This document shows, piece after piece, positions 1-64,000 of a stretch of 64,000 bases of DNA (position 1 is the stretch's first letter; each line of letters begins with the position of its first letter). The translations under genes and the position numbers were made by a program. The notes below the pieces were generated by a model, which worked only from the letters and a program-made list of their open reading frames with translations, did no database searches and was not told the origin of the DNA. Origin of the DNA: Hymenobacter oligotrophus (lineage in GTDB: Bacteria > Bacteroidota > Bacteroidia > Cytophagales > Hymenobacteraceae); the NCBI RefSeq assembly GCF_003574965.1, contig NZ_CP032317.1, positions 1,426,001 to 1,490,000 of the forward strand, in the 5' to 3' direction.

Positions 1-1
1 G

Positions 2-313
2 AACGTGCTGCTCCAGGCGTGCCGGCGGCAAGGCACGGGCAAGGTATTGGTTGATCAGCGCCACATGAGTACCCTAACTCCCGCCGAGGAACACTGGATT
101 GCCAACGATTGGCTGCCGCGCTCAGTTGTGCAGGGCAATTACCGCTACGCCGCCATTCTGCCGCCCACCGATGCCGAAGCCCTGGCTTGCATGAAGGCGC
201 TAAATTGGCCGCCGGTGCCCGAAGCACCTTACTTCGCCACCTTCAGCGACGAATCGTCGGCCCTGAGCTGGCTGCGCCGCCAAATACCCGTTGCTTCTCA
301 CCACTTAGCCTGA
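2..313 (+). CDS. C-terminal part of a small cytosolic protein, possibly SpoIIAA/STAS-like (truncated by window edge)
   Basis: The reading frame is open from the first bases of the window to a TGA at 311-313, so the true start lies upstream. About 103 residues are visible. The pattern is a buried strand (KVLVDQRHMS), an EEHW helix, an Ala/Val strand, and a terminal FATFSDESSALSWLRRQ segment. That spacing, ending in an aromatic-rich strand and an A-x-x-WL helix, resembles the short SpoIIAA-like (STAS fold) proteins common in Bacteroidota. This assignment is from pattern only and is tentative. No signal peptide or membrane segment is visible in this part. Confidence 0.6.
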   Translation, partial: NVLLQACRRQGTGKVLVDQRHMSTLTPAEEHWIANDWLPRSVVQGNYRYAAILPPTDAEALACMKALNWPPVPEAPYFATFSDESSALSWLRRQIPVASHHLA

Positions 314-620
314 TGGCTGCAGCCATTCGCTCCTGCCAGCGTGCCGTAACCCTTGACGCCTAGGTCCGAATGGTGTCGGGTGCCAAGCTGCCCTAGGTGC
401 CTACCCAGTGCAGAGCTCGTTCGAGGGAAAGACTTGGTTAGCCTTCACTAAGGGAATGGCCAACGTGGAGGCCACACTCATCATGTAAGGTTTTTGGCAA
501 CCACAGCAAGCCTCCTAACAGCCGCTTGGATACCGCGCTGCTGATGCAACTGCCCAGGCACAGCCAACCCGCTATGACTTAAGGGTTCCTTTTTGTATTG
601 TTGAGGTCAATTCCGGCGTT
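314..620. other. Intergenic stretch without a convincing gene
   Basis: About 307 bases separate the first gene from the lipoprotein gene. No open frame with a plausible start is seen on either strand. It carries two CCTAGG palindromes (359-364 and 392-397, the latter in the extended form GCCCTAGGTGCC) and a T-rich stretch near 590-600 that may belong to the promoter of the next gene. Confidence 0.5.
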
Positions 621-1151
621 ATGCTAAAACTTCTCCTGCTGCTCACCTCGCTGGCCGTTACTGCCTGCACCATTCCGCTGCCCCAACCGGCTCCCACGCC
701 CACCCCGCCCCCTGCGCCCGTGCCCAAAGTTCGCACGGTGCTGCTCTCGGCACTTGTGATGAGCGAAGGCGACGCCAGCCAGCTACCAACCGACGACCCA
801 CTGGTTACGCTGAGTTTGCGGCGCGTGGCTCCGCTGCCCGCGGGGGGATTCGAGCTTAAACCCGCCGAGCTTATTTTGCCTGCCACTCCGCTTAAGCCGC
901 ACATGCGCTACTTCAACCTACCGCCCATCGAAACCTACGCTGGCGCCCCCATGCCGGTGCTAATTGGGGAGGTTACGGTGAAAACGGCCCCGCCCCAAGG
1001 AGCCGGCCAAGGCTACCGCGTAACTGGCTCCTACACCATCGATGGGGTGGTAACCAGCAACATGCCAGCTATTTACTACATGGCGGGCGTGGCAGCTGCG
1101 GCAGGCACCCCGCTATCGTATAAAACTGAGTTTCAAGTACCGCACCAGTAG
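621..1151 (+). CDS. Putative secreted lipoprotein of unknown function
   Basis: The 176-residue product starts with a hydrophobic leader and a lipobox-like VTAC ending at Cys16, so it is probably lipidated and anchored in the envelope. A Pro-rich spacer (residues about 18-36) follows. The rest is a single small domain rich in strands (VRTVLLSALVM, GYRVTGSYTIDGVV) with no recognised catalytic motif. The ATG at 621 is the only start that preserves the leader. I do not recognise the family. The gene stands alone, and the next feature on the plus strand is more than 1 kb away. Confidence 0.8.
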   Translation: MLKLLLLLTSLAVTACTIPLPQPAPTPTPPPAPVPKVRTVLLSALVMSEGDASQLPTDDPLVTLSLRRVAPLPAGGFELKPAELILPATPLKPHMRYFNLPPIETYAGAPMPVLIGEVTVKTAPPQGAGQGYRVTGSYTIDGVVTSNMPAIYYMAGVAAAAGTPLSYKTEFQVPHQ

Positions 1152-1267
1152 CACAGCTTTTGAATACGAGCCGGCGGCCTTTAGAAGCAGCCCCGCTTGC
1201 TTCCAAAGACTAGAACACCGTCGCCTAGGGCCGCTTGGTCCGCGTGTGCGGTAAGCAACACGTTAGC

Positions 1268-1322
1268 AAAAACACACCCCGCGCCGGCGCGCTACATAAA
1301 TGCTGCGTATCGGCGCGGGGTG
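1268..1322 (-). terminator. Intrinsic terminator on the minus strand
   Basis: Perfect 12-bp arms CACCCCGCGCCG (1275-1286) and CGGCGCGGGGTG (1311-1322) are separated by 24 bases. Read on the minus strand the hairpin is followed at once by TGTTTTT (complement of 1268-1274). It lies 48 bases after the stop of the small minus-strand frame at 1370-1495, which supports that frame being transcribed. Confidence 0.6.
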
Positions 1323-1369
1323 CGTAATCCTTGGAGTTGTTTTCAGGAAAACCTTTTAACCGAGCTGCG

Positions 1370-1495
1370 TCAGCTGCGCGCTACGGGTGCAGAGGTGCTT
1401 ACGTTGGCCGGAGCGGCAGCGGCTTCTTGCTTTGAGCCACGGCTGTAGGCCGCAAAGAGCAGGGCAACAAGGGCAGTTAGGTAGAGTGTTTTCAT
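1370..1495 (-). CDS. Possible 41-residue secreted peptide
   Basis: An ATG at 1495 opens a 41-codon frame ending in TGA at 1370-1372. The peptide begins MKTLYLTALVALLFAAYSRG, a clear signal sequence, then continues with an Ala/Ser-rich tail (KQEAAAAPANV). The cleavage region LFAAYS looks like a lipobox in which the essential Cys is Tyr (TAC instead of TGC). If that is real, the peptide cannot be lipidated and would be a plain secreted peptide or a decayed lipoprotein. A minus-strand terminator at 1268-1322 follows it. It is too short for routine gene callers, and function is unknown. Confidence 0.45.
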   Translation of the reverse strand: MKTLYLTALVALLFAAYSRGSKQEAAAAPANVSTSAPVARS

Positions 1496-1647
1496 AGTGG
1501 AGTAGAGTGGCGTTAGGATAATGGTTACGCATGAATTGCTCCTGCGTTGGGTTTAATGTTGAGTTTCAAACCCAACTGCGGATGTTGCCCCTTGGCCCAC
1601 AAAGAAAATCAGCCACTCCGCTGTGCAGCAAAGTGGCCGATTGTAAG

Positions 1648-1724
1648 TGGCACCCCCGGCACGATTCGAACGTGCGACCGTCTGCTTAGAAGGCAGATGC
1701 TCTATCCAGCTGAGCTACGGGAGC
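1648..1724 (-). tRNA. tRNA-Arg (anticodon TCT)
   Basis: The minus strand folds as a full cloverleaf: acceptor GCTCCCG, D-arm AGCTCAGCTGGATAGAGC, anticodon stem TCTGC/GCAGA around loop CTTCTAA (anticodon TCT), and T-arm with GTTCGAATC. The 3' CCA is encoded (complement of 1648-1650). The first acceptor pair is a G-U wobble. It is the last of three clustered minus-strand tRNA genes. Confidence 0.95.
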
Positions 1725-1859
1725 TTATGTTGTGCTATACGCGGATTTCAAACGCAAGTAGTTGCTGCAACGACCGGAACATACTGTTGCTTGCAGCAGC
1801 CACGAAGCATCGAAAGCCGCCCACCCCACAAGGCGGGCAGACGGCTTCCGAAAAAGTAG

Positions 1860-1933
1860 TCGGGGTGGCAGGATTCGAACCTGCGGCCTCCTGCTCCCAA
1901 AGCAGGCGCGATACCGGGCTACGCTACACCCCG
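1860..1933 (-). tRNA. tRNA-Pro (anticodon TGG)
   Basis: The minus-strand cloverleaf has acceptor CGGGGTG/CACCCCG, anticodon stem CCTGC/GCAGG around loop TTTGGGA (anticodon TGG), and T-loop GTTCGAATC. The 3' CCA is not encoded; after the discriminator A the sequence reads CTA. It therefore needs CCA addition by the nucleotidyltransferase, unlike its two neighbours. Confidence 0.95.
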
Positions 1934-1995
1934 AAAGCGGCAACAGACGCTGCTGCGCTATAAAAAATCAGGCTTCCCGAAGTACGGGAAGCCCG

Positions 1996-2086
<91 letters not shown>

Positions 2087-2204
2087 GTAATTGAGGCTGA
2101 TTACCTAGTGGCCGCTTGCCCTTAGGTGCCGCAAATATACAAGCGGCAATCGAAAAACAATTGTCGAGCGAAAAAAAATCTACGTTTCAGCTCAGCAGGG
2201 CCAT

Positions 2205-2212
2205 TATCTTTG
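2205..2212 (+). promoter_or_regulatory. -7 promoter box TATCTTTG
   Basis: This is an exact match to the Bacteroidota sigma-ABfr -7 consensus TAnnTTTG, 33 bases before the ATG at 2246. A TTT-containing -33 element is possible near 2184. It supports starting the VWA gene at 2246 rather than at upstream in-frame ATGs. Confidence 0.6.
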
Positions 2213-2245
2213 ACATCGACCACCGCCCGCGCTGGGCCCGCACGC

Positions 2246-3226
2246 ATGCTTACTTGGCTGTATTCCTGGACGATTTGGGAAGCCTTGCTTACGGCTGGGG
2301 CGCTGGTGCTATATGTGGGTTACGTGTGGCGCACGGTGCGGCTTTCGCGCCCGCTCGGCATGTCGGGGTGGCGCTTGGCCTGGAAAGCCTTGCCTCGCCT
2401 GCTGGCGTTTGGGCTCTTGCTGGTAGCGCTGCTGGGCCCGGCCTACGGGCTTACCCAGCGCGCGGTGCGCACCGCCGGTAAGGACGTGTGGCTGCTTGTC
2501 GATTTGTCGCGCTCCATGGATGCTAACGACGTGGCGCCTTCGCGGCTGCAAAAAGCCAAAGCCGAGCTGACTGCTTTGGTGCAGCGCTTTCCGGCCGACC
2601 GCATTGGGCTCATCGTGTTCAGCTCCGAAGCCTTCGTACACTGCCCGCTCACTTACGACCAGGAAGCGCTGCTGATCTTGCTGAATACCCTGGATACGAA
2701 GTTAGTGCCTAAAGGCAGCACCGAGCTGACACAACCTTTGCAATTGGCCCTCGCACGCATGGCCACCTCGGCGCTTAAGCCCGACAGCGTTGGCGCACCT
2801 AGGGCCACGGCGCTGGTATTGGTGAGCGATGGCGAGGACTACAGCGACAACGTGGAAGGGGTGCTGCGCGAAGTAGTACGCAGCGGCATGCGCCTTTACA
2901 CCGTTGGGGTGGGCACCGCCGCAGGCGGGCGCATACCCCGGGCCGGCGGGTACGTGCGCGATGCGCAGGGCAAACCGGTTCTCACGCGTTTGCAGCCGGC
3001 CGTGCTGCGCCGCCTTTCCGAGGCAACCGGCGGCGTGTATGTAGAGCTGACGGACCGGCGCAACGAGTTTCCGCTGCTGTTGCGGGCCATATCGCGCCTC
3101 GAGGGCCAAACCCAGCAGGTGCGCACCGTAACCGTAGCCGACAACCGCTACCTGTACCCGTTGGCGGCGGCCTTGTTGCTGCTCGCGCTGGATGTGGTTA
3201 TATCCGTAACCGTAGTGAAGCCCTGA
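2246..3226 (+). CDS. VWA-domain membrane protein, BatB-like
   Basis: The 326-residue product has two N-terminal membrane segments (about residues 10-27 and 50-66), a von Willebrand A domain (about 80-260) and a C-terminal membrane segment (about 305-322). This is the layout of Bacteroidota BatA/BatB proteins. The metal-ion site DLSRSMD (D86, S88, S90) is intact, and the later VSDGEDYSD also fits. The start at 2246 is chosen because the membrane segment begins there and a TATCTTTG promoter box lies 34 bases upstream. Its stop overlaps the ATG of the TPR gene by one base (TGATG), indicating translational coupling. Known relatives are linked to aerotolerance or envelope stress; no MoxR or BatA gene is adjacent here. 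Confidence 0.88.
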   Translation: MLTWLYSWTIWEALLTAGALVLYVGYVWRTVRLSRPLGMSGWRLAWKALPRLLAFGLLLVALLGPAYGLTQRAVRTAGKDVWLLVDLSRSMDANDVAPSRLQKAKAELTALVQRFPADRIGLIVFSSEAFVHCPLTYDQEALLILLNTLDTKLVPKGSTELTQPLQLALARMATSALKPDSVGAPRATALVLVSDGEDYSDNVEGVLREVVRSGMRLYTVGVGTAAGGRIPRAGGYVRDAQGKPVLTRLQPAVLRRLSEATGGVYVELTDRRNEFPLLLRAISRLEGQTQQVRTVTVADNRYLYPLAAALLLLALDVVISVTVVKP

Positions 3227-4113
3227 TGCGCGGTTTGCTGCTGATACTGCTGGTGCTGGGCGGTGGCTGGTGGAGTGCCCTGCAACGCGTGCACAACGCC
3301 AACGACGCCATGCGCCTGGGGGCCAGCGCCTACGCCCAGCGCGACTACGCTACCGCCGCCGCCGCTTACGCCCGCGCCCGGGGCCTAGGTGTTACCGACG
3401 AAGGCGTGCTGCTGAACCTAGGGCATGCATACGCCCGCTTGGGCCGCCAACCCGAGGCTCGGCAAGCCTACGGCAGCCTGCTGCAAAGCGCTGTACCCGA
3501 AGTACGCAGTGTGGCCCGGCAACAGTTAGCCGTTTTGGCTGCGGCCGATGGCAACTACGCCCAAGCCACCGCTCTGCTACGGCAAGCCTTGCTCGACAAT
3601 CCGCGCAACACCGCTGCGCGCTACAACTACGAACTGCTTCGCCCCTACCAAGGCCGCCGCAACGAGCCCAATCTACCGCCCCCACCTGCCGAACGCCAGC
3701 CGCAGCCGGGTGGTGCCGGCGAGCAATCAGCCGATACGCAGCCGGCCCAAGCGCCGCCGCAAGCCGCCCCCGCTAGCGGCAACCAAGCCACTGGGCAAGG
3801 TAGCCAAACCGGCAACCTGGGCGGTAATACCAATCGGGCAACCGCACAGGGCAACAACCCTGGCAGCACGCAGGGCCTCGATACGAATGCCAACGACACC
3901 GGTGGTCCGCCAAACAACAGCGGCACCAGCGGCGAGGCGGCCAACCCCACCGATAACCGAGTAATTACCCGCCAGCGCTTGGCTCCGCTGAACCTGAACG
4001 AGGCGCAGGCCCGGCAACTATTGGACGCGCTGCAGGCCGCCGAGCAGCAGTATTTGCAGCAGCTGCCCCACAAAGCCACGCAGCGCCCCGACCCCCGCAA
4101 GCCCGCTTGGTAG
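3226..4113 (+). CDS. TPR-repeat protein, BatC-like
   Basis: The 295-residue product has an N-terminal hydrophobic segment (residues 2-17; signal anchor), then about three tetratricopeptide repeats (about 30-140, e.g. LGASAYAQRDYATAAAAYARA). A long Pro/Gln/Gly/Asn-rich low-complexity stretch (about 140-245) and a short C-terminal helix (ARQLLDALQAAEQQYLQQL) follow. TPR proteins directly downstream of BatB are BatC-type and probably assemble with the VWA protein at the membrane. The one-base overlap with the upstream gene implies an operon. Confidence 0.85.
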   Translation: MRGLLLILLVLGGGWWSALQRVHNANDAMRLGASAYAQRDYATAAAAYARARGLGVTDEGVLLNLGHAYARLGRQPEARQAYGSLLQSAVPEVRSVARQQLAVLAAADGNYAQATALLRQALLDNPRNTAARYNYELLRPYQGRRNEPNLPPPPAERQPQPGGAGEQSADTQPAQAPPQAAPASGNQATGQGSQTGNLGGNTNRATAQGNNPGSTQGLDTNANDTGGPPNNSGTSGEAANPTDNRVITRQRLAPLNLNEAQARQLLDALQAAEQQYLQQLPHKATQRPDPRKPAW

Positions 4114-4162
4114 CCCTAGGTGCCTGGCCGCCTAGTGCAGTAAGGCACCCGAAAATTCCTAC

Positions 4163-4170
4163 TACTTTTG
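4163..4170 (+). promoter_or_regulatory. -7 promoter box TACTTTTG
   Basis: An exact TAnnTTTG match 63 bases upstream of the thiolase ATG at 4234. It implies a leader of roughly 55 bases and supports starting at 4234 rather than at the in-frame ATG at 4168, which lies inside the box. Confidence 0.55.
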
Positions 4171-4233
4171 GCCTGTCGCTGCCATGCGGCAGCCCAGCCC
4201 GACTTTCTACTACAACCCCACCCTTTTACATTC

Positions 4234-5418
4234 ATGCAGACGAAAGAAGTCTATATCATTTCGGCGGTGCGCACGCCCATCGGTTCGTTTGGCGGCAGCT
4301 TGGCCTCGCTTTCGGCTACCGAGCTGGGCGGCATTGCCCTGAAAGGCGCCCTCGAGAAAGCCGGCGTGGAGCCCAAAGAGGTGCAGCAGGTAATCATGGG
4401 CAACGTGATTTCGGCCAACCTGGGCCAGGCTCCGGCCCGCCAGGCTGCCCTGAAAGCCGGCCTAGGTTACGAGGTGGAGTGCACCACCGTAAACAAAGTG
4501 TGTGCTTCGGGTTCAAAGGCCATTATGATGGCCGCCCAAGCCATTATGCTGGGCCACGCCGATGTAGTGCTGGCCGGCGGTATGGAAAGCATGTCGAACG
4601 TACCGTACTACCTCGACAAAGCCCGCTTCGGTGCCAAGTACGGCCACAGCCAGATGATCGACGGCCTGATGAAGGACGGCCTGTGGGACCCCTACCACAA
4701 CTACGCCATGGGCAACGCGGCCGAAAACACGGCCAAGAAGATGGGCATCACCCGCGAAGAGCAGGATGCCTTTGCCATTGAGAGCTACACCCGCAGCGCC
4801 AACGCGGCCAAAGCCGGCAAAAAGAAGGACGAAATCATTCCGGTTACGATTGAGCAGCGCGGCAAAACCGTGGTGGTTGAGGACGACGAGGAGTACACCA
4901 AAGTCGACTTTGCCAAAGTACCCGGCCTGAAGCCGGCTTTCATCAAAGAGGGTGGTACCGTAACCGCGGCCAATGCCTCTACCCTCAACGACGGCGCCGC
5001 CGCCGTGTTGCTGATGAGCAAGGAAAAGGCCGAAGCCCTAGGTGTTACGCCGATTGCGCGCGTACTGGGCTTTGCCGATGCCGAGCAGGCGCCGGAGTGG
5101 TTCACCACCTCGCCTTCGCTGGCTATTCCGAAGGCCCTGAAGTACGCCGGCGTAACGCCCGAGCAAGTCGACTTCTACGAAATCAACGAGGCTTTCTCGG
5201 TAGTATCACTTGCCAACAACAAGCTGCTTAAGCTAGAAGGCTCGAAAGTGAACGTGTACGGCGGTGCCGTGTCGCTGGGCCACCCGCTGGGGGCTTCGGG
5301 TGCGCGCATCGTAACCACGCTGCTGAACGTGATGCGTAACGAAGGCGGCAAGATTGGGGTAACCGGCATCTGCAACGGTGGCGGTGGCGCCAGCAGCCTC
5401 GTGTTCGAGAAATTGTAA
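4234..5418 (+). CDS. Acetyl-CoA C-acyltransferase (thiolase)
   Basis: The 394-residue product is full length for the cytosolic biosynthetic-type thiolases (AtoB/PhaA family), which condense two acetyl-CoA to acetoacetyl-CoA or run the reverse reaction. The nucleophile sits in KVCASGSKA (C90), followed by the NEAF motif, the catalytic His in GHPLGASGAR (about H350) and the acid/base Cys in GICNGGGGAS (about C380). The start at 4234 gives the usual N-terminus (KEVYIISAVRTPIG). A -7 box lies at 4163-4170 and a strong terminator at 5475-5510, so it is probably monocistronic. The sequence does not decide between beta-oxidation and biosynthesis. Confidence 0.95.
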   Translation: MQTKEVYIISAVRTPIGSFGGSLASLSATELGGIALKGALEKAGVEPKEVQQVIMGNVISANLGQAPARQAALKAGLGYEVECTTVNKVCASGSKAIMMAAQAIMLGHADVVLAGGMESMSNVPYYLDKARFGAKYGHSQMIDGLMKDGLWDPYHNYAMGNAAENTAKKMGITREEQDAFAIESYTRSANAAKAGKKKDEIIPVTIEQRGKTVVVEDDEEYTKVDFAKVPGLKPAFIKEGGTVTAANASTLNDGAAAVLLMSKEKAEALGVTPIARVLGFADAEQAPEWFTTSPSLAIPKALKYAGVTPEQVDFYEINEAFSVVSLANNKLLKLEGSKVNVYGGAVSLGHPLGASGARIVTTLLNVMRNEGGKIGVTGICNGGGGASSLVFEKL

Positions 5419-5474
5419 TTGCTGCTCGGCGAATTGCTGGCTCGCAGTTCGCTGGCTCATGCGCACTGAATTCC

Positions 5475-5510
5475 GGTGCCACGTCTTTCGGGTCGTGGCA
5501 CCTTTTTTTT
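5475..5510 (+). terminator. Intrinsic terminator after the thiolase gene
   Basis: Perfect 9-bp arms GGTGCCACG (5475-5483) and CGTGGCACC (5494-5502) with a 10-base loop are followed by eight T residues (5503-5510). Confidence 0.85.
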
Positions 5511-5683
5511 GCCTAGGGCAGCGCCAAGCCCTAGGTGCCTAAGTGGTATTTCTGCAAGCCCCGGGCAGGCAGCACCTTTACGAGCGCAACTGTGTTTAGC
5601 CAACTGCCCGAAAGCTTACGCGTAGCTTCGGCACAATTTTTCTAGGACAAGCGCAGTTAATTCGAAAGCGCATATTTGACGGC

Positions 5684-7090
5684 ATGAACAAACTACTGCT
5701 GGCGGGCTCCCTCCTGCTGCTAGCGGCTCCGGCCTGGGCCCAACGCCCCCGCGTCTTCACCACATACTTCGATACCACCCACACCAAAAAGCGCGAAGTG
5801 TACCGCGCCTTGGTAGGGGCCGATACCGTGATGGAAGGCCCTTACAAACGCTTTTACCGCTCGGGCAAGTTGGAGGTGCAAACCAGCTACCGGGGCGGCA
5901 AGCCCGATAGCGCCTACGTGGAGTTTTTTGCAACGGGGCAGCGCCGACTTGAAGTAACCTTCAAAGAAGGCCAGCGGCAAGGACCTTTCCGCACGTTTTA
6001 CCCCACGGGCAAAGTAGCGCAGGAAGGCTCTTACGTCGACGACCAGCCCACGGGCAATATCAAGATGTACCACCCCTCGGGCGAGCTGAAACTGGAAACC
6101 ACGTTGGAGCGCGGTCAGCCCTCCGGTGTGGTGCGCCAGGTGTATGCCTCGGGCAAGCCCCAGGTTGAGATGACCTACAAGGACGGGCAGCCCAACGGCG
6201 TGGTGCGCACCTACTTCCCCAACGGGCAGCTGCAAAGCGAAGGCACCTACCGCAACGGCCTGTTGGCCGGCGGCTACAAAACCTGGTACAGCAACGGCCA
6301 GCTCGAAACGGAGGTGACCATGGACAACACCGGCCGCGGCACCATGCGCACCTACTACCCTACGGGCAAGCTGCGCACCGAGGGCAACTACGTGCCGGCC
6401 ACCGTCGCTACCCGGCAGGTAACCAACCAGCTCGGCGACGACCTTACCAAACGCGCTCAACAGCTAGCCCCCGGCACGGCCAACCTCGAAGGCGCCGTGA
6501 AAACTTACTACGAGGACGGCAAGCTGAAAAGCACACAGAATTACAAAGCCGGTTTGCTGACGGGACTATCCCGCTACTTCTACCCGTCGGGCAAGCCGGA
6601 GCAGGAAGTGGTGTACTCCAATGCGGCCAAAGATCGTAAGGTGACGGTATTTTTCGAGGAAGGCGGCGTGAAGGAAGAGCAGGAGTACAAGAACACCCAG
6701 CGCAACGGCACGTGGCGCACCTTCTTCCCCAACAGTAAGCAGGTGCAGCGAAAGGAAACCTACCTCAACGGCCGTTTGGTGGGCGACCAAACCACCTACT
6801 TCCCTACCGGTCAGGTTCAGCGCAAACTCACCTTCGAGGGCGGCAAAGCCGTGGGCGCCGAGCAGGAATTCTACCAGTCGGGTAAGCTCCGGAGCGAAAC
6901 TGCTTGGAAGGCTGGGCTGAAATCGGGCCCTTTCCGCCAATTGCGCGAAGATGGTACCCTGGAGGTACAAGGACAGTTCCGCAACAACCGCGAAACCGGC
7001 GTGTGGAGCTACTTCGGCCCCGATGGCAAAACCGTATCGGAAAAGAAGACTTTACGGAATGGGCAGGTAGTTGCCCCCGGTACCAAGTAA
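5684..7090 (+). CDS. Secreted MORN-repeat protein (YwqK-like)
   Basis: The 468-residue product has a signal peptide (MNKLLLAGSLLLLAAPAWAQ) followed by about fifteen MORN-type repeats of the form G-x-x-x-x-Y/F-x-x-x-G-K-L-x-x-E-x-x-Y. Examples are YRSGKLEVQTSYRGG and YPTGKLRTEGNY. The repeats run to the end with no separate catalytic domain. Such proteins are often labelled YwqK-family antitoxins, but nothing here indicates a toxin-antitoxin pair. A periplasmic or surface scaffold role is a guess. The gene stands alone between two terminators and, unlike most genes here, contains no CCTAGG site. Confidence 0.85.
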   Translation: MNKLLLAGSLLLLAAPAWAQRPRVFTTYFDTTHTKKREVYRALVGADTVMEGPYKRFYRSGKLEVQTSYRGGKPDSAYVEFFATGQRRLEVTFKEGQRQGPFRTFYPTGKVAQEGSYVDDQPTGNIKMYHPSGELKLETTLERGQPSGVVRQVYASGKPQVEMTYKDGQPNGVVRTYFPNGQLQSEGTYRNGLLAGGYKTWYSNGQLETEVTMDNTGRGTMRTYYPTGKLRTEGNYVPATVATRQVTNQLGDDLTKRAQQLAPGTANLEGAVKTYYEDGKLKSTQNYKAGLLTGLSRYFYPSGKPEQEVVYSNAAKDRKVTVFFEEGGVKEEQEYKNTQRNGTWRTFFPNSKQVQRKETYLNGRLVGDQTTYFPTGQVQRKLTFEGGKAVGAEQEFYQSGKLRSETAWKAGLKSGPFRQLREDGTLEVQGQFRNNRETGVWSYFGPDGKTVSEKKTLRNGQVVAPGTK

Positions 7091-7115
7091 ACCGCAGCCT
7101 GTAGGCTACAGCCAC

Positions 7116-7151
7116 AACCGCCAACTCGTCCTGGGTTGGCGGTTTTCTTTT
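7116..7151 (+). terminator. Intrinsic terminator after the MORN-repeat gene
   Basis: Arms AACCGCCAAC (7116-7125) and GTTGGCGGTT (7135-7144) with a 9-base loop are followed by TTCTTTT. Confidence 0.8.
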
Positions 7152-7651
7152 GCCCGAGGTAGCCTCAACCTAAGCATATGCCCTGCACATTTATATATGA
7201 TGTAGCATATAATTAACGGGGCCAGCAGCGTTAATTAAAAAGTTAAGGGTTGGTTGTAACCATTGCCCTAGGTCGGAGTTTCCACCATCGCATTCAGGCC
7301 TCGAAAAAATTTTACCGCCAGATGCATCCTACGAAAATATTCGTAGTCTTTGGTTTGAATGGTGAGTGAAAAGGACGGCGGACCGCGGCCGTCGTTCTAC
7401 CCGCTCCTGCTCGGCTTACTTGGCAGCTGCCCCGGCAGCTGGCAATGCTTACCGAACCTCGGCTGGCCTACTGCTAGGCTGCACTGCAAGCTTTGAAACT
7501 GCCGCACAACGAACAACCGCCGCCTACCTAGGTAAAAAATTATTCAAACACTAGGCAACGCCTCCCCCCGACTTTCCATCTACCCTTCTGAAAACGCCCT
7601 TGGAGCATAGCAGAAGGCGAATTGAAGATTAACAATAAAAAAATTTAGCTA
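7152..7651. other. AT-richer intergenic region with a small dyad
   Basis: No convincing gene is seen. Around 7185-7260 the sequence is clearly richer in A/T than its surroundings. A dyad CTACGAA-AATA-TTCGTAG lies at 7329-7346. A GTG-initiated 62-codon frame at 7366-7554 was judged spurious. The region precedes the receptor locus and may hold its distal regulatory sequence. Confidence 0.4.
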
Positions 7652-7672
7652 GTACCTTGCGTTACAAAGTAC
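7652..7672. promoter_or_regulatory. Dyad operator candidate GTACCTTG-N5-CAAAGTAC
   Basis: The near-perfect inverted repeat GTACCTTG CGTTA CAAAGTAC lies 258 bases upstream of the 7931 ATG. The same half-site with the same 5-base spacer recurs at 8557-8577 in front of the receptor gene, so one regulator may bind both. The TACCTTG part also resembles a -7 box. Confidence 0.45.
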
Positions 7673-7930
7673 CTATCATTACCTTTGAAGCGTTGAAAGA
7701 GTACGCCGCATGCGGGGCCCGGTAACCGACCGGACCGCCAGCCGCCCACCAACCGGGCTGCAACCCGCACACGGTATTTGGCGACTTTCAGCTACCAATA
7801 CCTCCTTGAGGCTCAGCTGATAGTCTTGCGTCTGCCATCGTTGGTCGGACGGACAGCACCGAGTGGAACCGCGGCCACCGGCTGCCCGACGGCACCCCCC
7901 GTTCGTGTAACCTTTTTTCTTTCTCAGGTC

Positions 7931-8374
7931 ATGTTACTTTCAATGTTCAACCGCGCCCTAATGGGTGCTGGCCTCCTCGCTGCATCCATTTCGCAACCCG
8001 CTGCCGCCAACTTCTCGGAGGTACCTAGCGCCCACACTGGCGTTCAAATCACGGGCTCCTTCAGCGGTACGCTCATCGACCAGTACACTGGCCGGCCTAT
8101 TAACCAAGCCACCGTTGCCTTAATGCGCCACGACAACGAGCAACTGATTGCCGGTGCCGTAACCGCTGACAACGGCGAGTTCCGACTCGACCGCGCCACT
8201 TTCGGTCGTTACATGCTGCACGTCGAAATTGCTGGCTACGAGCCGCTTCACGAAGAAGTAGTCATTGCTGCCGGTCGCGATGTAGTAGACCTAGGCAGCT
8301 ACGGCCTCATCCCGCTGAAGGCTGTTGCCACCAACTCCGCACAGCATAAAATGACGCTGGTAGCCCAGGACTAA
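7931..8374 (+). CDS. Free-standing carboxypeptidase-regulatory-like domain protein, secreted
   Basis: From the ATG at 7931 the product is 147 residues: a signal sequence (about residues 1-30, ending SQPAAA) and one beta-sandwich of the carboxypeptidase D regulatory-like type. The domain shows GSFSGTLIDQYTGRPINQA, a TADNGEFRLDR turn, HVEIAGYEPLHEEV, and a closing DLGSYGLIPL strand. The same module forms the N-terminus of the TonB-dependent receptor encoded next. No barrel or plug follows. A dyad at 7652-7672 matches one before the receptor gene. The long in-frame extension back to 7778 has no leader and was rejected; ATG 7943 is another possible start. Confidence 0.78.
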   Translation: MLLSMFNRALMGAGLLAASISQPAAANFSEVPSAHTGVQITGSFSGTLIDQYTGRPINQATVALMRHDNEQLIAGAVTADNGEFRLDRATFGRYMLHVEIAGYEPLHEEVVIAAGRDVVDLGSYGLIPLKAVATNSAQHKMTLVAQD

Positions 8375-8457
8375 CCACCTGCTGCCTCGTATGCGCCTCC
8401 TTCCTTCTTTCCGCGCTTCAGTTATCCAACCGTGCCACGGCACGCTATTTAGCCCAA

Positions 8458-8496
8458 CCGGGGAGCAAGCATTCGCAAAACCACCTTGCTCCCCGG
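8458..8496 (+). terminator. Hairpin downstream of the regulatory-domain gene
   Basis: Perfect 12-bp arms CCGGGGAGCAAG (8458-8469) and CTTGCTCCCCGG (8485-8496) with a 15-base loop. No T tract follows, so this is a weak or factor-aided terminator, or a 3'-end stabiliser. Confidence 0.45.
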
Positions 8497-8553
8497 CCTA
8501 ACGGCCCTTCGCCTCCTTGCCTATCAGCGGATTCGATCCGCATTTTTTTCCGC

Positions 8554-8580
8554 CATGTACCTTGCTTAACAAGGTACATG
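8554..8580. promoter_or_regulatory. Perfect dyad operator candidate upstream of the TonB receptor
   Basis: Arms CATGTACCTTG (8554-8564) and CAAGGTACATG (8570-8580) flank CTTAA. The centre is about 70 bases before the ATG at 8639. It shares GTACCTTG-N5-CAA(G/A)GTAC with the site at 7652-7672. The TACCTTG segment could serve as a -7 box, in which case a bound regulator would block the polymerase. Confidence 0.55.
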
Positions 8581-8638
8581 TCAATGCAAAAGCACCCAAG
8601 CAGCCGTTGCGCTGCGCCTCACCTCACCATTTAAGCCC

Positions 8639-11113
8639 ATGTTTGCACTATACTCATCCAAAGCCCTGTGGTGCGCTCTTCCGGTAGCGGTTTGCACGTC
8701 GATGGCTGCTCAGGCCCAACAAGCCCCTGGCTCGGTAGCCGGCACCTTGCTCGACAAAGCAAACAACCAGCCCCTGCCCTTTGCCAACGTGGTGCTGCTC
8801 CGCGCCCAAGATTCGACGCTGGTAACGGGTACCGCCACAACGGAAACCGGCCGCTTTAAGCTCGAGAAAGTTGCCCCGGGCACCTACGCCCTCCGCGCTA
8901 CTGTGCTGGGTTATCAGCCGCTGCGCCGTACGGTAACGGTTGGCGCTGCAGGCGGCGATGTTGACCTGGGCTCGGTGGCGCTGCAACCAACCACGCAGCA
9001 ACTAAAGGGCGTGACGGTAACGGGTGAGCGGACAGCGGTGGAGGACAACTTGGACAAGAAAGTCATCAACGTAGAAAAGGACCTGACGACCGTAGGCGGC
9101 ACGGCCGTAAACGTGTTGCAAAACGTGCCTTCGGTGGCTGTTTCGCCCGATGGCACCGTGAGCATGCGCGGCAGCTCCAACATTACCATCCTGATCGACG
9201 GCAAACCCACCGGCGCGGCCAACGGCGGTGTGGGCAACCGGCTGGAGCAAATTCCGGCCAGCAGCATCGAGAAAGTGGAGGTGGTAACCAACCCCTCGGC
9301 CCGGTACGATGCGGCTGGCGCGGGTGGCGTCATCAACATCATCCTGAAGAAGCAAAAGAAAGACGGCTGGAACGGCCAGGCCACGGCCACCATTGGCACC
9401 CGCGACAAATACAACGGCAGCCTCAGCCTGAACCGCCGCACCGGCAAGCTGAACGTGTTTGGCTCGGCGGATGTGCGCGACATGGACTTCCGCTCGACGA
9501 TGTGGATGGACCAGTACACCACCGTGGAGGGCAACTCGCTGCGCACCGCGCAGCAGGGCGGCAACCTGCGCCAAAATAAAACCTACAACGGCCGCCTGGG
9601 CTTCGATCTGAACCTGCCGGCCAACCAGAGCCTAACGGTAGCATTCGAGCCGAACCTGAACCGCAGCCGGAACACCGGCTGGCAAGTAGCCAACCTTACC
9701 GATGCCGCTGGCACGCGCCGCATTGCCAGCACCCTAGGTGTGCGCGAAAATGTTGACAACCACGAGGCATCGGCCGATTACCGCCGCACCTGGGAGCAGC
9801 ACAAGGGCCGCGAGCTAACTGCCAACCTGGGATATACTTACCTGAACGCCAACGTGGTAGTAGGCCAACGCAACACCGAAGGTACCGCTACCGACGATTT
9901 GCGCGAGTGGAAACAAGACATAGGCGTGAACCTGCACGGCGTGGCAGGGCAAGTGGATTACACGCACCCCCTAGGTGAGAAAACGCGCTTTGATACGGGC
10001 CTTAAGGGCCAATGGCAAACCAACGAAGGCACCTACGATTTCATGCGCCAGGATGCCGAGGGCGAAGAAGCAAAGCGCGTAGCCGACCGCTCGTACGCCT
10101 ACACCTTCAATGAGTACACCCAAGCCGCATACGCCACTTACCAAACCGAGGTGGGCAAATGGAAGGTGCAAGGCGGCCTGCGCGCCGAGTACACCAACAC
10201 CAGCGGCTCTGTAAAGAACGGCCAAGGCCCCTTTAAGCTGGAGTACCTCAATTTGTTTCCGTCGGCTACGGTGGTGCGTGCCCTGCCCACGGCCGACCAG
10301 CGCGTGCAGCTGAGCTACTCGCGCCGCCTCAACCGCCCCAACTTCATGCAGTTGCTCGCCTTTCCGCTCTACCAGGATCAGCGCAGCTACCGCATCGGCG
10401 ACCCCAGCCTGCGCCCCGAGTACATTAACGCGCTGGAGCTGGGCCACCAGATGACGCTGGGCCAGGCCAGCCTCAGCTCGACGCTGTTCTACCGCCAAAC
10501 CAACAACGCCATTCAGCGCCTCACCAAAATCGATACGCTGGCCACTCGCCTCTACGGCAACGGCGCGGTAATCACGGGCCAGTACGCCGACAACTTTGGG
10601 CGGGCTTACAGCTACGGCGCCGAGGTATCCTGGAACCAGCCGCTGACTAAATGGTGGCGCGTAACGGCCAACGGCTCGTTGTTCCAGACGAATGTAACGG
10701 CCGCCACCGGCAACGAATCGAGCCGCCGCACCGTGTCGGGCACGGCCCGCCTGATGAACTCCTTCAGCCCCACACCCAAGCTCGATGTGCAGCTAACCGG
10801 CAACTACCGCGCGGCCGTGCTCACGTCGCAAGGCCGGGTGGCACCGGTAGGCTCAGTGGATATTGCCTTCCGTCATCGCCTCTTCAACGACAAAGCTGCG
10901 CTAACCCTGCGCGTATCGGATATCTTCAACACCCAGCGCAACCGCGTAGAGGCCTTCGCCCAAACGCCCACTACCGATTACCGCGCCACCATGTACAACA
11001 AGTGGGAGTCGCGCGTCGGCTACCTAGGTTTCTCTTGGTACATGGGCAAAAATAAGCCGCCGAAAAAGATTGAGAACCAGCCGCAAGGTGGCGGTGGCGG
11101 CTTCGGCGGCTAA
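8639..11113 (+). CDS. TonB-dependent outer-membrane receptor (OMP_b-brl_3-like) with N-terminal carboxypeptidase-regulatory domain
   Basis: The 824-residue product has a signal peptide (cleavage near AQAQQAPG), a carboxypeptidase-regulatory-like domain (about 30-112, GSVAGTLLDKANNQPLPFA) and a linker QLKGVTVTGERTAVEDN. A plug domain (about 130-230, NVLQNVPSVAVSPDG, IDGKPTGA, SSIEKVEVVTNPSARYDA) and a long beta-barrel follow. Barrel landmarks include SYSRRLNRPNF and ADNFGRAYSYGAEVSW. After the last aromatic strand (LGFSWYMG) there is a Gly-rich tail ending GGGGGFGG. No SusD partner is adjacent, so glycan capture is not implied; the substrate is unknown. A dyad operator lies at 8554-8580. Confidence 0.93.
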   Translation: MFALYSSKALWCALPVAVCTSMAAQAQQAPGSVAGTLLDKANNQPLPFANVVLLRAQDSTLVTGTATTETGRFKLEKVAPGTYALRATVLGYQPLRRTVTVGAAGGDVDLGSVALQPTTQQLKGVTVTGERTAVEDNLDKKVINVEKDLTTVGGTAVNVLQNVPSVAVSPDGTVSMRGSSNITILIDGKPTGAANGGVGNRLEQIPASSIEKVEVVTNPSARYDAAGAGGVINIILKKQKKDGWNGQATATIGTRDKYNGSLSLNRRTGKLNVFGSADVRDMDFRSTMWMDQYTTVEGNSLRTAQQGGNLRQNKTYNGRLGFDLNLPANQSLTVAFEPNLNRSRNTGWQVANLTDAAGTRRIASTLGVRENVDNHEASADYRRTWEQHKGRELTANLGYTYLNANVVVGQRNTEGTATDDLREWKQDIGVNLHGVAGQVDYTHPLGEKTRFDTGLKGQWQTNEGTYDFMRQDAEGEEAKRVADRSYAYTFNEYTQAAYATYQTEVGKWKVQGGLRAEYTNTSGSVKNGQGPFKLEYLNLFPSATVVRALPTADQRVQLSYSRRLNRPNFMQLLAFPLYQDQRSYRIGDPSLRPEYINALELGHQMTLGQASLSSTLFYRQTNNAIQRLTKIDTLATRLYGNGAVITGQYADNFGRAYSYGAEVSWNQPLTKWWRVTANGSLFQTNVTAATGNESSRRTVSGTARLMNSFSPTPKLDVQLTGNYRAAVLTSQGRVAPVGSVDIAFRHRLFNDKAALTLRVSDIFNTQRNRVEAFAQTPTTDYRATMYNKWESRVGYLGFSWYMGKNKPPKKIENQPQGGGGGFGG

Positions 11114-11154
11114 CCAGCCCCACGCCGGCCCTCTATCCTTCTGAACAACGCGCC

Positions 11155-11188
11155 GCGGGGCTGCTACTGAGAGGCAGTAGCCCCGCTG
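11155..11188 (+). terminator. Hairpin downstream of the first receptor
   Basis: GCGGGGCTGCTACTG pairs with CAGTAGCCCCGC around AGAGG, leaving a small bulge. It is followed only by a short T run (TGTTTG). It is a moderate terminator candidate. Confidence 0.4.
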
Positions 11189-11365
11189 TTTGCCGGCTGA
11201 GTGCCCTTGCCTCTCACCCAATGATGTGGGCCCGTAGCCGAGCTCCTTTACGGCAGCATTATGGCAAAAATTTCCGAGGGGCAAAAACCTTGATTGCACA
11301 CTTAAAACGCACATTTTCAGCTGCATCACATCATCGTGCGATTGATGCGCGCCTACCGGCCAAGC

Positions 11366-11373
11366 TACCTTTG
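11366..11373 (+). promoter_or_regulatory. Promoter: TTG (11342) N21 TACCTTTG
   Basis: An exact TAnnTTTG -7 box with an ATTG -33-like element 21 bases upstream. It would drive the carboxypeptidase-regulatory-domain gene at 11555 from a long leader of about 175 bases that contains two CCTAGG sites. Confidence 0.55.
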
Positions 11374-11554
11374 TAACGTTAGTTCAGAGCAACCTAGGCA
11401 CCGGTTAAGCAACTGAAAACCCAAGCACCCGCTGCCCTAGGTCGCCTAGCCAACGGCTCGCCCTGAGCAACATTTGGGCACCGGCACCCAGCAGTACCGC
11501 GGCTGCTCTCGCCTACCGCCCTCCTCAACACTGCAACTTCGACCAACTACTACT

Positions 11555-11980
11555 ATGAAAACGACTGCTGCCTTCCGCTCCCTTTTTTCGGCCCTCGCCC
11601 TGATGCTGGCCCTTTACGCCACCGCCGCCGTTACCTCCCGAACAGGCCAGGTAACCGGCACCGTGCTCGACGCGGGCACCAAAGAAAGCATACCGCAAGC
11701 CCACGTGGTGCTGCTCCGGGCCCGCGACAACGCCTACGTAGCCACCGCCACCACCGCCCCCGATGGCAGCTTCCGCTTCAAAAACTTGCCCTTCGGCCAG
11801 TACAAGCTCCGCACCACCATCCTGGGTTACCAAGAGCCACAATCGACGCTGAAGGTAAACGCCTTGCAACCGCGCCTCAACCTAGGCAAGGTGCAGCTCG
11901 AGCCCGTGAACCTGCCCGCCGAGCAAGCCCCGCTGGCATTGGCCAATACCGCGGGCGCTTCGGCCCTCATTATGCACTAA
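11555..11980 (+). CDS. Second free-standing carboxypeptidase-regulatory-like domain protein, secreted
   Basis: The ATG at 11555 gives 141 residues: signal sequence MKTTAAFRSLFSALALMLAL, then a single regulatory-like beta-sandwich. The domain reads GQVTGTVLDAGTKESIPQA, HVVLLRARDN, TTAPDGSFRFKNLPFGQYKL and TILGYQEPQ. The domain is strikingly similar to the N-terminal module of both neighbouring receptors (compare ANVVLLRAQDS, VPFGNYSLRV, LGYRPARR). It stops where the receptors continue into the TonB-box/plug region, ending in a short Ala-rich tail. It looks like a receptor N-terminus that became a separate gene by duplication and truncation. Function is unknown. A very strong terminator follows. 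Confidence 0.8.
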   Translation: MKTTAAFRSLFSALALMLALYATAAVTSRTGQVTGTVLDAGTKESIPQAHVVLLRARDNAYVATATTAPDGSFRFKNLPFGQYKLRTTILGYQEPQSTLKVNALQPRLNLGKVQLEPVNLPAEQAPLALANTAGASALIMH

Positions 11981-12003
11981 GCTTTCTTTCTGAGCTATGG
12001 CCG

Positions 12004-12048
12004 AGCGGGGCCGCAGGTACCTTACCTGCGGCCCCGCTTGCGTTTGGG
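12004..12048 (+). terminator. Strong hairpin terminator
   Basis: Perfect 16-bp arms AGCGGGGCCGCAGGTA (12004-12019) and TACCTGCGGCCCCGCT (12023-12038) with a 3-base loop, followed by TGCGTTTGGG. The T tract is poor, but the stem is very stable. Confidence 0.65.
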
Positions 12049-12113
12049 TTACCCGCTGCGGGCCCGCGGCATAAACATGTGCCCTAGGTACTGCGGCACC
12101 TAACCTTGTCCGT

Positions 12114-12803
12114 ATGCGTTTCTGGCCCCGTATCCTTCGCCTGCTCATGTCCGCTTTCGTTGCCTTTGTGGTGCTGCTGATGTCCGGAACGCTGATTCCG
12201 CGCAACGCGGCGTTTCGGCAAACGCCCGATGGCGTGCCGATGTATGTGGTGTCGAACGGCTTCCACACCGATTTGGTATTGCCTATCCAAGAGCCCCGCA
12301 CCCATACCAACTGGCTGCAGCGCACCGGCAACGCAGCTCTACAAGCGCGCTTCGCCGGCTACGAGTACATAGCGTTTGGCTGGGGCAACGAGGCGTTTTA
12401 CCTCGAGTCGTACGGCGGGCGCATGCCCAAGCTGGGCACCGTGCTGCGAGCCGTGCTGCCGGCCCGTACGCTGATGCACGTAGGCTTTTACCGCGGGGCA
12501 CCTAGGCCGCGCGAGCGGGTGGTACCGCTGCGTATTTCGGTTGATGAGTACCGGCAACTCACCAACTACATCGAGCAATCCTTCCGGCCCGACTCGCTCG
12601 GCAATTGGGCACTGCGCAACGAAGCCGGTTACTCGCCCGACGATTTCTTTTTCCGGGCTCGGGGCCGATACCACTCCCTACGCACCTGCAACGACTGGAC
12701 CAACCAAGGCCTGCACCGCGCCGGCATTCGGGCGGCCCTTAAGGCTCCGCTGGCCGCCTCGGTGCTGTACCAAGTGCGCCAAGCCGCCGAAAAAAGTAAG
12801 TAG
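12114..12803 (+). CDS. DUF2459 family protein (TIGR02117-like), membrane-anchored
   Basis: The 229-residue product has one N-terminal membrane segment (about residues 9-26, LLMSAFVAFVVLLMSG). A periplasmic domain follows with signatures I associate with DUF2459: VSNGFHTDLVLP, YIAFGWGNEAFYLE, and near the C-terminus RTCNDWTNQGL. The His, the Trp-Gly and the Cys-Asn-x-Trp positions look like a possible papain-like catalytic set; that is inference. The biochemical role of the family is not established to my knowledge. The gene sits between the second regulatory-domain gene and the second receptor, probably with its own transcript. Confidence 0.85.
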   Translation: MRFWPRILRLLMSAFVAFVVLLMSGTLIPRNAAFRQTPDGVPMYVVSNGFHTDLVLPIQEPRTHTNWLQRTGNAALQARFAGYEYIAFGWGNEAFYLESYGGRMPKLGTVLRAVLPARTLMHVGFYRGAPRPRERVVPLRISVDEYRQLTNYIEQSFRPDSLGNWALRNEAGYSPDDFFFRARGRYHSLRTCNDWTNQGLHRAGIRAALKAPLAASVLYQVRQAAEKSK

Positions 12804-12927
12804 GCGGTGCAACACCTCGGGCGCGGCCGGGTCTTTGCTCGGTTTTCGGCCGCAGCGCCAGAGCAGAAATTTAAAACCTGCAGCGCTGTGGTGAGTTGTT
12901 GAGCCGTGCGTTGTCAATTCACTTTCA

Positions 12928-15474
12928 ATGAGTTCAGTTTTTACTTCTTCCTCGCAGCAGCTGCCTAGGCTGTTGCTCGTCATTTTATTGCTGTTGCCGC
13001 TGAGCGTGTGGGCCCAAACCACCGGCTCGGTAACGGGCACTTTGCTCGATGGCTCCAACGGCCAGCCGGTGCCTTTTGCCAACGTGGTGCTGCTCCGCGC
13101 CCAGGACTCCACGCTGGTAACCGGCGCCCAAACCGCCGACAACGGCGCGTTCAAAATCGAAGGCGTGCCGTTTGGCAACTACTCGCTGCGCGTAACGCAG
13201 TTGGGCTACCGCCCGGCGCGGCGGCCCATTACGCTGTCGGCCGAGCAGGCTTCGTTGGCCCTAGGTCAGTTGCGCCTGCGCTCCACCACGCAGCAGCTGA
13301 AGGGCGTAACCGTAACGGGCGAACGGGCCATTGTGCAGGACAACCTCGACAAGAAGGTCATCAACGTATCGAAGGACCTGAGCACTGTGGGCGGAACCGC
13401 CGTGGATGTGCTGCAGAACGTGCCCTCGGTAAACGTGGACCAGAACGGCTCGGTGTCGCTGCGCGGCTCGCAAAACGTAACCATCTACATCGACGGCAAA
13501 CCCACCGGCGCCGCTGGTGGCGGCCGTGCTGTCAACCTCGATCAGATTCCGGCTTCGCAAATTGAGAGCGTAGAAATCGTGACGAACCCCTCGGCTCGCT
13601 ACGATGCCGAAGGCTCGGGCGGTATCCTGAACATTGTGCTGAAAAAGGAGCAGCGCAACGGCCTGAACGGCTCCGTAACGCTGAACGCCGGCACCCGCGA
13701 TAAGTACAACGGCTCGGTGGCCCTGAACCTGCGCCAGGGCAAGTTCAACTTCTTCGGCAACTACGACGCCCGCTACGACAACCGCTTTACGCGCCGCAAC
13801 CTCGACCAGGTAAGCACCCTGCGTGGCCGCGTAGAACGCGATTCAGCCATCGTGCTGACGCAGCGCGGCCGCGGCGACCGTACCGGCATGTCGCACAGTG
13901 GCCGTTTCGGTTTCGATTACACCCTCTCGCCGCAGCAAACCATTACGCTTTCGGTACAGCCGCGCCTGAACACCTCCGACGCCATTGAGACGCTGAACGC
14001 CAACCGCCGTTACGCTCCCACCGGCGCCGACCGCGGTTCGTTTATCCGCCGCAACGACTCCGAGGGCCGCAACCGCTCCACAGACTTCACGCTGGATTAC
14101 CGCCGCACTTGGGCCGGCCAAAAACGCCGCGAGCTGATGGCCATGGCGGTGTTTACGCCCATCCGCAGCGAAAACATTACCGATTCGCGCCTCGACTCGG
14201 TGCAGGCCCGCCGCTTGCCCGCGCAGCCGCAACTGCAGCAGCAACGCAGCGACAACCGTCTCGACCAGGGCTCGGCCCAAATCGACTACGTGCATCCCTT
14301 GGGCGAAAAAGGCCGCCTCGACCTAGGGCTCAAAAGCGTGATGCGCCGCACCGATGCCGACTTCCAGTTTCTGCTCGGCCTATCGGATGCACTCCCGCTT
14401 ACCTTCGACGCCAGCCGCTCCAACCGCTTTAAGTACGAGGAGTACATTCAGGCTGCTTACCTCACGTACCAGAACGTGCGCGGCAAGCTGAACTACCAAG
14501 TGGGCCTGCGCACCGAGCAAACCAACGCCCGCGGCCGCCAGCTCAACACGGCGCCCGCGCCCGGCGGCCAGCCCTTCCCGGCCGAGTTCCGCCGCAGCTA
14601 CTTAGGGCTGTTCCCGTCGGTAACGCTGGCCTACGACGTTTCGCCTTCGCAGCGCGTGCAAGCCAGCTACTCGCGCCGCCTCAACCGCCCCGACGTCAAC
14701 AGCCTCAATCCCTTCATCGATTACTCCGACCCGCTGAACTACCAGCAAGGCAACCCCTACTTGCTGCCCGAGTACATCAACGCCTCGGAGCTGGGCTACC
14801 AGTGGTTTAAGGGCCGCACCAGCGTTACGGGCACGGCCTTCTACCGCTACTCCACGGGCGTGGTGCAGCGCCTGCGCGAGCTCGACGCCGAAACGGGCAT
14901 CACCACCACGCGTCCGCAAAACATCTCAAACAGCCGCTCCTACGGCGTAGAGGCTTCGCTGGCGCAGCCCTTGGCCAAGTGGTGGCGCGTGTCGCTCAAC
15001 GGCTCGGCTTTCCGCAACGTAATTGCGGCCAGCACCGGCACCGAGCTCGACAACAAGAACTTCGCCTACACCGGCCGCCTGAACTCGGTGTTTACGCCCA
15101 TCAAGTCGCTCGATTTGCAGGTGTCGGCGTTCTACCGCTCGCGCACCGTTACCACGCAGGGCTCGTTCGGCCAGATTTTCTCCACCGAGCTCGGCGCCAA
15201 GTACAGCGTGCTGAAAGACCGCGGCGCCATCACCCTGCGCGTTTCCGACGTGTTCGACACGCAGCAGTTCAACATCCAGTTCCGCGGCCCCAACTTCCGC
15301 AGCGACAACGAGTTTAAACGCGAAACCCGCGTGGGCTTCATCGGCTTTACGTATCGTTTCGGCCAGGCGCCCGGCGAGGGCGGCCCGCAGCGCGGCCGTG
15401 GCCGGGGCCGCGGCGAGCAGCAGCAACAGCCTCAGCAGGATGACAACCTAGGGGGCGGCGACTTTGGCGGGTAG
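12928..15474 (+). CDS. TonB-dependent outer-membrane receptor, paralogue of the 8639-11113 product
   Basis: The 848-residue product has the same order as its paralogue: signal peptide (ending VWAQ, about residue 30), regulatory-like domain (TGSVTGTLLDGSNGQPVPFA), QLKGVTVTGERA linker, plug (NVLQNVPSVNVDQNG, IDGKPTGAAGG, IVTNPSARYDAEG) and barrel (SYSRRLNRPDV). Identity is high through the N-terminal 220 residues and lower in the barrel, suggesting a shared ancestor with different ligands. After the last strand (VGFIGFTYRFG) comes a low-complexity tail with RGRGRGRG, a run of Gln and a GGGDFGG end, beyond the usual barrel C-terminus. A terminator hairpin at 15548-15581 follows within a repeat element. 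Confidence 0.93.
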   Translation: MSSVFTSSSQQLPRLLLVILLLLPLSVWAQTTGSVTGTLLDGSNGQPVPFANVVLLRAQDSTLVTGAQTADNGAFKIEGVPFGNYSLRVTQLGYRPARRPITLSAEQASLALGQLRLRSTTQQLKGVTVTGERAIVQDNLDKKVINVSKDLSTVGGTAVDVLQNVPSVNVDQNGSVSLRGSQNVTIYIDGKPTGAAGGGRAVNLDQIPASQIESVEIVTNPSARYDAEGSGGILNIVLKKEQRNGLNGSVTLNAGTRDKYNGSVALNLRQGKFNFFGNYDARYDNRFTRRNLDQVSTLRGRVERDSAIVLTQRGRGDRTGMSHSGRFGFDYTLSPQQTITLSVQPRLNTSDAIETLNANRRYAPTGADRGSFIRRNDSEGRNRSTDFTLDYRRTWAGQKRRELMAMAVFTPIRSENITDSRLDSVQARRLPAQPQLQQQRSDNRLDQGSAQIDYVHPLGEKGRLDLGLKSVMRRTDADFQFLLGLSDALPLTFDASRSNRFKYEEYIQAAYLTYQNVRGKLNYQVGLRTEQTNARGRQLNTAPAPGGQPFPAEFRRSYLGLFPSVTLAYDVSPSQRVQASYSRRLNRPDVNSLNPFIDYSDPLNYQQGNPYLLPEYINASELGYQWFKGRTSVTGTAFYRYSTGVVQRLRELDAETGITTTRPQNISNSRSYGVEASLAQPLAKWWRVSLNGSAFRNVIAASTGTELDNKNFAYTGRLNSVFTPIKSLDLQVSAFYRSRTVTTQGSFGQIFSTELGAKYSVLKDRGAITLRVSDVFDTQQFNIQFRGPNFRSDNEFKRETRVGFIGFTYRFGQAPGEGGPQRGRGRGRGEQQQQPQQDDNLGGGDFGG

Positions 15475-15477
15475 GGG

Positions 15478-15752
15478 CCTCACCCCCCGGCCCCCACTCC
15501 CGCGGAGAGGGGGAGCTTGGTGTCAGCAACGATTCCGTTCAACGATTGCGGGGCCGCCGAACTTAGGTTCGGTGGCCCCGCTTATTTACCTGCCTGCTTA
15601 GGTTGCCAATGGCCCCGGGCACCTTGGGGGCGGCGGCCAAGGCGCGAGCCGCAGCCGCCGCAATCGTTGCACGGAATCGTTGCTGACGGCTGGCTCCCCC
15701 TCTCTACGGGGAAATGCGCGTCGAGCATTTCTTCGGGGGCCGGGGGGTGAGG
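15478..15752. repeat. Large imperfect inverted-repeat element flanking a terminator hairpin
   Basis: The left arm (15478-15551) and right arm (15658-15752) are reverse complements over most of their length. Both contain CCTCACCCCCCGGCCCC, GAGAGGGGGAGC, GTCAGCAACGATTCCGT and CAACGATTGCGG. The right arm has about 22 extra bases that form their own dyad GAAATGC...GCATTTC. The centre carries the hairpin at 15548-15581. The core AATCGTTGCTGACG recurs at 24840-24853. It looks like a non-coding mobile or REP/MITE-like element between the receptor and hisS. Confidence 0.65.
15548..15581 (+). terminator. Hairpin terminator after the second receptor
   Basis: Arms GCGGGGCCGCCGAAC (15548-15562) and GTTCGGTGGCCCCGC (15567-15581) pair with one G-T wobble around loop TTAG. 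It is followed by TTATTT. Confidence 0.65.
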
Positions 15753-15806
15753 CAAATCCAACCCAGGCAGTACCTTCGCGGCCACATTTCCGCATTCACC
15801 TCCCGA

Positions 15807-17219
15807 ATGAGCGCTCAGAAACCCAGCATTCCCCGCGGCACCCGCGACTTTGGTCCTCAGCAGGTAGCCCGGCGCAACTATATCTTCGGCGTAATCCGCC
15901 GCGTGTTTGAAAAGTTTGGCTACGCGCCCCTCGAAACGCCTACCATGGAAAACCTGTCGGTGCTGACGGGCAAGTACGGCGAAGAAGGCGACCAGCTGTT
16001 GTTCAAAATTCTGAACTCGGGCGACTTCGCCAAGGATGTTACGGCCGAAGATTTGGCCGCCGGCGCCAAAAAGGTGCTGCCCAAAGTAGCCGAGAAGGGC
16101 CTGCGCTACGACCTCACGGTGCCCTTTGCGCGCTACGTGGTAATGAACCGCAACCAACTTACGCTGCCCTTCAAGCGCTACCAAATTCAGCCGGTATGGC
16201 GCGCCGACCGCCCGCAGCGTGGCCGCTACCGCGAGTTTGTGCAGTGCGATGCCGACGTGGTGGGCACCACCTCGCTGCTGTGCGAGGCCGAGATTGTGCT
16301 CATGATTGACGAGGTACTGTCGGCCCTAGGTCTGACGGACTTTACCATCAAGATCAACCACCGCGGCGTGCTTTCCGGCATTTACCAAGCCCTAGGTGGC
16401 GTGGGCACCGAGTCGGATTTGTTTGTGGCCATTGACAAGCTCGATAAGATTGGCGTGGAAGGCGTCAGCAACGAGCTGCGCCAGCGCGGCTTCCCCGACG
16501 AGGCCATCGAGAAGGTGTTCAACTACCTCGAAGTCGACGGTTCGTTCGAAGAGAAGCTAACCCAATTGCGCACCGCTTTCGGCACCGATGGCGTATTGGC
16601 CGATGCCGCTGCCGGCCCCGCCAAAGGCCTCACCGACCTAGAGCAGGTGCAGGGCTATCTGCAGGATTTCGGCTTCGAAAACTTCCAGCGCCTCGATTTC
16701 GACGTGACGCTGGCCCGCGGCTTGAGCTACTACACCGGTTGCATCTTCGAGGTGAAGGTGAACAACGTGCAGATGGGCAGCATTTCGGGCGGCGGCCGCT
16801 ACGACAACCTCACCGGGGCATTCGGCCTACCGGGCCTCTCCGGCGTGGGCTTCTCCTTCGGCGTCGACCGCATTTACGATGTGCTTGAGGAGTTGCAGCT
16901 GTTCCCTGAAGGTGCCGTTTCGGCGCCGCTGTGCCTCATTGCCAACTTCGACCAAGAGGGCCGCGCCACCGTGCTGCCGCTGCTGCGCCAGCTGCGCAAC
17001 GCTGGCCTGGCCGCCGAGCTCTACCCCGAGGTTTCGAAGCTGAAAAAGCAGTTTGAGTATGCCGATAAGCGCGGCATTCGGTACATGCTACTCGCCGGCC
17101 CCGATGAGCGCGCCGCTGGCTTGGTAAAGCTCCGCGACATGCGCGCCGGCAGCGAAGTTGCGCTGCCAGCGGGTGAGGTAATCAGCCAGCTATTGGAATA
17201 CGGCGCCGAGCAACGCTAG
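15807..17219 (+). CDS. hisS: Histidyl-tRNA synthetase
   Basis: The 470-residue class II synthetase charges tRNA-His in the cytosol. Motif 1 region is PRGTRDFGPQQ near the N-terminus, motif 2 contains FKRYQIQPVWRADRPQRGRYREF, and the histidine-specific motifs appear as LARGLSYYTGCIFE and GGGRYDNL. Motif 3 is GVGFSFGVDRIYDVL. A C-terminal anticodon-binding domain follows (LYPEVSKLKKQFEYADKRG). The start at 15807 gives the standard MSAQKPSIPRGTRDF beginning; the longer frame to 15714 runs into the repeat element. A TACCTTCG near-consensus -7 box lies at 15771-15778. A terminator is at 17255-17293. Confidence 0.97.
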   Translation: MSAQKPSIPRGTRDFGPQQVARRNYIFGVIRRVFEKFGYAPLETPTMENLSVLTGKYGEEGDQLLFKILNSGDFAKDVTAEDLAAGAKKVLPKVAEKGLRYDLTVPFARYVVMNRNQLTLPFKRYQIQPVWRADRPQRGRYREFVQCDADVVGTTSLLCEAEIVLMIDEVLSALGLTDFTIKINHRGVLSGIYQALGGVGTESDLFVAIDKLDKIGVEGVSNELRQRGFPDEAIEKVFNYLEVDGSFEEKLTQLRTAFGTDGVLADAAAGPAKGLTDLEQVQGYLQDFGFENFQRLDFDVTLARGLSYYTGCIFEVKVNNVQMGSISGGGRYDNLTGAFGLPGLSGVGFSFGVDRIYDVLEELQLFPEGAVSAPLCLIANFDQEGRATVLPLLRQLRNAGLAAELYPEVSKLKKQFEYADKRGIRYMLLAGPDERAAGLVKLRDMRAGSEVALPAGEVISQLLEYGAEQR

Positions 17220-17254
17220 CCTCGCTGACGGCTCGTTTTGCCAACCCCTTTTGC

Positions 17255-17293
17255 CACCAGCCCGCCGAGCCCTCTGCGGGCTGGTGTGCTTTT
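17255..17293 (+). terminator. Intrinsic terminator after hisS
   Basis: Perfect 11-bp arms CACCAGCCCGC (17255-17265) and GCGGGCTGGTG (17276-17286) with a 10-base loop are followed by TGCTTTT. Confidence 0.75.
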
Positions 17294-17322
17294 GGCACCT
17301 AGAGTTTAGTCGTTGTTTCCTC

Positions 17323-17335
17323 TGTCATCCTGAGC
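17323..17335 (+). repeat. Dispersed repeat core TGTCATCCTGAGC
   Basis: This 13-mer is related to TATCATCTTGAGG at 24886 and to the reverse complement of 33955-33967 (TGTCATCCTGAGG). All three are intergenic. The rest of the 17294-17454 gap carries one CCTAGG site and no gene. Confidence 0.4.
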
Positions 17336-17454
17336 AGAGCGACTAGCTACGGCCCTACTCTAAACTTCCTGCCTAGGTCAAGCCGAAAATTTTCGGGCAA
17401 ACGAGTAGCTTCCGGCTTTGCTAGCCCACCCACTAGCTCCACCCTTCCCCACCC

Positions 17455-18951
17455 ATGCCCGATACGTTTCACCTCAACCCCGCTACTTACCTCGACCTAG
17501 ACACCCTCGAACAGGTAATTCAGCAAAAACACAGCATTGCGCTCGGCGACGACGCCCGCCAGCGTATCGAGCATTGCCACCACTACCTGCACCAGCGCTT
17601 GGCGCAATCCGATGCGCCGGTGTACGGCATCAACACGGGTTTTGGGGCGCTCTGCAACACCAGCATTCCGCCCGCCGACCGCACCCAGTTGCAGCAAAAC
17701 CTGATGATGTCGCACGCGTGCGGCACCGGGGCCGAAGTGCCCGCCGAGCTGGTGCGATTGATGCTGCTGCTGAAAGCCCAAAGCCTCAGCTACGGGCACA
17801 GCGGCGTGCAAGTGGCCACCGTGCAGCGCCTGCTCGATTTCTACAACCGTGGCATTGTGCCGGTGGTGTATCAGCAAGGCTCCCTAGGTGCTAGCGGCGA
17901 CTTGGCCCCGCTGGCCCATCTGTGTCTGCCCCTGATTGGCCTCGGCGAAGTGCTGTTTGAGGGGTACCGCCTCGCTGCGGCCGATGCCATGCACTTGTTC
18001 AGCTGGCAGCCCATTGCGTTGCAAGCCAAAGAGGGCTTGGCCCTGCTGAACGGCACGCAGTTTATGCTGGCCTACGCCGTGCACACCACCTTGCGCGCCC
18101 GCCGCTTGCTGCAGGCCGCCGATGTAATCGGGGCTATTTCGCTCGAAGCGTTTGATGGCCGTCCCGACCCGTTTGATGAGCGCCTGCACCGCATTCGGCC
18201 ACACGCAGGGCAAGTGGCCGTGGCGCGGCACATTCGGGAGCTGCTGCACGGTAGCGAGCTACAAGTGCGTCCCAAAACCGCTGTGCAAGACCCCTATTCC
18301 TTCCGCTGCATGCCGCAGGTGCACGGCGCCTCGCGCGATGCAGTGCAGCACGTAAGCCAAGTGGTTGAAACCGAGTGCAACGCCGTTACCGATAACCCCA
18401 ACATCTTCCCCGAGAGCGACGCCATCTTGTCGGGCGGCAACTTCCATGGCCAGCCGCTGGCCTTAGCCCTCGATTACTTGGCCATAGCCGTGGCCGAACT
18501 TGGCTCGATTTCGGAGCGGCGCACCTATCAGCTCATCAGCGGGCAGCGCGATTTGCCGCCCTTCCTGGTGGCCGAGCCCGGTTTAAACTCCGGCCTGATG
18601 ATTCCGCAGTACACGGCTGCCAGCATCGTCAGCCAAAGCAAGCAGTTGTGCACGCCCGCTTCGGTAGATAGCATTGTGAGCAGCAACGGCCAGGAAGACC
18701 ACGTGAGCATGGGCTCCAACGCCGCCACCAAAGCCCTGCGCGTGCTCGAGAACACCGAGCAGGTGCTTGGCATTGAACTACTAAATGCCGTGCAAGCCCT
18801 GCAGTTCCGCCGGCCGGCGCGCAGCTCGGCTGCCCTCGAGCAAGTGGTAGAAGCGTTTCAGGCGCAAGTGAGCTTTGTGGCTACCGACCGCGTATTGTAT
18901 CCGTCGCTGCACAAAGCGGCCGAGTTTGTACGTACCTACCAATGGGCCTAA
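17455..18951 (+). CDS. hutH: Histidine ammonia-lyase
   Basis: The 498-residue product is full length for the MIO-containing aromatic amino acid lyases. It deaminates L-histidine to urocanate, the first step of histidine degradation, in the cytosol. The self-cyclising Ala-Ser-Gly (A146-S147-G148) lies in GSLGASGDLAPLAHL. Other family marks are VYGINTGFGAL, YSFRCMPQVHGASRDA, NFHGQPLALALDYLA, ERRTYQLISG and SNGQEDHVSMGS. The codons just before the MIO triad carry a CCTAGG palindrome (17883-17888). No hutU, hutI or hutG is nearby, so the rest of the pathway must be elsewhere. Confidence 0.95.
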   Translation: MPDTFHLNPATYLDLDTLEQVIQQKHSIALGDDARQRIEHCHHYLHQRLAQSDAPVYGINTGFGALCNTSIPPADRTQLQQNLMMSHACGTGAEVPAELVRLMLLLKAQSLSYGHSGVQVATVQRLLDFYNRGIVPVVYQQGSLGASGDLAPLAHLCLPLIGLGEVLFEGYRLAAADAMHLFSWQPIALQAKEGLALLNGTQFMLAYAVHTTLRARRLLQAADVIGAISLEAFDGRPDPFDERLHRIRPHAGQVAVARHIRELLHGSELQVRPKTAVQDPYSFRCMPQVHGASRDAVQHVSQVVETECNAVTDNPNIFPESDAILSGGNFHGQPLALALDYLAIAVAELGSISERRTYQLISGQRDLPPFLVAEPGLNSGLMIPQYTAASIVSQSKQLCTPASVDSIVSSNGQEDHVSMGSNAATKALRVLENTEQVLGIELLNAVQALQFRRPARSSAALEQVVEAFQAQVSFVATDRVLYPSLHKAAEFVRTYQWA

Positions 18952-19024
18952 GCCACGGCGCGCACCTTGGCGTTATTTTGCGCAAATGAAATATGAAAAC
19001 GGGCGTTTGGGCGTTGGGGCGAGC

Positions 19025-20974
19025 ATGATGCTGCGTTGCACGCTGTTGGGCTTGTTATTGGTGCTGAACTTAGGCTCGGCACTGGCGCAGGTGTGCTCCA
19101 ACGATGCCTTTGGCCCCACGGCTTGCTTTCGGGTATACGACGATGCCACCGGCCAACTGCTCGATGGGCCCGGTCAGCCCGTTACGGTGCTCTGCGCGGG
19201 CTCGCGCATCCGGCTGCGCGACTGCAGCGGCCAGAACTACCCGCGGCAAAACATCCGGTACATCTTCGATTGCTTTTCGACTACCAATACCAACCTCGAT
19301 ACCCTAACGCACCGCACCGTGCCCAACACGCTGGGCACGCTCATCATTCAGCAGAACACCCCCAACCCGGGCGGGCCCGGCTACCCTACGGGCACGGGCC
19401 AGCTGTTTTCGCGGCGGTTTGAGGTGCGTGCCCGCCCGCAGCCCGATTTTACGTTCGCGTACTGCGGCACAGCTCGTACGCAGGTGCAAATCACTGTACT
19501 GCAGCCGCAAGCCAACGTGCAGTACGAGGTGCAGGTAGGCAGCGGCCCGCGCCAGCCCGTTACGCAGCCCACCGCGGTGTACGCAGCTACGCCCGGCGCC
19601 ACTACCATTACGGTATTTGGCAACTACCGCGACGCCCGCATTTGCGAAGGTGCCACTACCAAGCCCTACCCCGTGCAGGCGGCGCCCCAAAGCCCTGTGT
19701 TGCAACGGCTGGCTGTGCAGGGCAACACGTTGGAGTTTGGGTTTGCCGCCCTGCAACCCGAGTACCGCTACGTGCTCGAGCAAGACGGCAACAGCGTGGC
19801 CGCTTTGCCGGCAGGCAGCACAACTTATTCGCTTGCCAACGGTGCCCTAGGTAGTTGCTACCGCTTGCGCCTCAGCGATGCATGCGGCAGCTTATCGTTG
19901 CCCTCGGCGCAGCTTTGCCCAGTCAGCCTTACCGCCACTTCAGCAAATGGGCAAAACCAGCTAAACTGGGTGCAGCCGCCCGGCAGCAACGTAACCGATT
20001 ACCAAATCAGCCGCAACGGGCAAGTGCTGACTACCGTGCCTGCCACCACCACGGCTTACACCGATGCAGCCGTAACCTGCGGCCAAAGCTACCGCTACCA
20101 GATTACGGCGCGCACGGCCAACGGAACCTCACTCTCGGACACACGCACGGTGCAAACCAGCGTGGGCCAACCGCCCGCCCCGCCGCAGCTTTCAGTGTCC
20201 GTAGCGCTTGACAATACCGTTGAGGTAACTACCCTCGGCCCGGCCCTAGGTGCCGGTAACCGCCTGCAGCTGCGCCGCTTTGTGGGCGGCTCCGCACCGC
20301 AATTGCTGCCACCCGCCGGGCAACTGCCTGTTACCGACCAGCCGGGCACCGTAACGCGGCGTCGGATTCCGTGCTACACCGGCGTGCTACTTGATGCGTG
20401 CGGCACGGCTTCGGCCGAGGGCCCGGCGGCATGCCCGCCCGCCCTAGGTGCCCAGGCCGCCGATGCCGACGGCAGCCGGGTGCAGCTGCGCTGGACGGAA
20501 CCCGCCGGCCAGGGAAGCGGCTGGACGTACCGCCTCCTCACCCTCGATGCCAACAACCGCGAGTTGCGCAATCAGCCCGTAAGCGACACTACGTACCTCG
20601 ATGCTCAGCCGCCTGCCGAGCGCCAGGTGCTGCGCTACCGCCTAGCCGCCACCAGCAACGGGCGCACCGTGTACAGCAACATTGCCACCGTTAGCCGCCC
20701 GGTGGTAGTGGTGGTGCCCAACGCCTTCAGCCCCAACGCCGATGGCCTGAACGATGTGCTGGAGGTAAAAGGCCGCTTCCTGAGCACTTTCAACTTCACC
20801 ATCTTCGACCGCAACGGCGTGGTGGTGTTCCGCGGCACCGACCGCACCCAAACGTGGGACGGTCGCGTGCGGGGCGTGGTGGCCGCGCCGCAGGTTTTTT
20901 CATTTCAGTTCGAAGCCATCGACGAAACCGGCCAGCGCGTGGTACAGCGCGGCACCATTACGCTGCTGCGTTAG
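19025..20974 (+). CDS. Secreted FN3-domain protein with T9SS type-B C-terminal sorting domain
   Basis: The product is about 649 residues: signal peptide MMLRCTLLGLLLVLNLGSAL, a Cys-containing N-terminal region and two fibronectin-III-like modules (about 302-375 and 472-555). The C-terminal gliding-motility-associated domain (about 559-649) contains PNAFSPNADGLNDVLEVKG, FNFTIFDRNG and a final IDETGQRVVQRGTITLLR. Such type-B domains direct export through the type IX secretion system and cell-surface attachment. The start is uncertain: ATG 18986 (MKYENG) is also in frame, but a TATTTTG promoter-like box just before it and the position of the leader favour 19025. The surface function is unknown. 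Confidence 0.85.
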   Translation: MMLRCTLLGLLLVLNLGSALAQVCSNDAFGPTACFRVYDDATGQLLDGPGQPVTVLCAGSRIRLRDCSGQNYPRQNIRYIFDCFSTTNTNLDTLTHRTVPNTLGTLIIQQNTPNPGGPGYPTGTGQLFSRRFEVRARPQPDFTFAYCGTARTQVQITVLQPQANVQYEVQVGSGPRQPVTQPTAVYAATPGATTITVFGNYRDARICEGATTKPYPVQAAPQSPVLQRLAVQGNTLEFGFAALQPEYRYVLEQDGNSVAALPAGSTTYSLANGALGSCYRLRLSDACGSLSLPSAQLCPVSLTATSANGQNQLNWVQPPGSNVTDYQISRNGQVLTTVPATTTAYTDAAVTCGQSYRYQITARTANGTSLSDTRTVQTSVGQPPAPPQLSVSVALDNTVEVTTLGPALGAGNRLQLRRFVGGSAPQLLPPAGQLPVTDQPGTVTRRRIPCYTGVLLDACGTASAEGPAACPPALGAQAADADGSRVQLRWTEPAGQGSGWTYRLLTLDANNRELRNQPVSDTTYLDAQPPAERQVLRYRLAATSNGRTVYSNIATVSRPVVVVVPNAFSPNADGLNDVLEVKGRFLSTFNFTIFDRNGVVVFRGTDRTQTWDGRVRGVVAAPQVFSFQFEAIDETGQRVVQRGTITLLR

Positions 20975-21009
20975 GTACCCTTACCTGCTACTACTTGCGC
21001 CTTGCGCCG

Positions 21010-21017
21010 TACTTTTG
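21010..21017 (+). promoter_or_regulatory. -7 promoter box TACTTTTG
   Basis: An exact TAnnTTTG match 80 bases before the ybaB ATG. It would serve the ybaB-glycosyltransferase pair. Confidence 0.55.
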
Positions 21018-21097
21018 GCGCCGCTGCGTGCTTGGGTCAACTCCAGAGCCACGTAGCCAATTCTTTTTTAACTAACAATCAACAACATACCTCGCTT

Positions 21098-21433
21098 ATG
21101 TTTGATATGATGGGCATGATGGGTCGTTTCAAGGACCTGCAGGAGAAAGTGAAACAAGCCCAGGAAGAGCTGAAAAACATCACGGCAACGGCTGAGGCCG
21201 GCGGCGGAATGGTACGCGCTACGGCCAACGGCAAGCGCCAGCTGCTGAAGCTCGAAATTGACGAAACGCTGCTCTCGCCGCAGGATAAGGACATGGTGGC
21301 CGACCTGGTGGTGGCTGCCGTGAACAAGGTGATGGACGAGGTGAACGAGAAGTCGAAAGAGCACATGAAGCAGCGCACCAGCGGCCTGCTGCCCAACATT
21401 CCTGGTCTCGACTTAAGCGGCTTTGGCTTATAA
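21098..21433 (+). CDS. YbaB/EbfC family nucleoid-associated protein
   Basis: The 111-residue product matches the YbaB/EbfC family in length and pattern: Met-rich N-terminus (FDMMGMMGRFKDLQEKVKQA), a central strand pair (GGGMVRATANGKRQLLKLEI) and a C-terminal helix (DLVVAAVNKVMDEVNEKSKEH). Family members are dimeric DNA-binding proteins that coat the chromosome. The ATG at 21098 gives the canonical start, and a TACTTTTG -7 box lies at 21010-21017. The 3' end overlaps the next gene by 11 bases, suggesting coupled translation. Confidence 0.92.
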   Translation: MFDMMGMMGRFKDLQEKVKQAQEELKNITATAEAGGGMVRATANGKRQLLKLEIDETLLSPQDKDMVADLVVAAVNKVMDEVNEKSKEHMKQRTSGLLPNIPGLDLSGFGL

Positions 21434-22481
21434 CACCCCAGCTGATGGCGGCTACAACGCCTCCGATGTAGCCGTAGTCATCCTGAATTGGAACGGGCAG
21501 CGCTGGCTGGAGCAGTTTCTCCCGTCGGTGCTGGCCCACTCCGACAATGCCCGCGTGGTAGTAGCCGACAACGCCTCCTCCGACAACTCGGTGGCTTGGC
21601 TGGCCGCGCACCACCCGCAGGTGCAAGTACTGCAGCACGCCGAAAACCTAGGCTTCTGCCAGGGCTACAACCATGCCCTAGGTCAGCTGCTAAACTATAA
21701 GTACTACGTGCTGCTCAACTCCGATGTGGAGGTAACAGCCGGTTGGCTGCGCCCCCTGCGCGAGCTGCTCGAAAGCAACCCCAAAGTCGCCGCCGTGCAG
21801 CCCAAAATAAGGGCTTACCACGCCCGAGCCGAGTTTGAGTACGCCGGTGCGGCCGGTGGCTACCTCGATCGGCTTGGCTACCCCTTCTGCCGCGGCCGTT
21901 TGTTCGATACCCTCGAAACTGACCTAGGCCAGTACGATGACACGCGCCAAGTAGCCTGGGCCACCGGCGCCTGCATGATGGTCAGCGCGGCAGCTTGGCA
22001 TGCACAGCAAGGCCTGGAGCCTGAGTTTTTTGCGCACATGGAGGAAATCGACCTCTGCTGGCGCCTCTGGAACGCGGGCCACGAGGTATGGTACCACGGC
22101 GCTAGCACGGTGTACCACGTGGGCGGCGGCACCTTGCACAAGTCTAATCCCCGCAAAACCTACCTCAACTTCCGCAACGGCCTGGCGCTGCTGTACAAGA
22201 ACTTAGCCCCCGGCGAGTTGTGGCCTACGCTGGTTACACGCATTGTACTCGACTACGTTGCCGCCGCCCAACTGCTGGCTAAAGGCAACGCTGCCGATGC
22301 CGCGGCAATCGTACGGGCGCATCGGCACTTCTTCGGTAAGCTGGGGTACTGGCGCACCCGGCGCCAACTGGCTAAGCCGCAGCTGCCCGCAGCCCAACGG
22401 CCCGGCACCTACCTAGGCAGTTTGGTGTGGGCGTATTTCGGCCAAGGCAAGCGGCGCTTTTCGCAGCTCGGGCTCGGGTAA
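21423..22481 (+). CDS. Glycosyltransferase family 2, rhamnosyltransferase-like
   Basis: The 352-residue product is a cytosolic GT-A glycosyltransferase. It has VAVVILNWNGQRWLEQFLPS at the N-terminus, nucleotide-binding VVVADNASSDNS, a DxD-like LLNSDVEV, and the ATGACMMVSAAAW and MEEIDLCWRLWNAGHE motifs typical of WbbL-like rhamnosyl or related sugar transferases. No ATG exists in frame before the fold begins; the only suitable start is TTG at 21423, which overlaps the ybaB stop by 11 bases. The acceptor is not predictable. A minus-strand terminator at 22510-22542 separates it from the convergent PspC gene. Confidence 0.88.
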   Translation: MAYNTPADGGYNASDVAVVILNWNGQRWLEQFLPSVLAHSDNARVVVADNASSDNSVAWLAAHHPQVQVLQHAENLGFCQGYNHALGQLLNYKYYVLLNSDVEVTAGWLRPLRELLESNPKVAAVQPKIRAYHARAEFEYAGAAGGYLDRLGYPFCRGRLFDTLETDLGQYDDTRQVAWATGACMMVSAAAWHAQQGLEPEFFAHMEEIDLCWRLWNAGHEVWYHGASTVYHVGGGTLHKSNPRKTYLNFRNGLALLYKNLAPGELWPTLVTRIVLDYVAAAQLLAKGNAADAAAIVRAHRHFFGKLGYWRTRRQLAKPQLPAAQRPGTYLGSLVWAYFGQGKRRFSQLGLG

Positions 22482-22509
22482 CCAAGCTTTGGGCATGGTG
22501 CCAGCTGAT

Positions 22510-22542
22510 GAAAAAACGGCCGGCAAGTTTGCTTGCCGGCCG
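22510..22542 (-). terminator. Terminator for the PspC gene (minus strand)
   Basis: Perfect 11-bp arms CGGCCGGCAAG (22517-22527) and CTTGCCGGCCG (22532-22542) with loop TTTG. On the minus strand six T residues follow (complement of 22511-22516). Confidence 0.75.
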
Positions 22543-22588
22543 GTGTTGCTGATGCGTCCAGGCGTCATGGCCCTAGGTGCCGCTGCCC

Positions 22589-22807
22589 TTACAAATCCCA
22601 CACGGTGCTGCGCTGGCGGCGCATGGCCCGGCGCACGTTCATCCAGAAAGCCAGGGCGAAGTACAGCACAATGGGCGAGCCGAACGTGAAGAACGAAGCA
22701 TACACGAAGGATAGCCGCACACTGCTGGTTGAGAAACCCAATTTGTCGCCCAGGGCATTGCACACCCCGAAGCTCTGCTGCTCAATAAAGTCAGTAATTC
22801 GTTTCAT
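22589..22807 (-). CDS. Small PspC-domain protein
   Basis: The 72-residue product matches the PspC domain: an N-terminal ITDFIEQQSFGVCNALGDKLGFSTSSVR segment (shown here in parts: FGVCNALGDKLGF, SSVRLSFVYASFF), then a membrane stretch (FTFGSPIVLYFALAFWMNV) and a basic tail. PspC proteins are inner-membrane partners in envelope-stress signalling, but many Bacteroidota have stand-alone small versions of unknown role. It is divergent from the OmpA/TPR lipoprotein gene and has its own terminator at 22510-22542. Confidence 0.82.
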   Translation of the reverse strand: MKRITDFIEQQSFGVCNALGDKLGFSTSSVRLSFVYASFFTFGSPIVLYFALAFWMNVRRAMRRQRSTVWDL

Positions 22808-22956
22808 AGCTGGGTGATGATCAAGGCAGTTCAGTCGATAATATAACTTGCGGCAAGCCGAACGTCAAGCAGAGCAGCGTAAAATTTGCTGGTGCTATGT
22901 CCGAAAAGCGGCTAATTGCGTTAAGGGTGCTGATTTTGCCGTTTGAATTTAGTTGC

Positions 22957-24771
22957 ATGAGAGTTTCGCGCACCGCGCTCCTACGCCTCCTTCCGGTCGT
23001 TACGGCCGTTGTATTGCCTGCTTGTACGCTGCCGCGCATGCTGCGGGTTGCGCAAGAGGGCCAACAAGTTCAGGTGCGCCCCCCCGTGCTCGAGGCCAAC
23101 GGCGAAAACGTGCTGGCCGAACTTGAAGTGCGCGTGCCGGCCGAGCACCTGCACAAAGGAGCGGTGTATGAGCTGCCGTTGCGCTACCGCTACGACAACG
23201 GCCTGCGCGAAGATACGGCCGGCACCGTACGCTTCGTGCTGGGCGAGTTCGTGTACGACGAGCAAGACCGCAACACGGTGGTGGCCAAAAAGCCCATTGC
23301 TTTCCCGTACGAGCCGCGCAAAAACCCCGGCCAGCTTGTAACCGTGCCGCAGGTGCGCCGCCTCAAGCCCGGCGGCAAAGTACTGAAGGCCGAAAAAGAG
23401 CTGCTGGTAGCCCGCGGCGTGGTGCTGCCCAGCCGCCTGGTGGTGCGCGAAGCCGAACCCGTCACCTACCTGCCCGAAGAAGCCAGCCTGGACGGCGGCG
23501 GCACGCGCGTGCTTCCGTTCTTTTTCGACGAAGGCCAGAGCACCATCCGCAACTACTTGGGCACCAACGTGGCTGCCCTGGAGGAGTTTATCGAAGCCAA
23601 TCAGCACACCGAAAAGGTGATGATTGTGGCCGGCCACTCGCCCGACTCTCTCGACGCCCACGACCCGCGCCTATCCGACAAGCGGGTGCAGGCCCTGATG
23701 CGCTTCTACAAGCGCCGCCTCGACAACAACTCCTACCTGAACTCGCTCAGCTCGGTTAAATTCGAAACCCAGGCCTACCGCCGCCGCTGGGATTTGTTTC
23801 TGAGCAAAGTGCAGGCCTCCGCGTTGCAGCCCGAGCAGATCGATTCGGTAGTGAGCATCATCAACGACGCACGCGGTACCTGGGCCGAAAAGGAGAAGCA
23901 GCTGCACACGCTCTCGTTTTTCGACTACATCGAGCAGTACGTGTACCCCGTAATGCGCTTTGGCACCGTGGCCGTGCGCTACACCGCGCCGCAGCGCCTG
24001 CAATCCGAGATTTACATTCTCTCGAAGAAGATTGTAGAGAAGGAGCTGGAAGCCGATGCCCTCACGCCCGAAGAGTTGCGCTACTCCGCTACGCTTACCC
24101 CGTTGCTGGCCGAAAAACAGCGCATTTACGAAACCGCCGTGGCCACTTCGGGCCGCTGGGAAGCCTACCACAACCTGGCCGTGGTGCTGCTGGAGCGCTC
24201 CGAAAAAGAGGTGAGCGACAAAGTGCGCCGCGCCTATCAACGCCGGGCAGCTACCAACTTTACTTTGGCCGCCCACCGCAACCCCACGGCTACCATGTTC
24301 TCGCACGTGGCCACGGCCTGGCACCGCGCCGGCGACCGGCTCGAGGCCTTGCAGAATTACGACTACGCCATAAAGCTAGGCGGGCCCAAGCCCATCTTGG
24401 ATAAGGTATTTGCCGATAAAGCAGCCCTCGAAATCGAGATTGGGCAAGTTGACGACGCACTTCGCAGCCTGAGCTACAGCGACAAGTCGTACCAGAACGT
24501 GATGAACCGCGCCCTCATTTACCTGACCAAGGAAAACTACGACGGCGCCGCGCAGATTTACCAAGAGGCGCTGAACCTCAAACCCAACGACCCCATGGCC
24601 TATTACTGCCTGGCCGTGGTAGCAGCCCGCGCCCAGCGCGAAGGCGACGTGGGCCAGTACCTACGCCGCGCGGTGCAACTCGACCGCTCCTTTGCGCAGC
24701 GCGCCGTGGAGGACCTAGAGTTCCGCAGCTACGCCAGCAGCAAAACGTTTGTAGAGGCCCTGCGTCAGTAG
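22957..24771 (+). CDS. Lipoprotein with OmpA-like domain and C-terminal TPRs
   Basis: From the ATG at 22957 the product is 604 residues. It begins with a lipoprotein signal (lipobox LPAC, Cys about 24), then a beta-rich N-terminal region. An OmpA-like segment (about 187-270: FFFDEGQSTIRN, VMIVAGHSPDS, LSDKRVQALMRFYKRR) and tetratricopeptide repeats in the last 200 residues (AYHNLAVVLLERSE, ATAWHRAGDRLEALQNYDYA, IYQEALNLKPNDPMAYY) follow. The OmpA-like part would hold peptidoglycan from the periplasm. Such OmpA-TPR lipoproteins are frequent in Bacteroidota envelopes, but no precise role is known to me. Upstream in-frame ATG 22897 lacks a leader and was rejected. Confidence 0.85.
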   Translation: MRVSRTALLRLLPVVTAVVLPACTLPRMLRVAQEGQQVQVRPPVLEANGENVLAELEVRVPAEHLHKGAVYELPLRYRYDNGLREDTAGTVRFVLGEFVYDEQDRNTVVAKKPIAFPYEPRKNPGQLVTVPQVRRLKPGGKVLKAEKELLVARGVVLPSRLVVREAEPVTYLPEEASLDGGGTRVLPFFFDEGQSTIRNYLGTNVAALEEFIEANQHTEKVMIVAGHSPDSLDAHDPRLSDKRVQALMRFYKRRLDNNSYLNSLSSVKFETQAYRRRWDLFLSKVQASALQPEQIDSVVSIINDARGTWAEKEKQLHTLSFFDYIEQYVYPVMRFGTVAVRYTAPQRLQSEIYILSKKIVEKELEADALTPEELRYSATLTPLLAEKQRIYETAVATSGRWEAYHNLAVVLLERSEKEVSDKVRRAYQRRAATNFTLAAHRNPTATMFSHVATAWHRAGDRLEALQNYDYAIKLGGPKPILDKVFADKAALEIEIGQVDDALRSLSYSDKSYQNVMNRALIYLTKENYDGAAQIYQEALNLKPNDPMAYYCLAVVAARAQREGDVGQYLRRAVQLDRSFAQRAVEDLEFRSYASSKTFVEALRQ

Positions 24772-24775
24772 AAAA

Positions 24776-24924
24776 ACAAACTCCCCTTCTCAGATGAGGA
24801 GGGGACGCCGCCGCTAAAGCGGCGGCTGGGGTGGTTGACAATCGTTGCTGACGTTGTTGAGCCCTTTGGCGATGCCCCCTGTGTCTATCATCTTGAGGCG
24901 CCAGCCGAGGGACCTCTTACCATG
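24776..24924. repeat. Composite intergenic repeat region
   Basis: It contains CTCCCCTTCTCAGATGAGGAGGGG, the perfect hairpin GCCGCCGC-TAAA-GCGGCGGC (24807-24826) and CTGGGGTGGTTGAC. AATCGTTGCTGACG (24840-24853) is shared with the inverted-repeat element at 15478-15752. A TATCATCTTGAGG stretch (24886 onward) is followed by CAGCCGAGGGACCTCTTA, similar to the repeat at 33928-33967. No gene is seen between 24772 and 25162. Confidence 0.55.
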
Positions 24925-25091
24925 TCATAAACCAAGCCTAGGTCGTGCTGGCTTAAACATCCTTAGGTCAGCGCCTCTGGATGGCTGCGAAAACGACGTT
25001 GATCCATCAGCTAGCGGCTGCATTACGTGGTCAGGTGGAGGGCGCGGCTTTTCGTTCGGCTCCCGATTTGCCCACTCCCGCCTATCATTGT

Positions 25092-25128
25092 AGCTTTACG
25101 GGCCGGTTCCTCGCGAGCCGGCTTTTTT
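25092..25128 (+). promoter_or_regulatory. Near-consensus -7 box followed by leader hairpin with T tract (possible attenuator)
   Basis: TAGCTTTA (25091-25098) resembles TAnnTTTG. Directly after it CCGGTTC pairs with GAGCCGG (one G-T pair) around CTCGC, and seven T residues follow (25122-25129). The ATG of the pyruvate dehydrogenase gene is 33 bases further on. If the box is used, the hairpin sits at the very 5' end of the transcript and could terminate or stabilise it. It could instead end read-through from the repeat region. Confidence 0.4.
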
Positions 25129-25162
25129 TCATTGACCCGACTTTTTCTTTCCTGACATCTAC

Positions 25163-26140
25163 ATGCGGACGATCCAATTCCGGGAAGCCCTGCGCGAAGC
25201 CATGTCCGAGGAAATGCGCCGCGATGCGAGCGTGTTCCTGATGGGCGAAGAGGTAGCCGAATACAACGGCGCCTACAAAGTAAGCCAAGGCATGCTCGAC
25301 GAGTTTGGCCCCGAGCGCGTAATCGACACGCCCATTGCCGAGCTGGGTTTTGCCGGCATCGGGGTGGGCGCAGCCATGAACGGCCTCAAGCCGATCATTG
25401 AGTTCATGACGTTCAACTTCTCGCTGGTGGCCATCGACCAGGTAATCAACTCGGCCGCGAAGATGATGTCGATGTCGGGCGGGCAGTACACCGTGCCGAT
25501 CGTGTTCCGCGGACCCACGGGCAACGCCGGCATGCTGTCGTCGCAGCACTCGCAGAACTTCGAGAACTGGTACGCCAACACCCCCGGCCTGAAAGTGGTG
25601 GTTCCGTCGAACCCCTACGACGCGAAAGGCTTGCTCAAGTCGGCTATCCGCGACCCCGACCCCGTGATTTTCATGGAATCGGAGCTGATGTACGGCGACA
25701 AAGGCGAAGTACCCGAAGAAGAATACCTAATTGAAATTGGCAAAGCCAACGTGGTACGCCAGGGCAAGCACGTTACCATCGTGTCGTTTGGCAAGATGAT
25801 GAAAGTGGCCCTAGGTGCCGCCGACGAGCTGGCCAAAGACGGCATCGAGGCCGAAGTAATTGACCTGCGCTCGGTACGCCCCATCGATTATGCCACGCTG
25901 GTGGAGTCGGTGAAGAAAACCAACCGCATGGTAGTTGTAGAGGAAGCTTGGCCGCTGGCCAGCATCAGCTCGGAGCTGGCCTACCACGTGCAGCGCTACG
26001 CTTTCGATTACCTCGATGCGCCCATCCGCCGCATTACCTCGGCCGATGTGCCCCTGCCCTACGCGCCTACGCTCATCGAGGCGGCGCTACCCAACGTGGG
26101 CCGCACCGTAAAGGCGGTAAAAGAAGTGCTGTACCGCTAG
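25163..26140 (+). CDS. pdhB: Pyruvate dehydrogenase E1 component, beta subunit
   Basis: The 325-residue product is full length for the E1-beta (transketolase-like) subunits. With E1-alpha and thiamine diphosphate it decarboxylates pyruvate and acetylates the lipoyl domain of E2. Visible marks are MRTIQFREALREAMSEEM, FLMGEEVAEYNGAYKVSQG, DTPIAELGFAGIGVGAAMNG, FRGPTGNAGMLSSQHSQ and the C-terminal LRSVRPIDYATLVESVKKT and VVVEEAWP. The E1-alpha gene is not adjacent, so the subunits are split in this genome, a layout I infer is common in Bacteroidota. A 2-oxoacid dehydrogenase with other substrates is the alternative. A perfect bidirectional terminator follows. Confidence 0.93.
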   Translation: MRTIQFREALREAMSEEMRRDASVFLMGEEVAEYNGAYKVSQGMLDEFGPERVIDTPIAELGFAGIGVGAAMNGLKPIIEFMTFNFSLVAIDQVINSAAKMMSMSGGQYTVPIVFRGPTGNAGMLSSQHSQNFENWYANTPGLKVVVPSNPYDAKGLLKSAIRDPDPVIFMESELMYGDKGEVPEEEYLIEIGKANVVRQGKHVTIVSFGKMMKVALGAADELAKDGIEAEVIDLRSVRPIDYATLVESVKKTNRMVVVEEAWPLASISSELAYHVQRYAFDYLDAPIRRITSADVPLPYAPTLIEAALPNVGRTVKAVKEVLYR

Positions 26141-26158
26141 CTTGCCGACAACCATTAG

Positions 26159-26212
26159 GGTTAAAAGCGACAACGCCACCGAAGCAATTCGGTGGCGTTG
26201 TCGCTTTTAACC
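26159..26212. terminator. Bidirectional 24-bp terminator between pdhB and the convergent membrane protein
   Basis: Perfect 24-bp arms at 26159-26182 and 26189-26212 surround loop AGCAAT. A/T blocks (TTAAAA, TTTTAA) at the base give U tracts in both directions. The right arm contains the stop codon (26207-26209) of the minus-strand gene. Confidence 0.85.
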
Positions 26213-27604
26213 GGTAATCAGCTCCCCCGGTTGGGCCAAGTTGCGCTCCAGCTGCCACACAAAGCCTAGCGCCAAGCCTACAACCAGCAGCACAGCCGCA
26301 ACCAGCACCGGCCACCGCCGGGGGTTGCCCCGAAGCCAATGCAACAAGTGTTGCCCCTCGAAGCACAAAGCGCCGAGCAGCAGCAAATGCCAGGGCATTA
26401 GGTACCGGCACTCCATTGCCGTTGGCACAGCTGCCAGGCAAGGCAACGACACGGCCAACAGCACTAGGGCTTGTCGAAGGCTGAATTTTCCGCGCAGCGC
26501 AGCTAAGCCAAGAACGGCAACGCCCAAGGCCAACAACCCAAAATTGGCTGCCCGGTACCCCCAGCGCATGGGGCGTAGCTCCTGCAAGTAAGGCGTGGGG
26601 TACTTCACATCAAAACCGCTGATTAGGTGCCGGGCGTAGATGCCGGCCACCGTGGCCGGATGCCGGCTTATGGCTTGCAAGTAGGCGCCTAAGGTGGCAA
26701 ATTCGGTTTGGCCTAGGTGCCGCAGCAAGGCCTGCCCATCAGGGTCGAAGTACAATACTTGCGCGGCGTGATGCTGCGGCCCAATGTTCGTTTCGTACTT
26801 CTGCACGGCCAGGCTCCAACCCAGCTTGTCTATTAAAGCGTCGTGCTTGTCGAAAGGGTTGTAGCGCGTGAGCACCAATGGGGTGTAGGCATTAAAATGC
26901 CGCACGTTTAGCCACAGCTGCGGCCCCAAAACGGCGCCCAGTCCCAACATCAGCAACGCAAGCCGCACCACGCGCGTGCGCCACCCTACCGCCGATACGC
27001 CTACCAACACCAGCACCGCTGGCAGCGCTATGGCGTACACGCTGCGCAGGTTCAGGCTGGCCCCGAGCAATGCGCCGGCGGCCACCACTTGCCACCCGCG
27101 CGGCGTGGGTGGCAACAGGCACCACAGCGCAGCCAGCAAGGCCAACAGCGCTGGAAAGTCGGTAAGGGGAAAGTTGAAGTAATCGCGCCAGAACGCAAAC
27201 CCCAGGGCCACAAAGAGTAGCTGCGTCGCAAGCGTTTGCCGGGAGCCCGGCCGGTACCGTCGCCACACCGCCGGCACAGCCCACCCGAACAGCAGTGCCG
27301 CTATCAAGGCGCCAATTAGGCGGGTAAAAACAATGGGCGATACACCGCTAAAAAAGGCCACTACCCGGGCTGGCAGCAACAGCAAAGGCCACAAATACCC
27401 CCTCAACGAATTGTCGAAAGCCAAAAAGTTGAAGCGGTGCCCGGGCTCCAAAAACTCTACGGCAATGTACCAGTACAGCAACGCATCGTGGTGGAGCTGG
27501 TCGTAACCCGAAAACGGCAGGTACCCTAGGTACAGCAACAAAGCGACCAGCACGGGCAGCCCGCGGCGCTGCCTTTCGGATAAGTGCAAAATATGCGGTA
27601 ACAT
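26207..27604 (-). CDS. Polytopic membrane protein, possibly a GT-C type glycosyltransferase or glycan-related enzyme
   Basis: From the ATG at 27604 the product is 465 residues with about ten to twelve membrane segments. The first extramembrane loop after helix 1 contains YDQLHHDALLYWYIAVEFLE, with acidic residues and His. That is the place where GT-C enzymes (ArnT/PMT-like) keep catalytic acids; later loops include FWRDYFNFPLTDFPALLALL. This makes a lipid-linked-sugar transferase plausible but not proven. The longer frame to 27733 lacks support because the hydrophobic topology starts at MLPHILHLSERQRRGLPVLV. Its stop lies inside the shared terminator. Confidence 0.75.
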   Translation of the reverse strand: MLPHILHLSERQRRGLPVLVALLLYLGYLPFSGYDQLHHDALLYWYIAVEFLEPGHRFNFLAFDNSLRGYLWPLLLLPARVVAFFSGVSPIVFTRLIGALIAALLFGWAVPAVWRRYRPGSRQTLATQLLFVALGFAFWRDYFNFPLTDFPALLALLAALWCLLPPTPRGWQVVAAGALLGASLNLRSVYAIALPAVLVLVGVSAVGWRTRVVRLALLMLGLGAVLGPQLWLNVRHFNAYTPLVLTRYNPFDKHDALIDKLGWSLAVQKYETNIGPQHHAAQVLYFDPDGQALLRHLGQTEFATLGAYLQAISRHPATVAGIYARHLISGFDVKYPTPYLQELRPMRWGYRAANFGLLALGVAVLGLAALRGKFSLRQALVLLAVSLPCLAAVPTAMECRYLMPWHLLLLGALCFEGQHLLHWLRGNPRRWPVLVAAVLLVVGLALGFVWQLERNLAQPGELITG

Positions 27605-27670
27605 TGAGTGTAAAGGTGGAGCAATAAACCGACTCCGTTTGCCTTGTTGCCCTCTTGTTTGGCTGCCCGC

Positions 27671-28225
27671 ATGAATCACCGCCTCCACCTCCGCTTCGAG
27701 CAGCTTGAAAACGCGACCGAAAAATTGCTGCAATCGGCCGAAAACCTAGGCGAACAGGCCTACCAACTACCGGCCCCGGGGCAATGGTCGGCGGCGCATG
27801 TGGTGCACCATTTGCTGGCTTCGGAGGCGGCCATTGGGCAATACTTGCAGCAAAAACTGCGTGAGCAAACGCAGCTTGGCAGCGGTACCATGGCCATGCG
27901 CTTCCGGTCGGGGTTGCTGCGCCTGCTGTTGCGTTTGCCAGGCATCAAGTTCAAAGCCCCAAGCCGGGTGGCTGCGCTTACGCCAGCAACAGCTGCCGAT
28001 TTGCCTTCGTTGGCCGATATGCGCGCGCAATGGTTGGCCAGCCGGCGCCAGCTCGAGCATTTGCTAAACGAGTTTCCGGGGCAGCTTATCAGCCGGGCAA
28101 TTTTCAAGCACCCTAGGGCCGGGATGCTCACCATTCAGCAAACGCTCGATTTTATGCTCGACCACGTGCTGCACCACCAACAGCAGCTGGGGCGCATTGG
28201 CAAAGCGCTGCGCAAAGCAGCTTAG
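27671..28225 (+). CDS. DinB family protein (putative metal-dependent hydrolase or thiol transferase)
   Basis: The 184-residue product has the four-helix DinB/YfiT pattern: LRFEQLENATEKLLQSAENL, PGQWSAAHVVHHLLASEAAI with metal-ligand-like His, and a third ligand region in the last helix (LDFMLDHVLHHQQQLGRIGK). DinB-fold proteins bind a divalent metal with three His. Several act as bacillithiol or mycothiol transferases, but most, including this one, have no assigned substrate. ATG 27671 is chosen because it begins the first helix. It converges on the thioesterase gene with a 4-base overlap of the 3' ends. Confidence 0.85.
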   Translation: MNHRLHLRFEQLENATEKLLQSAENLGEQAYQLPAPGQWSAAHVVHHLLASEAAIGQYLQQKLREQTQLGSGTMAMRFRSGLLRLLLRLPGIKFKAPSRVAALTPATAADLPSLADMRAQWLASRRQLEHLLNEFPGQLISRAIFKHPRAGMLTIQQTLDFMLDHVLHHQQQLGRIGKALRKAA

Positions 28226-28677
28226 GAGCCGACTTGCGGGCTGCGTTCGATTTCGGCGTAGGAGCTGTGCCGGTCGAGCTGACCTAGGGCGGCTGCGAGT
28301 TCGGGCGGCGGGGTGGCAAGCTTGCGCAGGCGTAAATCAAGCCAGGCGCCATCCACGGTAATAATGGCCGACTCGCGCCCGTCGGCTTTGTAAATGGTGT
28401 GCACAATGCGCCACCGGCTGCCATCGGCGCTAAGCCCAGCCAGCTCGGCCCCCACCTTAATGGTTTCGTTCGGGCTAATTTCCTTCAGAAAGCGCGTGTC
28501 TTCGCGGAACAGGATGGGTCCGATGCCCAGCTTGGCAAACTTGGCGAGCGGAAAGCCGGCATCCTCCAGAAAGTCGAGGCGCAGCTGCGCGGCATAATCG
28601 TTGTAGGCCGAGTGGCGCATGTGGCCGTTCGGGTCGAGGTCGGCCCACCGAATGGGGTATTGTTTGTGGTATTGCAT
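28222..28677 (-). CDS. Acyl-CoA thioesterase, hotdog fold (4HBT/YbgC-like)
   Basis: The 151-residue product shows the 4HBT signature: YPIRWADLDPNGHMRHSAYNDY near the N-terminus (catalytic Asp in DLDPNGH) followed by a long helix (AAQLRLDFLEDAGF) and strands (FLKEISPNETIKVGAELAG, WRIVHTIYKADGRESAIITV). Members hydrolyse acyl-CoA thioesters in the cytosol; chain-length preference cannot be read here. It overlaps the DinB gene tail-to-tail by 4 bases. The methyltransferase gene lies upstream on the same strand about 40 bases away, so co-transcription is likely. Confidence 0.9.
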   Translation of the reverse strand: MQYHKQYPIRWADLDPNGHMRHSAYNDYAAQLRLDFLEDAGFPLAKFAKLGIGPILFREDTRFLKEISPNETIKVGAELAGLSADGSRWRIVHTIYKADGRESAIITVDGAWLDLRLRKLATPPPELAAALGQLDRHSSYAEIERSPQVGS

Positions 28678-28717
28678 GGGTTGGCAAGTAAGCGCCCGGC
28701 TATGGGCTACGCGGCGG

Positions 28718-29443
28718 TTAGCCGCGGCGGGTGAGGCGCACTAAAAATTGTTGCTGATCGTCTTCGTCCACAAACTCAACATCGTAGCCGGCTTCCTCGG
28801 CATAATCCTGCACAATCGTAGGATCGGCGAACAGCCAGTTAAACTGCTGCCCGGTTTGGCCCTGGTAGCTCATCTGGTACTCTACCTCGCCGTAATAGGG
28901 TCCGTTTAGGTTGAAGTTGAGCGCGCCGTCTTCGTCTTCGTAGACGTAGCTGATGTCGGAGCTGGTGGCCAAAATTTGCCCGCCGGGCACCAGCAGCTGG
29001 TGTGCTTGTTTCAGGAATTTCTCCAGCCCCTCGAGCGTGCCCACCACCCCGAGGCCGTTCATGAGCATCAGCAGGGTGTCGTAGCGTTCGGCGGAGGTGG
29101 CGGTTAGCTCAAACACATCGTGGCAGGCTACCTCGCGCACGCCGCGCTGCTGCATTACCTGCACAGCCCCGGCCGAAACATCGATGGCCTTTACCTGAAA
29201 ACCGCGGTTTTGGAGCTCCAAAGTGTGGGCACCGGCGCCGGCCCCTAGGTCGAGCACCCGGCCGCGGCACTCGTCGAGGGCGGTGCGCTCGAGCTGCGGC
29301 ATTTCCCAAAGCGTGCGGAAGAAGTACTTGGCAGGCAATGGCTCGTCTTCGGCCACGCTGCTGTGCACCGTAATGGTAGCCGATTGGTTGCCGCCTAGGT
29401 AATCGAGCAGTGCCGCGCCAATGGGGTCGAAAGCAGAAGCCAT
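28718..29443 (-). CDS. Class I SAM-dependent methyltransferase
   Basis: The 241-residue product has the Rossmann methyltransferase motifs: RVLDLGAGAGAHTLELQNRG (motif I, about residues 62-81), the acidic end of strand 2 in VKAIDVSAGAVQVM, and DTLLMLMNGLGVVGTLEG as motif IV region. A distinctive C-terminal half rich in acidic and aromatic residues (YVYEDEDG, YYGEVEYQMSYQG) follows. The substrate is not predictable; small molecules and RNA bases are both possible. It is probably transcribed with the thioesterase. Confidence 0.88.
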   Translation of the reverse strand: MASAFDPIGAALLDYLGGNQSATITVHSSVAEDEPLPAKYFFRTLWEMPQLERTALDECRGRVLDLGAGAGAHTLELQNRGFQVKAIDVSAGAVQVMQQRGVREVACHDVFELTATSAERYDTLLMLMNGLGVVGTLEGLEKFLKQAHQLLVPGGQILATSSDISYVYEDEDGALNFNLNGPYYGEVEYQMSYQGQTGQQFNWLFADPTIVQDYAEEAGYDVEFVDEDDQQQFLVRLTRRG

Positions 29444-29536
29444 GAGGGGGGGTTAGAGTCGGGAGGTGGGTGTTGGCAAAGCGCACGGGCCAGGGCAGAA
29501 CCTCGACGCCACGTTGCGGCTACCAAACACCGCACG

Positions 29537-29986
29537 CTAAAAGCGGCGGATGAGTAGTACGCCAACCAGCAACAAAAGTATGCCGGCTACGCGGCCCGCC
29601 GATACGCGCTGCACGGGCAAGCCCAGCAAACCAAAATGATCGAGCGCCACCGATAGCAGCAGTTGCCCGGCAATGAGCAGCCCAAAGGTAAGCGCCACGC
29701 CCAGGCGGGGCGTGAGCAGCGTAACCGAGCCCACGTAAAAGGCCCCGATGATACCGCCCAGCCACACCATCGGCGACTCGGTGCGTGCAGCCCCTGCCAA
29801 GCTGCTCAGGCGCATGCCCGAACCTAGGGCAATTAGCAACAGGGTAACGGTGCCGATGGCAAACGATGCCAGCGCCGCCACCACCGGCCCGCCGCCGGCG
29901 CGGGCCAGCCGGGCATTTAGCGCTGCCTGCACCGGCAGCAAGGCGCCCATGCTTACGGCCAGCAGCATCAACAACAATCGATTCAT
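29537..29986 (-). CDS. DMT-superfamily membrane protein, YdcZ/DUF606 type
   Basis: The 149-residue product is four or five membrane helices with the DUF606 layout: LLLMLLAVSMGALLPVQAALNARLAR, VVAALASFAIGTVTLLLIAL, PMVWLGGIIGAFYVGSVTLL, and TFGLLIAGQLLLSVALDHFG. Segments are quoted in parts. Half-size DMT proteins of this kind are presumed to dimerise in the inner membrane; the substrate is unknown. ATG 29986 is used; an in-frame TTG at 29995 would add three residues. Confidence 0.85.
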   Translation of the reverse strand: MNRLLLMLLAVSMGALLPVQAALNARLARAGGGPVVAALASFAIGTVTLLLIALGSGMRLSSLAGAARTESPMVWLGGIIGAFYVGSVTLLTPRLGVALTFGLLIAGQLLLSVALDHFGLLGLPVQRVSAGRVAGILLLLVGVLLIRRF

Positions 29987-30065
29987 AAAACGCAAATGAA
30001 AAAACGCGGCAAGTTAGCCACAACTATGCGCCAAGCCTTCGGGTTACCCAAACAAAGCTCTGCTT

Positions 30066-30260
30066 ATGCCTACGCCCCCCTCCTCCGCACCGCGCTATAC
30101 CAAAAGCACCTTGCCCACCAAACCGTGCGCCACGTGCGGGCGGCCGTTTGCCTGGCGTAAAAAGTGGAGCCAGTGCTGGGACGAGGTAAAGTATTGCGGC
30201 GAAAAGTGCCGGCGCAACCGCCCGGCCTTGCTTAGCGCCGAAGCCAACACCCGGCCCTAG
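30066..30260 (+). CDS. DUF2256 family small zinc-finger-like protein
   Basis: The 64-residue product carries the DUF2256 signature: PCATCGRPFAWRKKW followed by WDEVKYCGEKCRRNR. Two CxxC-type Cys pairs could bind zinc. Members are short, basic and of unknown function; in other bacteria they often sit near photolyase/cryptochrome genes, which are not present here. The stop codon overlaps a GCCCTAGGTG palindrome at 30256-30261. The next gene follows after 59 bases on the same strand. Confidence 0.85.
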   Translation: MPTPPSSAPRYTKSTLPTKPCATCGRPFAWRKKWSQCWDEVKYCGEKCRRNRPALLSAEANTRP

Positions 30261-30319
30261 GTGTATCCTTGGCCGAGGAGCTTGCGTTGAGCACTTACCA
30301 CAACCTTCCGCAACCTCCC

Positions 30320-30715
30320 ATGTCCTCGAACCTCGATTACCTCGACCCCAACCTGCTGCCGCTGGAACAAAAAGTTATTGCTTACCTCGAAGCCGAAGAA
30401 GCCGTGCGCCAGGCCGAGGTGGAGGCCCGCATGCTGCAAACGCCCCACCCGTCGGCTACCGACGTGGCGGCCAACAACTTTATCCAGAACATTCCGGCCG
30501 TGGAGCCGCCCCGCCCCTTGGCCGAAGTGCAGCAGCAAATCGAGCGGCTGCAGCAAACCGTTGCTCAACTGCGCGAAGAAGTAATGCAACTGCTGCCTGC
30601 CCGCGATGAGTGGGTAAAAGTTAACCTAGGGTACGGCCCCAGCCGCGTAGGCGCTTTCCGGCTCGACAATCCTACGCCCGACCAGCCAGAGTACATGCTG
30701 CGCGTGGTGCACTAA
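30320..30715 (+). CDS. Hypothetical protein with central coiled coil
   Basis: The ATG at 30320 (MSSNLDYLDPNLLPLEQKVI) gives 131 residues. The N-terminal half is helical (IAYLEAEEAVRQAEVEARML) and is followed by a likely coiled coil (LAEVQQQIERLQQTVAQLRE). A compact C-terminal part contains WVKVNLGYGPSRVGAFRLD. I do not recognise the family. No signal peptide or membrane helix is present, so it is probably cytosolic. A bidirectional terminator at 30740-30775 follows. Confidence 0.7.
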   Translation: MSSNLDYLDPNLLPLEQKVIAYLEAEEAVRQAEVEARMLQTPHPSATDVAANNFIQNIPAVEPPRPLAEVQQQIERLQQTVAQLREEVMQLLPARDEWVKVNLGYGPSRVGAFRLDNPTPDQPEYMLRVVH

Positions 30716-30739
30716 CGTTATCAAGCAAAGGCACAAACG

Positions 30740-30775
30740 AAAAAAGCCGCTCCCTGATGCAGGAAGCGGCTTTTT
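30740..30775. terminator. Terminator between the coiled-coil gene and tRNA-Glu
   Basis: AAAAAAGCCGCT and AGCGGCTTTTT form the arms around a 13-base loop. A/T ends on both sides allow termination of the plus-strand gene and of the minus-strand tRNA transcript. Confidence 0.8.
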
Positions 30776-30778
30776 AAG

Positions 30779-30850
30779 TACTCCGTAGGGGAATCGAACC
30801 CCTGTTGGCAGAATGAAAATCTGCAGTCCTAACCCCTAGACGAACGGAGC
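30779..30850 (-). tRNA. tRNA-Glu (anticodon TTC)
   Basis: The minus-strand cloverleaf has acceptor GCTCCGT/ACGGAGT, anticodon stem GCAGA/TCTGC around TTTTCAT (anticodon TTC), and T-arm with GGTTCGATTCC. The CCA end is not encoded. The gene is isolated from the other tRNAs. Confidence 0.95.
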
Positions 30851-31037
30851 GTTTGTCGTTTGACGATGCAAAGGTAAGAAAGCTGATTTCAATTCCGCAA
30901 GCCGCAATCGTTGTTTGGGCACTAAAAACGCGGCTCAGCAAGCTACCGACTTGATTTTCACCCATTAAAAAATTAACACAAACACAACAATTAACAACTG
31001 GCTTCTCTTGCACGCCGGTAATAAGCCAAATATGCCA

Positions 31038-31094
31038 GCCGAGCGCGGACAAGCATAGGGCGCCCAGTGGCAACCTAGGAAGTCCGCGCTCGGC
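31038..31094. repeat. Inverted repeat GCCGAGCGCGGAC / GTCCGCGCTCGGC
   Basis: Perfect 13-bp arms (31038-31050 and 31082-31094) with a 31-base loop containing a CCTAGG site. It lies just downstream of the minus-strand aldehyde dehydrogenase gene and may act in 3'-end formation. The core AGCGCGGACTT is shared with the palindromes near 36882 and 36992. Confidence 0.55.
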
Positions 31095-31100
31095 CAACAC

Positions 31101-32645
31101 CTATATTTTTTCCGGAAGCAGCAGGGCCTCTTCGTAATTGCCAAGCACGGGCTGGCCGTTGCTGGCTTGCGTTACCGCCTCCACCAACAGTTTTCCGCCT
31201 ACAAAAGCACCCTTCCACGATTCGCCAAGGCCCCCGAACACTTCCTCCCGGTCGCCGCGCGAGCGGAGCTTGTTGATGCCGACCTTGAAGGCCCGGATTT
31301 CCTTGGCCGTACGCTGCGCCCACTTCTGGTCGTCGGAGGCCAAGGCGGCCACCAGGGCGCCGTTCGAGATGTTCATCTCCCCTACCAGCTCTTCTACCCG
31401 ATCCACGAGCACGACGCTGTCGATGGGGCCGAACGGCTCCTTAAAGTACAGCTCGCTTTGGCGTGGCAGGTTTACCAGGGCCCGCGGGGCACGGTAAGCC
31501 GAGCGGTCTTGGTTGGGCAAGAACAAGGAATCGTCGAGTTGGCCTTCGTAAATGGGCGTGGCACCGGTTTTCAGCGCGTCGGCGTAAAGGCGGTCGAGGT
31601 CTTCGGCCTGGCGGCGGTTGATAACGGGACCAAACGCCAGATCGGGCAGTTTGTCGTCGGGGTTATCAACCAAGGTTGGGTTGCCCACTTTTAGGCTGCG
31701 GGTGGCATTCCAGTAGGTTTCCAGGAACTTCGGAAACAAACTGCGCTGCACCACAAACCGCACGTAGGCAGTGCAGCGCTGCTTGCCGTAATCGTAGCCC
31801 TTCTTCAGCTGATCTTCGAGCGCCGCCCAGTCGGAGTAATTCCAAATGCCGTAGGTGTTCACGCCTTCCATCTCCAGCATGTAGCGCTTGTGCACCGAGG
31901 CCAGCGCATCGGCAATGTTGCGGCCGTTGTAGCGCCCGCCCACAAACGAAAGGCAGTCGATGGCATCGTTTTTCACAAGTACGTCGCTTAGCTCGCCGCC
32001 CGAGCCGCTTACCAGCGTTACGGGCAGGCCACAGCGGCGCGCAATGGCAAAGGTGAGGCTCAGCGAAATAAAGCCGCCATCGGTGGGCGTTTTGGCCACC
32101 GCCGCGTTGCCGCACAGCACTTGCACCAGCACCGCGTGCAGCAGCACCGACATGGGGTAGTTCCAGGAGGCGATGTTCGATACCACACCTAGGGGCTCGC
32201 GGTTGCCAAGCATGTCCTCGATGTTGTCGACGTACCACTGCACGCCGTCGATGGCGCGGTCGATGTCGGTAAAGCCCAGCTTATAGGTTTTGCCGATTTC
32301 CCACATCAGCAGCTTGCCCACGAGGTCGGCCTGTTGCCGCAGCTGATCGAGGCAGTCCTGCACGCGGCGGCGGCGCTCGTCCAAGTCGGTTTTGGCCCAC
32401 TTATCGGCTTCGGCGTTGGCGAAGGTAACGGCCCGCAGCGCGGTGTCGCGGTCGAGCATGGGCAAAGCTCCGAGCACCGAACCATCAATCGGCGACACAA
32501 AATCCTGCGGCTTGCCGGGCTCCTGCCAGCGGCCCTCGAGCAGGTTGAGGTACCGGCCGCTTGGGTCGAAAATTTCGGGAGCGACTTGCTTTACCTGCGC
32601 CACGAGGCCGGCAAACGCTACTTCGGGCGAAATGATTTTAGGCAT
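31101..32645 (-). CDS. NAD(P)-dependent aldehyde dehydrogenase family protein
   Basis: From the ATG at 32645 the product is 514 residues, the usual length for the family, and oxidises an aldehyde to the acid with NAD(P)+. The oxyanion Asn lies in ASWNYP (N162), cofactor Lys in AKTPTDGG (K185), general base Glu in YMLEMEGVN (E258) and the nucleophile in KQRCTAYVRF (C291). The common LELGGK sequence is replaced by LEMEGV, so it belongs to a divergent subfamily and its substrate cannot be assigned. In-frame sequence upstream to 32789 has no support. The 3' region carries the inverted repeat at 31038-31094. Confidence 0.9.
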   Translation of the reverse strand: MPKIISPEVAFAGLVAQVKQVAPEIFDPSGRYLNLLEGRWQEPGKPQDFVSPIDGSVLGALPMLDRDTALRAVTFANAEADKWAKTDLDERRRRVQDCLDQLRQQADLVGKLLMWEIGKTYKLGFTDIDRAIDGVQWYVDNIEDMLGNREPLGVVSNIASWNYPMSVLLHAVLVQVLCGNAAVAKTPTDGGFISLSLTFAIARRCGLPVTLVSGSGGELSDVLVKNDAIDCLSFVGGRYNGRNIADALASVHKRYMLEMEGVNTYGIWNYSDWAALEDQLKKGYDYGKQRCTAYVRFVVQRSLFPKFLETYWNATRSLKVGNPTLVDNPDDKLPDLAFGPVINRRQAEDLDRLYADALKTGATPIYEGQLDDSLFLPNQDRSAYRAPRALVNLPRQSELYFKEPFGPIDSVVLVDRVEELVGEMNISNGALVAALASDDQKWAQRTAKEIRAFKVGINKLRSRGDREEVFGGLGESWKGAFVGGKLLVEAVTQASNGQPVLGNYEEALLLPEKI

Positions 32646-33030
32646 TGGGTAGTATGCAGATAGAAGTGAAAAACCACCGCTAAGCGCGGCCGGCCGCGGC
32701 AGCCCGTTGGCCGCCATGACGGCAACGATAGTGAACAACTTCCACAGTTGCCTCAGCTCCTGCCCCGCATTACCCAACGCTGCCGGCACCTAGGGCCGTG
32801 AATGGGCACAAGCCTACCTCGCCCAGCCTAGCCCAATCGCAAGCTGCCACAATGACAAAACTCGAGCATTTGTTTTTCTAGCGCGTAAAGGAATATTACT
32901 ATTACCGTGGCAGGCCTACTGCCACCTTACCTGGCTGACTTACACGCTGCATTTGTCGAGCCGCCAATTTTAGTTGTCAGCCAGCAGCACCTGACGCCGG
33001 ATATAACCACTCCCACGGCGCAGCAGGGCA
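32646..33030. other. Long intergenic region without a visible gene
   Basis: Between the aldehyde dehydrogenase start and the guanine deaminase start about 730 bases lack a convincing protein gene. The first half is featureless apart from one CCTAGG site (32789-32794). The second half holds the small-RNA candidate (33031-33105), a further CCTAGG (33148-33153) and the guanine deaminase promoter. Confidence 0.45.
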
Positions 33031-33092
33031 TAAAAAAAGGGCAGCTATGAGCCGCCCTCTTTTCCACAACCAAAACACCTAAAAAACTATTC
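33031..33092 (-). ncRNA. Candidate small RNA, about 60 nt, ended by an intrinsic terminator
   Basis: On the minus strand an exact -7 box TATCTTTG (33098-33105) has a TTTC -33-like element 18 bases upstream. About 30 bases after the predicted start comes GGGCGGCTCATAGCTGCCC (one mismatch in the stem) followed by seven T residues (complement of 33032-33038). There is no start codon or open frame in between. Promoter and terminator so close together, with no gene, suggest a short RNA; function unknown. Confidence 0.35.
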
Positions 33093-33341
33093 TTTCGCAA
33101 AGATAAAGACAATCTTCGTGCCAGAAACTATTTTTTACAAAAAAGTACCTAGGGCAACCCGATGCTTACCGATAAGAGCTGCAATGCGCACCAAAGGTTG
33201 CATCGCCGCCTTCGTTGCGAAAGAAAGCATTGCCTTAACAGGCGAACATTTAAGTTGGTGCCCGACTTTTTCAACTTCGCCTAAATTTTTCGCTGGCGCT
33301 GGCAGCGCTACCTTGGTCCGCGAGCATTGCGGGGCGGAGCG

Positions 33342-33349
33342 TACTTTTG
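33342..33349 (+). promoter_or_regulatory. -7 promoter box TACTTTTG of guaD
   Basis: Exact TAnnTTTG, 23 bases before the ATG at 33373, implying a leader of about 17 bases. It also argues against the long in-frame extension to 33118. Confidence 0.65.
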
Positions 33350-33372
33350 CAGCCCTTTCCCGTTCAGTAACT

Positions 33373-33849
33373 ATGGATACACCCAATCCCGAATTCATGC
33401 GCGAGGCCATTCGCCTCTCGATAGAGAAGATGCAAGCCGGCCACGGCGGCCCGTTTGGCGCCGTTATCGTGAAAGACGGCCGAATCATCGCCCGCGGCTT
33501 TAACCAAGTAACGAGCACCAACGACCCCACTTGCCACGCCGAGGTTGACGCCATTCGCAAAGCCTGCAAGGAGCTCGGCACTTTTCAGCTCGACGGCTGC
33601 GACTTGTATACCAGCTGCGAGCCGTGCCCCATGTGCCTAGGTGCCATTTACTGGGCCCGCCCCCGCCGCGTATTTTACGGTAACACTAAACAGGACGCGG
33701 CTGCCATCGGCTTCGATGACCAGTTCATCTACGACGAAATCGAGAAGCCCCTCTCCGACCGCCAAATTCCGATGGAGCAAATGCTGCCCAACGAGGCCAT
33801 TGCCGGTTTTCAGGCTTGGGAAAAACACGAGAGCCGCACAGATTATTAA
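33373..33849 (+). CDS. guaD: Guanine deaminase (CDA-fold)
   Basis: The 158-residue product is a cytidine-deaminase-fold enzyme converting guanine to xanthine and ammonia in purine salvage. Zinc ligands and proton shuttle are in HAEVDAIR (H55, E57) and SCEPCPMCLGAIYWARP (C85, C88). The C-terminal GFDDQFIYDEIEKPLSDR and FQAWEKHESRTDY segments are characteristic of Bacillus GuaD-type guanine deaminases rather than TadA, so tRNA adenosine deamination is less likely. A TACTTTTG box 24 bases upstream fixes the start. Confidence 0.92.
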   Translation: MDTPNPEFMREAIRLSIEKMQAGHGGPFGAVIVKDGRIIARGFNQVTSTNDPTCHAEVDAIRKACKELGTFQLDGCDLYTSCEPCPMCLGAIYWARPRRVFYGNTKQDAAAIGFDDQFIYDEIEKPLSDRQIPMEQMLPNEAIAGFQAWEKHESRTDY

Positions 33850-33927
33850 CCCAATTTTCATCCTGGGCTAAAGCGAAGGACACCATGACGCCTGAATAAC
33901 CTAGGATTGGATAGTTAGGTTACTCAC

Positions 33928-33967
33928 TGAGGTGAGAGGGTCCTTCGGCTAACGCCTCAGGATGACA
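33928..33967 (-). repeat. Dispersed repeat TGTCATCCTGAGGCGTTAGCC...
   Basis: Read on the minus strand this intergenic stretch begins TGTCATCCTGAGGCGTTAGC and continues CGAAGGACCCTCTCACCTC. It resembles the sequences at 24885-24924 and 17323-17335. It lies between guaD and ffh. Confidence 0.5.
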
Positions 33968-33997
33968 TACAGCAATTCGTCAGCTTCTATCAACAAG

Positions 33998-34030
33998 AAA
34001 GCCCGGCAACCGAGAGGCTGCCGGGCTTTT
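33998..34030. terminator. Terminator downstream of ffh
   Basis: Perfect 11-bp arms AAAGCCCGGCA (33998-34008) and TGCCGGGCTTT (34019-34029) with a 10-base loop and T-rich flanks on both sides. Confidence 0.75.
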
Positions 34031-34053
34031 CCGTTGTAAGTAGCACCTAGGGC

Positions 34054-35394
34054 TTAGCGACGCATGCCCATCATGCGGGCCATTTGCAGCATGCCGCCTT
34101 TGCTTTGGCTCATTTTGTTCATGGTGCGCATCATTTTGCGCATCTCGTCGAACTGCTTCATCAGGTTGTTTACCTGCTGAATGCCCTGGCCCGAGCCGGC
34201 GGCGATGCGCTTGCGGCGCGAACCGTTCATGATATCGGGGTTGGCGCGTTCCTGCGGCGTCATCGAGCGGATAATGGCTTCGATGGGCTTGAACGCGTCG
34301 TCGTCGATTTCCACGTCCTTCATGGCTTTGCCCATGCCCGGAATCATGCCCACCAGATCCTTCAGGTTGCCCATCTTCTTGATCTGCTCGAGCTGCGAGA
34401 GGAAGTCGTCGAAGTTGAACTGGTTTTTGCGGATCTTCTGGTTAATGCGCTTGGCCTCTTCCTCGTCGAACTGCTGTTGAGCGCGCTCTACTAGCGAGAT
34501 TACGTCGCCCATGCCCAGGATGCGCTGGGCCATACGGTCGGGGTAGAACAGGTCGAGCGCCTCCATCTTTTCACCCGTCGAGATGAACTTGATGGGCTTC
34601 TCCACCACGGCCCGAATCGAGAGGGCAGCACCGCCGCGGGCGTCGCCGTCGAGCTTGGTGAGCACCACGCCATCGAAGTTGATGCGCTCGTTGAACGACT
34701 TAGCCGTGTTCACAGCGTCCTGGCCGGTCATCGAGTCCACCACGAACAAGGTTTCGCTCGGGTTGATGGCGCGCTTCACCTGCTCGATTTCGCGCATCAT
34801 CTCCTCATCCACGGCCAAACGACCGGCGGTGTCGATGATGACTACTTTCTTGTTGTTCTGCTTGGCGTGCTGAATGGCGTTCTGGGCAATCTGCACGGGG
34901 TTTTTGTTCTCCACCTCGGAGTACACCTCCACGCCGATTTGCTCGCCGAGCACTTTCAGCTGGTCGATAGCAGCCGGGCGGTACACGTCGGCGGCCACCA
35001 GCAGCACCGTGCGGTTTTGCTTTTTGATGAACGAGGCGAGCTTGCCGGCGAAGGTGGTTTTGCCCGAACCCTGCAAACCCGACAGCAGCACCACGGCCGG
35101 GTCGCCTTTGATGACGATGTCCTGCTTCTCACCGCCCATCAGTTCGGTGAGTTCGTCGTACACAATCTTCACCATGAGCTGGCCCGGCGATACTGCGGTG
35201 AGTACCTCGCGGCCCATGGCCTCGTCCTTGATCTTGTCGGTGACTTCCTTGGCCACCTTATAGTTTACGTCGGCATCAACCAGCGCGCGGCGGATTTCCT
35301 TAACGGTCGAGGCAACGTTGATTTCGGTGATGCTGCCTTGGCCCTTCAGGGTTTTGAAGGCGCGGTCGAGCTTGGTAGATAAATTATCAAACAT
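34054..35394 (-). CDS. ffh: Signal recognition particle protein Ffh
   Basis: The 446-residue GTPase binds 4.5S RNA and signal peptides and delivers ribosomes to FtsY. Domains in order: N domain (1-90), G domain with P-loop GLQGSGKTTFAG (about 106-117), DTAGRLAVDEEMM and TKLDGDARGGAALS, then the Met-rich M domain (about 300-446: MGNLKDLVGMIPGMGKAM, GSRRKRIAAGSG, and the terminal MRKMMRTMNKMSQSKGGMLQ). A perfect -7 box TATTTTTG lies on the minus strand at 35487-35494. The gene contains no CCTAGG site although these are frequent around it. Confidence 0.98.
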   Translation of the reverse strand: MFDNLSTKLDRAFKTLKGQGSITEINVASTVKEIRRALVDADVNYKVAKEVTDKIKDEAMGREVLTAVSPGQLMVKIVYDELTELMGGEKQDIVIKGDPAVVLLSGLQGSGKTTFAGKLASFIKKQNRTVLLVAADVYRPAAIDQLKVLGEQIGVEVYSEVENKNPVQIAQNAIQHAKQNNKKVVIIDTAGRLAVDEEMMREIEQVKRAINPSETLFVVDSMTGQDAVNTAKSFNERINFDGVVLTKLDGDARGGAALSIRAVVEKPIKFISTGEKMEALDLFYPDRMAQRILGMGDVISLVERAQQQFDEEEAKRINQKIRKNQFNFDDFLSQLEQIKKMGNLKDLVGMIPGMGKAMKDVEIDDDAFKPIEAIIRSMTPQERANPDIMNGSRRKRIAAGSGQGIQQVNNLMKQFDEMRKMMRTMNKMSQSKGGMLQMARMMGMRR

Positions 35395-35486
35395 GGGTTG
35401 TGCGTCGCAAAAGAATGCTTCGGGCAGAAGGCCTGACGCCGGCAGCAGCGCCCCTCGCGGGGCACCCGCCTAGCAGGCACCAAGCA

Positions 35487-35494
35487 CAAAAATA
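35487..35494 (-). promoter_or_regulatory. -7 promoter box TATTTTTG of ffh
   Basis: Exact TAnnTTTG on the minus strand, about 92 bases upstream of the ffh ATG. A near-consensus TACATTCG on the plus strand at 35527-35534 may serve the divergent glycosyltransferase. Confidence 0.5.
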
Positions 35495-35564
35495 GCCACA
35501 AAACCATGAATGCCGGTTCGGTGGTATACATTCGCGTTTCCCGAACACCAAAAAGTGCCTTGCC

Positions 35565-36869
35565 GTGCCCGCGCCGCTTCGTTTGCTGGTCGTTACCTAC
35601 TACTGGCCCCCATCGGGCGGGGCAGGCGTGCAACGTTGCTTAAAGTGGGTAAAGCACCTGCCCGAAATGGGCGTGGAGCCCACGGTAATAACCGTTGACC
35701 CGGCCGTGGCGGCCTACCCCGTGCTCGACCCTTCGCTGGAAGCCGATGTGCCGGCCGGCGTGCGCGTGCTGCGCACCAGCACCATCGAGCCTTTTGGGGC
35801 GTATCAAAAACTTACGAACCGGCCCATTCCGCACGGTGGCTTTGCCAACGAAGGCCGCCCCTCGCTGGCGCAGCGCGTTGCCCGGTTTGTGCGCGGCAAT
35901 TTGTTTCTGCCCGATCCGCGCCGCGGCTGGAACCGGTTTGTGCTGCGCCAAGTGGACGAGTTGCTGGAAGCCGGGGAGCGGTTCGATGCCGTGCTTACCT
36001 CGTCGCCGCCGCACTCCACGCAGCTGATCGGGCTGGAGCTGAAGCGCCGCTACGGCCTGCGTTGGTTGGCCGACATGCGCGACCCCTGGACGGATATTTA
36101 CTACAACCAGGCCCTGCACCGCACCGCCTTGGCCCGCCGCATCGATGCGCGCTACGAACGGCAAGTGCTGGAAGCGGCCGACGTGGTAATAACGACCAGC
36201 TCCGACACCCGCCGCCTGCTCCTAGGTAAAGCATCGGGCCTGCCTACCAACAAGTTTGTGGTGCTGCCCAACGGCTACGACGAGGCCGACTTTCGGCAGC
36301 CCTCTGCCCCGCCCACCGATCAGCTGCTAATTACTTACGTGGGCACCATCACGGGCCAGTACCACGTGCAGCCGTTTTTGGAGGAAGTGGCGGCCTGCGC
36401 CCAGCGCCACCCCGACGTGCCGCTGCGCTTGCAGTTTGTGGGCCGCGTGGGCAAAGAGGTAGAGCGGCAAATTGCCCAAGCCGGCTTGCAAGAGCGCACT
36501 GATTTGCTCGAGTTTGTGCCCCACGACCAAGCCGTGGGTTATTTGCTGCGCAGCACGGCCCTGCTGCTGGCCATTCCTGATGTGCCGCACAACCTAGGGA
36601 TTTTGCCGGGCAAGCTGTTCGAGTACATGGCCGCCAACAAGCCCATCATTTGCATCGGCCCCACGGGCTCCGACGCCGCGCACATCCTCGACGAAGCGCA
36701 CGCCGGCATGGCATTTGGTTACGACGACCGCCGCGACATGCAGGAGCACCTGAAGCAATTGGTGGCGTCGTGGCAGCAAAACCCCAACCTCGATTTGCCG
36801 GCCTTTAGCCACTCGCGCTACTCGCGCCGCGCGCTTACGCAGCGCCTAGCGGGGCTTATTCGGGGGTAA
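35565..36869 (+). CDS. Glycosyltransferase family 4 (GT-B)
   Basis: The 434-residue product is a GT-B enzyme: N-terminal acceptor domain beginning LRLLVVTYYWPPSGGAGVQR, middle strand VLTSSPPHSTQLIG, and a C-terminal nucleotide-sugar domain. The latter contains VVLPNGYDEADF, ITYVGTITGQYHVQPFLEEV, and the GKLFEYMAANKPIICIGP motif that includes the conserved Glu for donor binding. The start is a GTG at 35565; no ATG precedes the fold. It lies upstream of the pseudaminic acid locus and converges with the FkbH-like gene across a pair of palindromes, so a role in surface-glycan assembly is plausible. Confidence 0.88.
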   Translation: MPAPLRLLVVTYYWPPSGGAGVQRCLKWVKHLPEMGVEPTVITVDPAVAAYPVLDPSLEADVPAGVRVLRTSTIEPFGAYQKLTNRPIPHGGFANEGRPSLAQRVARFVRGNLFLPDPRRGWNRFVLRQVDELLEAGERFDAVLTSSPPHSTQLIGLELKRRYGLRWLADMRDPWTDIYYNQALHRTALARRIDARYERQVLEAADVVITTSSDTRRLLLGKASGLPTNKFVVLPNGYDEADFRQPSAPPTDQLLITYVGTITGQYHVQPFLEEVAACAQRHPDVPLRLQFVGRVGKEVERQIAQAGLQERTDLLEFVPHDQAVGYLLRSTALLLAIPDVPHNLGILPGKLFEYMAANKPIICIGPTGSDAAHILDEAHAGMAFGYDDRRDMQEHLKQLVASWQQNPNLDLPAFSHSRYSRRALTQRLAGLIRG

Positions 36870-36881
36870 TACACGGCGGTA

Positions 36882-37010
36882 GCGCGGACTTCAGTCCGCG
36901 TTGGCCAGAACGAACAGAGCTGGATCGGCAGCACACAACAACGCCCCCAGCATGTGCCCGGAGCCAGGATTGATTTTACTATCTGTGGGCTGCGGACTGA
37001 AGTCCGCGTT
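36882..37010. repeat. Pair of inverted palindromes, core GCGGACT(TC)AGTCCGC
   Basis: GCGCGGACTTCAGTCCGCG (36882-36900) and, 91 bases away, its reverse complement GCGGACTGAAGTCCGCG (36992-37008) fill the gap between two convergent genes. Each is a near-perfect palindrome, and the two copies are in opposite orientation, as in REP/BIME units. They may also terminate transcription. Confidence 0.65.
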
Positions 37011-37018
37011 ACTTCTTG

Positions 37019-38884
37019 CTACGATTTCAGCCGGTCCAGCACTTTGCGCACGGGCTTGGGCAGGGCATCTAGCAAACCGGCCCGCAGCCGACCTAGGGCC
37101 GAGCGGCCGAGCTTTTGGCCTTGCCATTGCGCTAGGTTATCGGCGAGCTTTTCGGCCAGGGCTTTGTAGTGCGGGCGTTGGTAATGGCGGATGTTGTTGG
37201 TGACGTCGGCGCGGGTACGCACTGTGTCGCGCACATCAATGAGGTAGCAATTGGGCGTGCGCTCCACAAAGTCGGCCAGGGCTTGGTTCATCAGCCGGTG
37301 GCGTTCGGTGGCGCCGGCTTCGGCCGAATCCGGAATTGTTACTTCGGCACCGGTTAGCAGCAACAGCGGCACATTGGCGGGCAACTGCGCGCGCAACCAG
37401 GCTAGGTTTTGCTGAAAACGCTCGGGCGTAAGCGGCCCTAGGTACGTAAATGCCTGCCGGAAACGCCGCAGAAAAGCTTCGTCCATGCCGCGGAATTTGC
37501 GCTGCTGATAGCGGCGAGCCTGCTCGGCCGGATCAACGGTGGTCAGGTTTTGGTAGCCACCAAACGGTATGGCAATGCCGGTGGTGTTTTCACGGTACAG
37601 GTCTTGGGTATAGTCCATCAAGGGGCTATACACCACGGCATCGTAGCCGCCTTGCCACAGCAACGGCCGGAAAGCTTCGGCATCGAGAAAAGGCAAAGCG
37701 GCGGCCAGGCGTTGCTGCTCGCCGGGCGGCAGCGTGCGGCTCAGGCGCAGCAGCTCGGTGTGCTCGGTGTGTACCGGTATCTGATTGGCGTTGACGTAGT
37801 TAAAATCTTCAACCACGTCGAGCTGGTACGTCTGCAAATACGGCGTGAGTTGCCCTAGGTCGCAGCCGCCTTTGAGCAGCACGCGGAGGCGCGGCTTCGT
37901 TGCGCCCGACTGGGGCTTGGCCTCGTTCTCGGGGCGGTGCGTTATGGGGGTTATCCAGTCGGGCTGGGCGGTGGGGCTTAGCTGGGTAGCCACGTCGCCC
38001 TGCACCGCGAGTTGCGGAAAGCCTAGGTGCGCGTACGTCCACTGCTCCACCCCCAAGTGCAAAATGCGGCAGCTGAACGTAAACTGCTCCAGCTCATTGG
38101 TTTGGGCGTTGAGGCAGTACACGCCCACCAGGCCATAATCGCCGAAACGGTCGTGCACGCGCACGGTACCCCAGCGCAAAGCGGGGTTGGCCAAGCTGGC
38201 TTCCAGCTCGGCCACGGCTACGCGGCGCTTGGTGTAGTTCAGCTGGTTGGAGCGGTTGATGAGCTCGTCGATGCGGCCGAGGTCGGGGCGCAGGTTGTCG
38301 GCGCCTTCGCGCACTTCCACGCGCACTTGAGCATCGCGCAAAAAAGCCAAGTTGTCGCCTTGGTACTCGGCGCGGGCTTGCTGCTGCCGCTCGAGCAGGC
38401 GGTACTGCTCGAGGCGGGCGTAGGTGGGGTCGGGCTTACCTAGGGCGAGCAGTTGCGGGGCCAGGCGGGGCAAGTCGGCCGGGTCGGCTACTTGCAGCTT
38501 AGGGTTGTAGTGCAGCGCTTCGGCCCGGTTCATGGGGTTGTCGTCGAGGAACAAGGCATTGGGCGCCCGCAGCTGCATATCCTCGAGCAGTTGCTTGATG
38601 ATGGGGCCCTTGGGCTGCCAGCTAACCCGCAAAAACACAAACCACTCGCGCACGCCCAGCTCCGCGAGCTTGACTTCCGCGGGCCCTAGGTCGTTTTTGC
38701 TGACGACGGTATGGATGATGCCCCGAGCCGCGGTGGCGCGCACCAGCTCCACGTTGTCGGCCAACGCTTCCACTTCGCCCTCCGACAGGGTGCCGCGCCA
38801 GAACGTATCATCCAAATCCCAGATGATGAGCTTGATCGGGTTTTCGGTTGACAGTTGCGAGTTGTCAGTTGTCAGATCAGGCAT
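37019..38884 (-). CDS. FkbH-like HAD-IIIC protein with C-terminal extension
   Basis: The 621-residue product has an N-terminal HAD phosphatase-like domain (IIWDLDDTFWRGTLSEGE, D23/D25; VVSKNDLG; ALFLDDNPMNRAEA) and a GNAT-like middle (about 170-300: RSNQLNYTKRRV, VHDRFGDYGLVGVYCLN, FSCRILHLGVEQ). This is the FkbH arrangement. A further C-terminal region of about 300 residues (LLKGGCDLGQLTPYLQTYQL, then an SGNH-hydrolase-like end with LIDVRDTVR and HYQRPHYKALAEKLADNL) follows. FkbH proteins load or transfer small acyl groups; here modification of a surface sugar is a reasonable guess. The first 15 residues are encoded by a simple repeat (38847-38875), so the true start is uncertain. Confidence 0.82.
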   Translation of the reverse strand: MPDLTTDNSQLSTENPIKLIIWDLDDTFWRGTLSEGEVEALADNVELVRATAARGIIHTVVSKNDLGPAEVKLAELGVREWFVFLRVSWQPKGPIIKQLLEDMQLRAPNALFLDDNPMNRAEALHYNPKLQVADPADLPRLAPQLLALGKPDPTYARLEQYRLLERQQQARAEYQGDNLAFLRDAQVRVEVREGADNLRPDLGRIDELINRSNQLNYTKRRVAVAELEASLANPALRWGTVRVHDRFGDYGLVGVYCLNAQTNELEQFTFSCRILHLGVEQWTYAHLGFPQLAVQGDVATQLSPTAQPDWITPITHRPENEAKPQSGATKPRLRVLLKGGCDLGQLTPYLQTYQLDVVEDFNYVNANQIPVHTEHTELLRLSRTLPPGEQQRLAAALPFLDAEAFRPLLWQGGYDAVVYSPLMDYTQDLYRENTTGIAIPFGGYQNLTTVDPAEQARRYQQRKFRGMDEAFLRRFRQAFTYLGPLTPERFQQNLAWLRAQLPANVPLLLLTGAEVTIPDSAEAGATERHRLMNQALADFVERTPNCYLIDVRDTVRTRADVTNNIRHYQRPHYKALAEKLADNLAQWQGQKLGRSALGRLRAGLLDALPKPVRKVLDRLKS

Positions 38885-39045
38885 TGGGGAAAGCGTTGGG
38901 TTGTCAGTTGATCGTTCTCAATCGTTGGCAGTTATGCGTGCGCCCGTCGGCATAATTTTACCGGCGGCCCTCCGCGCATTACCCACAACCGGCAACTCAC
39001 AACTTGGCTAGGGCGCAAAACTACGCAAACCCCGCCCCGATTGCC

Positions 39046-39053
39046 TACTTTTG
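39046..39053 (+). promoter_or_regulatory. -7 promoter box TACTTTTG of pseB
   Basis: Exact TAnnTTTG 42 bases upstream of the pseB ATG at 39096. It marks the start of the pseudaminic acid gene group. Confidence 0.6.
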
Positions 39054-39095
39054 CGCCCTTGCCGGCCTGGGTCGGCAAGCCACAAAACGCAAGGC

Positions 39096-40115
39096 ATGGC
39101 CCTCGACCTCAACCATAAATCCATTCTGCTGACCGGCGGTACCGGTTCGTTTGGCAAACAGTTCGTGCAGTTGGTGCTCGATCGGTACCCCCAGGTAAAA
39201 CGCCTCGTGGTGTTTTCGCGCGATGAGCTGAAGCAGTACGAAATGGCTCAGCAGTTTCCGCAGAGCAAATACCCGGCAATGCGCTACTTCATCGGCGACG
39301 TGCGCGACGCTGAGCGCATGAAGCGCGCCTGCGAAGGCATCGACATTATTGTGCACGCCGCGGCGCTTAAGCAGGTGCCGGCCGCCGAGTACAACCCGAT
39401 GGAGTGCATCAAAACAAACATTTTCGGGGCCGAAAACGTGATTAACGCCGCTCTCGACTGCGGCGTAAAAGATGTGGTGGCCCTGAGCACCGACAAGGCG
39501 GCCGCGCCCATCAACCTGTACGGCGCCACCAAGTTGTGCTCGGATAAGCTGTTTGTGGCCGCCAACAACATGAAAGGCGCGCGCGACTTGCGCTTTTCGG
39601 TGGTGCGCTACGGCAACGTAATTGGCTCGCGCGGTTCGGTGGTGCCGTTCTTTTTGCAGGAGCGCCAGAAAGGCGTGCTGCCCATTACCCACCCCGACAT
39701 GACGCGCTTCAACATCTCGCTCGAAGAGGGCGTTGACTTGGTGCTGTACGCGCTGGAGCACTCCTGGGGCGGCGAAATTTTCGTGCCGAAGATTCCTTCC
39801 TATAAAATCACGGAGTTGGCCACGGCCATTGCCCCCAACTGCGAGCAGAAGATTGTGGGCATCCGGCCCGGCGAAAAGCTGCACGAGGAGATGATTACCG
39901 AAACCGATGCCCTGAGCACGGTGGAGTTGGAGAAGTACTACGTTATTCTGCCCTCTACCCCGCCCTGGAGCGAGGAAGAGTTTATTCAGCACTTCGGCGG
40001 CAAGCGCGTGCCATTGGGCTTTCACTACGATTCGGCCAACAATACCGAATGGCTGGATGCCGAGCAGCTGCGCGAGGAGATTCGCCTGCACGTCGACGCG
40101 GAGTTCGAGGCTTAA
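39096..40115 (+). CDS. pseB: UDP-N-acetylglucosamine 4,6-dehydratase (inverting)
   Basis: The 339-residue SDR-extended enzyme carries out the first step of pseudaminic acid synthesis: dehydration of UDP-GlcNAc with inversion at C5. The NAD(P) motif is LLTGGTGSFGKQ (residues 11-22), and the active-site region is STDKAAAPINLYGATK with Tyr-x3-Lys. MTRFNISLEEGVDLVLYAL and the C-terminal IRPGEKLHEEMI are shared by PseB/FlaA1-type enzymes. The ATG at 39096 is preceded by a TACTTTTG box. A bidirectional terminator (40135-40170) follows, separating pseB from the remaining pse genes. Confidence 0.95.
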   Translation: MALDLNHKSILLTGGTGSFGKQFVQLVLDRYPQVKRLVVFSRDELKQYEMAQQFPQSKYPAMRYFIGDVRDAERMKRACEGIDIIVHAAALKQVPAAEYNPMECIKTNIFGAENVINAALDCGVKDVVALSTDKAAAPINLYGATKLCSDKLFVAANNMKGARDLRFSVVRYGNVIGSRGSVVPFFLQERQKGVLPITHPDMTRFNISLEEGVDLVLYALEHSWGGEIFVPKIPSYKITELATAIAPNCEQKIVGIRPGEKLHEEMITETDALSTVELEKYYVILPSTPPWSEEEFIQHFGGKRVPLGFHYDSANNTEWLDAEQLREEIRLHVDAEFEA

Positions 40116-40134
40116 GCTAATAGCCGAGCACCAA

Positions 40135-40170
40135 GCAAAAAGGGTCTGCTGTTCAGCAGACCCTTTTTGC
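40135..40170. terminator. Bidirectional terminator between pseB and the convergent T9SS gene
   Basis: GCAAAAAGGGTCTGCT (40135-40150) and AGCAGACCCTTTTTGC (40155-40170) pair perfectly around GTTC, with A5/T5 blocks giving U tracts in both directions. The last base is part of the stop codon of the minus-strand gene. Confidence 0.85.
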
Positions 40171-42179
40171 TATTGCAGCACTTCCAAATTGCCCTTGAGG
40201 CGCTGGCCCGTGCGGTTGTGTATAAGTTCGTAGTAGTACACGCCGTTTGGCTGGTTGGCGCCCCAGTTGTTTTTATAGGAGTGGGATTCGAAGACGAGCT
40301 TGCCCCAACGATTAAAGATGCGGCACCGCCACTCGTAAGCCAGTAGCCCCTTGGCGTAAAAAGCATCGTTTTGCTGGTCGCCGTTTGGGGTGATGATATT
40401 TGGCAGGTCGGGGCAATCCTGAACGCGCAGGTGCACTTGCCCCGAAGTACTGCACCCGGCAGGGCTGGTTACGGTAACCTTGTAATCTCCGGTTTCGGCT
40501 GCGGTGAATGTGGGAGCCGTGCTGCCGTCGTGCCAGCGGTAGGTGCTGCCGGCGGGTTGCGAACCGGGGCTCAACACGCTCTCCTGGCCGTGGCAAAGCA
40601 CGGTATCGGCAGTAAAGCTGACTTGTGGACGGGCATCTACCTGCACTACCTGGGAGGCCGTGAATTGGCGGCCATCGGTGGCCGTTACGCGCAGCGTTAC
40701 GGTGTACTGGCCGCCCGCTGCATAGCTATGGGCAGGCGCTTGCCCGGCAGCCGTATTGAGTGGCCCCGATGATGGTTCGCCAAAGTCCCAGGCGTAGGCC
40801 GAGGCTGTTACAAATGGGCTCAGCGATGATGAAAACTGAATCGGCTCGCCTGCGCAGCTGCGGCCTGCCGTAACGCTGCCGGCTCCGGTAACTACCACGG
40901 GGGGCAAGTTTAGGTCGTTGGGCGAGAGTGGCAACGTGCCCGACCCTGCCGATCTAGGCTGTAGGTTAGGGGTGCCAAACTGCAGTTGAGCGGCATTGCC
41001 CAGGGCGTTGGGTTTGCTGATGCAGCCGACGAAGCTGTTGCCGTAGACAAGGTAGATCTTGCCGTCGGGCGCAAGCTTCATATCGGTAACGTAGGAGCCG
41101 TAACCCGGCCCCCTAGGTACTTGCACTTGGGTGCGGCTGGCATCAACTGCCTGCGCCGAGCCAGCTAGCAGGTTGTACTGCAAAGGGTAAGTGCCGGCAG
41201 AGTCGACATACAAGCGGGAGCAATCGGGCGAAAACTCGAGGCCTTTCAGCGCGCTAAGTATGCCGCCACCGCCGCTGTTGTTTGAATACCAGTTACGGCC
41301 CATAAAGCGGGTTGGCAGCACCTGAGCATTGTTCACCTCGCCGGTGGCCGTGTTGAAATCGGCAAGCTCGAGGTGGCCTTCGGTATAGCGCACAGAGGTG
41401 GGGCGTTGCGCACGCACATGCGACAAGAAGGCGAGCCTGCGGCCGTCGGGCGAAGCTTTCAGAATGCCACCCGAGCCGATCCAACGCGGCTGGTAACTAA
41501 CTATTGGCACCGCGGCCAACCCCGCGGCCGACAAGAGCCAGCTCATGTATTGGCCTTCGTCGGAAACGCCGACCAACCACAGGTCTCGGCCGTTGGTGTG
41601 GCGCACCGCAGCCCAGTTGCTGCTGAGCCCATAGATAGGTGCTTGGGCGTGCAGCACCCACAGGGGCAGCTCCAGGCTGTCGCGCGCCACAATTCCTCCT
41701 AGTCCACCGCGGGCGCTCATATCAACTACCACGTAGGGCAAAAACAGGCGAGTATTGCCGCCCCCAACGGGGTACTCGTTGCTGTAAAACTCGCGTTGGC
41801 TGGCAAACACGTAGTAGCGCGAGCTGCTGCCTGGCTGTGGCAAAGCCATTACTTGCCGCCGGTTGAAACCAGAAAAGCGCAGCACCTGCGAAATGTTGCG
41901 GCCGGGCATGGGGCGCCAGTTACGGTCCCACACGGTGTAGGCATCGGAAGCAAACAGAAAATTACCGGCTGCATCGGAGATAGAAGCTGCTCCTTGTACA
42001 AACTTCCATTTGCCGTTGGTGAGCACACTTGGTGCTGGGCTGGCGTTGACAAACGACAGGCCCGTACTGTCGCCAAAATACCAGTTATGATACTCGCGCT
42101 GCGCCCAAACTGGGGCATTCACTAAAAACAACAGCAACATTACTAACCCCGCCCGATAACAATATTGTGTATAGCCCAT
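40170..42179 (-). CDS. Secreted PKD-domain protein with T9SS type-B sorting domain
   Basis: The 669-residue product has a signal peptide (LVMLLLFLVNAPVWAQ), then a beta-propeller-like N-terminal region with repeats such as ISDAAGNFLFASDAYTVWD and LAPDGKIYLVYGNSFVG. A PKD domain (about 425-515; YAWDFGEPSSGP, AHSYAAGGQYTVTLRV) and a second Ig-like module (CHGQESVLSPGSQPAGSTYRW) come next. The type-B C-terminal domain (about 593-669; IITPNGDQQNDAFYAKG, RIFNRWGKLVFES) ends the protein. It is expected on the cell surface. It lies antisense inside the pseudaminic acid locus, between pseB and pseC, with terminators isolating it. Confidence 0.9.
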   Translation of the reverse strand: MGYTQYCYRAGLVMLLLFLVNAPVWAQREYHNWYFGDSTGLSFVNASPAPSVLTNGKWKFVQGAASISDAAGNFLFASDAYTVWDRNWRPMPGRNISQVLRFSGFNRRQVMALPQPGSSSRYYVFASQREFYSNEYPVGGGNTRLFLPYVVVDMSARGGLGGIVARDSLELPLWVLHAQAPIYGLSSNWAAVRHTNGRDLWLVGVSDEGQYMSWLLSAAGLAAVPIVSYQPRWIGSGGILKASPDGRRLAFLSHVRAQRPTSVRYTEGHLELADFNTATGEVNNAQVLPTRFMGRNWYSNNSGGGGILSALKGLEFSPDCSRLYVDSAGTYPLQYNLLAGSAQAVDASRTQVQVPRGPGYGSYVTDMKLAPDGKIYLVYGNSFVGCISKPNALGNAAQLQFGTPNLQPRSAGSGTLPLSPNDLNLPPVVVTGAGSVTAGRSCAGEPIQFSSSLSPFVTASAYAWDFGEPSSGPLNTAAGQAPAHSYAAGGQYTVTLRVTATDGRQFTASQVVQVDARPQVSFTADTVLCHGQESVLSPGSQPAGSTYRWHDGSTAPTFTAAETGDYKVTVTSPAGCSTSGQVHLRVQDCPDLPNIITPNGDQQNDAFYAKGLLAYEWRCRIFNRWGKLVFESHSYKNNWGANQPNGVYYYELIHNRTGQRLKGNLEVLQ

Positions 42180-42205
42180 TCTTACAAAGCAAAGTGAGGC
42201 AGCAG

Positions 42206-42242
42206 CGTAGCTCCTAGCTACGGAGCACGACGCCTATCTTTG
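42206..42242 (+). promoter_or_regulatory. pseC promoter: dyad CGTAGCT-CCT-AGCTACG plus TATCTTTG
   Basis: An exact -7 box TATCTTTG at 42235-42242 ends 7 bases before the ATG at 42250, so the transcript is probably leaderless or nearly so. A perfect 7-bp dyad (42206-42222) sits where the -33 region would be and may be an operator. Confidence 0.55.
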
Positions 42243-42249
42243 AGGTTGC

Positions 42250-43419
42250 ATGAGCACTACTGTATTCCGCCCCATTCCGTACGGCCGCCAGCACATCACC
42301 GAAGCCGACGTGCAGGCCGTTGTCGAGACGCTGCAATCCGATTTTCTGACCCAAGGCCCCAAAGTGGCCGAGTTCGAGCAACGGTTCGCCGAGTACATTG
42401 GCGTGGAGTACGCAGTGGCCGTGAGCAACGGCACGGCGGCTTTGCACCTCTGTGCCATGGCTTTGGGTGTGCAGCCGGGCCAGCGCGTCATCACCACGCC
42501 CATCACGTTTGCGGCCTCGGCCAACTGCGTGCGGTACTGCGGCGGCGAAGTGCACTTCGTGGATATTGACCCCGCTACGGCGCTCATCGACCTAGGCAAA
42601 GTACGCCAGCTGCTGGAGCAGCACCCCAAAGGGTATTTCAGTGGGCTGATTCCGGTGGATTTTGCCGGCCTGCCCGTGAACCTGGAACAAGCGCGCCAGC
42701 TGGCCGATGAGTTTGGCCTCTGGATTATCGAAGATGCCTGCCACGCGCCGGGCGGCTCCTTCCTCGACAGCCAAGGCCGCGAGCAGCGCTGCGGCAACGG
42801 GCAGCTCGCCGATTTGGCCATTTTCTCCTTTCACCCCGTTAAGCACATTGCTACCGGCGAAGGCGGCATGATTACCACCAACCGCCGCGACTTGTACGAG
42901 CAACTGCTGCTGCTGCGCACCCACGGCATCACCCGCGACGCGGCTCGCCTCGGCCTGCCCGACGAAGGCGGCTGGTACTACGAAATGCAGGAGCTCGGCT
43001 ACAACTACCGCATGCCCGATATGCTCTGCGCCCTAGGTATTACGCAGCTGCAACGCGCCGATGAAGGCCTGGAGCGCCGCCGCCAACTGGCCCGGCAGTA
43101 CGACGCCGCGTTTACTGAGGTGCCCGGCATTACGCCATTGGCTGGTGCCGCCGGACATGCCTATCACTTGTATGTCATTCAGGTAGAAGACCGTCGGGGA
43201 CTTTACGACTTTTTGCGGGCACGCCAGATTTTTGCGCAGGTGCACTACATCCCCGTGCACACCATGCCCTACTACCAGCAGCTAGGCTGGCAGCGCGGCG
43301 ACTTGCCGTTGGCCGAAGCCTACTACGCCCGCTGCCTGAGCTTGCCGATGTTCCCTTCGCTTTCCGATGAGGAGCAGCAATACGTAATTGATTCGGTACG
43401 GGAGTTTGTAGGGGCGTAA
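42250..43419 (+). CDS. pseC: UDP-4-amino-4,6-dideoxy-N-acetyl-beta-L-altrosamine transaminase
   Basis: The 389-residue DegT/DnrJ-family PLP enzyme aminates the PseB product at C4 using glutamate. The PLP-binding Lys is in SFHPVKHIATGEGG (K198); other marks are AVSNGTAALHLCAMAL, ITFAASANCVRYCGGEVHFVD, and YNYRMPDMLCALGITQL. The N-terminus FRPIPYGRQHITEADVQAVV is typical of PseC. A -7 box ends 7 bases before the ATG. The stop overlaps the next ATG by one base (TAATG), so it begins an operon that runs at least to the pseI/transferase genes. Confidence 0.95.
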   Translation: MSTTVFRPIPYGRQHITEADVQAVVETLQSDFLTQGPKVAEFEQRFAEYIGVEYAVAVSNGTAALHLCAMALGVQPGQRVITTPITFAASANCVRYCGGEVHFVDIDPATALIDLGKVRQLLEQHPKGYFSGLIPVDFAGLPVNLEQARQLADEFGLWIIEDACHAPGGSFLDSQGREQRCGNGQLADLAIFSFHPVKHIATGEGGMITTNRRDLYEQLLLLRTHGITRDAARLGLPDEGGWYYEMQELGYNYRMPDMLCALGITQLQRADEGLERRRQLARQYDAAFTEVPGITPLAGAAGHAYHLYVIQVEDRRGLYDFLRARQIFAQVHYIPVHTMPYYQQLGWQRGDLPLAEAYYARCLSLPMFPSLSDEEQQYVIDSVREFVGA

Positions 43420-44309
43420 TGACGGCCGACGCGTTCATCAGCCGGCTTGCCCTCGGTACTGCGCAATTTGGCTTGGCCTATGGTATCAACAACACCCTGG
43501 GCCGGCCTACCGACGAGGTGGTGCACCGCACCTTGGCCGAAGCGCAGGCGGCTGGCATAGCCCTACTGGATACCGCCGCGGCCTACGGCGACAGCGAAAC
43601 TCGCCTAGGTCAGTGGCTAAGCAAGCAGCCCACCACCGCTTTTGAAATTGTTACCAAAGTCGGCGCGGCGCCGGCGAGCGAGGTCCTCGGTTCGGTGCAA
43701 GCCTCCTTAGCACGGCTACAGCAGCCACAAGTATACGGCGTGTTGTTTCACGACTTTGGTGCTTTGCAGCTCCAACCCGAAGCGTGGCAAGGCTTGCTAG
43801 CAGCCCGGGCAGCGGGTTATACCCAGCGCATTGGCGTATCACTCTACCATCCGTGGCAGGCCGAATGGCTGCTTGAGCACGGCTATCAACCTCAGTTGGT
43901 GCAGGTACCCTACAACGTACTCGATCAGCGTTTTGCCTCGCTGTTGCCCAGCTTGGCCAACGAGGGCATCGAGGTGCACGGGCGTTCAGCCTTTCTGCAA
44001 GGCTTGTTGCTACGCCCCTTGCATACGCTGCCCGCATTCTTCGAGCCGCTGCAGCCCAAACTGGCGCAAATGCGCGCGGTGGTTGCCGAAGTTGGTGTTC
44101 CGCTCGAGGCTGCGCTGCTGCTATTCGCGGCTACTGCACCAGGCATGAGCCGCGTGGTAATTGGCGTAGATTCGCCCGAAAACTTGCAAGCCAACCTTGC
44201 CGCGGGTGCTTACTTGCCGCAGTTCGGGCAACTGCGCGAGCAGCTACAAGCTTTTGCCGAACCTACCGACACGTACATTCTCCCTTACGCATGGCCAACC
44301 CCGCGCTAG
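43419..44309 (+). CDS. Aldo/keto reductase of the pse operon
   Basis: The 296-residue product has the aldo/keto reductase tetrad: D51 and Y56 in LLDTAAAYGDSE, K80 in IVTKVG, H111 in VLFHDFG. The usual NADPH-binding C-terminal region (VVIGVDSPENLQANLAA) is present. It is translationally coupled to pseC (1-base overlap) and to the following SDR gene (19-base overlap), so it must act on the same sugar pathway. It is not one of the six canonical Pse steps. Reduction of a keto group on a nonulosonic acid or precursor is the best guess. Confidence 0.9.
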   Translation: MTADAFISRLALGTAQFGLAYGINNTLGRPTDEVVHRTLAEAQAAGIALLDTAAAYGDSETRLGQWLSKQPTTAFEIVTKVGAAPASEVLGSVQASLARLQQPQVYGVLFHDFGALQLQPEAWQGLLAARAAGYTQRIGVSLYHPWQAEWLLEHGYQPQLVQVPYNVLDQRFASLLPSLANEGIEVHGRSAFLQGLLLRPLHTLPAFFEPLQPKLAQMRAVVAEVGVPLEAALLLFAATAPGMSRVVIGVDSPENLQANLAAGAYLPQFGQLREQLQAFAEPTDTYILPYAWPTPR

Positions 44310-45088
44310 CGCCCTACGCAAATATGTTTTCGCTGCACGAGCAGGTGGTGCTGGTAACCGGCGGCTACGGGCACCTAGGCAAAGCCATTGTGCTCGGGCT
44401 GGCAGCACACGGGGCCAAGGTGGTAGTGCTCGGCCGCAACGAAGACACCTATGCTGAAGCCTTTCCCGATATGGAAGGCCTCCACTTTCAGCACTGCGAC
44501 GTAGCCGATACCGCTTCTGTGAAAGATGCCTATGCAGCCGTTCGGGCGCAACTGGGCTTACCGGCGGTGCTCGTGAACAACGCCTTCTACAGCCGCGGCA
44601 ACCAGCCCGAGGCGCTTACCGACGAGGAGTTTGCCTTTGGCCTCGATGGTTCGCTCGGCAGCGCCTACCGCTGCATCAGGGAGGTACTGCCGTACATGCG
44701 CGAGCGGGGCGCTGGCAAAATCATCAACGTTGCCTCGATGTACGGCGTGGTAGCCCCCGACTTTGCGGCTTACCAGGCTACGCCGCAGTTTACCAACCCG
44801 CCGCACTACGGCGCAGCCAAGGCCGGGGTCATTCAGCTTACCAAGTACTTCGCCTCGTACCTAGGGCCGCACAACATCCAGGTAAACTGCGTTTCGCCTG
44901 GCGCCTTTCCGAGCTCCGGGGTGCAGCAACACGCCGAGTTTGTGCAGCAATTGGAGCAGCGTATTCCGCTGGGCCGAATTGGACAGCCGCAAGACCTAGC
45001 CGGTGCCTTTGTGTTTTTGGCCTCCAGCGCTTCAGATTTTGTAACGGGCCACAACCTGGTTGTCGACGGCGGATGGACAATTCGCTAA
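44291..45088 (+). CDS. Short-chain dehydrogenase/reductase (PtmA-like) of the pse operon
   Basis: The 265-residue classical SDR has cofactor motif VTGGYGHLGKA (T23-G30), NNA-type motif VNNAFYSRG, and catalytic S149 and Y173-x3-K177 (NVASMYG, HYGAAKAG). The Ser-Tyr spacing is 24 residues, about ten longer than usual, with an insert DFAAYQATPQFTNPP. It overlaps its neighbours by 19 and 16 bases. SDRs in this position (for example PtmA in Campylobacter) belong to nonulosonic acid loci but are outside the minimal Pse pathway. The substrate is not known. Confidence 0.88.
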   Translation: MANPALAPYANMFSLHEQVVLVTGGYGHLGKAIVLGLAAHGAKVVVLGRNEDTYAEAFPDMEGLHFQHCDVADTASVKDAYAAVRAQLGLPAVLVNNAFYSRGNQPEALTDEEFAFGLDGSLGSAYRCIREVLPYMRERGAGKIINVASMYGVVAPDFAAYQATPQFTNPPHYGAAKAGVIQLTKYFASYLGPHNIQVNCVSPGAFPSSGVQQHAEFVQQLEQRIPLGRIGQPQDLAGAFVFLASSASDFVTGHNLVVDGGWTIR

Positions 45089-45816
45089 CCCCCTTGCGCG
45101 TTGGTGCGTTGGTGCAGGCCCGTATGGGCTCCACGCGGTTGCCGGGCAAATCCCTGATGCCGCTGCCCCTAGGTAGTGCTACCTCGGTGCTGAGCCATGT
45201 GCTGGCGCGGGCCCAAGCTGCCAAGCAGGTACATGCGGTGGTGGTGGCTACCTCTGCCCTACCCACCGACGACGCCATTGCCCACGCCGCCCAAGCGTGC
45301 GGCGTTGCCGTTTACCGCGGCGATGAGCAGGACGTGCTGCGCCGTTTTAACGAGGCTGCCCAAGCACACCAGCTCGATGTGGTGGTGCGCCTCACGGGCG
45401 ATAACCCCGCCATCGACCCCGGCTACCTCGACCGCGCCGTAGCTGCGCACCTTGCCAGCAAGGCCGACTACACCCTTACCACGGGGTTGCCCCTAGGTGC
45501 CAATTTCGAAGTATTGAGCCAGCAGGCCCTGGCGGCCGCATTCGCGCAAGCCACAGCGGCCGAGGAGCGTGAGCACGTAACCCCGTACCTTCGGCGGCAC
45601 CCCGAGTTGTTTCGGCTGCAAACGCTCGACTTCGGAACCGCTGCCGTACCCGCTACGCTGCGCCTAACCCTCGATTACCCCAGCGACTACGCCTTGCTGC
45701 ACCTGCTCTTCAGCACCTTGCCGCCCGGCTTCGATTTGGCGGCGGTGGGCAAGCTGCTGCGGCTGCACCCGTGGTTGGCGCACATCAACGATCAGAACAC
45801 GCAAGTAAAAGTGTAA
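45073..45816 (+). CDS. pseF: Pseudaminic acid cytidylyltransferase-type protein (PseF/SpsF)
   Basis: The 247-residue nucleotidyltransferase opens with ALVQARMGSTRLPGKSL, the SpsF signature, followed by VVATSALPTDDAIAHAA, YRGDEQDVLRRFNEAA and RLTGDNPAIDP. The fold uses CTP to activate the nonulosonic acid as CMP sugar. It overlaps the SDR gene by 16 bases and precedes pseGH by 3 bases. It resembles SpsF more than KdsB-like PseF, so exact sugar specificity is inferred from the operon. Confidence 0.87.
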   Translation: MDNSLTPLRVGALVQARMGSTRLPGKSLMPLPLGSATSVLSHVLARAQAAKQVHAVVVATSALPTDDAIAHAAQACGVAVYRGDEQDVLRRFNEAAQAHQLDVVVRLTGDNPAIDPGYLDRAVAAHLASKADYTLTTGLPLGANFEVLSQQALAAAFAQATAAEEREHVTPYLRRHPELFRLQTLDFGTAAVPATLRLTLDYPSDYALLHLLFSTLPPGFDLAAVGKLLRLHPWLAHINDQNTQVKV

Positions 45817-45819
45817 GCT

Positions 45820-47313
45820 ATGGCTGCTCCTGCTTCGCCCCGGTTGGTATTTCGTGCCGATGGCAACCCGCGCATCGGCTTGGGCCACGTAATGCGGCTG
45901 CTGGCGTTGGCCGACATCCTGGGCCAGCAGTACCCAACGGTATTTGTGGTGCAGGAGCCTTGGGCCGAGCTGATGCAGCTGCTGCGCGCTGCCTGCGACG
46001 AGGTGGTAGAAGCGCCGCCTATGCCGTACGAGGGCGAACCGGCTTGGCTGGCGCAGCAGGTACTACAGCCCACCGACGTGCTAGTGCTCGACGGCTACGG
46101 GTTCGAATTCAACTACCAGCAAGCCGTACGCCCCCACGTAGCTCGCCTGGTTTACATCGACGACCTGCATAGCTTTCCGCAAGCCGCCGACCTCATCCTT
46201 AACCCGGCTGGCGGTATTTCGGCCAAAGATTACGAGCTACGCCAGCCCGGCGCGCAAGTGCTTTCGGGCCCACGCCACGCGCCGCTGCGTCCGGTTTTTC
46301 AGCAGGCAGCCCAACAACCAACCCCAACAGATGCATCGGCCCACACGGTGCTGGTGTGCCTAGGTGGCGCCGACCCTACGCAGCAAACCCAGCGCATTAC
46401 GCATATGCTGCTTGAGCTCGAGCCCATACAACAGGTACACGCCGTGGTGGGCAGCGCCTTTGCCGGTTGGGATGCCCTGCAAAGCTGGGCCAACGATCAA
46501 CCACGTCTGCTGCTGCACCGAAATTTAGGAGCGGCCGAGATGTGCGCCCTCATGCAACAATGCGGCACGGCCGTTTGCTCGCCCAGCACCATCAGCTACG
46601 AGTATTGCGCGGCCGGGGGCGGCCTGCTGTTTGTGCAGCCAGTAGCCGACAATCAGCACGACATCGATTTGTTTTTGCGCAGTTCGGGCCTGGCGTTGCC
46701 GTTCCATGCGGCTACCAATGTGCTTACCTCGCCCGAGGCCGGCCGCTTAGCCGAGCAAATGCGCCATGCACAGCGCCGGCAGTTCGATGGCTTAGCTCCG
46801 CAGCGCTTGCACCAAGCGTTTGCGGCGCTGCTGTTGCCTGCACCCACGTTTCGCTTACGGCTGGCAACCGCAGCCGACTCCGATTTGCTGTTTGCCTGGA
46901 GCAACGACCCAACCGTGCGGCAGTTCTCCTTCAACCCCAACCCGATTGAGCGCGCCGAGCACGACGTTTGGTTTACGAGCCGCCTCAACAATCCCGAGGC
47001 GGTTCTGCTCATCGCCGAGGACGATGCCACTCACACGGCCCTAGGTCTCATTCGGTTTGCCATTGCTGGCACCGAGGCCACGCTCAGCTACCAAATAGCC
47101 GCCGAACACCGCGGCCGTGGCTTGTCGGCGCCGCTGCTAGCTGCCGGCACCGAGGCACTACACCAGCTCCGGCCACAGGTGCAGCGGGTGTTGGGCCACG
47201 TGCAACTCCGGAACGAGGCTTCCTTGAAGTCGTTCCGGCGGGCGGGGTTTGCTGAGCTACCAACGGCCGCGGCAACGCACCCCGAATCGCTTACTTTTGC
47301 GTGGGTTTATTAA
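45820..47313 (+). CDS. Bifunctional PseG-PseH: UDP-sugar hydrolase fused to N-acetyltransferase
   Basis: The 497-residue product joins two pathway enzymes. Residues 1 to about 335 are a GT-B-like PseG hydrolase (LVFRADGNPRIGLGHVMRLL with catalytic-type H23; VLVLDGYGF; LVYIDDLHSF; VLVCLGGADPT; SPSTISYEYCAAG), which releases UDP from the diacetamido sugar. From about residue 343 a GNAT domain (FRLRLATAADSDLLFAWSND, YQIAAEHRGRGLSAPLLAAG, RNEASLKSFRRAGF) corresponds to PseH, which acetylates the 4-amino group before hydrolysis. The two steps are consecutive, so fusion could channel the intermediate. It starts 3 bases after pseF. Confidence 0.92.
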   Translation: MAAPASPRLVFRADGNPRIGLGHVMRLLALADILGQQYPTVFVVQEPWAELMQLLRAACDEVVEAPPMPYEGEPAWLAQQVLQPTDVLVLDGYGFEFNYQQAVRPHVARLVYIDDLHSFPQAADLILNPAGGISAKDYELRQPGAQVLSGPRHAPLRPVFQQAAQQPTPTDASAHTVLVCLGGADPTQQTQRITHMLLELEPIQQVHAVVGSAFAGWDALQSWANDQPRLLLHRNLGAAEMCALMQQCGTAVCSPSTISYEYCAAGGGLLFVQPVADNQHDIDLFLRSSGLALPFHAATNVLTSPEAGRLAEQMRHAQRRQFDGLAPQRLHQAFAALLLPAPTFRLRLATAADSDLLFAWSNDPTVRQFSFNPNPIERAEHDVWFTSRLNNPEAVLLIAEDDATHTALGLIRFAIAGTEATLSYQIAAEHRGRGLSAPLLAAGTEALHQLRPQVQRVLGHVQLRNEASLKSFRRAGFAELPTAAATHPESLTFAWVY

Positions 47314-47437
47314 GCCTCCCGTTACTTATCAGCACCCGGACATTTACCCCAACCGGCTGCGTATTAGCCTCTGCCCTCTGCAAAGCAGACGCCAGGTGCT
47401 GCACGTCGGTTTCCACTTGTTTGCCTGCCTCAGCGGA

Positions 47438-48478
47438 ATGAACATACAGATTGGCTCCCGCCTGATTGGCCCCGATCAGCCGCCCCTCATCATTGCCGAG
47501 CTTAGCGGCAACCACAACCAGTCGCTCGAGCGCGGCTTGGCCATCGTCGATGCCATGGCCGCAGCGGGTGCGCACGCCATTAAGCTGCAGACGTATACCG
47601 CCGAAACCATGACGCTACGCGGGGCTTACCGCATCGACGACCCGACATCGTTGTGGTACGGGCGCGAGCTGTATGAGCTCTACGAGGAGGCCCACACCCC
47701 TTGGGAGTGGCACCAAGTGTTATTCGACCGCGCCCGGCAACACGGCATGTTGGCTTTCAGCTCGCCTTTCGATGAAACGGCAGTCGATTTTCTGGAAACG
47801 CTCGACGTGCCGGCTTATAAAATTGCTTCTTTCGAGAACACCGATTGGCCCCTACTGCGCCGCGTAGCTGCCACCGGCAAGCCCGTGATTATGAGCACCG
47901 GCGCAAGCAAATTGGCCGAGGTAGCCGAAGCTGTAGATGTGCTGCGCAGTGCTGGCTGCAAAGAGTTAGTGCTGTTGAAATGTACCAGCACCTACCCCTC
48001 AACGCCCCAAAACACCAACCTGCGCACCATTCCGCACTTGCAGCAGCTGTTTCCGGATGCGTTGGTGGGCCTCTCCGACCATACCATGGGCGTGGGTGCC
48101 GCCGTAGCCGCCGTGGCCCTAGGTGCTTGCGTGGTGGAAAAGCACGTGACCTTGCGCCGTGCCGATGGCGGCGTTGATTCGGCCTTCTCGCTTGAGCCCG
48201 AAGAAGTTGCCCAACTGGTTACGGAAACCGAACGCGCTTGGCAAGCCTTGGGCAACGTGCAGTACGGCGTGCAGCGCGCCGAAGAAAAAAGCCGCTTGTT
48301 TAAGCGTTCCATCTACGTGGCGAAGGACATCCGATTCGGCGAACCGTTCACGGCCGACAACATTCGGGTGGTGCGCCCCGGCGACGGACTGGCACCTAGG
48401 TTCTACGACCAGGTGCTCGGCCGCACGGCTCGCCACGACCTGAAAGCTGGTACGCCGCTCACCTGGGACGTGCTCTAA
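47438..48478 (+). CDS. pseI: Pseudaminic acid synthase
   Basis: The 346-residue NeuB-family enzyme condenses the 6-deoxy-diacetamido sugar with phosphoenolpyruvate. A TIM-barrel carries IAELSGNHNQSLERG, HAIKLQTYTAETMTL, FSSPFDETAVDFLE, IMSTGASKLAEV, KCTSTYPS and GLSDHTMG. The C-terminal SAF/antifreeze-like domain (about 287-346) begins KRSIYVAKDI and ends with DLKAGTPLTWDVL. The DDPTSLWYGRELYELYEEAHTPW-type insert supports PseI over NeuB. ATG 47438 is used; the in-frame extension back to 47249 overlaps the upstream gene. The stop overlaps the next start (TAATG). Confidence 0.94.
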   Translation: MNIQIGSRLIGPDQPPLIIAELSGNHNQSLERGLAIVDAMAAAGAHAIKLQTYTAETMTLRGAYRIDDPTSLWYGRELYELYEEAHTPWEWHQVLFDRARQHGMLAFSSPFDETAVDFLETLDVPAYKIASFENTDWPLLRRVAATGKPVIMSTGASKLAEVAEAVDVLRSAGCKELVLLKCTSTYPSTPQNTNLRTIPHLQQLFPDALVGLSDHTMGVGAAVAAVALGACVVEKHVTLRRADGGVDSAFSLEPEEVAQLVTETERAWQALGNVQYGVQRAEEKSRLFKRSIYVAKDIRFGEPFTADNIRVVRPGDGLAPRFYDQVLGRTARHDLKAGTPLTWDVL

Positions 48479-49770
48479 TGCCGGTTTGGCCACCTACCAC
48501 CCGGGTTGCCCGCCTGCGCGATGCGCTGCAGTTGCGCTTTACGCCGCTGTTTGCTTCGTTGCCCGCCACCACCCTCGAGCCTATTTCGCCGGCCAACCCG
48601 CTGAAGCGCTTGGCCAAAGTACTCGGCTATACGGCGGTGCGGCTGGTGGGCAATATGTTTCGGCCCATCCGCAACCCCGAGCAGTTGCGTGGCGCGGTGT
48701 GGCTGTACGTGGTGAGCCAAAACAACTACGACTCGCTGCGCTTTATTCGGGAGCACCGTTCCGATGCTGTGCTCGTGGCTGGCCAAGCCAAGCAAATCGG
48801 CCGCTACAACCAGCAGGTAAATCGCCTCTCCTTACGTCGTAAGGTACTCTATTACTGGCAACTGCCCGAAGTGCTCCTGGGCTTGTGGCGCAGCGAAGGA
48901 CCTGGGGCCTGGCGTTTTTTCGATCTGGTCTTCAACGCCATTGGCTACTACGAGGTGTACCGACGGGCGCTGCGGCATTACCGGCCGAGGGCCGTGGTAT
49001 TTGCCAACGACCACAACGACGACGCCCGGGCCCTGTTGCTGGCCTGCATAGCCGAAGGCGTACCGACGGCCTACGTACAGCACGCGAGTGTGAGCACCAA
49101 CTTCCCGCCCCTAGGTTTCGATTTGAGCTTGCTCGAAGGGCAGGATGCATTGGATAAATACCGCCAGTGCGGGCCGGTGCGGGGCCAGGTGCAACTGGTG
49201 GGCATGCCCAAGGCCGATGCTTTCATTCGGCGACGCAACCAGCAACCTAGGGTACAGCGAGTAGCCATTGCCGCCAACACCCTCGACGATAGCGCCGGGC
49301 TGCTGGCCGCCTTGGAGTACCTGCTCGGCAACTTCCCGCACCTCAGCTTTACTTTTCGGGCCCACCCCAGCGACCCGCGCAGCTTTGCCGAGTTGCGCCA
49401 GCGGTTTCCGCAGCTGCGCTTTTCGGATGCGCGGCAGGAGTCGGTGTTTGAGTTTCTACAGCAGCACGACGCGCTGATTGCCGCCGACACCTCCACGCAC
49501 CTCGAGGCGACCCTGCTCAACTTAGTCAGCTTGTACTACCGCTTCAGCAACCACGGCGTAGCCGACGACTACTACGGCTACGCCGCGCATGGCTTGATCG
49601 ATCGGGCCTTCGGCTTGCCGGAGCTGGGCGAGTTGCTGAACCGTTACGCCCAACACAAACCTCTCGAGCATTATCAGCGCGCGGCGTATTACTGCGCCAC
49701 CCTCGGCACTGCGCACGAAGGCCACAGCCAAGAGCTGGCCCTGCAGAGGCTAGATTTATGGCTAAGATAA
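48478..49770 (+). CDS. Putative GT-B glycosyltransferase, candidate nonulosonate (Pse) transferase
   Basis: The 430-residue product has no signal peptide. Its pattern is that of a capsule/polysialyltransferase-like GT-B protein: AVVFANDHNDDARALLLACI and TAYVQHASVSTNFPPLGFD in the N-terminal half. The C-terminal half has VQLVGMPKADAF, LSFTFRAHPSDPRSF, and ALIADTSTHLEATLLNLVS where the conserved Ser/Thr-His-Glu would contact the CMP sugar (the actual stretch reads AADTSTHLEATL). It is coupled to pseI by a one-base overlap, which points to use of the CMP-activated product. The family assignment is by pattern, not search. Confidence 0.75.
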   Translation: MPVWPPTTRVARLRDALQLRFTPLFASLPATTLEPISPANPLKRLAKVLGYTAVRLVGNMFRPIRNPEQLRGAVWLYVVSQNNYDSLRFIREHRSDAVLVAGQAKQIGRYNQQVNRLSLRRKVLYYWQLPEVLLGLWRSEGPGAWRFFDLVFNAIGYYEVYRRALRHYRPRAVVFANDHNDDARALLLACIAEGVPTAYVQHASVSTNFPPLGFDLSLLEGQDALDKYRQCGPVRGQVQLVGMPKADAFIRRRNQQPRVQRVAIAANTLDDSAGLLAALEYLLGNFPHLSFTFRAHPSDPRSFAELRQRFPQLRFSDARQESVFEFLQQHDALIAADTSTHLEATLLNLVSLYYRFSNHGVADDYYGYAAHGLIDRAFGLPELGELLNRYAQHKPLEHYQRAAYYCATLGTAHEGHSQELALQRLDLWLR

Positions 49771-49852
49771 CCTATTGACCAGTTGTTAGTTATACACTAA
49801 ATGACCAAGCTCAACGCTGGCAAACCCAGGGCAAAGGCGTTACTTTAGCCCA

Positions 49853-51241
49853 ATGCCAACCGCTACCTCAACCACGCCTAAGCAGCCCGTTGCTGCACGC
49901 CAGAGCCAGCAAAACATGCTGGCCTACGTGCTGCGGCATTTTTGGATGGCTTACGAGGCGGCGCCACTGCATATCGGTTACGGCGGGCTGAACCCCGAGG
50001 CAACGGTTCAGGTTGAGGCCGAGCAAACCTCCTTTTTCGAACAAGCCGAGCCCTACCCTGCCGAGCCCTTGTGGCGCGAGTGGGCGGGGTGCCGGCTGCC
50101 GTTCTTCTTTCAGCCCGAACTACCCACCGAGCTAATCACGCTGGAGCCGGGCCGCGCTACCATCCATGCCGATGTGGTTGCCAACGCGTTTTACTTGCTC
50201 AGCGGTTGGCAAGAGTACTACTCGCCCGAGCGCGACCACCACGGGCGCTTTCCGTACCGGGCAAGCGTGCAGCAGCGCTACCAATTTGTAACGGTACCGG
50301 TCGTCAATTACTATTTCGATTTGCTGCGCACCGCCGTGGAGCACGTGCTTGGCCACGCACTGCCCCGGCGCGCGTGGCCACAACACGCACCGTTTGCCTG
50401 CTGGATTACCCACGACGTGGACAACTGCCGCAGCGGCTGGAAAGCCGAAGGCAAAAAGGCCCTGCGCGCCGGCCAGGTAGGCACTTTTGTATCGTTGCTT
50501 ACGCGCCGCCTAGGCGGGCGCGATGCCTGGGATAACCTTGACGCGGTGCAGCGCGAGGTGGCCGTGCACGGGCAAACGTCCTCGTTTTTCATGCTTGGCA
50601 ACCCCAAGCCCGCCCCCAACGGCACGCCCAACGCCGATTACGACGTGCGCCATCCCCGCTATCAGCGCTGCTTGCAGCGGCTGCGCTCGGGCGGGGCCGA
50701 AATTGGCGTGCACGGCAGCATTGGCACCAGCACCAGCCCCGAAGCCCTGCAGCGCGAGATAAGCCAACTGCCGCCGCCCATTCGGGGCAACCGCTTTCAC
50801 TACCTGAGCTGGGAGCCGCAAAGCACCCCCGCCGTGCTCGACGCGGCCGGCGTGCAGTTCGATACCACCCTAGGTTTTGCCGAACATTTTGGCTTTCGGC
50901 ACAGCTACTGCCTGCCCTTTTGGCCCTACAACTTTGCCACGGGCGGCTGCCATCGGTTTCTGGAGATTCCGCTGAACCTGATGGACGCTACCCTGCACCA
51001 CCCCAATTACCTGCAGCTTGGGCCCGAGGAAATTCTGCCCACTGTGCGGCCCATGCTGGCCGAAATAGAGCGTTTTGGTGGGGTGTTTACCCTGCTGTGG
51101 CACAACGAAAATTTCTCGCGGCGCAATCACCGCAACGGCCCCAAGCAGTTCCACGCGTTGGTGCGCTACCTTCGTGGCCGTCATGCCGCGTTTGTGGTGG
51201 GGTCCGATGTGTTGGCCCGGTTTGCCCCTACGCCGGCCTGA
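49853..51241 (+). CDS. Polysaccharide-deacetylase-like protein
   Basis: The 462-residue product has an N-terminal domain of about 180 residues (LAYVLRHFWMAYEAAPLHIG; AFYLLSGWQEYYSPERDHHG) followed by an NodB-type domain. That domain starts with CWITHDVDNCRSGW (Asp-Asp-like metal motif) and includes SSFFMLGNP, GAEIGVHGSIGTS and, near the end, LLWHNENFSRR. Proteins of this architecture occur in Bacteroidota polysaccharide loci. Their reaction may be deacetylation of a lipid-linked or surface glycan, but this is unproven. No signal peptide is visible. It lies between the putative transferase and the flippase. Confidence 0.85.
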   Translation: MPTATSTTPKQPVAARQSQQNMLAYVLRHFWMAYEAAPLHIGYGGLNPEATVQVEAEQTSFFEQAEPYPAEPLWREWAGCRLPFFFQPELPTELITLEPGRATIHADVVANAFYLLSGWQEYYSPERDHHGRFPYRASVQQRYQFVTVPVVNYYFDLLRTAVEHVLGHALPRRAWPQHAPFACWITHDVDNCRSGWKAEGKKALRAGQVGTFVSLLTRRLGGRDAWDNLDAVQREVAVHGQTSSFFMLGNPKPAPNGTPNADYDVRHPRYQRCLQRLRSGGAEIGVHGSIGTSTSPEALQREISQLPPPIRGNRFHYLSWEPQSTPAVLDAAGVQFDTTLGFAEHFGFRHSYCLPFWPYNFATGGCHRFLEIPLNLMDATLHHPNYLQLGPEEILPTVRPMLAEIERFGGVFTLLWHNENFSRRNHRNGPKQFHALVRYLRGRHAAFVVGSDVLARFAPTPA

Positions 51242-51272
51242 CAACCGCCACCTGTCAACTCTGCACTGAATT

Positions 51273-52751
51273 TTGGGCATCGTCCGGCGCCAAGGGCTGC
51301 GCAATACCATCATATCCTACATCGGCCTGGGGCTGGGCTTTGTCAACACGGTTTTCGTGTTGCCCCGCATTCTCGAAGATGAGCAATTGGGCCTCACGCG
51401 GGTGCTCATTTCCATCGCCACCATCTACGCGCAGTTGTCGGCGGTGGGCTTTGCGAGCATGGGCATCCGGTTTTTCCCGTACTTCCGCAACCGCGAAGCC
51501 GGTCACCACGGTTTCCTGCCGTTTTTGCTGGGACTGCCCCTGCTGGGCTTTGCGCTGATGACGGCGCTCTACCTAGGGGGCAAGCCCTTGGTAATGGAGC
51601 AGTACGCTTCCGACGCGGCTCTGCTCGGGCCTTATTACCAATGGGGCGTGGTGCTGGCGTTGTTCACGCTCCTCTACTCGCTGCAGGATGCTTACCTGAA
51701 AGCCCTGTACCACACGGCTTTTTCGTCGTTTGTGCAAGAGGTATTGTTGCGCCTACTCGTGGCGGGTGCGGCGCTGGCGTTTGGTGCGGGCCTGCTCACG
51801 TTCCATCAGTTTGTGTTGCTTTACATCGGCCTGAACAGCGGCATAACCCTGCTGCTCACGGCTTACCTGGCGGCTATAGGCGAGTTGCATTTGCGCCCGC
51901 AACGCGAGGTGCTGCAAATACGGCCCATGCGCGAATTGCTAGGCTTTGGGGGCTTTGCCCTGCTCTCCAATATCTCGGGCACGGTCATTAGCTCCATCGA
52001 TGCCCTGATGGTAGGCTCCAAGCTGAACCTAGGCGCGGCGGGCGTGTATTCGGTGGCATTTTTCATCAGCACGGCGCTAACCATTCCGTTCCGTTCGCTC
52101 TACAAAATTGCCTTTCCGCTGCTGGCCGACTATTGGAAACAGCACGACCTAGGGCGCATGGCCGCGTTTTACCGCAGCACCACCCGCCTCAACACCGTGT
52201 TGGGCTGTTACTTAGCATTGGGCATAGGCCTGAATCTCGACTTCATTTATTCGCTGATGAAGCCCGAATACGCTGCCGGTGCTGCGGCCGTTCTCATTTT
52301 GCTGGTCGGGCGCTTGTTCGATGGCATAACCGGCGTAAACGGGCTAATTGTGGTTACCTCGCCGCGCTACCGCTACGACCTTATATTCAACGCTACACTC
52401 GCGGTTCTTACCGTGCTGCTCAACCTGTTGCTCATTCCGCGCTACGGCCTAGGTGGCTCGGCAGCGGCTACCTCACTGGCGCTGGTGCTCATCAACGTGG
52501 CGCGCACGTGGTTTGTGTGGCACAGTTATGGCTTGCAGCCCTTCGACAAGCGCATACCGCTGTTGCTGGGCATTGCGGCCGTGGCCGGCGTGGTAGCCTG
52601 GCTGGTGCCCAACTTTACATCGGTTTGGCTGACAATGTTCGTCCGCTCGGCGGCGCTTACCGCGGTGTACGGCGGCTTGGCGCTTGCAACCCGCGCAGTG
52701 CCCGAAGCCACGCCGCTGCTGCAAAAAATCCTGGGCCGGAGCAAAGCGTAG
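51273..52751 (+). CDS. Wzx-type oligosaccharide flippase (MOP superfamily)
   Basis: The 492-residue product has about fourteen membrane helices and the polysaccharide-flippase pattern, opening MGIVRRQGLRNTIISYIGLG and including FRSLYKIAFPLLADYW, RMAAFYRSTTRLNTVLGCYL and GLIVVTSPRYRYDL. It would move the lipid-linked glycan to the periplasmic face. The start is TTG at 51273; the N-terminus it gives is the family standard and no ATG is available. The last codons form one arm of a 22-bp terminator hairpin shared with the convergent CPBP gene. Confidence 0.9.
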   Translation: MGIVRRQGLRNTIISYIGLGLGFVNTVFVLPRILEDEQLGLTRVLISIATIYAQLSAVGFASMGIRFFPYFRNREAGHHGFLPFLLGLPLLGFALMTALYLGGKPLVMEQYASDAALLGPYYQWGVVLALFTLLYSLQDAYLKALYHTAFSSFVQEVLLRLLVAGAALAFGAGLLTFHQFVLLYIGLNSGITLLLTAYLAAIGELHLRPQREVLQIRPMRELLGFGGFALLSNISGTVISSIDALMVGSKLNLGAAGVYSVAFFISTALTIPFRSLYKIAFPLLADYWKQHDLGRMAAFYRSTTRLNTVLGCYLALGIGLNLDFIYSLMKPEYAAGAAAVLILLVGRLFDGITGVNGLIVVTSPRYRYDLIFNATLAVLTVLLNLLLIPRYGLGGSAAATSLALVLINVARTWFVWHSYGLQPFDKRIPLLLGIAAVAGVVAWLVPNFTSVWLTMFVRSAALTAVYGGLALATRAVPEATPLLQKILGRSKA

Positions 52752-52778
52752 CTTCGTCCGGCCCAGGATTTTTTGCAG
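52719..52778. terminator. Terminator overlapping the 3' coding end of the flippase gene
   Basis: Perfect 22-bp arms at 52719-52740 and 52757-52778 (CTGCAAAAAATCCTGGGCCG... and its complement) enclose 16 bases that themselves partly pair. The left arm and stop codon are inside the flippase coding sequence. A6/T6 blocks allow termination of both convergent transcripts. Confidence 0.8.
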
Positions 52779-52806
52779 GCCTAATCACGCGCAAAAGCAG
52801 CGCTTA

Positions 52807-53703
52807 CTACACTGCCTCAACCGCCGAATTGGTTTCAATAACCACTTCGTCCTCAGCTGGCTCGCGAGTAAGACGCTGCAGGTAGCGCACCACCAACACC
52901 AACACCGCGGCAGCACCTAGGGCAGCCGCGGCCATGGGCAGCGTTGGGCCTTCGGACTTCGTTAACTGCTCAAGCACGTCCTTGTCGTTGCGAATCATGA
53001 ATATGCCCAGCCACGCAATAAAGTTGTTTACGGCGTGCACCAGAATGCAGGCCCGCAACGAGCCCGTGCGGTAGTACAGCCACCCCAGAAACACACCAAA
53101 CAAAGCCGCAGCCAACGACTGGGCCGGGTTGAAGTGGATAATGCCAAACAACAAGCTGGTTTGCAGAATGGCCTTGGTGGGGCCGTAGTTTTTCATCAGC
53201 CCGGGCAACAATACGCCCCGAAACAGCCACTCCTCGAATACCGGCGCCATTACGCACAGCACCACAAACGACAGTAACGGTTGCGTTGCCAGTTGCAGCA
53301 ACGCCTTGGGCAGCGCCCAGGTTGGCAAGCCCAACCACTCCACCGGAGCGCGTACGAGTAGCAGAGCGGCCCCTGCCAGGGTAAGAATGGCATATAGCCC
53401 GGCGCCATCGTAGCGGCTTTGCCAGCTCGCGGGCACCACGCGGCTTGGGCCGGCGTAGCGCTTCAGAAACCAAACCAGCAGCGCCGGCGCTATGGAGGCT
53501 ATTGCCAGGCCGTAGCGCTCGGCGTCGTCTTTCGGCAGCCAATTGAGCAACAGCAGCATTGGGATGCCTGCAACCACCGAAGCGAGCAGATACCAGCCGA
53601 GCACCGCCCAGCTTTCGCCGTACGTGGGATATGCTTTTTTGGCGCGGCGCGAGGCGGCGGGCGCGGCCATCATGTAGGGTTCTTGCGGAAAAACGTGTTC
53701 CAT
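52807..53703 (-). CDS. CPBP-family intramembrane protease (Abi)
   Basis: The 298-residue integral membrane protein has about eight helices and the CPBP/Rce1 motifs: EEWLFRG (E157, E158, R162), FGIIHFN (H190) and HAVNNF (H223). These form a glutamate/histidine active site in the membrane. Bacterial relatives include proteases and bacteriocin-immunity proteins; no partner gene is visible to refine this. A short charged tail (TREPAEDEVVIETN) ends the protein. It converges with the flippase gene and is separated from the permease gene by a hairpin at 53745-53771. Confidence 0.9.
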   Translation of the reverse strand: MEHVFPQEPYMMAAPAASRRAKKAYPTYGESWAVLGWYLLASVVAGIPMLLLLNWLPKDDAERYGLAIASIAPALLVWFLKRYAGPSRVVPASWQSRYDGAGLYAILTLAGAALLLVRAPVEWLGLPTWALPKALLQLATQPLLSFVVLCVMAPVFEEWLFRGVLLPGLMKNYGPTKAILQTSLLFGIIHFNPAQSLAAALFGVFLGWLYYRTGSLRACILVHAVNNFIAWLGIFMIRNDKDVLEQLTKSEGPTLPMAAAALGAAAVLVLVVRYLQRLTREPAEDEVVIETNSAVEAV

Positions 53704-53744
53704 TGCTTAAGAATATCAGGCCCAAAATACAGGCAAAAGCACAA

Positions 53745-53771
53745 CGGGCCAGCAGCGCTGCTGCTGGCCCG
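53745..53771 (-). terminator. Hairpin downstream of the APC permease gene
   Basis: Perfect 11-bp arms CGGGCCAGCAG (53745-53755) and CTGCTGGCCCG (53761-53771) with loop CGCTG. On the minus strand it is followed by a T-rich stretch (TTGTGCTTTTGCC). Confidence 0.65.
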
Positions 53772-53817
53772 TGGCAAAAGCAAAGGCAAACCCTAGGTAA
53801 TCAAAGGGCCCACAGGC

Positions 53818-55299
53818 TTAAGCAACCGTGTTGCCCACGGGCTCGACGGTGGAATTCACCAGCTGTCCTTGGCCCAGCTTGCTGTTCTTTTTGCCGTACG
53901 CGAAGTAGATGATCAGGCCAATTGCCAGCCACACGAACAAACGAATCCAGGTGTCCTGGGGCAGCGAGAACATCATCACCAAGCAGGTAACGATGCCCAA
54001 AACCGGCACCACCGGCACCCAGGGCGTGCGAAACGCGCGCGGCGCGTTGGGCTCGCGCTTGCGCATGATGAGCACGCCTACGCATACCATCACGAAGGCC
54101 AGCAATGTACCGATGCTGCACATTTCGCCCACCACGTGAATGGGCACGAAGCCGGCAAACAGGCTAATGAACAAGCCCAGCAGCAGGCTCGATTTGAGCG
54201 GCGTCTGGAACTTGGGGTGTATTTGCGAGAACACCTTTGGCAACAGCCCATCGCGCGACATGGAGAAGAACACGCGGCTTTGGCCTAGCAAATCGACCAG
54301 GATAACCGAGGTGTAGCCGATCAGAATGGCCCCGATGATGGCCGTGCTTAGCCAGCCGTAGGGTGTTTTTTCGATGGCAATGGCCACCGGCGCGGCGCTG
54401 TTCTTAAACACGGTGAAGTTGGCGAGGCCCGTCATAACGTAGCCGAACAGCACGAACAGCACCGTGCACACCAGCAGCGAGCCAATGATGCCGATGGGCA
54501 TGTTGCGCTGCGGGTTCTTGGCTTCTTGCGCCATGGTAGCCACAATATCGAAGCCGATGAACACGAAGAAAACCACGCCCGCCCCGCGCAAAATGCCGCT
54601 CCAGCCAAACTCGCCGAAGGTGCCCGTGTTGGCCGGAATGTACGGGTGGTAGTTGGCCGGGTCGATGTACTGCCAACCCAGAGCAATGAACACCAGCACC
54701 ACCGACACCTTAAGGGCCACCACAATGGCATTAAACCACGCCGAGCCCTGCGTGCCGCGCGCAATAATGGCCGTAATGGCCAGCACAATGAGCACGGCGG
54801 GTAGGTTAACCAAGCCGCTCACGGTGCTGCCATCGGCCAGGGTAGCCGTTTCCCACGGCGACATCATGAGCTGCGGCGGCACGTGGAGGCCGTACTTGCT
54901 GAGGAACTTGCCCAGGTAGTTCGACCAGCTAATGGCCACGGTAGCGGCGCCCACGGAGTACTCCAGCACCAAATCCCAGCCGATAATCCAGGCAAATAGC
55001 TCGCCCATGGTGGCGTAGGAGTAGGTGTAGGCCGAGCCGGCCACCGGCACCATGGAGGCAAACTCGGCGTAGCACAAGGCCGAAAAGGCACACCCGATGG
55101 CAGCAATTACAAACGACAACGTGATGGCCGGGCCGGTGTGGTTGGCGGCAGCAATGCCCGTGAGCGAGAACAAGCCCGCCCCAATAATTACCCCTACCCC
55201 AATGGCAATGAGGTTGAACGGACCTAGGCTGCGCTTAAGCGTGTGCGTGCCGCTCTCTGCGGCTTCTTGCCGCAGCAGCTCCAATGATTTTTTAAGCAT
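53818..55299 (-). CDS. APC-superfamily amino acid permease, SAM-riboswitch controlled
   Basis: The 493-residue product has twelve or more membrane helices and the APC signature at helix 1 (LKRSLGPFNLIAIGVGVIIG, AGLFSLTGIAAA) and in VFFVFIGFDIVATMAQEAKN. It resembles the cationic amino acid transporter (CAT/YfnA) group. A SAM-I riboswitch (55634-55728) lies on the same strand 335 bases upstream with no convincing gene in between. Regulation by S-adenosylmethionine suggests import of methionine or a precursor rather than lysine or arginine; this is inference. No CCTAGG site occurs in most of the gene. Confidence 0.92.
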   Translation of the reverse strand: MLKKSLELLRQEAAESGTHTLKRSLGPFNLIAIGVGVIIGAGLFSLTGIAAANHTGPAITLSFVIAAIGCAFSALCYAEFASMVPVAGSAYTYSYATMGELFAWIIGWDLVLEYSVGAATVAISWSNYLGKFLSKYGLHVPPQLMMSPWETATLADGSTVSGLVNLPAVLIVLAITAIIARGTQGSAWFNAIVVALKVSVVLVFIALGWQYIDPANYHPYIPANTGTFGEFGWSGILRGAGVVFFVFIGFDIVATMAQEAKNPQRNMPIGIIGSLLVCTVLFVLFGYVMTGLANFTVFKNSAAPVAIAIEKTPYGWLSTAIIGAILIGYTSVILVDLLGQSRVFFSMSRDGLLPKVFSQIHPKFQTPLKSSLLLGLFISLFAGFVPIHVVGEMCSIGTLLAFVMVCVGVLIMRKREPNAPRAFRTPWVPVVPVLGIVTCLVMMFSLPQDTWIRLFVWLAIGLIIYFAYGKKNSKLGQGQLVNSTVEPVGNTVA

Positions 55300-55447
55300 A
55301 CAATGGTTGGTGCACGCGCTGCTGCACGTGCGAACGAAAATGCGCCGTGGCGCTGCTCCTGCCCTTGCTTAATGCAGCTGGGCGGGCAGCCGACCGGCAA
55401 ATAGGAAAATGGTTACCGCAACGGGTGGGCGCGGCGTCAAGCAAGCC

Positions 55448-55550
55448 CTAGGTAGCTGCACTGGCGCTTAGGCGTGGCAGCTCGGCCTGGCCGCGCCGGC
55501 TGGCCTCAACAACAACAGCAACATGCGCAGCCAAGCCCATGCGCAGCCAA
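55448..55550 (-). other. Leader region between riboswitch and permease: short Leu-rich frame and tandem repeat
   Basis: An 18-codon frame on the minus strand (55468-55524) reads MLLLLLRPAGAARPSCHA with five consecutive Leu codons. Just upstream a 13-base unit CATGCGCAGCCAA is repeated with a 16-base period (55522-55534 and 55538-55550). The frame may be a leader peptide or chance. The rest of the leader to 55300 shows one CCTAGG and nothing else clear. Confidence 0.3.
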
Positions 55551-55633
55551 AGCAGCGCGGTTTAGCAAGCGAGGTGCAGAAGCACGGTGGAGACCAGAAA
55601 CGGGGAAGTGGCAGAAAAAGCCCACAGCTACTT

Positions 55634-55728
55634 GTTTTTATATGGTCAGGAATTGGCACCGTTCCGGATGATCCGGAGGGTTGCCGGCGCTTCAGGGAGC
55701 CTGTCTCTCCACGCCTCTGTATAAAAAC
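55634..55728 (-). promoter_or_regulatory. SAM-I riboswitch
   Basis: On the minus strand P1 is a perfect 9-bp stem GTTTTTATA / TATAAAAAC (55720-55728 with 55634-55642). Inside it are the conserved SAM-I elements: CAGAGGCGTGGAGAGAC, GGCTCCCTGAAGC, GCCGGCAACC and, after the P3-type hairpin TCCGGATCATCCGGA, GGTGCCAATTCC. The order and spacing match the family. It lies downstream of a full promoter (55757-55789) and upstream of the APC permease. A classical terminator expression platform is not obvious. Confidence 0.92.
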
Positions 55729-55756
55729 AATCCTTCAGAGCAAAGAATTGATGGGG

Positions 55757-55789
55757 CAAAGGTAGCCTGCAAACCGCCGATTGTGCAAA
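55757..55789 (-). promoter_or_regulatory. Promoter of the riboswitch transcript: TTTG N21 TACCTTTG
   Basis: On the minus strand the -33 box TTTG (55786-55789) is spaced 21 bases from an exact -7 box TACCTTTG (55757-55764). The predicted start is about 20 bases before the riboswitch. It is the best-formed Bacteroidota promoter in the window. Confidence 0.75.
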
Positions 55790-55820
55790 CGCCCCGGTGC
55801 GCCTAGGTGCTTGGCGCCGC

Positions 55821-56543
55821 TCAGGAGGCCGGCAGCCGACGCATGCGGTAGCAGCTCATGGCCGTGTCGCCGAGCTGCTCGAGCAGGCGGTAGTTGGCGA
55901 GCAGGCCCACGGCTGCCCCCACCACGGGCAGCAATTGGGCCAGCTTGGCCAGGTCGATGTAGTCGCGGTATTCTTGCTGAAAGGTGCGCCAGTCGAAGGC
56001 GTTGACATCGGCGGGCAGGGTTTGGCGGTAGGCCTCCCAGTTGGCCAAGCGCTGGTACACCTCGTTGCGGGTTTGCTGGCTGCTGAAGGTTAGCTGAAAC
56101 ACGTGCAACAAGAACAGGCGCTCGGTGTAGTCGCGCACGTCGTGGCCGTAAAGTGCGGCAATGTCGAAAAGCAGTTTAAGCTTGATGCCGAGCAGCAGCG
56201 GAAAATCGGCCAGGCTCAGCAAAAACCCGCCCGCCCCGGTAACGGCACCCTCGGCGGCGGCGGTGTTGCGGTAGTACTTGATGCGCTGGCGCACCGCGGC
56301 CTCGCGCTGGGCCAAGGCCGCGTGTTGCAGGGGTTGCCGCGTGGTGTGCATCGAGCCGAACAGCACGCCGCGCACCATTTGCTTGATAGCCGTGGTGAGT
56401 GCTTGGTGCACACGCTCGGGCAGCAACGCGTTCAGGCGGGTTTGCACGTGGCGCGCAAAGCGGTTGAGGGCCGAGGGCGGCCGCTGCATGCGCTGCTGCC
56501 ACGCGCGAAGCTCTTGGTAGGCTTGCTGTTCGTCGGGGGTCAT
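55821..56543 (-). CDS. EcsC family protein
   Basis: The 240-residue product matches the EcsC pattern: an N-terminal helical region (YQELRAWQQRMQRPPSALNR, PERVHQALTTAIKQMVRGVL), the conserved AEGAVTGAGGFLLSLADFPLLLGIKLKLLFDIAALYG segment (in parts: AVTGAGGFLLSLADFP, LLLGIKLKLLFDIAALYG), YTERLFLLHVF, and a late LLPVVGAAVGLLANYRLLEQ. EcsC proteins are membrane-associated and of unclear function; some accompany the EcsAB transporter, absent here. ATG 56543 is used; the frame upstream to 56582 adds 13 unsupported residues. Confidence 0.85.
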   Translation of the reverse strand: MTPDEQQAYQELRAWQQRMQRPPSALNRFARHVQTRLNALLPERVHQALTTAIKQMVRGVLFGSMHTTRQPLQHAALAQREAAVRQRIKYYRNTAAAEGAVTGAGGFLLSLADFPLLLGIKLKLLFDIAALYGHDVRDYTERLFLLHVFQLTFSSQQTRNEVYQRLANWEAYRQTLPADVNAFDWRTFQQEYRDYIDLAKLAQLLPVVGAAVGLLANYRLLEQLGDTAMSCYRMRRLPAS

Positions 56544-56691
56544 GGGGCGAGTGGCTTGGATTACGCAGCCGCGGGTACCCAATCTTACCCAAGTTGGCAG
56601 GCGGGGGTTGGGGTTTGCCGCTACATATTAGCCGATTTACCCGTTTATTAGCGCCTCGCTGACAAACCCACTACCCCCTACTGGTTACCTC

Positions 56692-57174
56692 ATGAAACCT
56701 GCTTTACTCTGCTTGTTGCTGTGGTTGGGAGCCTCAGCCGTGTACGCCCAAAAACGCCCGGCCAAGCAGCCGGCACCGGTTGCCAAGCCCGCTCAGCCTG
56801 CTGCGCCCGTCGCGCCACCCCCTGCCCCGGCCCCCGTGCTGTCGGAAGCCGAGCAAGTGGTGCAGCGCCAACTGGAGGCCTACAACGCCCGCAACCTCGA
56901 TGCCTTTGCGGCCACTTACCACGAACAGGTGGAGCTGCTTACGTTTCCGGCTGTGCTGCGCTCCAAAGGCATAGCCAAGCTGCGCGAAGGCTACGGGCAG
57001 TTTTTCGCCCAAACGCCCGACCTGAATTGCCAGATTGTGCACCGCACGGTGCTCGGCAACAAGGTTATCGACCACGAGCGCGTAACGGGCCTGCCCAACG
57101 GCCAGGTGCTGGAGGCCGTGGCCATTTACGAGGTAGAAAACGGCCTGATCCGGCGCGTCACGTTTGTGCAGTAG
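56692..57174 (+). CDS. Secreted NTF2-like (SnoaL/DUF4440-type) protein
   Basis: The 160-residue product has a signal peptide (MKPALLCLLLWLGASAVYAQ), a Pro/Ala/Lys-rich linker (about 21-50) and an NTF2-like cone domain of about 110 residues. The domain shows VVQRQLEAYNARNLDAFAAT, YHEQVELLTFPAVL, KGIAKLREGYGQFF, DHERVTGLPNGQVLEAVAIY and a closing strand. NTF2-like proteins bind small ligands or catalyse varied reactions, and no specific function can be read. It ends 3 bases from the convergent oxidoreductase stop. Confidence 0.88.
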   Translation: MKPALLCLLLWLGASAVYAQKRPAKQPAPVAKPAQPAAPVAPPPAPAPVLSEAEQVVQRQLEAYNARNLDAFAATYHEQVELLTFPAVLRSKGIAKLREGYGQFFAQTPDLNCQIVHRTVLGNKVIDHERVTGLPNGQVLEAVAIYEVENGLIRRVTFVQ

Positions 57175-57177
57175 CGC

Positions 57178-58236
57178 CTACTTCAGGCTGTAAATTCGCT
57201 CGATGATTTCCACCACTTTCAGTCCGTCGTGGGCGTTGGTGGTGGCTACGGTTCGGTGCTGCAAGGTGTCAATCACGTTTTCGATGAGGTGCACGTGGTT
57301 GGCGGCGCTGCCTTGGTAAGTGCCGTAATCGTTGGCGGGGTTGGTGCGGGGCAGCGCGGGCAGTTGGTAATTGCGGATGTGGCAATACTCCACCTTGTCC
57401 ATGTACTGGCCCGCAATGCGCAGGCTGCCGTGCTCGGCCACCACCGTAATGGAGCTTTCAAGGTTACGGTCCCACACGCTGGTGCTGTATTGCAAGGTGC
57501 CGCTGCCGCCCCGTACCAGATCGAACGCCACAAGGCCTGAGTCTTCGAACTCGGTAAGCTCGTGGTGGTTGAAGTCGCGGAACCGGGCCTCGATGTTGGT
57601 GATGTCGCCAAACACCCAGTACAACAAATCGACGAAGTGGCTGAACTGTGTGAACAGCGTACCGCCATCGAGGGCGCGCGTGCCGTGCCAGCTGCCGGGG
57701 CGGTAGTAGCGGGTGTCGCGGTTCCAGAAGCAGTTGATTTGCACCAAGTAAATCTGCCCTAGGTGGCCTTCGTCGTACACCTGCTTGAGCCAGGCGGCAG
57801 GCGGCGAGTAACGGTTTTGCATCACCCCAAACACCAGCCGGTTGGTTTGCTGCGCCGTTTGCACAATGGCTTCGGCATCGGCGCGGCGCAGGGCCAGCGG
57901 TTTTTCTACCACCACGTGCAGGCCGTGGCGCAGCGCCTGCGTGGCCTGCTCGGCGTGCAAATAATTGGGCGTGGCCACGGTCAGCACATCGGCGGCGGGG
58001 CCTTGCCCTAGGTACTCCTCGAGCGAGGCAAAGCACGGCACCCCCGCAAACTCGGCTGCCAAGGCCGCGTGCAGCGCCGCATCGGTGTCGATAAGAGCCA
58101 CCAAACGCGCCGCGGGGCTGCGGGCTACCAAGGCGGCGTGGCGCCGGCCAATGTGCCCGGCCCCGCAAATCACAAAACGAACAACCGGCAAGGCAGCCGC
58201 GCCCAAGCCGGTACCGGAGGTACTTGCAGCAAACAC
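57178..58236 (-). CDS. Gfo/Idh/MocA-family oxidoreductase, WbpB-like
   Basis: The 352-residue NAD(P)-dependent dehydrogenase has the Rossmann motif VICGAGHIGRRHAAL and the EKPLA motif (GLHVVVEKPLALRRADAEAI) with the conserved Lys. The substrate domain shows QNRYSPPAAWLK, RYYRPGSWHGTRALDGGTLF and THFVDLLYW-like FSHFVDLLYWVFGD. In surface-sugar pathways such enzymes (WbpB/WlbA) oxidise C3 of a UDP-HexNAc acid before transamination; a DegT aminotransferase gene lies 1 kb upstream on the same strand. The start is a GTG at 58236, since no ATG precedes the fold. A terminator hairpin (58297-58328) lies upstream. Confidence 0.88.
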   Translation of the reverse strand: MFAASTSGTGLGAAALPVVRFVICGAGHIGRRHAALVARSPAARLVALIDTDAALHAALAAEFAGVPCFASLEEYLGQGPAADVLTVATPNYLHAEQATQALRHGLHVVVEKPLALRRADAEAIVQTAQQTNRLVFGVMQNRYSPPAAWLKQVYDEGHLGQIYLVQINCFWNRDTRYYRPGSWHGTRALDGGTLFTQFSHFVDLLYWVFGDITNIEARFRDFNHHELTEFEDSGLVAFDLVRGGSGTLQYSTSVWDRNLESSITVVAEHGSLRIAGQYMDKVEYCHIRNYQLPALPRTNPANDYGTYQGSAANHVHLIENVIDTLQHRTVATTNAHDGLKVVEIIERIYSLK

Positions 58237-58296
58237 GCCGCAAGCTCCGAAAAAAGCGGCTTCCGACGAGCCTTGTTCATCATAAGATAAACGCGC

Positions 58297-58328
58297 GAGG
58301 GCTCCGCAGCAACCGCCGCGGAGCCCTC
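58297..58328 (-). terminator. Hairpin terminator after the M48 protease gene
   Basis: Perfect 11-bp arms GAGGGCTCCGC (58297-58307) and GCGGAGCCCTC (58318-58328) with a 10-base loop. It lies between the protease stop and the oxidoreductase start and suggests separate transcripts. Confidence 0.6.
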
Positions 58329-58351
58329 GGCCCTAAAAGCCACGGCCCGAC

Positions 58352-59158
58352 CTAGAGAATGCGCTTGAGCTCCTCGAAGCTGCCATTGGATACCGAGCGG
58401 TTGGTGCAGCCCAGTTGGCGGGCACTGTTCTGGATGCTCGTAACGCGCGAGCCGGGGTTGGGGTGCGTGCTCAGGAACTCAGGCGAGCGGGCACCGCCCT
58501 GCTTTTCGGCCTTGATGAAGAAGCCCGCGGCGCCGTCGCAGGCGTAATAGCGCGTGCCGTTGAGGTACACGGTAGAGTACTTATCGGCCTCTTGCTCGAA
58601 GGTGCGGCTGAACTTGAGCTGGCCCAGGCCGGCGGCAATTTGCGTGAGCATGTTGGGGTTTTTGCCCAGCACCACCCCCATCAGCAGGCTGATGCCGTAC
58701 TGGCGCTGCAGCAGCTGGGTGCTGTGGCGGCGGTCGGCGTGGGCAATTTCGTGGCCGATTACGCCCGCCAGTTGGCTTTCGTTATCGAGGAACTTGATGA
58801 GCCCCGTAAACACGTAGATGTGGCCGCCGGGCGTGGCAAACGCATTTTGCATCTGGTCGTCCTTGATGATCTTGACATCCCAGGCAAACTGGTTACGGTA
58901 CTTGATGTTGCCGTTGTCAAGCACGCGCTTCACCACGCCGTCGAGCAGCTGGTAGGCGCGGGCGTTGCTGCCGCGCGACAGCAGCTGGCCTTTGGCTTGG
59001 TAGAGCGAATCGGTTTGGTGGGCCACCTGCGCCCCCAGGGCAATGTCCTGGTCGACGGAGAAAATGTTGAAGCCCTGGTGCGGTTTGTTGATGGCGGCGG
59101 TGGTGAGGCCGGCTAGTGCCGTGAGGCCCGCCAGCAGGCCAAGAAAAGAGCGGGTCAT
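58352..59158 (-). CDS. M48-family zinc metalloprotease, secreted or periplasmic
   Basis: The 268-residue product begins with a hydrophobic leader (SFLGLLAGLTALAGLTTAAI) and carries the HEIAH zinc motif in VIGHEIAHADRRH (H136, E137, H140). The third ligand is in RTFEQEADKYS (about E190). MQNAFATPGGHIYVFTGL is the strand before the helix, and FLSTHPNPGSRVTSIQ the C-terminal family signature. It resembles BepA/LoiP-type periplasmic quality-control proteases but lacks TPRs. No Cys follows the leader, so it is likely soluble or anchored by the leader. Confidence 0.92.
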   Translation of the reverse strand: MTRSFLGLLAGLTALAGLTTAAINKPHQGFNIFSVDQDIALGAQVAHQTDSLYQAKGQLLSRGSNARAYQLLDGVVKRVLDNGNIKYRNQFAWDVKIIKDDQMQNAFATPGGHIYVFTGLIKFLDNESQLAGVIGHEIAHADRRHSTQLLQRQYGISLLMGVVLGKNPNMLTQIAAGLGQLKFSRTFEQEADKYSTVYLNGTRYYACDGAAGFFIKAEKQGGARSPEFLSTHPNPGSRVTSIQNSARQLGCTNRSVSNGSFEELKRIL

Positions 59159-59224
59159 GTGCGTGGTAATCGGGTTGATGACGACGAGTTGTACGGGCGC
59201 AAGAAAAAACAGTGCCAGCCGCGC

Positions 59225-60382
59225 TCAACCTTGCGCCCAGGCTTGCACCACCTCCGCTACGTAGCTCACCTGCGCAGCCGGCATGGCCGGGTGAATGGGC
59301 AGCGAAAGCACCGTGCGGCACAGCTGATCGGCCACCGGAAACGCCCCCGGCGAGTAGCCTAGGTGTTGGTAAGCCGGCTGCAGGTGCAAGGGCGTTGGGT
59401 AGTACACCACCGAGGGCACGCCGTGCTGCTTCAGAAACTGTTGCAAGGCAGCGCGCTCGGTTTGGCTGGCCAGCGTAAGCGTGTACTGATGAAACACGTG
59501 GGTGCTGCCCGCCTGCCGGGCCGGTATGCGTAAGCGCGGCAAATCACCTAGGGCGGTATCGTAGCGGGCGGCAATTTGCTGGCGCGCGGCCGTCCAGGCG
59601 CCTAGGTGCGGCAGCTTCACGCGCAATAAGGCAGCTTGCAACGTATCGAGGCGGGAGTTGAGGCCCACGCAGTGGTGAACGTATTTCTGGCCGGGGCGCT
59701 GGCCGTGGTTGGCTAGCTGGTAGAGCTGCGCGGCGCGGCCAGCATCGTGGGTGAGTACGGCCCCGCCGTCGCCGAACGCGCCTAGGTTTTTCGAGGGAAA
59801 AAACGAGGTAGTACCTGCCTCGCCAACCGTGCCGGCTGCCACCGAGCAGCCATCGGGCAGTTGCCAGGTGGCCCCAATGGCCTGGGCGTTGTCCTCGATG
59901 AGGGCGAGACTGTGCTGTTGGCACAGCCGCTGCAGGGCGGTTAGGTCGGCGCACTGGCCGTAGAGGTGCACAACCATAACGGCCCGTGTGCGGGGGGTAA
60001 TGGCTGCGGCGGCAGCGGCCGGATCGAGCGTGAAGGTATGAGGCAGAACATCGGCCAGCACCGGTTTCAGGCCCAGCACGGCCACGGCCTCGGCGGAGGC
60101 CACGTACGTAAACGCGGGCACTATTACCTCGTCGCCGGGTTGCAAACCCAGGCTCATCAGGGCGAGCTGCAGGGCGTCGGTACCGTTGGCGCAGGGCACC
60201 ACGTGGGCGCCGCCTAAGTAGGCGCCCAGTTCGTTGGCAAACAACTGAACCTCCGCACCCTGAATAAAATCGGCGGCCTGCATAACGCGCTGCAGGGCGG
60301 CCTCGAGGGCGGTTTGCAAGGGGGCGTGCTGCGCCGGTAAATCGAGCAGTCGGACGGGTGACGCGGGCACTTCGGAACGCAC
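59225..60382 (-). CDS. DegT/DnrJ/EryC1/StrS-family sugar aminotransferase, WbpE-like
   Basis: The product is a PLP-dependent sugar aminotransferase of about 385 residues: RLLDLPAQHAPLQTAL at the start, FIQGAEVQLFANELGAYLG, CANGTDALQLALMSLGLQPG, PAFTYVASAEA, LIEDNAQAIGA, and PLP Lys in TSFFPSKNLGAFGDGG. Together with the Gfo/Idh dehydrogenase downstream it could make a 3-amino-3-deoxy UDP-sugar for a surface glycan. The start is uncertain: GTG 60382 is used because a TATATTTC promoter-like box lies within the longer frame that begins at GTG 60454. Confidence 0.88.
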   Translation of the reverse strand: MRSEVPASPVRLLDLPAQHAPLQTALEAALQRVMQAADFIQGAEVQLFANELGAYLGGAHVVPCANGTDALQLALMSLGLQPGDEVIVPAFTYVASAEAVAVLGLKPVLADVLPHTFTLDPAAAAAAITPRTRAVMVVHLYGQCADLTALQRLCQQHSLALIEDNAQAIGATWQLPDGCSVAAGTVGEAGTTSFFPSKNLGAFGDGGAVLTHDAGRAAQLYQLANHGQRPGQKYVHHCVGLNSRLDTLQAALLRVKLPHLGAWTAARQQIAARYDTALGDLPRLRIPARQAGSTHVFHQYTLTLASQTERAALQQFLKQHGVPSVVYYPTPLHLQPAYQHLGYSPGAFPVADQLCRTVLSLPIHPAMPAAQVSYVAEVVQAWAQG

Positions 60383-60580
60383 AGAAACCGGCAAAACAAC
60401 GTGGAAAAGCCGAAATATAGCGCTACCTCTGGGTTTGCGCAGGATGAGTGGCACAAAACCCGGGCCAGGCTGGCATCCTAGTCGCCAAACATGCGTAACC
60501 TACTATGTATGGCCTGCGTTTAGCGGGCCAAGATGGCCGCAGCCGCGCGCGGCTTCCTTCCCACCCTAACCCCGACGATC

Positions 60581-61558
60581 ATGTTTAAGAAATCCATTTC
60601 CACGCACGCCCTCGCCCTGCTGTTGCTGGGTGGCGGCCTTGCCTTCAGCCAAGCCAGCTGCAACCGCGCCGAGCGCCAGGAAACCGCCTCCGAAACGGGC
60701 GCCGCTACCAACGATGCCTACAACGACTTCAAAACCTTTGTAGCCAACACCGAGGCCCGCGCCGACAGCATGGGCGACCTGACGGAAGCCGAGTACAACG
60801 AAGAAAGCACCCAGCTCAAGAGCGATTACGACAGCAAAGTTGCGGCTGCCGAGGCCGATATGGCCACTTGGGATGATACGCGCAAAACGGAGTACGAGCA
60901 GCTGAAAACCCGCTACAACACGGCCTACACGCGCCGCGAAGAAACCTATCGTAACCGCGGGGCCGTGGCTACGAGCACTACCACGGGGGGCAGCTCGGCC
61001 GCGGGCAACAGCTCGATGAAGCCTGTTTTGGGCATCGGCAACATGGGCAAATATTACAAGCCCAGCAACCCGTCGGCTAGCCTTACCGCCGCCAACGCCC
61101 GCCAGACGTACGAAGACTTCGTGCAGATGGTGAAGCAGAACGAAGACCGCTACGACATCAACGACTGGCGCAACATCAACGCCGACTGGCGTGCCCTCGA
61201 CCAGAAGTACGAGCAAATTAAGGGCGATGTAAGCACCGGCGACAAAGCCGAAATTGCCAAGGAAAAGCTGAAATACGCCGCCTTTAAATCGTACGACAAG
61301 GCCGAAACCCGCGTGTCGCAGGGCGCCGACCTGGCCACCGGCAACCGCGAAGAGGCAGCCGCCAAAGGCTCGGGCGTACGCCTGGAGCAGTCGGCCCGCA
61401 ACGCTGGCTCCGACGCCAAAGAGGTTGGCAAAGACGCCGCTGAAACCGGCAAGGACGCTGGCCAAAGCGCTAAAAACGTAGGCCAAAAAGTTGGCGGCGC
61501 CGTAAAGGGCGCTTACAAAGAAGTGAAGTCGGAGGTTAAGAACACCGACAAGGACTAA
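60581..61558 (+). CDS. Secreted protein with LEA-like C-terminal repeats
   Basis: From ATG 60581 the product is 325 residues: a hydrophobic leader ending SQASCNRAE (possible relaxed lipobox with Cys), then two related helical segments. Examples are YNDFKTFVANTEARADSMGD and YEDFVQMVKQNEDRYDIND, each followed by a Y-x-x-K/L-rich helix. The last 60 residues repeat an 11-mer-like pattern with Lys, Asp, Ala and Gly (DAKEVGKDAAETGKDAGQSA, KNVGQKVGGAVKGAYKEVKS), like group 3 LEA proteins that protect cells during drying. Envelope-located desiccation or stress protection is inferred. A terminator whose loop contains CCTAGG follows. Confidence 0.82.
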   Translation: MFKKSISTHALALLLLGGGLAFSQASCNRAERQETASETGAATNDAYNDFKTFVANTEARADSMGDLTEAEYNEESTQLKSDYDSKVAAAEADMATWDDTRKTEYEQLKTRYNTAYTRREETYRNRGAVATSTTTGGSSAAGNSSMKPVLGIGNMGKYYKPSNPSASLTAANARQTYEDFVQMVKQNEDRYDINDWRNINADWRALDQKYEQIKGDVSTGDKAEIAKEKLKYAAFKSYDKAETRVSQGADLATGNREEAAAKGSGVRLEQSARNAGSDAKEVGKDAAETGKDAGQSAKNVGQKVGGAVKGAYKEVKSEVKNTDKD

Positions 61559-61590
61559 GCTACTGCTCCCACTACCCATACGCCTATTGC

Positions 61591-61621
61591 AAAAAAGCCG
61601 GCCCCCTAGGTCGGCTTTTTT
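61591..61621. terminator. Bidirectional terminator with CCTAGG in the loop
   Basis: AAAAAAGCCG (61591-61600) and CGGCTTTTTT (61612-61621) pair perfectly around GCCCCCTAGGT. It serves the LEA-like gene and the convergent glycosyltransferase gene. Confidence 0.8.
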
Positions 61622-61625
61622 GTTT

Positions 61626-62525
61626 TTAGCTGCCGCGCCGCCAAGCACGCAGCAGCCACAACAGCTTCAACAAATCGAGGCTCCGTAAGCTGGGCTTGGG
61701 TTGCAATACTTGCCGGCGCAGCCACGGCTCGGCCAGCGCCAGGGCTGCCAATGCCGGCCCCGCCAACCCTAGATGCCGCAGGCGCTGGCCGGCGGCCAGC
61801 AGCCGGGTACGGGCGCCGAGGCCGTAGGCGCGGTGGAGCTGCAGCAGGTTGTGCGCAGCGGCCTGGCTTTTTTGCAGAAACACCTCGGCCGGCTCGAGCA
61901 CGGCGTGCTCCACGGGGTTGTGCAAATGGTACACCGGAACGCCTTGTTGGCCAAGCTGCCAGCCCAGTAAGGTATCCTCGTGGCCGTATTGCTGCAGTCT
62001 TTCGTCGAGCGGAAACTGCCGGAACACAGCCGCGCTAATGAGCACGTTTTTCAGGCTGAGCTGCGCATGTGGTGCCTGTTGCCGCACCGCGGCGGAGCGC
62101 GCTTCGCGCGCACGGCCGTAGTGCCACCGCAGGCAGTGGCGGGCATCGGAAGGTGGATTGGGGCTGTACGCGGTGCCGCCCACCAACACCGGCGCGCGGC
62201 CAAGGGCATCGGCGTACCGCGCCAAAAAATCGGGCGCGGCCACGCGTACGTTGTTATCGAGCAGCAACAGCCATGGATACAGCGCCGCGGCAGCCAGCCG
62301 GTTGCGAATGGCCGCGCGCCCTAGGTTATGCGGCAACTCGTGGTAGCGCACACCCGGCAACCCGGCAATTTCGCGGTTTCGTTGCTTAACCGCTTCGTCG
62401 GAGCCGTCGTCGAAGCAAAGCACCTCCACGGGGCCAGGCCACAGCGCAGCCTGGCTTACCAGCGCCTGTGCCAGCGCCCGTACATCGCAGTTGTACACCG
62501 GTATGAGTACCGAGAGGCCAGGCAT
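61626..62525 (-). CDS. Glycosyltransferase family 2
   Basis: The 299-residue GT-A enzyme has LSVLIPVYNCDVRALAQALV, EVLCFDDGSDEAVK, HNLGRAAIRNRLAAAALYPW, and a DxD-equivalent LLLLDNNVRV. The acceptor-side motif YGHEDTLLGWQLGQQG (the ED before the helix being the usual catalytic base region) and LSLKNVLISAAVFRQFPLDE are also present. A basic C-terminal helix (SLDLLKLLWLLRAWRRGS) may contact the membrane. The acceptor is not predictable. It is followed on its strand by the terminator at 61591-61621; the upstream gene on the same strand is the FtsE-type ATPase. Confidence 0.88.
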   Translation of the reverse strand: MPGLSVLIPVYNCDVRALAQALVSQAALWPGPVEVLCFDDGSDEAVKQRNREIAGLPGVRYHELPHNLGRAAIRNRLAAAALYPWLLLLDNNVRVAAPDFLARYADALGRAPVLVGGTAYSPNPPSDARHCLRWHYGRAREARSAAVRQQAPHAQLSLKNVLISAAVFRQFPLDERLQQYGHEDTLLGWQLGQQGVPVYHLHNPVEHAVLEPAEVFLQKSQAAAHNLLQLHRAYGLGARTRLLAAGQRLRHLGLAGPALAALALAEPWLRRQVLQPKPSLRSLDLLKLLWLLRAWRRGS

Positions 62526-62578
62526 GAAGCAGTTGGCTAAACGAAGTGCAACAAAGCCGACCTAGGCAAGGCGCCGCG

Positions 62579-63283
62579 CTACAGCCAGGTGGTTACGCGC
62601 AGGTCGTCGTTGGTGATGACGCGCAGCTTGCCGTCTTCGCAGCGGAGTACGCGCTTGGGGTAACGCCGGATGAGCTCGTAGTTGTGGGTAGCCATTAGCA
62701 CGGCCGTGCCGGCGTTGTTGATTTCCATAAACAAGCGCATGATGCCGTCAGTCACGTCGGGGTCGAGGTTGCCGGTGGGCTCGTCGGCCAGCAGTACCAT
62801 GGGCTCGTTGAGCATGGCGCGGGCAATTACCACGCGCTGCTGCTCGCCGCCCGAAAGCTGGTGGGGCATTTTGCCGGTTACGCCTGTTAGGCCCACGCGC
62901 ATGAGCACATCCTGCACGCGCTGCTTCATTTTGGCTTTGTCGCGCCAGCCGGTAGCCTGCAGCACAAACAGCAGGTTTTGGGCCACCGAACGGTCGTAGA
63001 GCAGCTGAAAATCCTGAAACACGATGCCCAGCTTGCGGCGCAAGTACGGCACTTTTTCGGGGGCCAAGTTGCGCAACGAGTAGCCTACCACCGTGCCCAT
63101 GCCCTCGTGCAATGGCAAATCGGCGTACAGAGTTTTCAGCAACGAGCTTTTGCCCGAGCCCGTGCGGCCCACCAAGTAAGCAAACTCGCCTTTGCCCAAC
63201 TCAAACGACACGTTTTGCAGGATGGTGTTTACGTCCTGCATCACGTAGGCGTCGCGGAGCTCAATAACGGCGGAGTTATCCAT
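62579..63283 (-). CDS. ftsE: Cell-division ATP-binding protein FtsE (ABC ATPase)
   Basis: The 234-residue ABC ATPase has Walker A GRTGSGKS (39-46), Q-loop IVFQDFQLL, signature LSGGEQQRVVIARA, Walker B VLLADEPTGNLD and the H-loop MATHNYELI. DFQLLYDRSVAQNLLFVLQATG and the short length fit FtsE, which with FtsX controls peptidoglycan hydrolysis at the septum. No ftsX gene is adjacent, so the partner is elsewhere, or this could be another short ABC ATPase of the LolD type. The first of these is favoured by DRSVAQNL. Confidence 0.87.
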   Translation of the reverse strand: MDNSAVIELRDAYVMQDVNTILQNVSFELGKGEFAYLVGRTGSGKSSLLKTLYADLPLHEGMGTVVGYSLRNLAPEKVPYLRRKLGIVFQDFQLLYDRSVAQNLLFVLQATGWRDKAKMKQRVQDVLMRVGLTGVTGKMPHQLSGGEQQRVVIARAMLNEPMVLLADEPTGNLDPDVTDGIMRLFMEINNAGTAVLMATHNYELIRRYPKRVLRCEDGKLRVITNDDLRVTTWL

Positions 63284-63385
63284 GGCTTCGGAAAAGTAGC
63301 GGAATGGGCGGTGGCAGCCAAGGCATACGGCCGCTTACCTAGAGCAAGTTTTGGGCGTGCGGGCTGCCGCGTCGGGGCAGGCTGG

Positions 63386-63589
63386 CTACAGGTTCAGGGG
63401 TTGCAGCTTGCCAAACTCCAGCTGCTCAATTACGGCGGCCAACTCCACTTCCTTGCCCTCTAGGCCGTAGCGGTGCAGGTCTTTCAGGGGGCGGTCGGCG
63501 CGGAAGTAGGCAATCAGCACGAAATCGTTGTCGCGCAGCTGAATGTAATCCGGAATCTTGGCCTTGCCTTTGACTTTGATGATGTACAT
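63386..63589 (-). CDS. Small conserved-looking cytosolic protein of unknown function
   Basis: The 67-residue product (MYIIKVKGKAKIPDYIQLRD..., then DNDFVLIAYFRADRPLKDL and VELAAVIEQLEFGKLQPL) looks like a compact alpha/beta protein without signal peptide or Cys. The regular strand-helix pattern and good start at 63589 support it as real. It sits directly downstream of the transaldolase-type aldolase gene on the same strand, separated by an inverted repeat, so the two may be co-transcribed. Family not recognised. Confidence 0.75.
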   Translation of the reverse strand: MYIIKVKGKAKIPDYIQLRDNDFVLIAYFRADRPLKDLHRYGLEGKEVELAAVIEQLEFGKLQPLNL

Positions 63590-63607
63590 GTAGTTAGTAC
63601 CGAGTAC

Positions 63608-63675
63608 TGAGATATGAGAAGTGAGACCCGACTGGCCTTTCGACCAAAGTCTAACGTCTCACATCTCAATTCTCA
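63608..63675. repeat. Imperfect 20-bp inverted repeat TGAGATATGAGAAGTGAGAC / GTCTCACATCTCAATTCTCA
   Basis: The arms at 63608-63627 and 63656-63675 match at 17 of 20 positions when one is reverse-complemented. The unit is made of GAGA/TCTC-rich words and lies between the aldolase gene and the small gene. It resembles simple intergenic repeats rather than a terminator. Confidence 0.5.
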
Positions 63676-63685
63676 GGTCTAACAT

Positions 63686-64000
63686 TTAGGCGTTTACGCG
63701 CTTGTGGTCGGCCAGGAAAGTGGCGAGGCCTTTGTCGGTAAGCGGGTGGCTGAGCAAGCCCGTAATCACGTTGAGCGGGCAGGTTACCACGTCGGCCCCG
63801 ATTTCGGCGCACTGAATGAGGTGCGGCACGTGGCGCAACGAGGCGGCCAGCACTTGCGTGGGGTAGCCGTAATTGCCGAAGATGTTCACAATTTGCTCGA
63901 TCAGCTGCAGGCCGTCGTGGCCGATATCGTCGAGGCGGCCCACAAACGGCGACACGTAGGTAGCACCGGCTTTGGCAGCCAGCAGGGCTTGGCCGGCCGA
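63686..64000 (-). CDS. Fructose-6-phosphate aldolase / transaldolase-type protein, C-terminal part (truncated by window edge)
   Basis: The frame is open to the window end, so the N-terminus is missing; about 104 residues are present. [60 protein letters not shown] and [12 protein letters not shown] are characteristic of the small transaldolase/F6P-aldolase (TalC/Fsa) family. These cleave or transfer dihydroxyacetone units in the pentose phosphate area. The catalytic Lys lies in the missing part. Which of the two activities it has cannot be decided here. Confidence 0.9.

What the first reader, a model, noticed from the sequence alone, without database searches (positions are those of the whole stretch)
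1..64000. CCTAGG behaves as a highly iterated palindrome (extended form GCCCTAGGTGC)
By hand count CCTAGG occurs about 99 times, roughly once per 650 bases. With an assumed GC content near 63% and independent bases about 20 would be expected. It is found in genes on both strands, mostly in the Leu-Gly frame (CTA GGT/GGC/GGG) or the Pro-Arg frame (CCT AGG). It also occurs in many intergenic gaps (392, 4115, 5530, 11436, 12083, 22572, 30256) and even in a terminator loop (61605). The preferred flank is GCC before and TGC after. Conserved genes such as ffh (34054-35394), pseB and most of the APC permease lack it. CTAG is usually rare in bacteria, so the excess is striking. It resembles HIP1 of cyanobacteria or an uptake/chromosome-organisation motif; cause unknown. 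I know of no description for this lineage, but could not check.
Basis: partly seen in the sequence, partly recalled or inferred. Interest (0 to 1): 0.75.

Follow-up and report, generated by a model that had tools for sequence, protein, structure and literature searches.

The report
Uptake-sequence-like DNA word in Solirubrum
The chromosome of this bacterium is sprinkled about once per 800 bases with one short, directional DNA word that is nearly missing from its small extra contigs and from sister species, and related genera carry other words around the same two letters, much like the DNA-uptake signals of Neisseria but in bacteria where no pilus motor gene was found.

Summary
The count is right and genome-wide: 99 CCTAGG in the window (13.6 expected), 5678 in 4.19 Mb (reversed control 67). 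Three of eight genomes of the genus have 5325-6212 copies; five have 123-249.

But it is not a palindrome. The excess sits in a directional octamer, [C/G]CCTAGGT: in genes CCCTAGGT is 50-fold over a synonymous-codon shuffle, palindromic ACCTAGGT and CCCTAGGG hardly raised. It shows no consistent strand bias, is twice as dense between genes as in them, is evenly spread on the chromosome and nearly absent from small contigs. No methyltransferase of four Pfam families is shared by the three rich genomes, unlike cyanobacterial HIP1.

In 29 of 80 Hymenobacteraceae loci a clade-specific word around TA stands out (AACTATA, AGGTATA, AAGTATA and others); a few of these look palindromic. This resembles DNA-uptake-sequence dialects, yet none of 34 genomes has a pilus/secretion ATPase over cut-off. 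I read it as an uptake-like signal with an unknown, pilus-independent receptor: description firm, function inferred (about 0.37).

The parts
358..62326 (+). 56 copies of the octamer BCCTAGGT on the + strand, 8 bases each, starting at 358, 391, 3383, 4114, 4460, 5036, 5529, 7266, 9732, 9969, 11435, 12082, 13259, 16324, 16390, 17371, 17882, 19845, 20244, 20442, 21676, 22571, 24936, 25809, 26711, 27524, 29243, 29393, 30255, 33635, 36220, 37436, 37853, 38021, 38684, 41111, 43031, 43603, 45167, 45491, 46358, 47039, 48117, 49109, 50868, 52447, 53791, 55446, 55801, 57757, 58006, 59357, 59600, 59780, 61604, 62319
   Evidence: 39 are CCCTAGGT, 16 GCCTAGGT, 1 TCCTAGGT
2797..62567 (-). 35 copies of the same octamer on the - strand (read ACCTAGGV on +), starting at 2797, 3416, 8289, 11392, 11880, 12500, 14321, 15446, 21646, 21922, 22411, 27744, 28282, 29822, 30624, 31073, 32187, 32788, 33147, 33899, 34045, 36592, 37091, 38438, 42590, 44373, 44859, 49245, 51571, 52027, 52147, 52915, 55222, 59546, 62560
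   Evidence: 20 ACCTAGGG, 13 ACCTAGGC, 2 ACCTAGGA
1223..50515 (.). 8 CCTAGG sites outside the directional octamer: CCTAGG at 1224, 5512 (GCCTAGGG), 7527, 11023, 48395 (ACCTAGGT), 12964, 50509 (GCCTAGGC), 28112 (CCCTAGGG)
61604..61611 (+). octamer CCCTAGGT in the loop of a terminator-like hairpin (one of the 56 above)

Best explanation
Shown: the chromosome carries a directional octamer [C/G]CCTAGGT at about 1.2 per kb (304-kb sample). It is abundant in three related genomes and nearly absent in five sister species of the genus; nearly absent from small contigs taken to be plasmids, and missing from two stretches with phage genes; evenly spread in samples of the chromosome without consistent strand bias. 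Other Hymenobacteraceae carry other words around TA, by clade. Inferred: these are uptake-sequence-like signals. A surface or periplasmic receptor prefers DNA that holds the word; imported kin DNA replaces resident DNA by recombination; near-matches are thus converted to the word and it accumulates where coding constraint allows. The receptor changes specificity between clades, giving dialects. As no pilus ATPase was found, the outer-membrane step would be pilus-independent, as in the competent Bacteroidota Riemerella.
For: Directionality: palindromic octamers 24 against 150 expected (G000), 20 against 150 (G005), 22 against 68 (G007); synonymous shuffle CCCTAGGT 156 against 3.1, ACCTAGGT 4 against 1.6. 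Density 2.31/kb between genes, 1.10/kb in genes (G005 2.21 and 0.98); gaps of G000+G005: convergent 3.32, tandem 2.45, divergent 1.28 per kb, orientation in tandem gaps 73 with and 56 against. Twelve 20-kb samples round C1 hold 25-38 CCTAGG each; contigs C2-C4 of G000 (82.7 of 84.9 kb read) hold 3 CCTAGG and no octamer; 40 kb of two small G005 contigs 2 and 1; a 12.5-kb G007 contig 2 and 2. The two longest CCTAGG-free gaps in the G007 sample hold portal, terminase and integrase genes. Against a consensus of the poor sisters CCTGGG became CCTAGG in 30 of 75 (near contexts 14 of 279) and CCTCGG in 16 of 58 (5 of 336): a transition and a transversion both raised. Words follow an ffh tree: 12 changes for 10 groups, least possible 9, shuffled mean 33.8. 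ComEC in 38 of 38 genomes. DUS: a site every 400-1100 bp, dialects with a shared 3-base core, loss in genomic islands (passages of PMC7371117 and PMC3630211). R. columbina prefers its own DNA; the Riemerella screen implicates non-pilus outer-membrane proteins (PMC7965970 section 16, PMC8459023 passages).
Against: No competence or uptake preference was measured. No pilus/secretion ATPase over cut-off in 34 of 34 genomes (15 have a weak match below it). ComEC is also in motif-free genomes. DUF5689, a domain of a Riemerella uptake protein, is over cut-off in 7 of 16 motif-rich and 8 of 18 motif-free genomes, and 10 of 14 ORFs scanned round comEC in G000 gave no outer-membrane family. Exact octamer 21.8-fold, one-mismatch forms 1.1-fold: sharp, as for restriction or modification enzymes. 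CCTTGG became CCTAGG in 0 of 18. In H. polaris, H. crusticola and the GCTAGC species the flanks fit a palindrome (12 against 12.9 expected, 7 against 7.3, 28 against 27). Orientation in genes is uneven in several words (AAGTATA 163 with, 93 against; GGGGTAG 16 and 45), and GGGGTAG is not denser between genes (0.95 against 1.18/kb). For AAGTATA divergent gaps are not poorer (4.57 against 3.75/kb tandem). In the window itself the strands are 56 and 35.
Confidence: 0.37

Rival explanations
1. Recognition site of a DNA-modifying enzyme, as Elhai proposed for HIPs: methylation-guided mismatch repair preserves the motif, so it accumulates.
For: Similar density and replacement of the word between lineages in cyanobacteria (PMC4390886, parts of Results and Discussion read); sharp specificity; words of H. 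polaris, H. crusticola and the GCTAGC species look palindromic; change of word resembles change of a target-recognition domain (inference).
Against: Across PF00145, PF01555, PF02086 and PF02384, G000 has one hit (PF02384), G007 one hit (PF01555, on a 12.5-kb contig with 2 octamers), G005 hits in three families; no family is shared by all three. In Solirubrum the word is not palindromic. PF07669, BREX PglX and other classes were not searched.
Confidence: 0.22
2. Recombination or chromosome-maintenance signal read by a helicase-nuclease (Chi-like) or by a nucleoid protein, marking self chromosome.
For: Directional, sharp, chromosomal, nearly absent on small contigs, missing in two stretches with phage genes.
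Against: No consistent strand bias: twelve samples of C1 sum to 173 forward and 155 reverse, or 165 and 163 when sorted by the sign of local GC skew (my sum of the rows; the origin was not located); 205 and 182 in the 304-kb region. Chi is expected to favour the leading strand (recalled). AddAB/RecBCD were not searched.
Confidence: 0.2
3. Context-dependent mutation or very-short-patch over-repair creates the word without function.
For: G005 has a Vsr homologue and has CCTGGG where G000 has CCTAGG in 67 cases against 15 the other way.
Against: Vsr is absent from motif-rich G000 and G007 and present in motif-poor G001. A transition and a transversion into the word are raised about 8- and 18-fold over near contexts. 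Small contigs of similar G+C nearly lack the word. By recalled E. coli specificity Vsr would destroy, not create, CCTAGG.
Confidence: 0.1

Closest known systems
DNA uptake sequence (DUS) dialects of Neisseriaceae / USS of Pasteurellaceae
   Same: Short directional word every 400-1100 bp, clade-specific dialects with a small invariant core, reduced in genomic islands (passages of PMC3630211, PMC7371117).
   Different: 8 bases rather than 9-12; Bacteroidota with no pilus ATPase over cut-off; one-mismatch forms hardly over-represented; words of some Hymenobacter look palindromic; uptake untested.
HIP1 and alternate HIPs of cyanobacteria
   Same: About 1000-2000 per Mb; replaced by another word in some relatives (PMC4390886).
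   Different: HIPs are palindromic and go with a methyltransferase; in Solirubrum the word is directional and no enzyme of four families is shared.
Chi sites
   Same: Short, directional, chromosomal.
   Different: No consistent strand bias; the enzyme was not searched.

Membership tests
Highly iterated palindrome (HIP) | palindromic word | tested here: not met
   Solirubrum: palindromic octamers 24 against 150 expected; hardly raised over synonymous shuffle. Words of H. polaris, H. crusticola and GCTAGC species do fit a palindrome
Highly iterated palindrome (HIP) | about 1-2 copies per kb genome-wide | tested here: met
   5678 in 4.19 Mb
Highly iterated palindrome (HIP) | cognate methyltransferase present | tested here: inconclusive
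   none shared by the three rich genomes in PF00145, PF01555, PF02086, PF02384; other classes not searched
DUS/USS | directional, strand-neutral word about once per kb | tested here: met
   Solirubrum:
DUS/USS | clade-specific dialects with common core | tested here: met
   words around TA, 12 changes for 10 groups on the ffh tree; found and counted on the same loci
DUS/USS | reduced in mobile DNA | tested here: met
   small contigs and two G007 gaps with phage genes
DUS/USS | type IV pilus machinery | tested here: not met
   PF00437: none of 34 genomes over cut-off
DUS/USS | ComEC channel | tested here: met
   38 of 38 genomes, not discriminating
DUS/USS | preferential uptake of word-bearing DNA | not testable with these tools
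   needs a transformation assay
Chi | leading-strand bias | tested here: not met
   173:155 over 12 samples, 165:163 sorted by GC-skew sign, 205:182 in 304 kb; origin not located
Chi | cognate AddAB/RecBCD | not tested

The most novel reading that the evidence does not exclude
Hymenobacteraceae (Solirubrum, Hymenobacter, Pontibacter) have their own uptake-sequence system: at least seven dialects around TA that evolve with a pilus-independent receptor, an origin independent of Neisseriaceae and Pasteurellaceae.
Probability: 0.32. Interest if true: 0.92.

Novelty: new variant of a known kind. Interest (0 to 1): 0.75.

Why it matters
In the papers I saw, genome-saturating uptake words belong to Neisseriaceae and Pasteurellaceae. 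A third, apparently pilus-less family with many dialects would allow a test of whether such words arise by biased uptake, by repair or by selection. The sister species with 5000-6000 against 120-250 copies, about 80% identical where they align and largely collinear round the window, are a ready natural experiment.

Tried and rejected
HIP (palindrome plus methyltransferase): rejected for Solirubrum on flank asymmetry and on the lack of a shared enzyme in four families. Vsr over-repair: Vsr does not track the motif. Pilus-based uptake: no ATPase over cut-off. DUF5689 as receptor: over cut-off in 7 of 16 motif-rich and 8 of 18 motif-free genomes; in Pontibacter it sits with proteins of about 1080 and 490 aa, which looks like a SusC/SusD operon by size and order, not scanned. 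Neighbours of comEC in G000: 10 of 14 ORFs scanned, no outer-membrane family, one of 215 aa without any family. Over-regular spacing: G000 interval CV 0.877 against control 0.987 +- 0.045, but G005 0.945 against 0.998 is not clear and G007 is dominated by two phage-gene gaps; left open. Promoter or terminator element: orientation in tandem gaps is near even.

Literature: nine searches listed no paper that I could see to describe this word or uptake sequences in this family; only open-licence PMC papers are covered, and I read titles and abstract starts except where a paper is cited.

On re-checking I lowered the uptake reading from 0.40 to 0.37 and the novel case from 0.35 to 0.32, and raised the methyltransferase rival from 0.20 to 0.22, because one search shows palindrome-like words in some Hymenobacter.
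Full report
Observation. The window has 99 CCTAGG; dinucleotide shuffles give 13.6 +- 3.5 and base composition 20.9. The genome (G000, 4,188,814 bases) has 5678, against 67 for the reversed control GGATCC. Of 58 genomes searched (G000 included), three of the same genus have thousands (G000 5678, G005 5325, G007 6212) and the other five of that genus 123-249; the 50 outside the genus have 5-807, the highest being G048 (genus repeated). In 76-80 kb samples the five poor sisters have 0-4 CCTAGG each; in the three rich genomes it is the most over-represented hexamer among those counted at least 15 times. That G005 belongs with G000 and G007 rests on DNA identity (0.875 and 0.871 to G000, against 0.79-0.80 for the poor sisters).

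It is directional. In 304 kb of G000 (the window plus 240 kb of flank) the 424 sites are CCCTAGGT 135, ACCTAGGG 101, ACCTAGGC 65, GCCTAGGT 59 and 64 others; palindromic octamers number 24 against 150 if the two flanks were independent. G005 (20 against 150) and G007 (22 against 68) agree. In coding sequence, synonymous-codon shuffles (200, each gene keeping its protein and codon usage) give CCCTAGGT 3.1 against 156 observed and GCCTAGGT 9.1 against 95; ACCTAGGT (4 against 1.6) and CCCTAGGG (2 against 1.4) are hardly raised. Exact SCCTAGGT is 21.8-fold over a trinucleotide model, one-mismatch forms 1.1-fold (G005 20.7 and 1.06, G007 13.7 and 1.24; three poor sisters 0-0.26 and 0.87-0.97).

Where it is. 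Genes here come from a simple gene finder of mine. Octamer density is 2.31/kb between genes and 1.10/kb in genes in G000 (G005 2.21 and 0.98); in genes it runs 149 with and 123 against the gene (G005 122 and 121), in 249 of 272 cases (217 of 243) in the phase that reads Leu-Gly. Pooled over G000 and G005, convergent gaps have 3.32/kb, tandem 2.45, divergent 1.28. Twelve 20-kb samples round C1 have 25-38 CCTAGG each with no consistent strand bias; the window itself has 56 on + and 35 on -. Contigs C2-C4 of G000 (82.7 of 84.9 kb read), which I take for plasmids by size, have 3 CCTAGG and no octamer; 40 kb of two small G005 contigs have 2 CCTAGG and 1 octamer; G007 C4 (12.5 kb) has 2 and 2. In the G007 sample the two longest gaps (17.5 and 12.0 kb) hold portal, terminase, integrase and resolvase genes among 10 proteins scanned.

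How it arises. Against a majority consensus of the poor sisters, with the five other bases equal, CCTGGG is CCTAGG in G000 in 30 of 75 cases (near contexts 14 of 279), CCTCGG in 16 of 58 (5 of 336), CCTTGG in 0 of 18 (1 of 119). A transition and a transversion are both raised, which speaks against simple deamination; the zero for CCTTGG is unexplained (it may often be non-synonymous; not tested). Between rich genomes 249 of 376 aligned G000 sites are identical in G005 and 81 of 121 in G007; in the smaller first alignment the figures were 65 of 100 and 34 of 48, against 46% and 52% for hexamers at large.

Enzymes. In the eight genomes of the genus C5-methyltransferases (PF00145) occur in G001, G004 and G005; PF01555 in six but not G000 or G003; PF02086 only in G003 and G006; PF02384 once in G000, twice in G005, not in G007; Vsr (PF03852) in G001 and G005. 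None tracks the motif. Other methyltransferase classes were not searched. Elhai's HIP account (PMC4390886; outline, one part of Results, first part of Discussion read) goes with a palindrome and a cognate enzyme.

Reading. The Solirubrum pattern is the genome signature of uptake sequences: spacing of 400-1100 bp, dialects with a shared core, reduced in islands (PMC3630211 and PMC7371117, passages). But none of 34 genomes, rich or poor, has a PF00437 ATPase over cut-off, so the neisserial machinery is not there and I do not file it as DUS/USS. ComEC is in 38 of 38, and transformation with own-DNA preference is known in the Bacteroidota genus Riemerella, where a screen implicated non-pilus outer-membrane proteins (PMC8459023 passages, PMC7965970 passages and section 16). 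The receptor was not found. I hold the uptake-like reading at about 0.37, with a modification enzyme at 0.22 and a Chi-like or chromosome-marking protein at 0.2.

Noticed in passing
window 24770-24860 and 15471-15755: GC-rich intergenic repeats, the first folding into hairpins: 1.2-1.8 matches per 100 kb in G000 and G005 samples, none in the G007 sample, two in G004 and one in G001.
   Followed up: partly
L008 (G005) and L009 (G001): Vsr homologues; G005 has CCTGGG where G000 has CCTAGG in 67 cases against 15 the other way, as Vsr erosion of CTAGG would predict.
   Followed up: partly
L095 (Hymenobacter coccineus), L101 (H. caeli): GGGCCC is over-abundant (56 in 15.5 kb against 16.6 expected, 30 in 11.9 kb against 14.6), a possible true palindromic case.
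   Followed up: no
[not shown]
   Followed up: no
L185, L184, L026 (G007 C7 about 295-333 kb): Portal, terminase, integrase and resolvase genes in the two longest CCTAGG-free gaps of the G007 sample.
   Followed up: partly
window 55635-55727 and 1651-2086: SAM riboswitch (minus strand) and a cluster of three tRNAs; a fourth tRNA at 30779-30850.
   Followed up: no
G048 (same order): 807 CCTAGG in 4.0 Mb (control 62), but no outstanding word in its 20-kb sample L225.
   Followed up: partly
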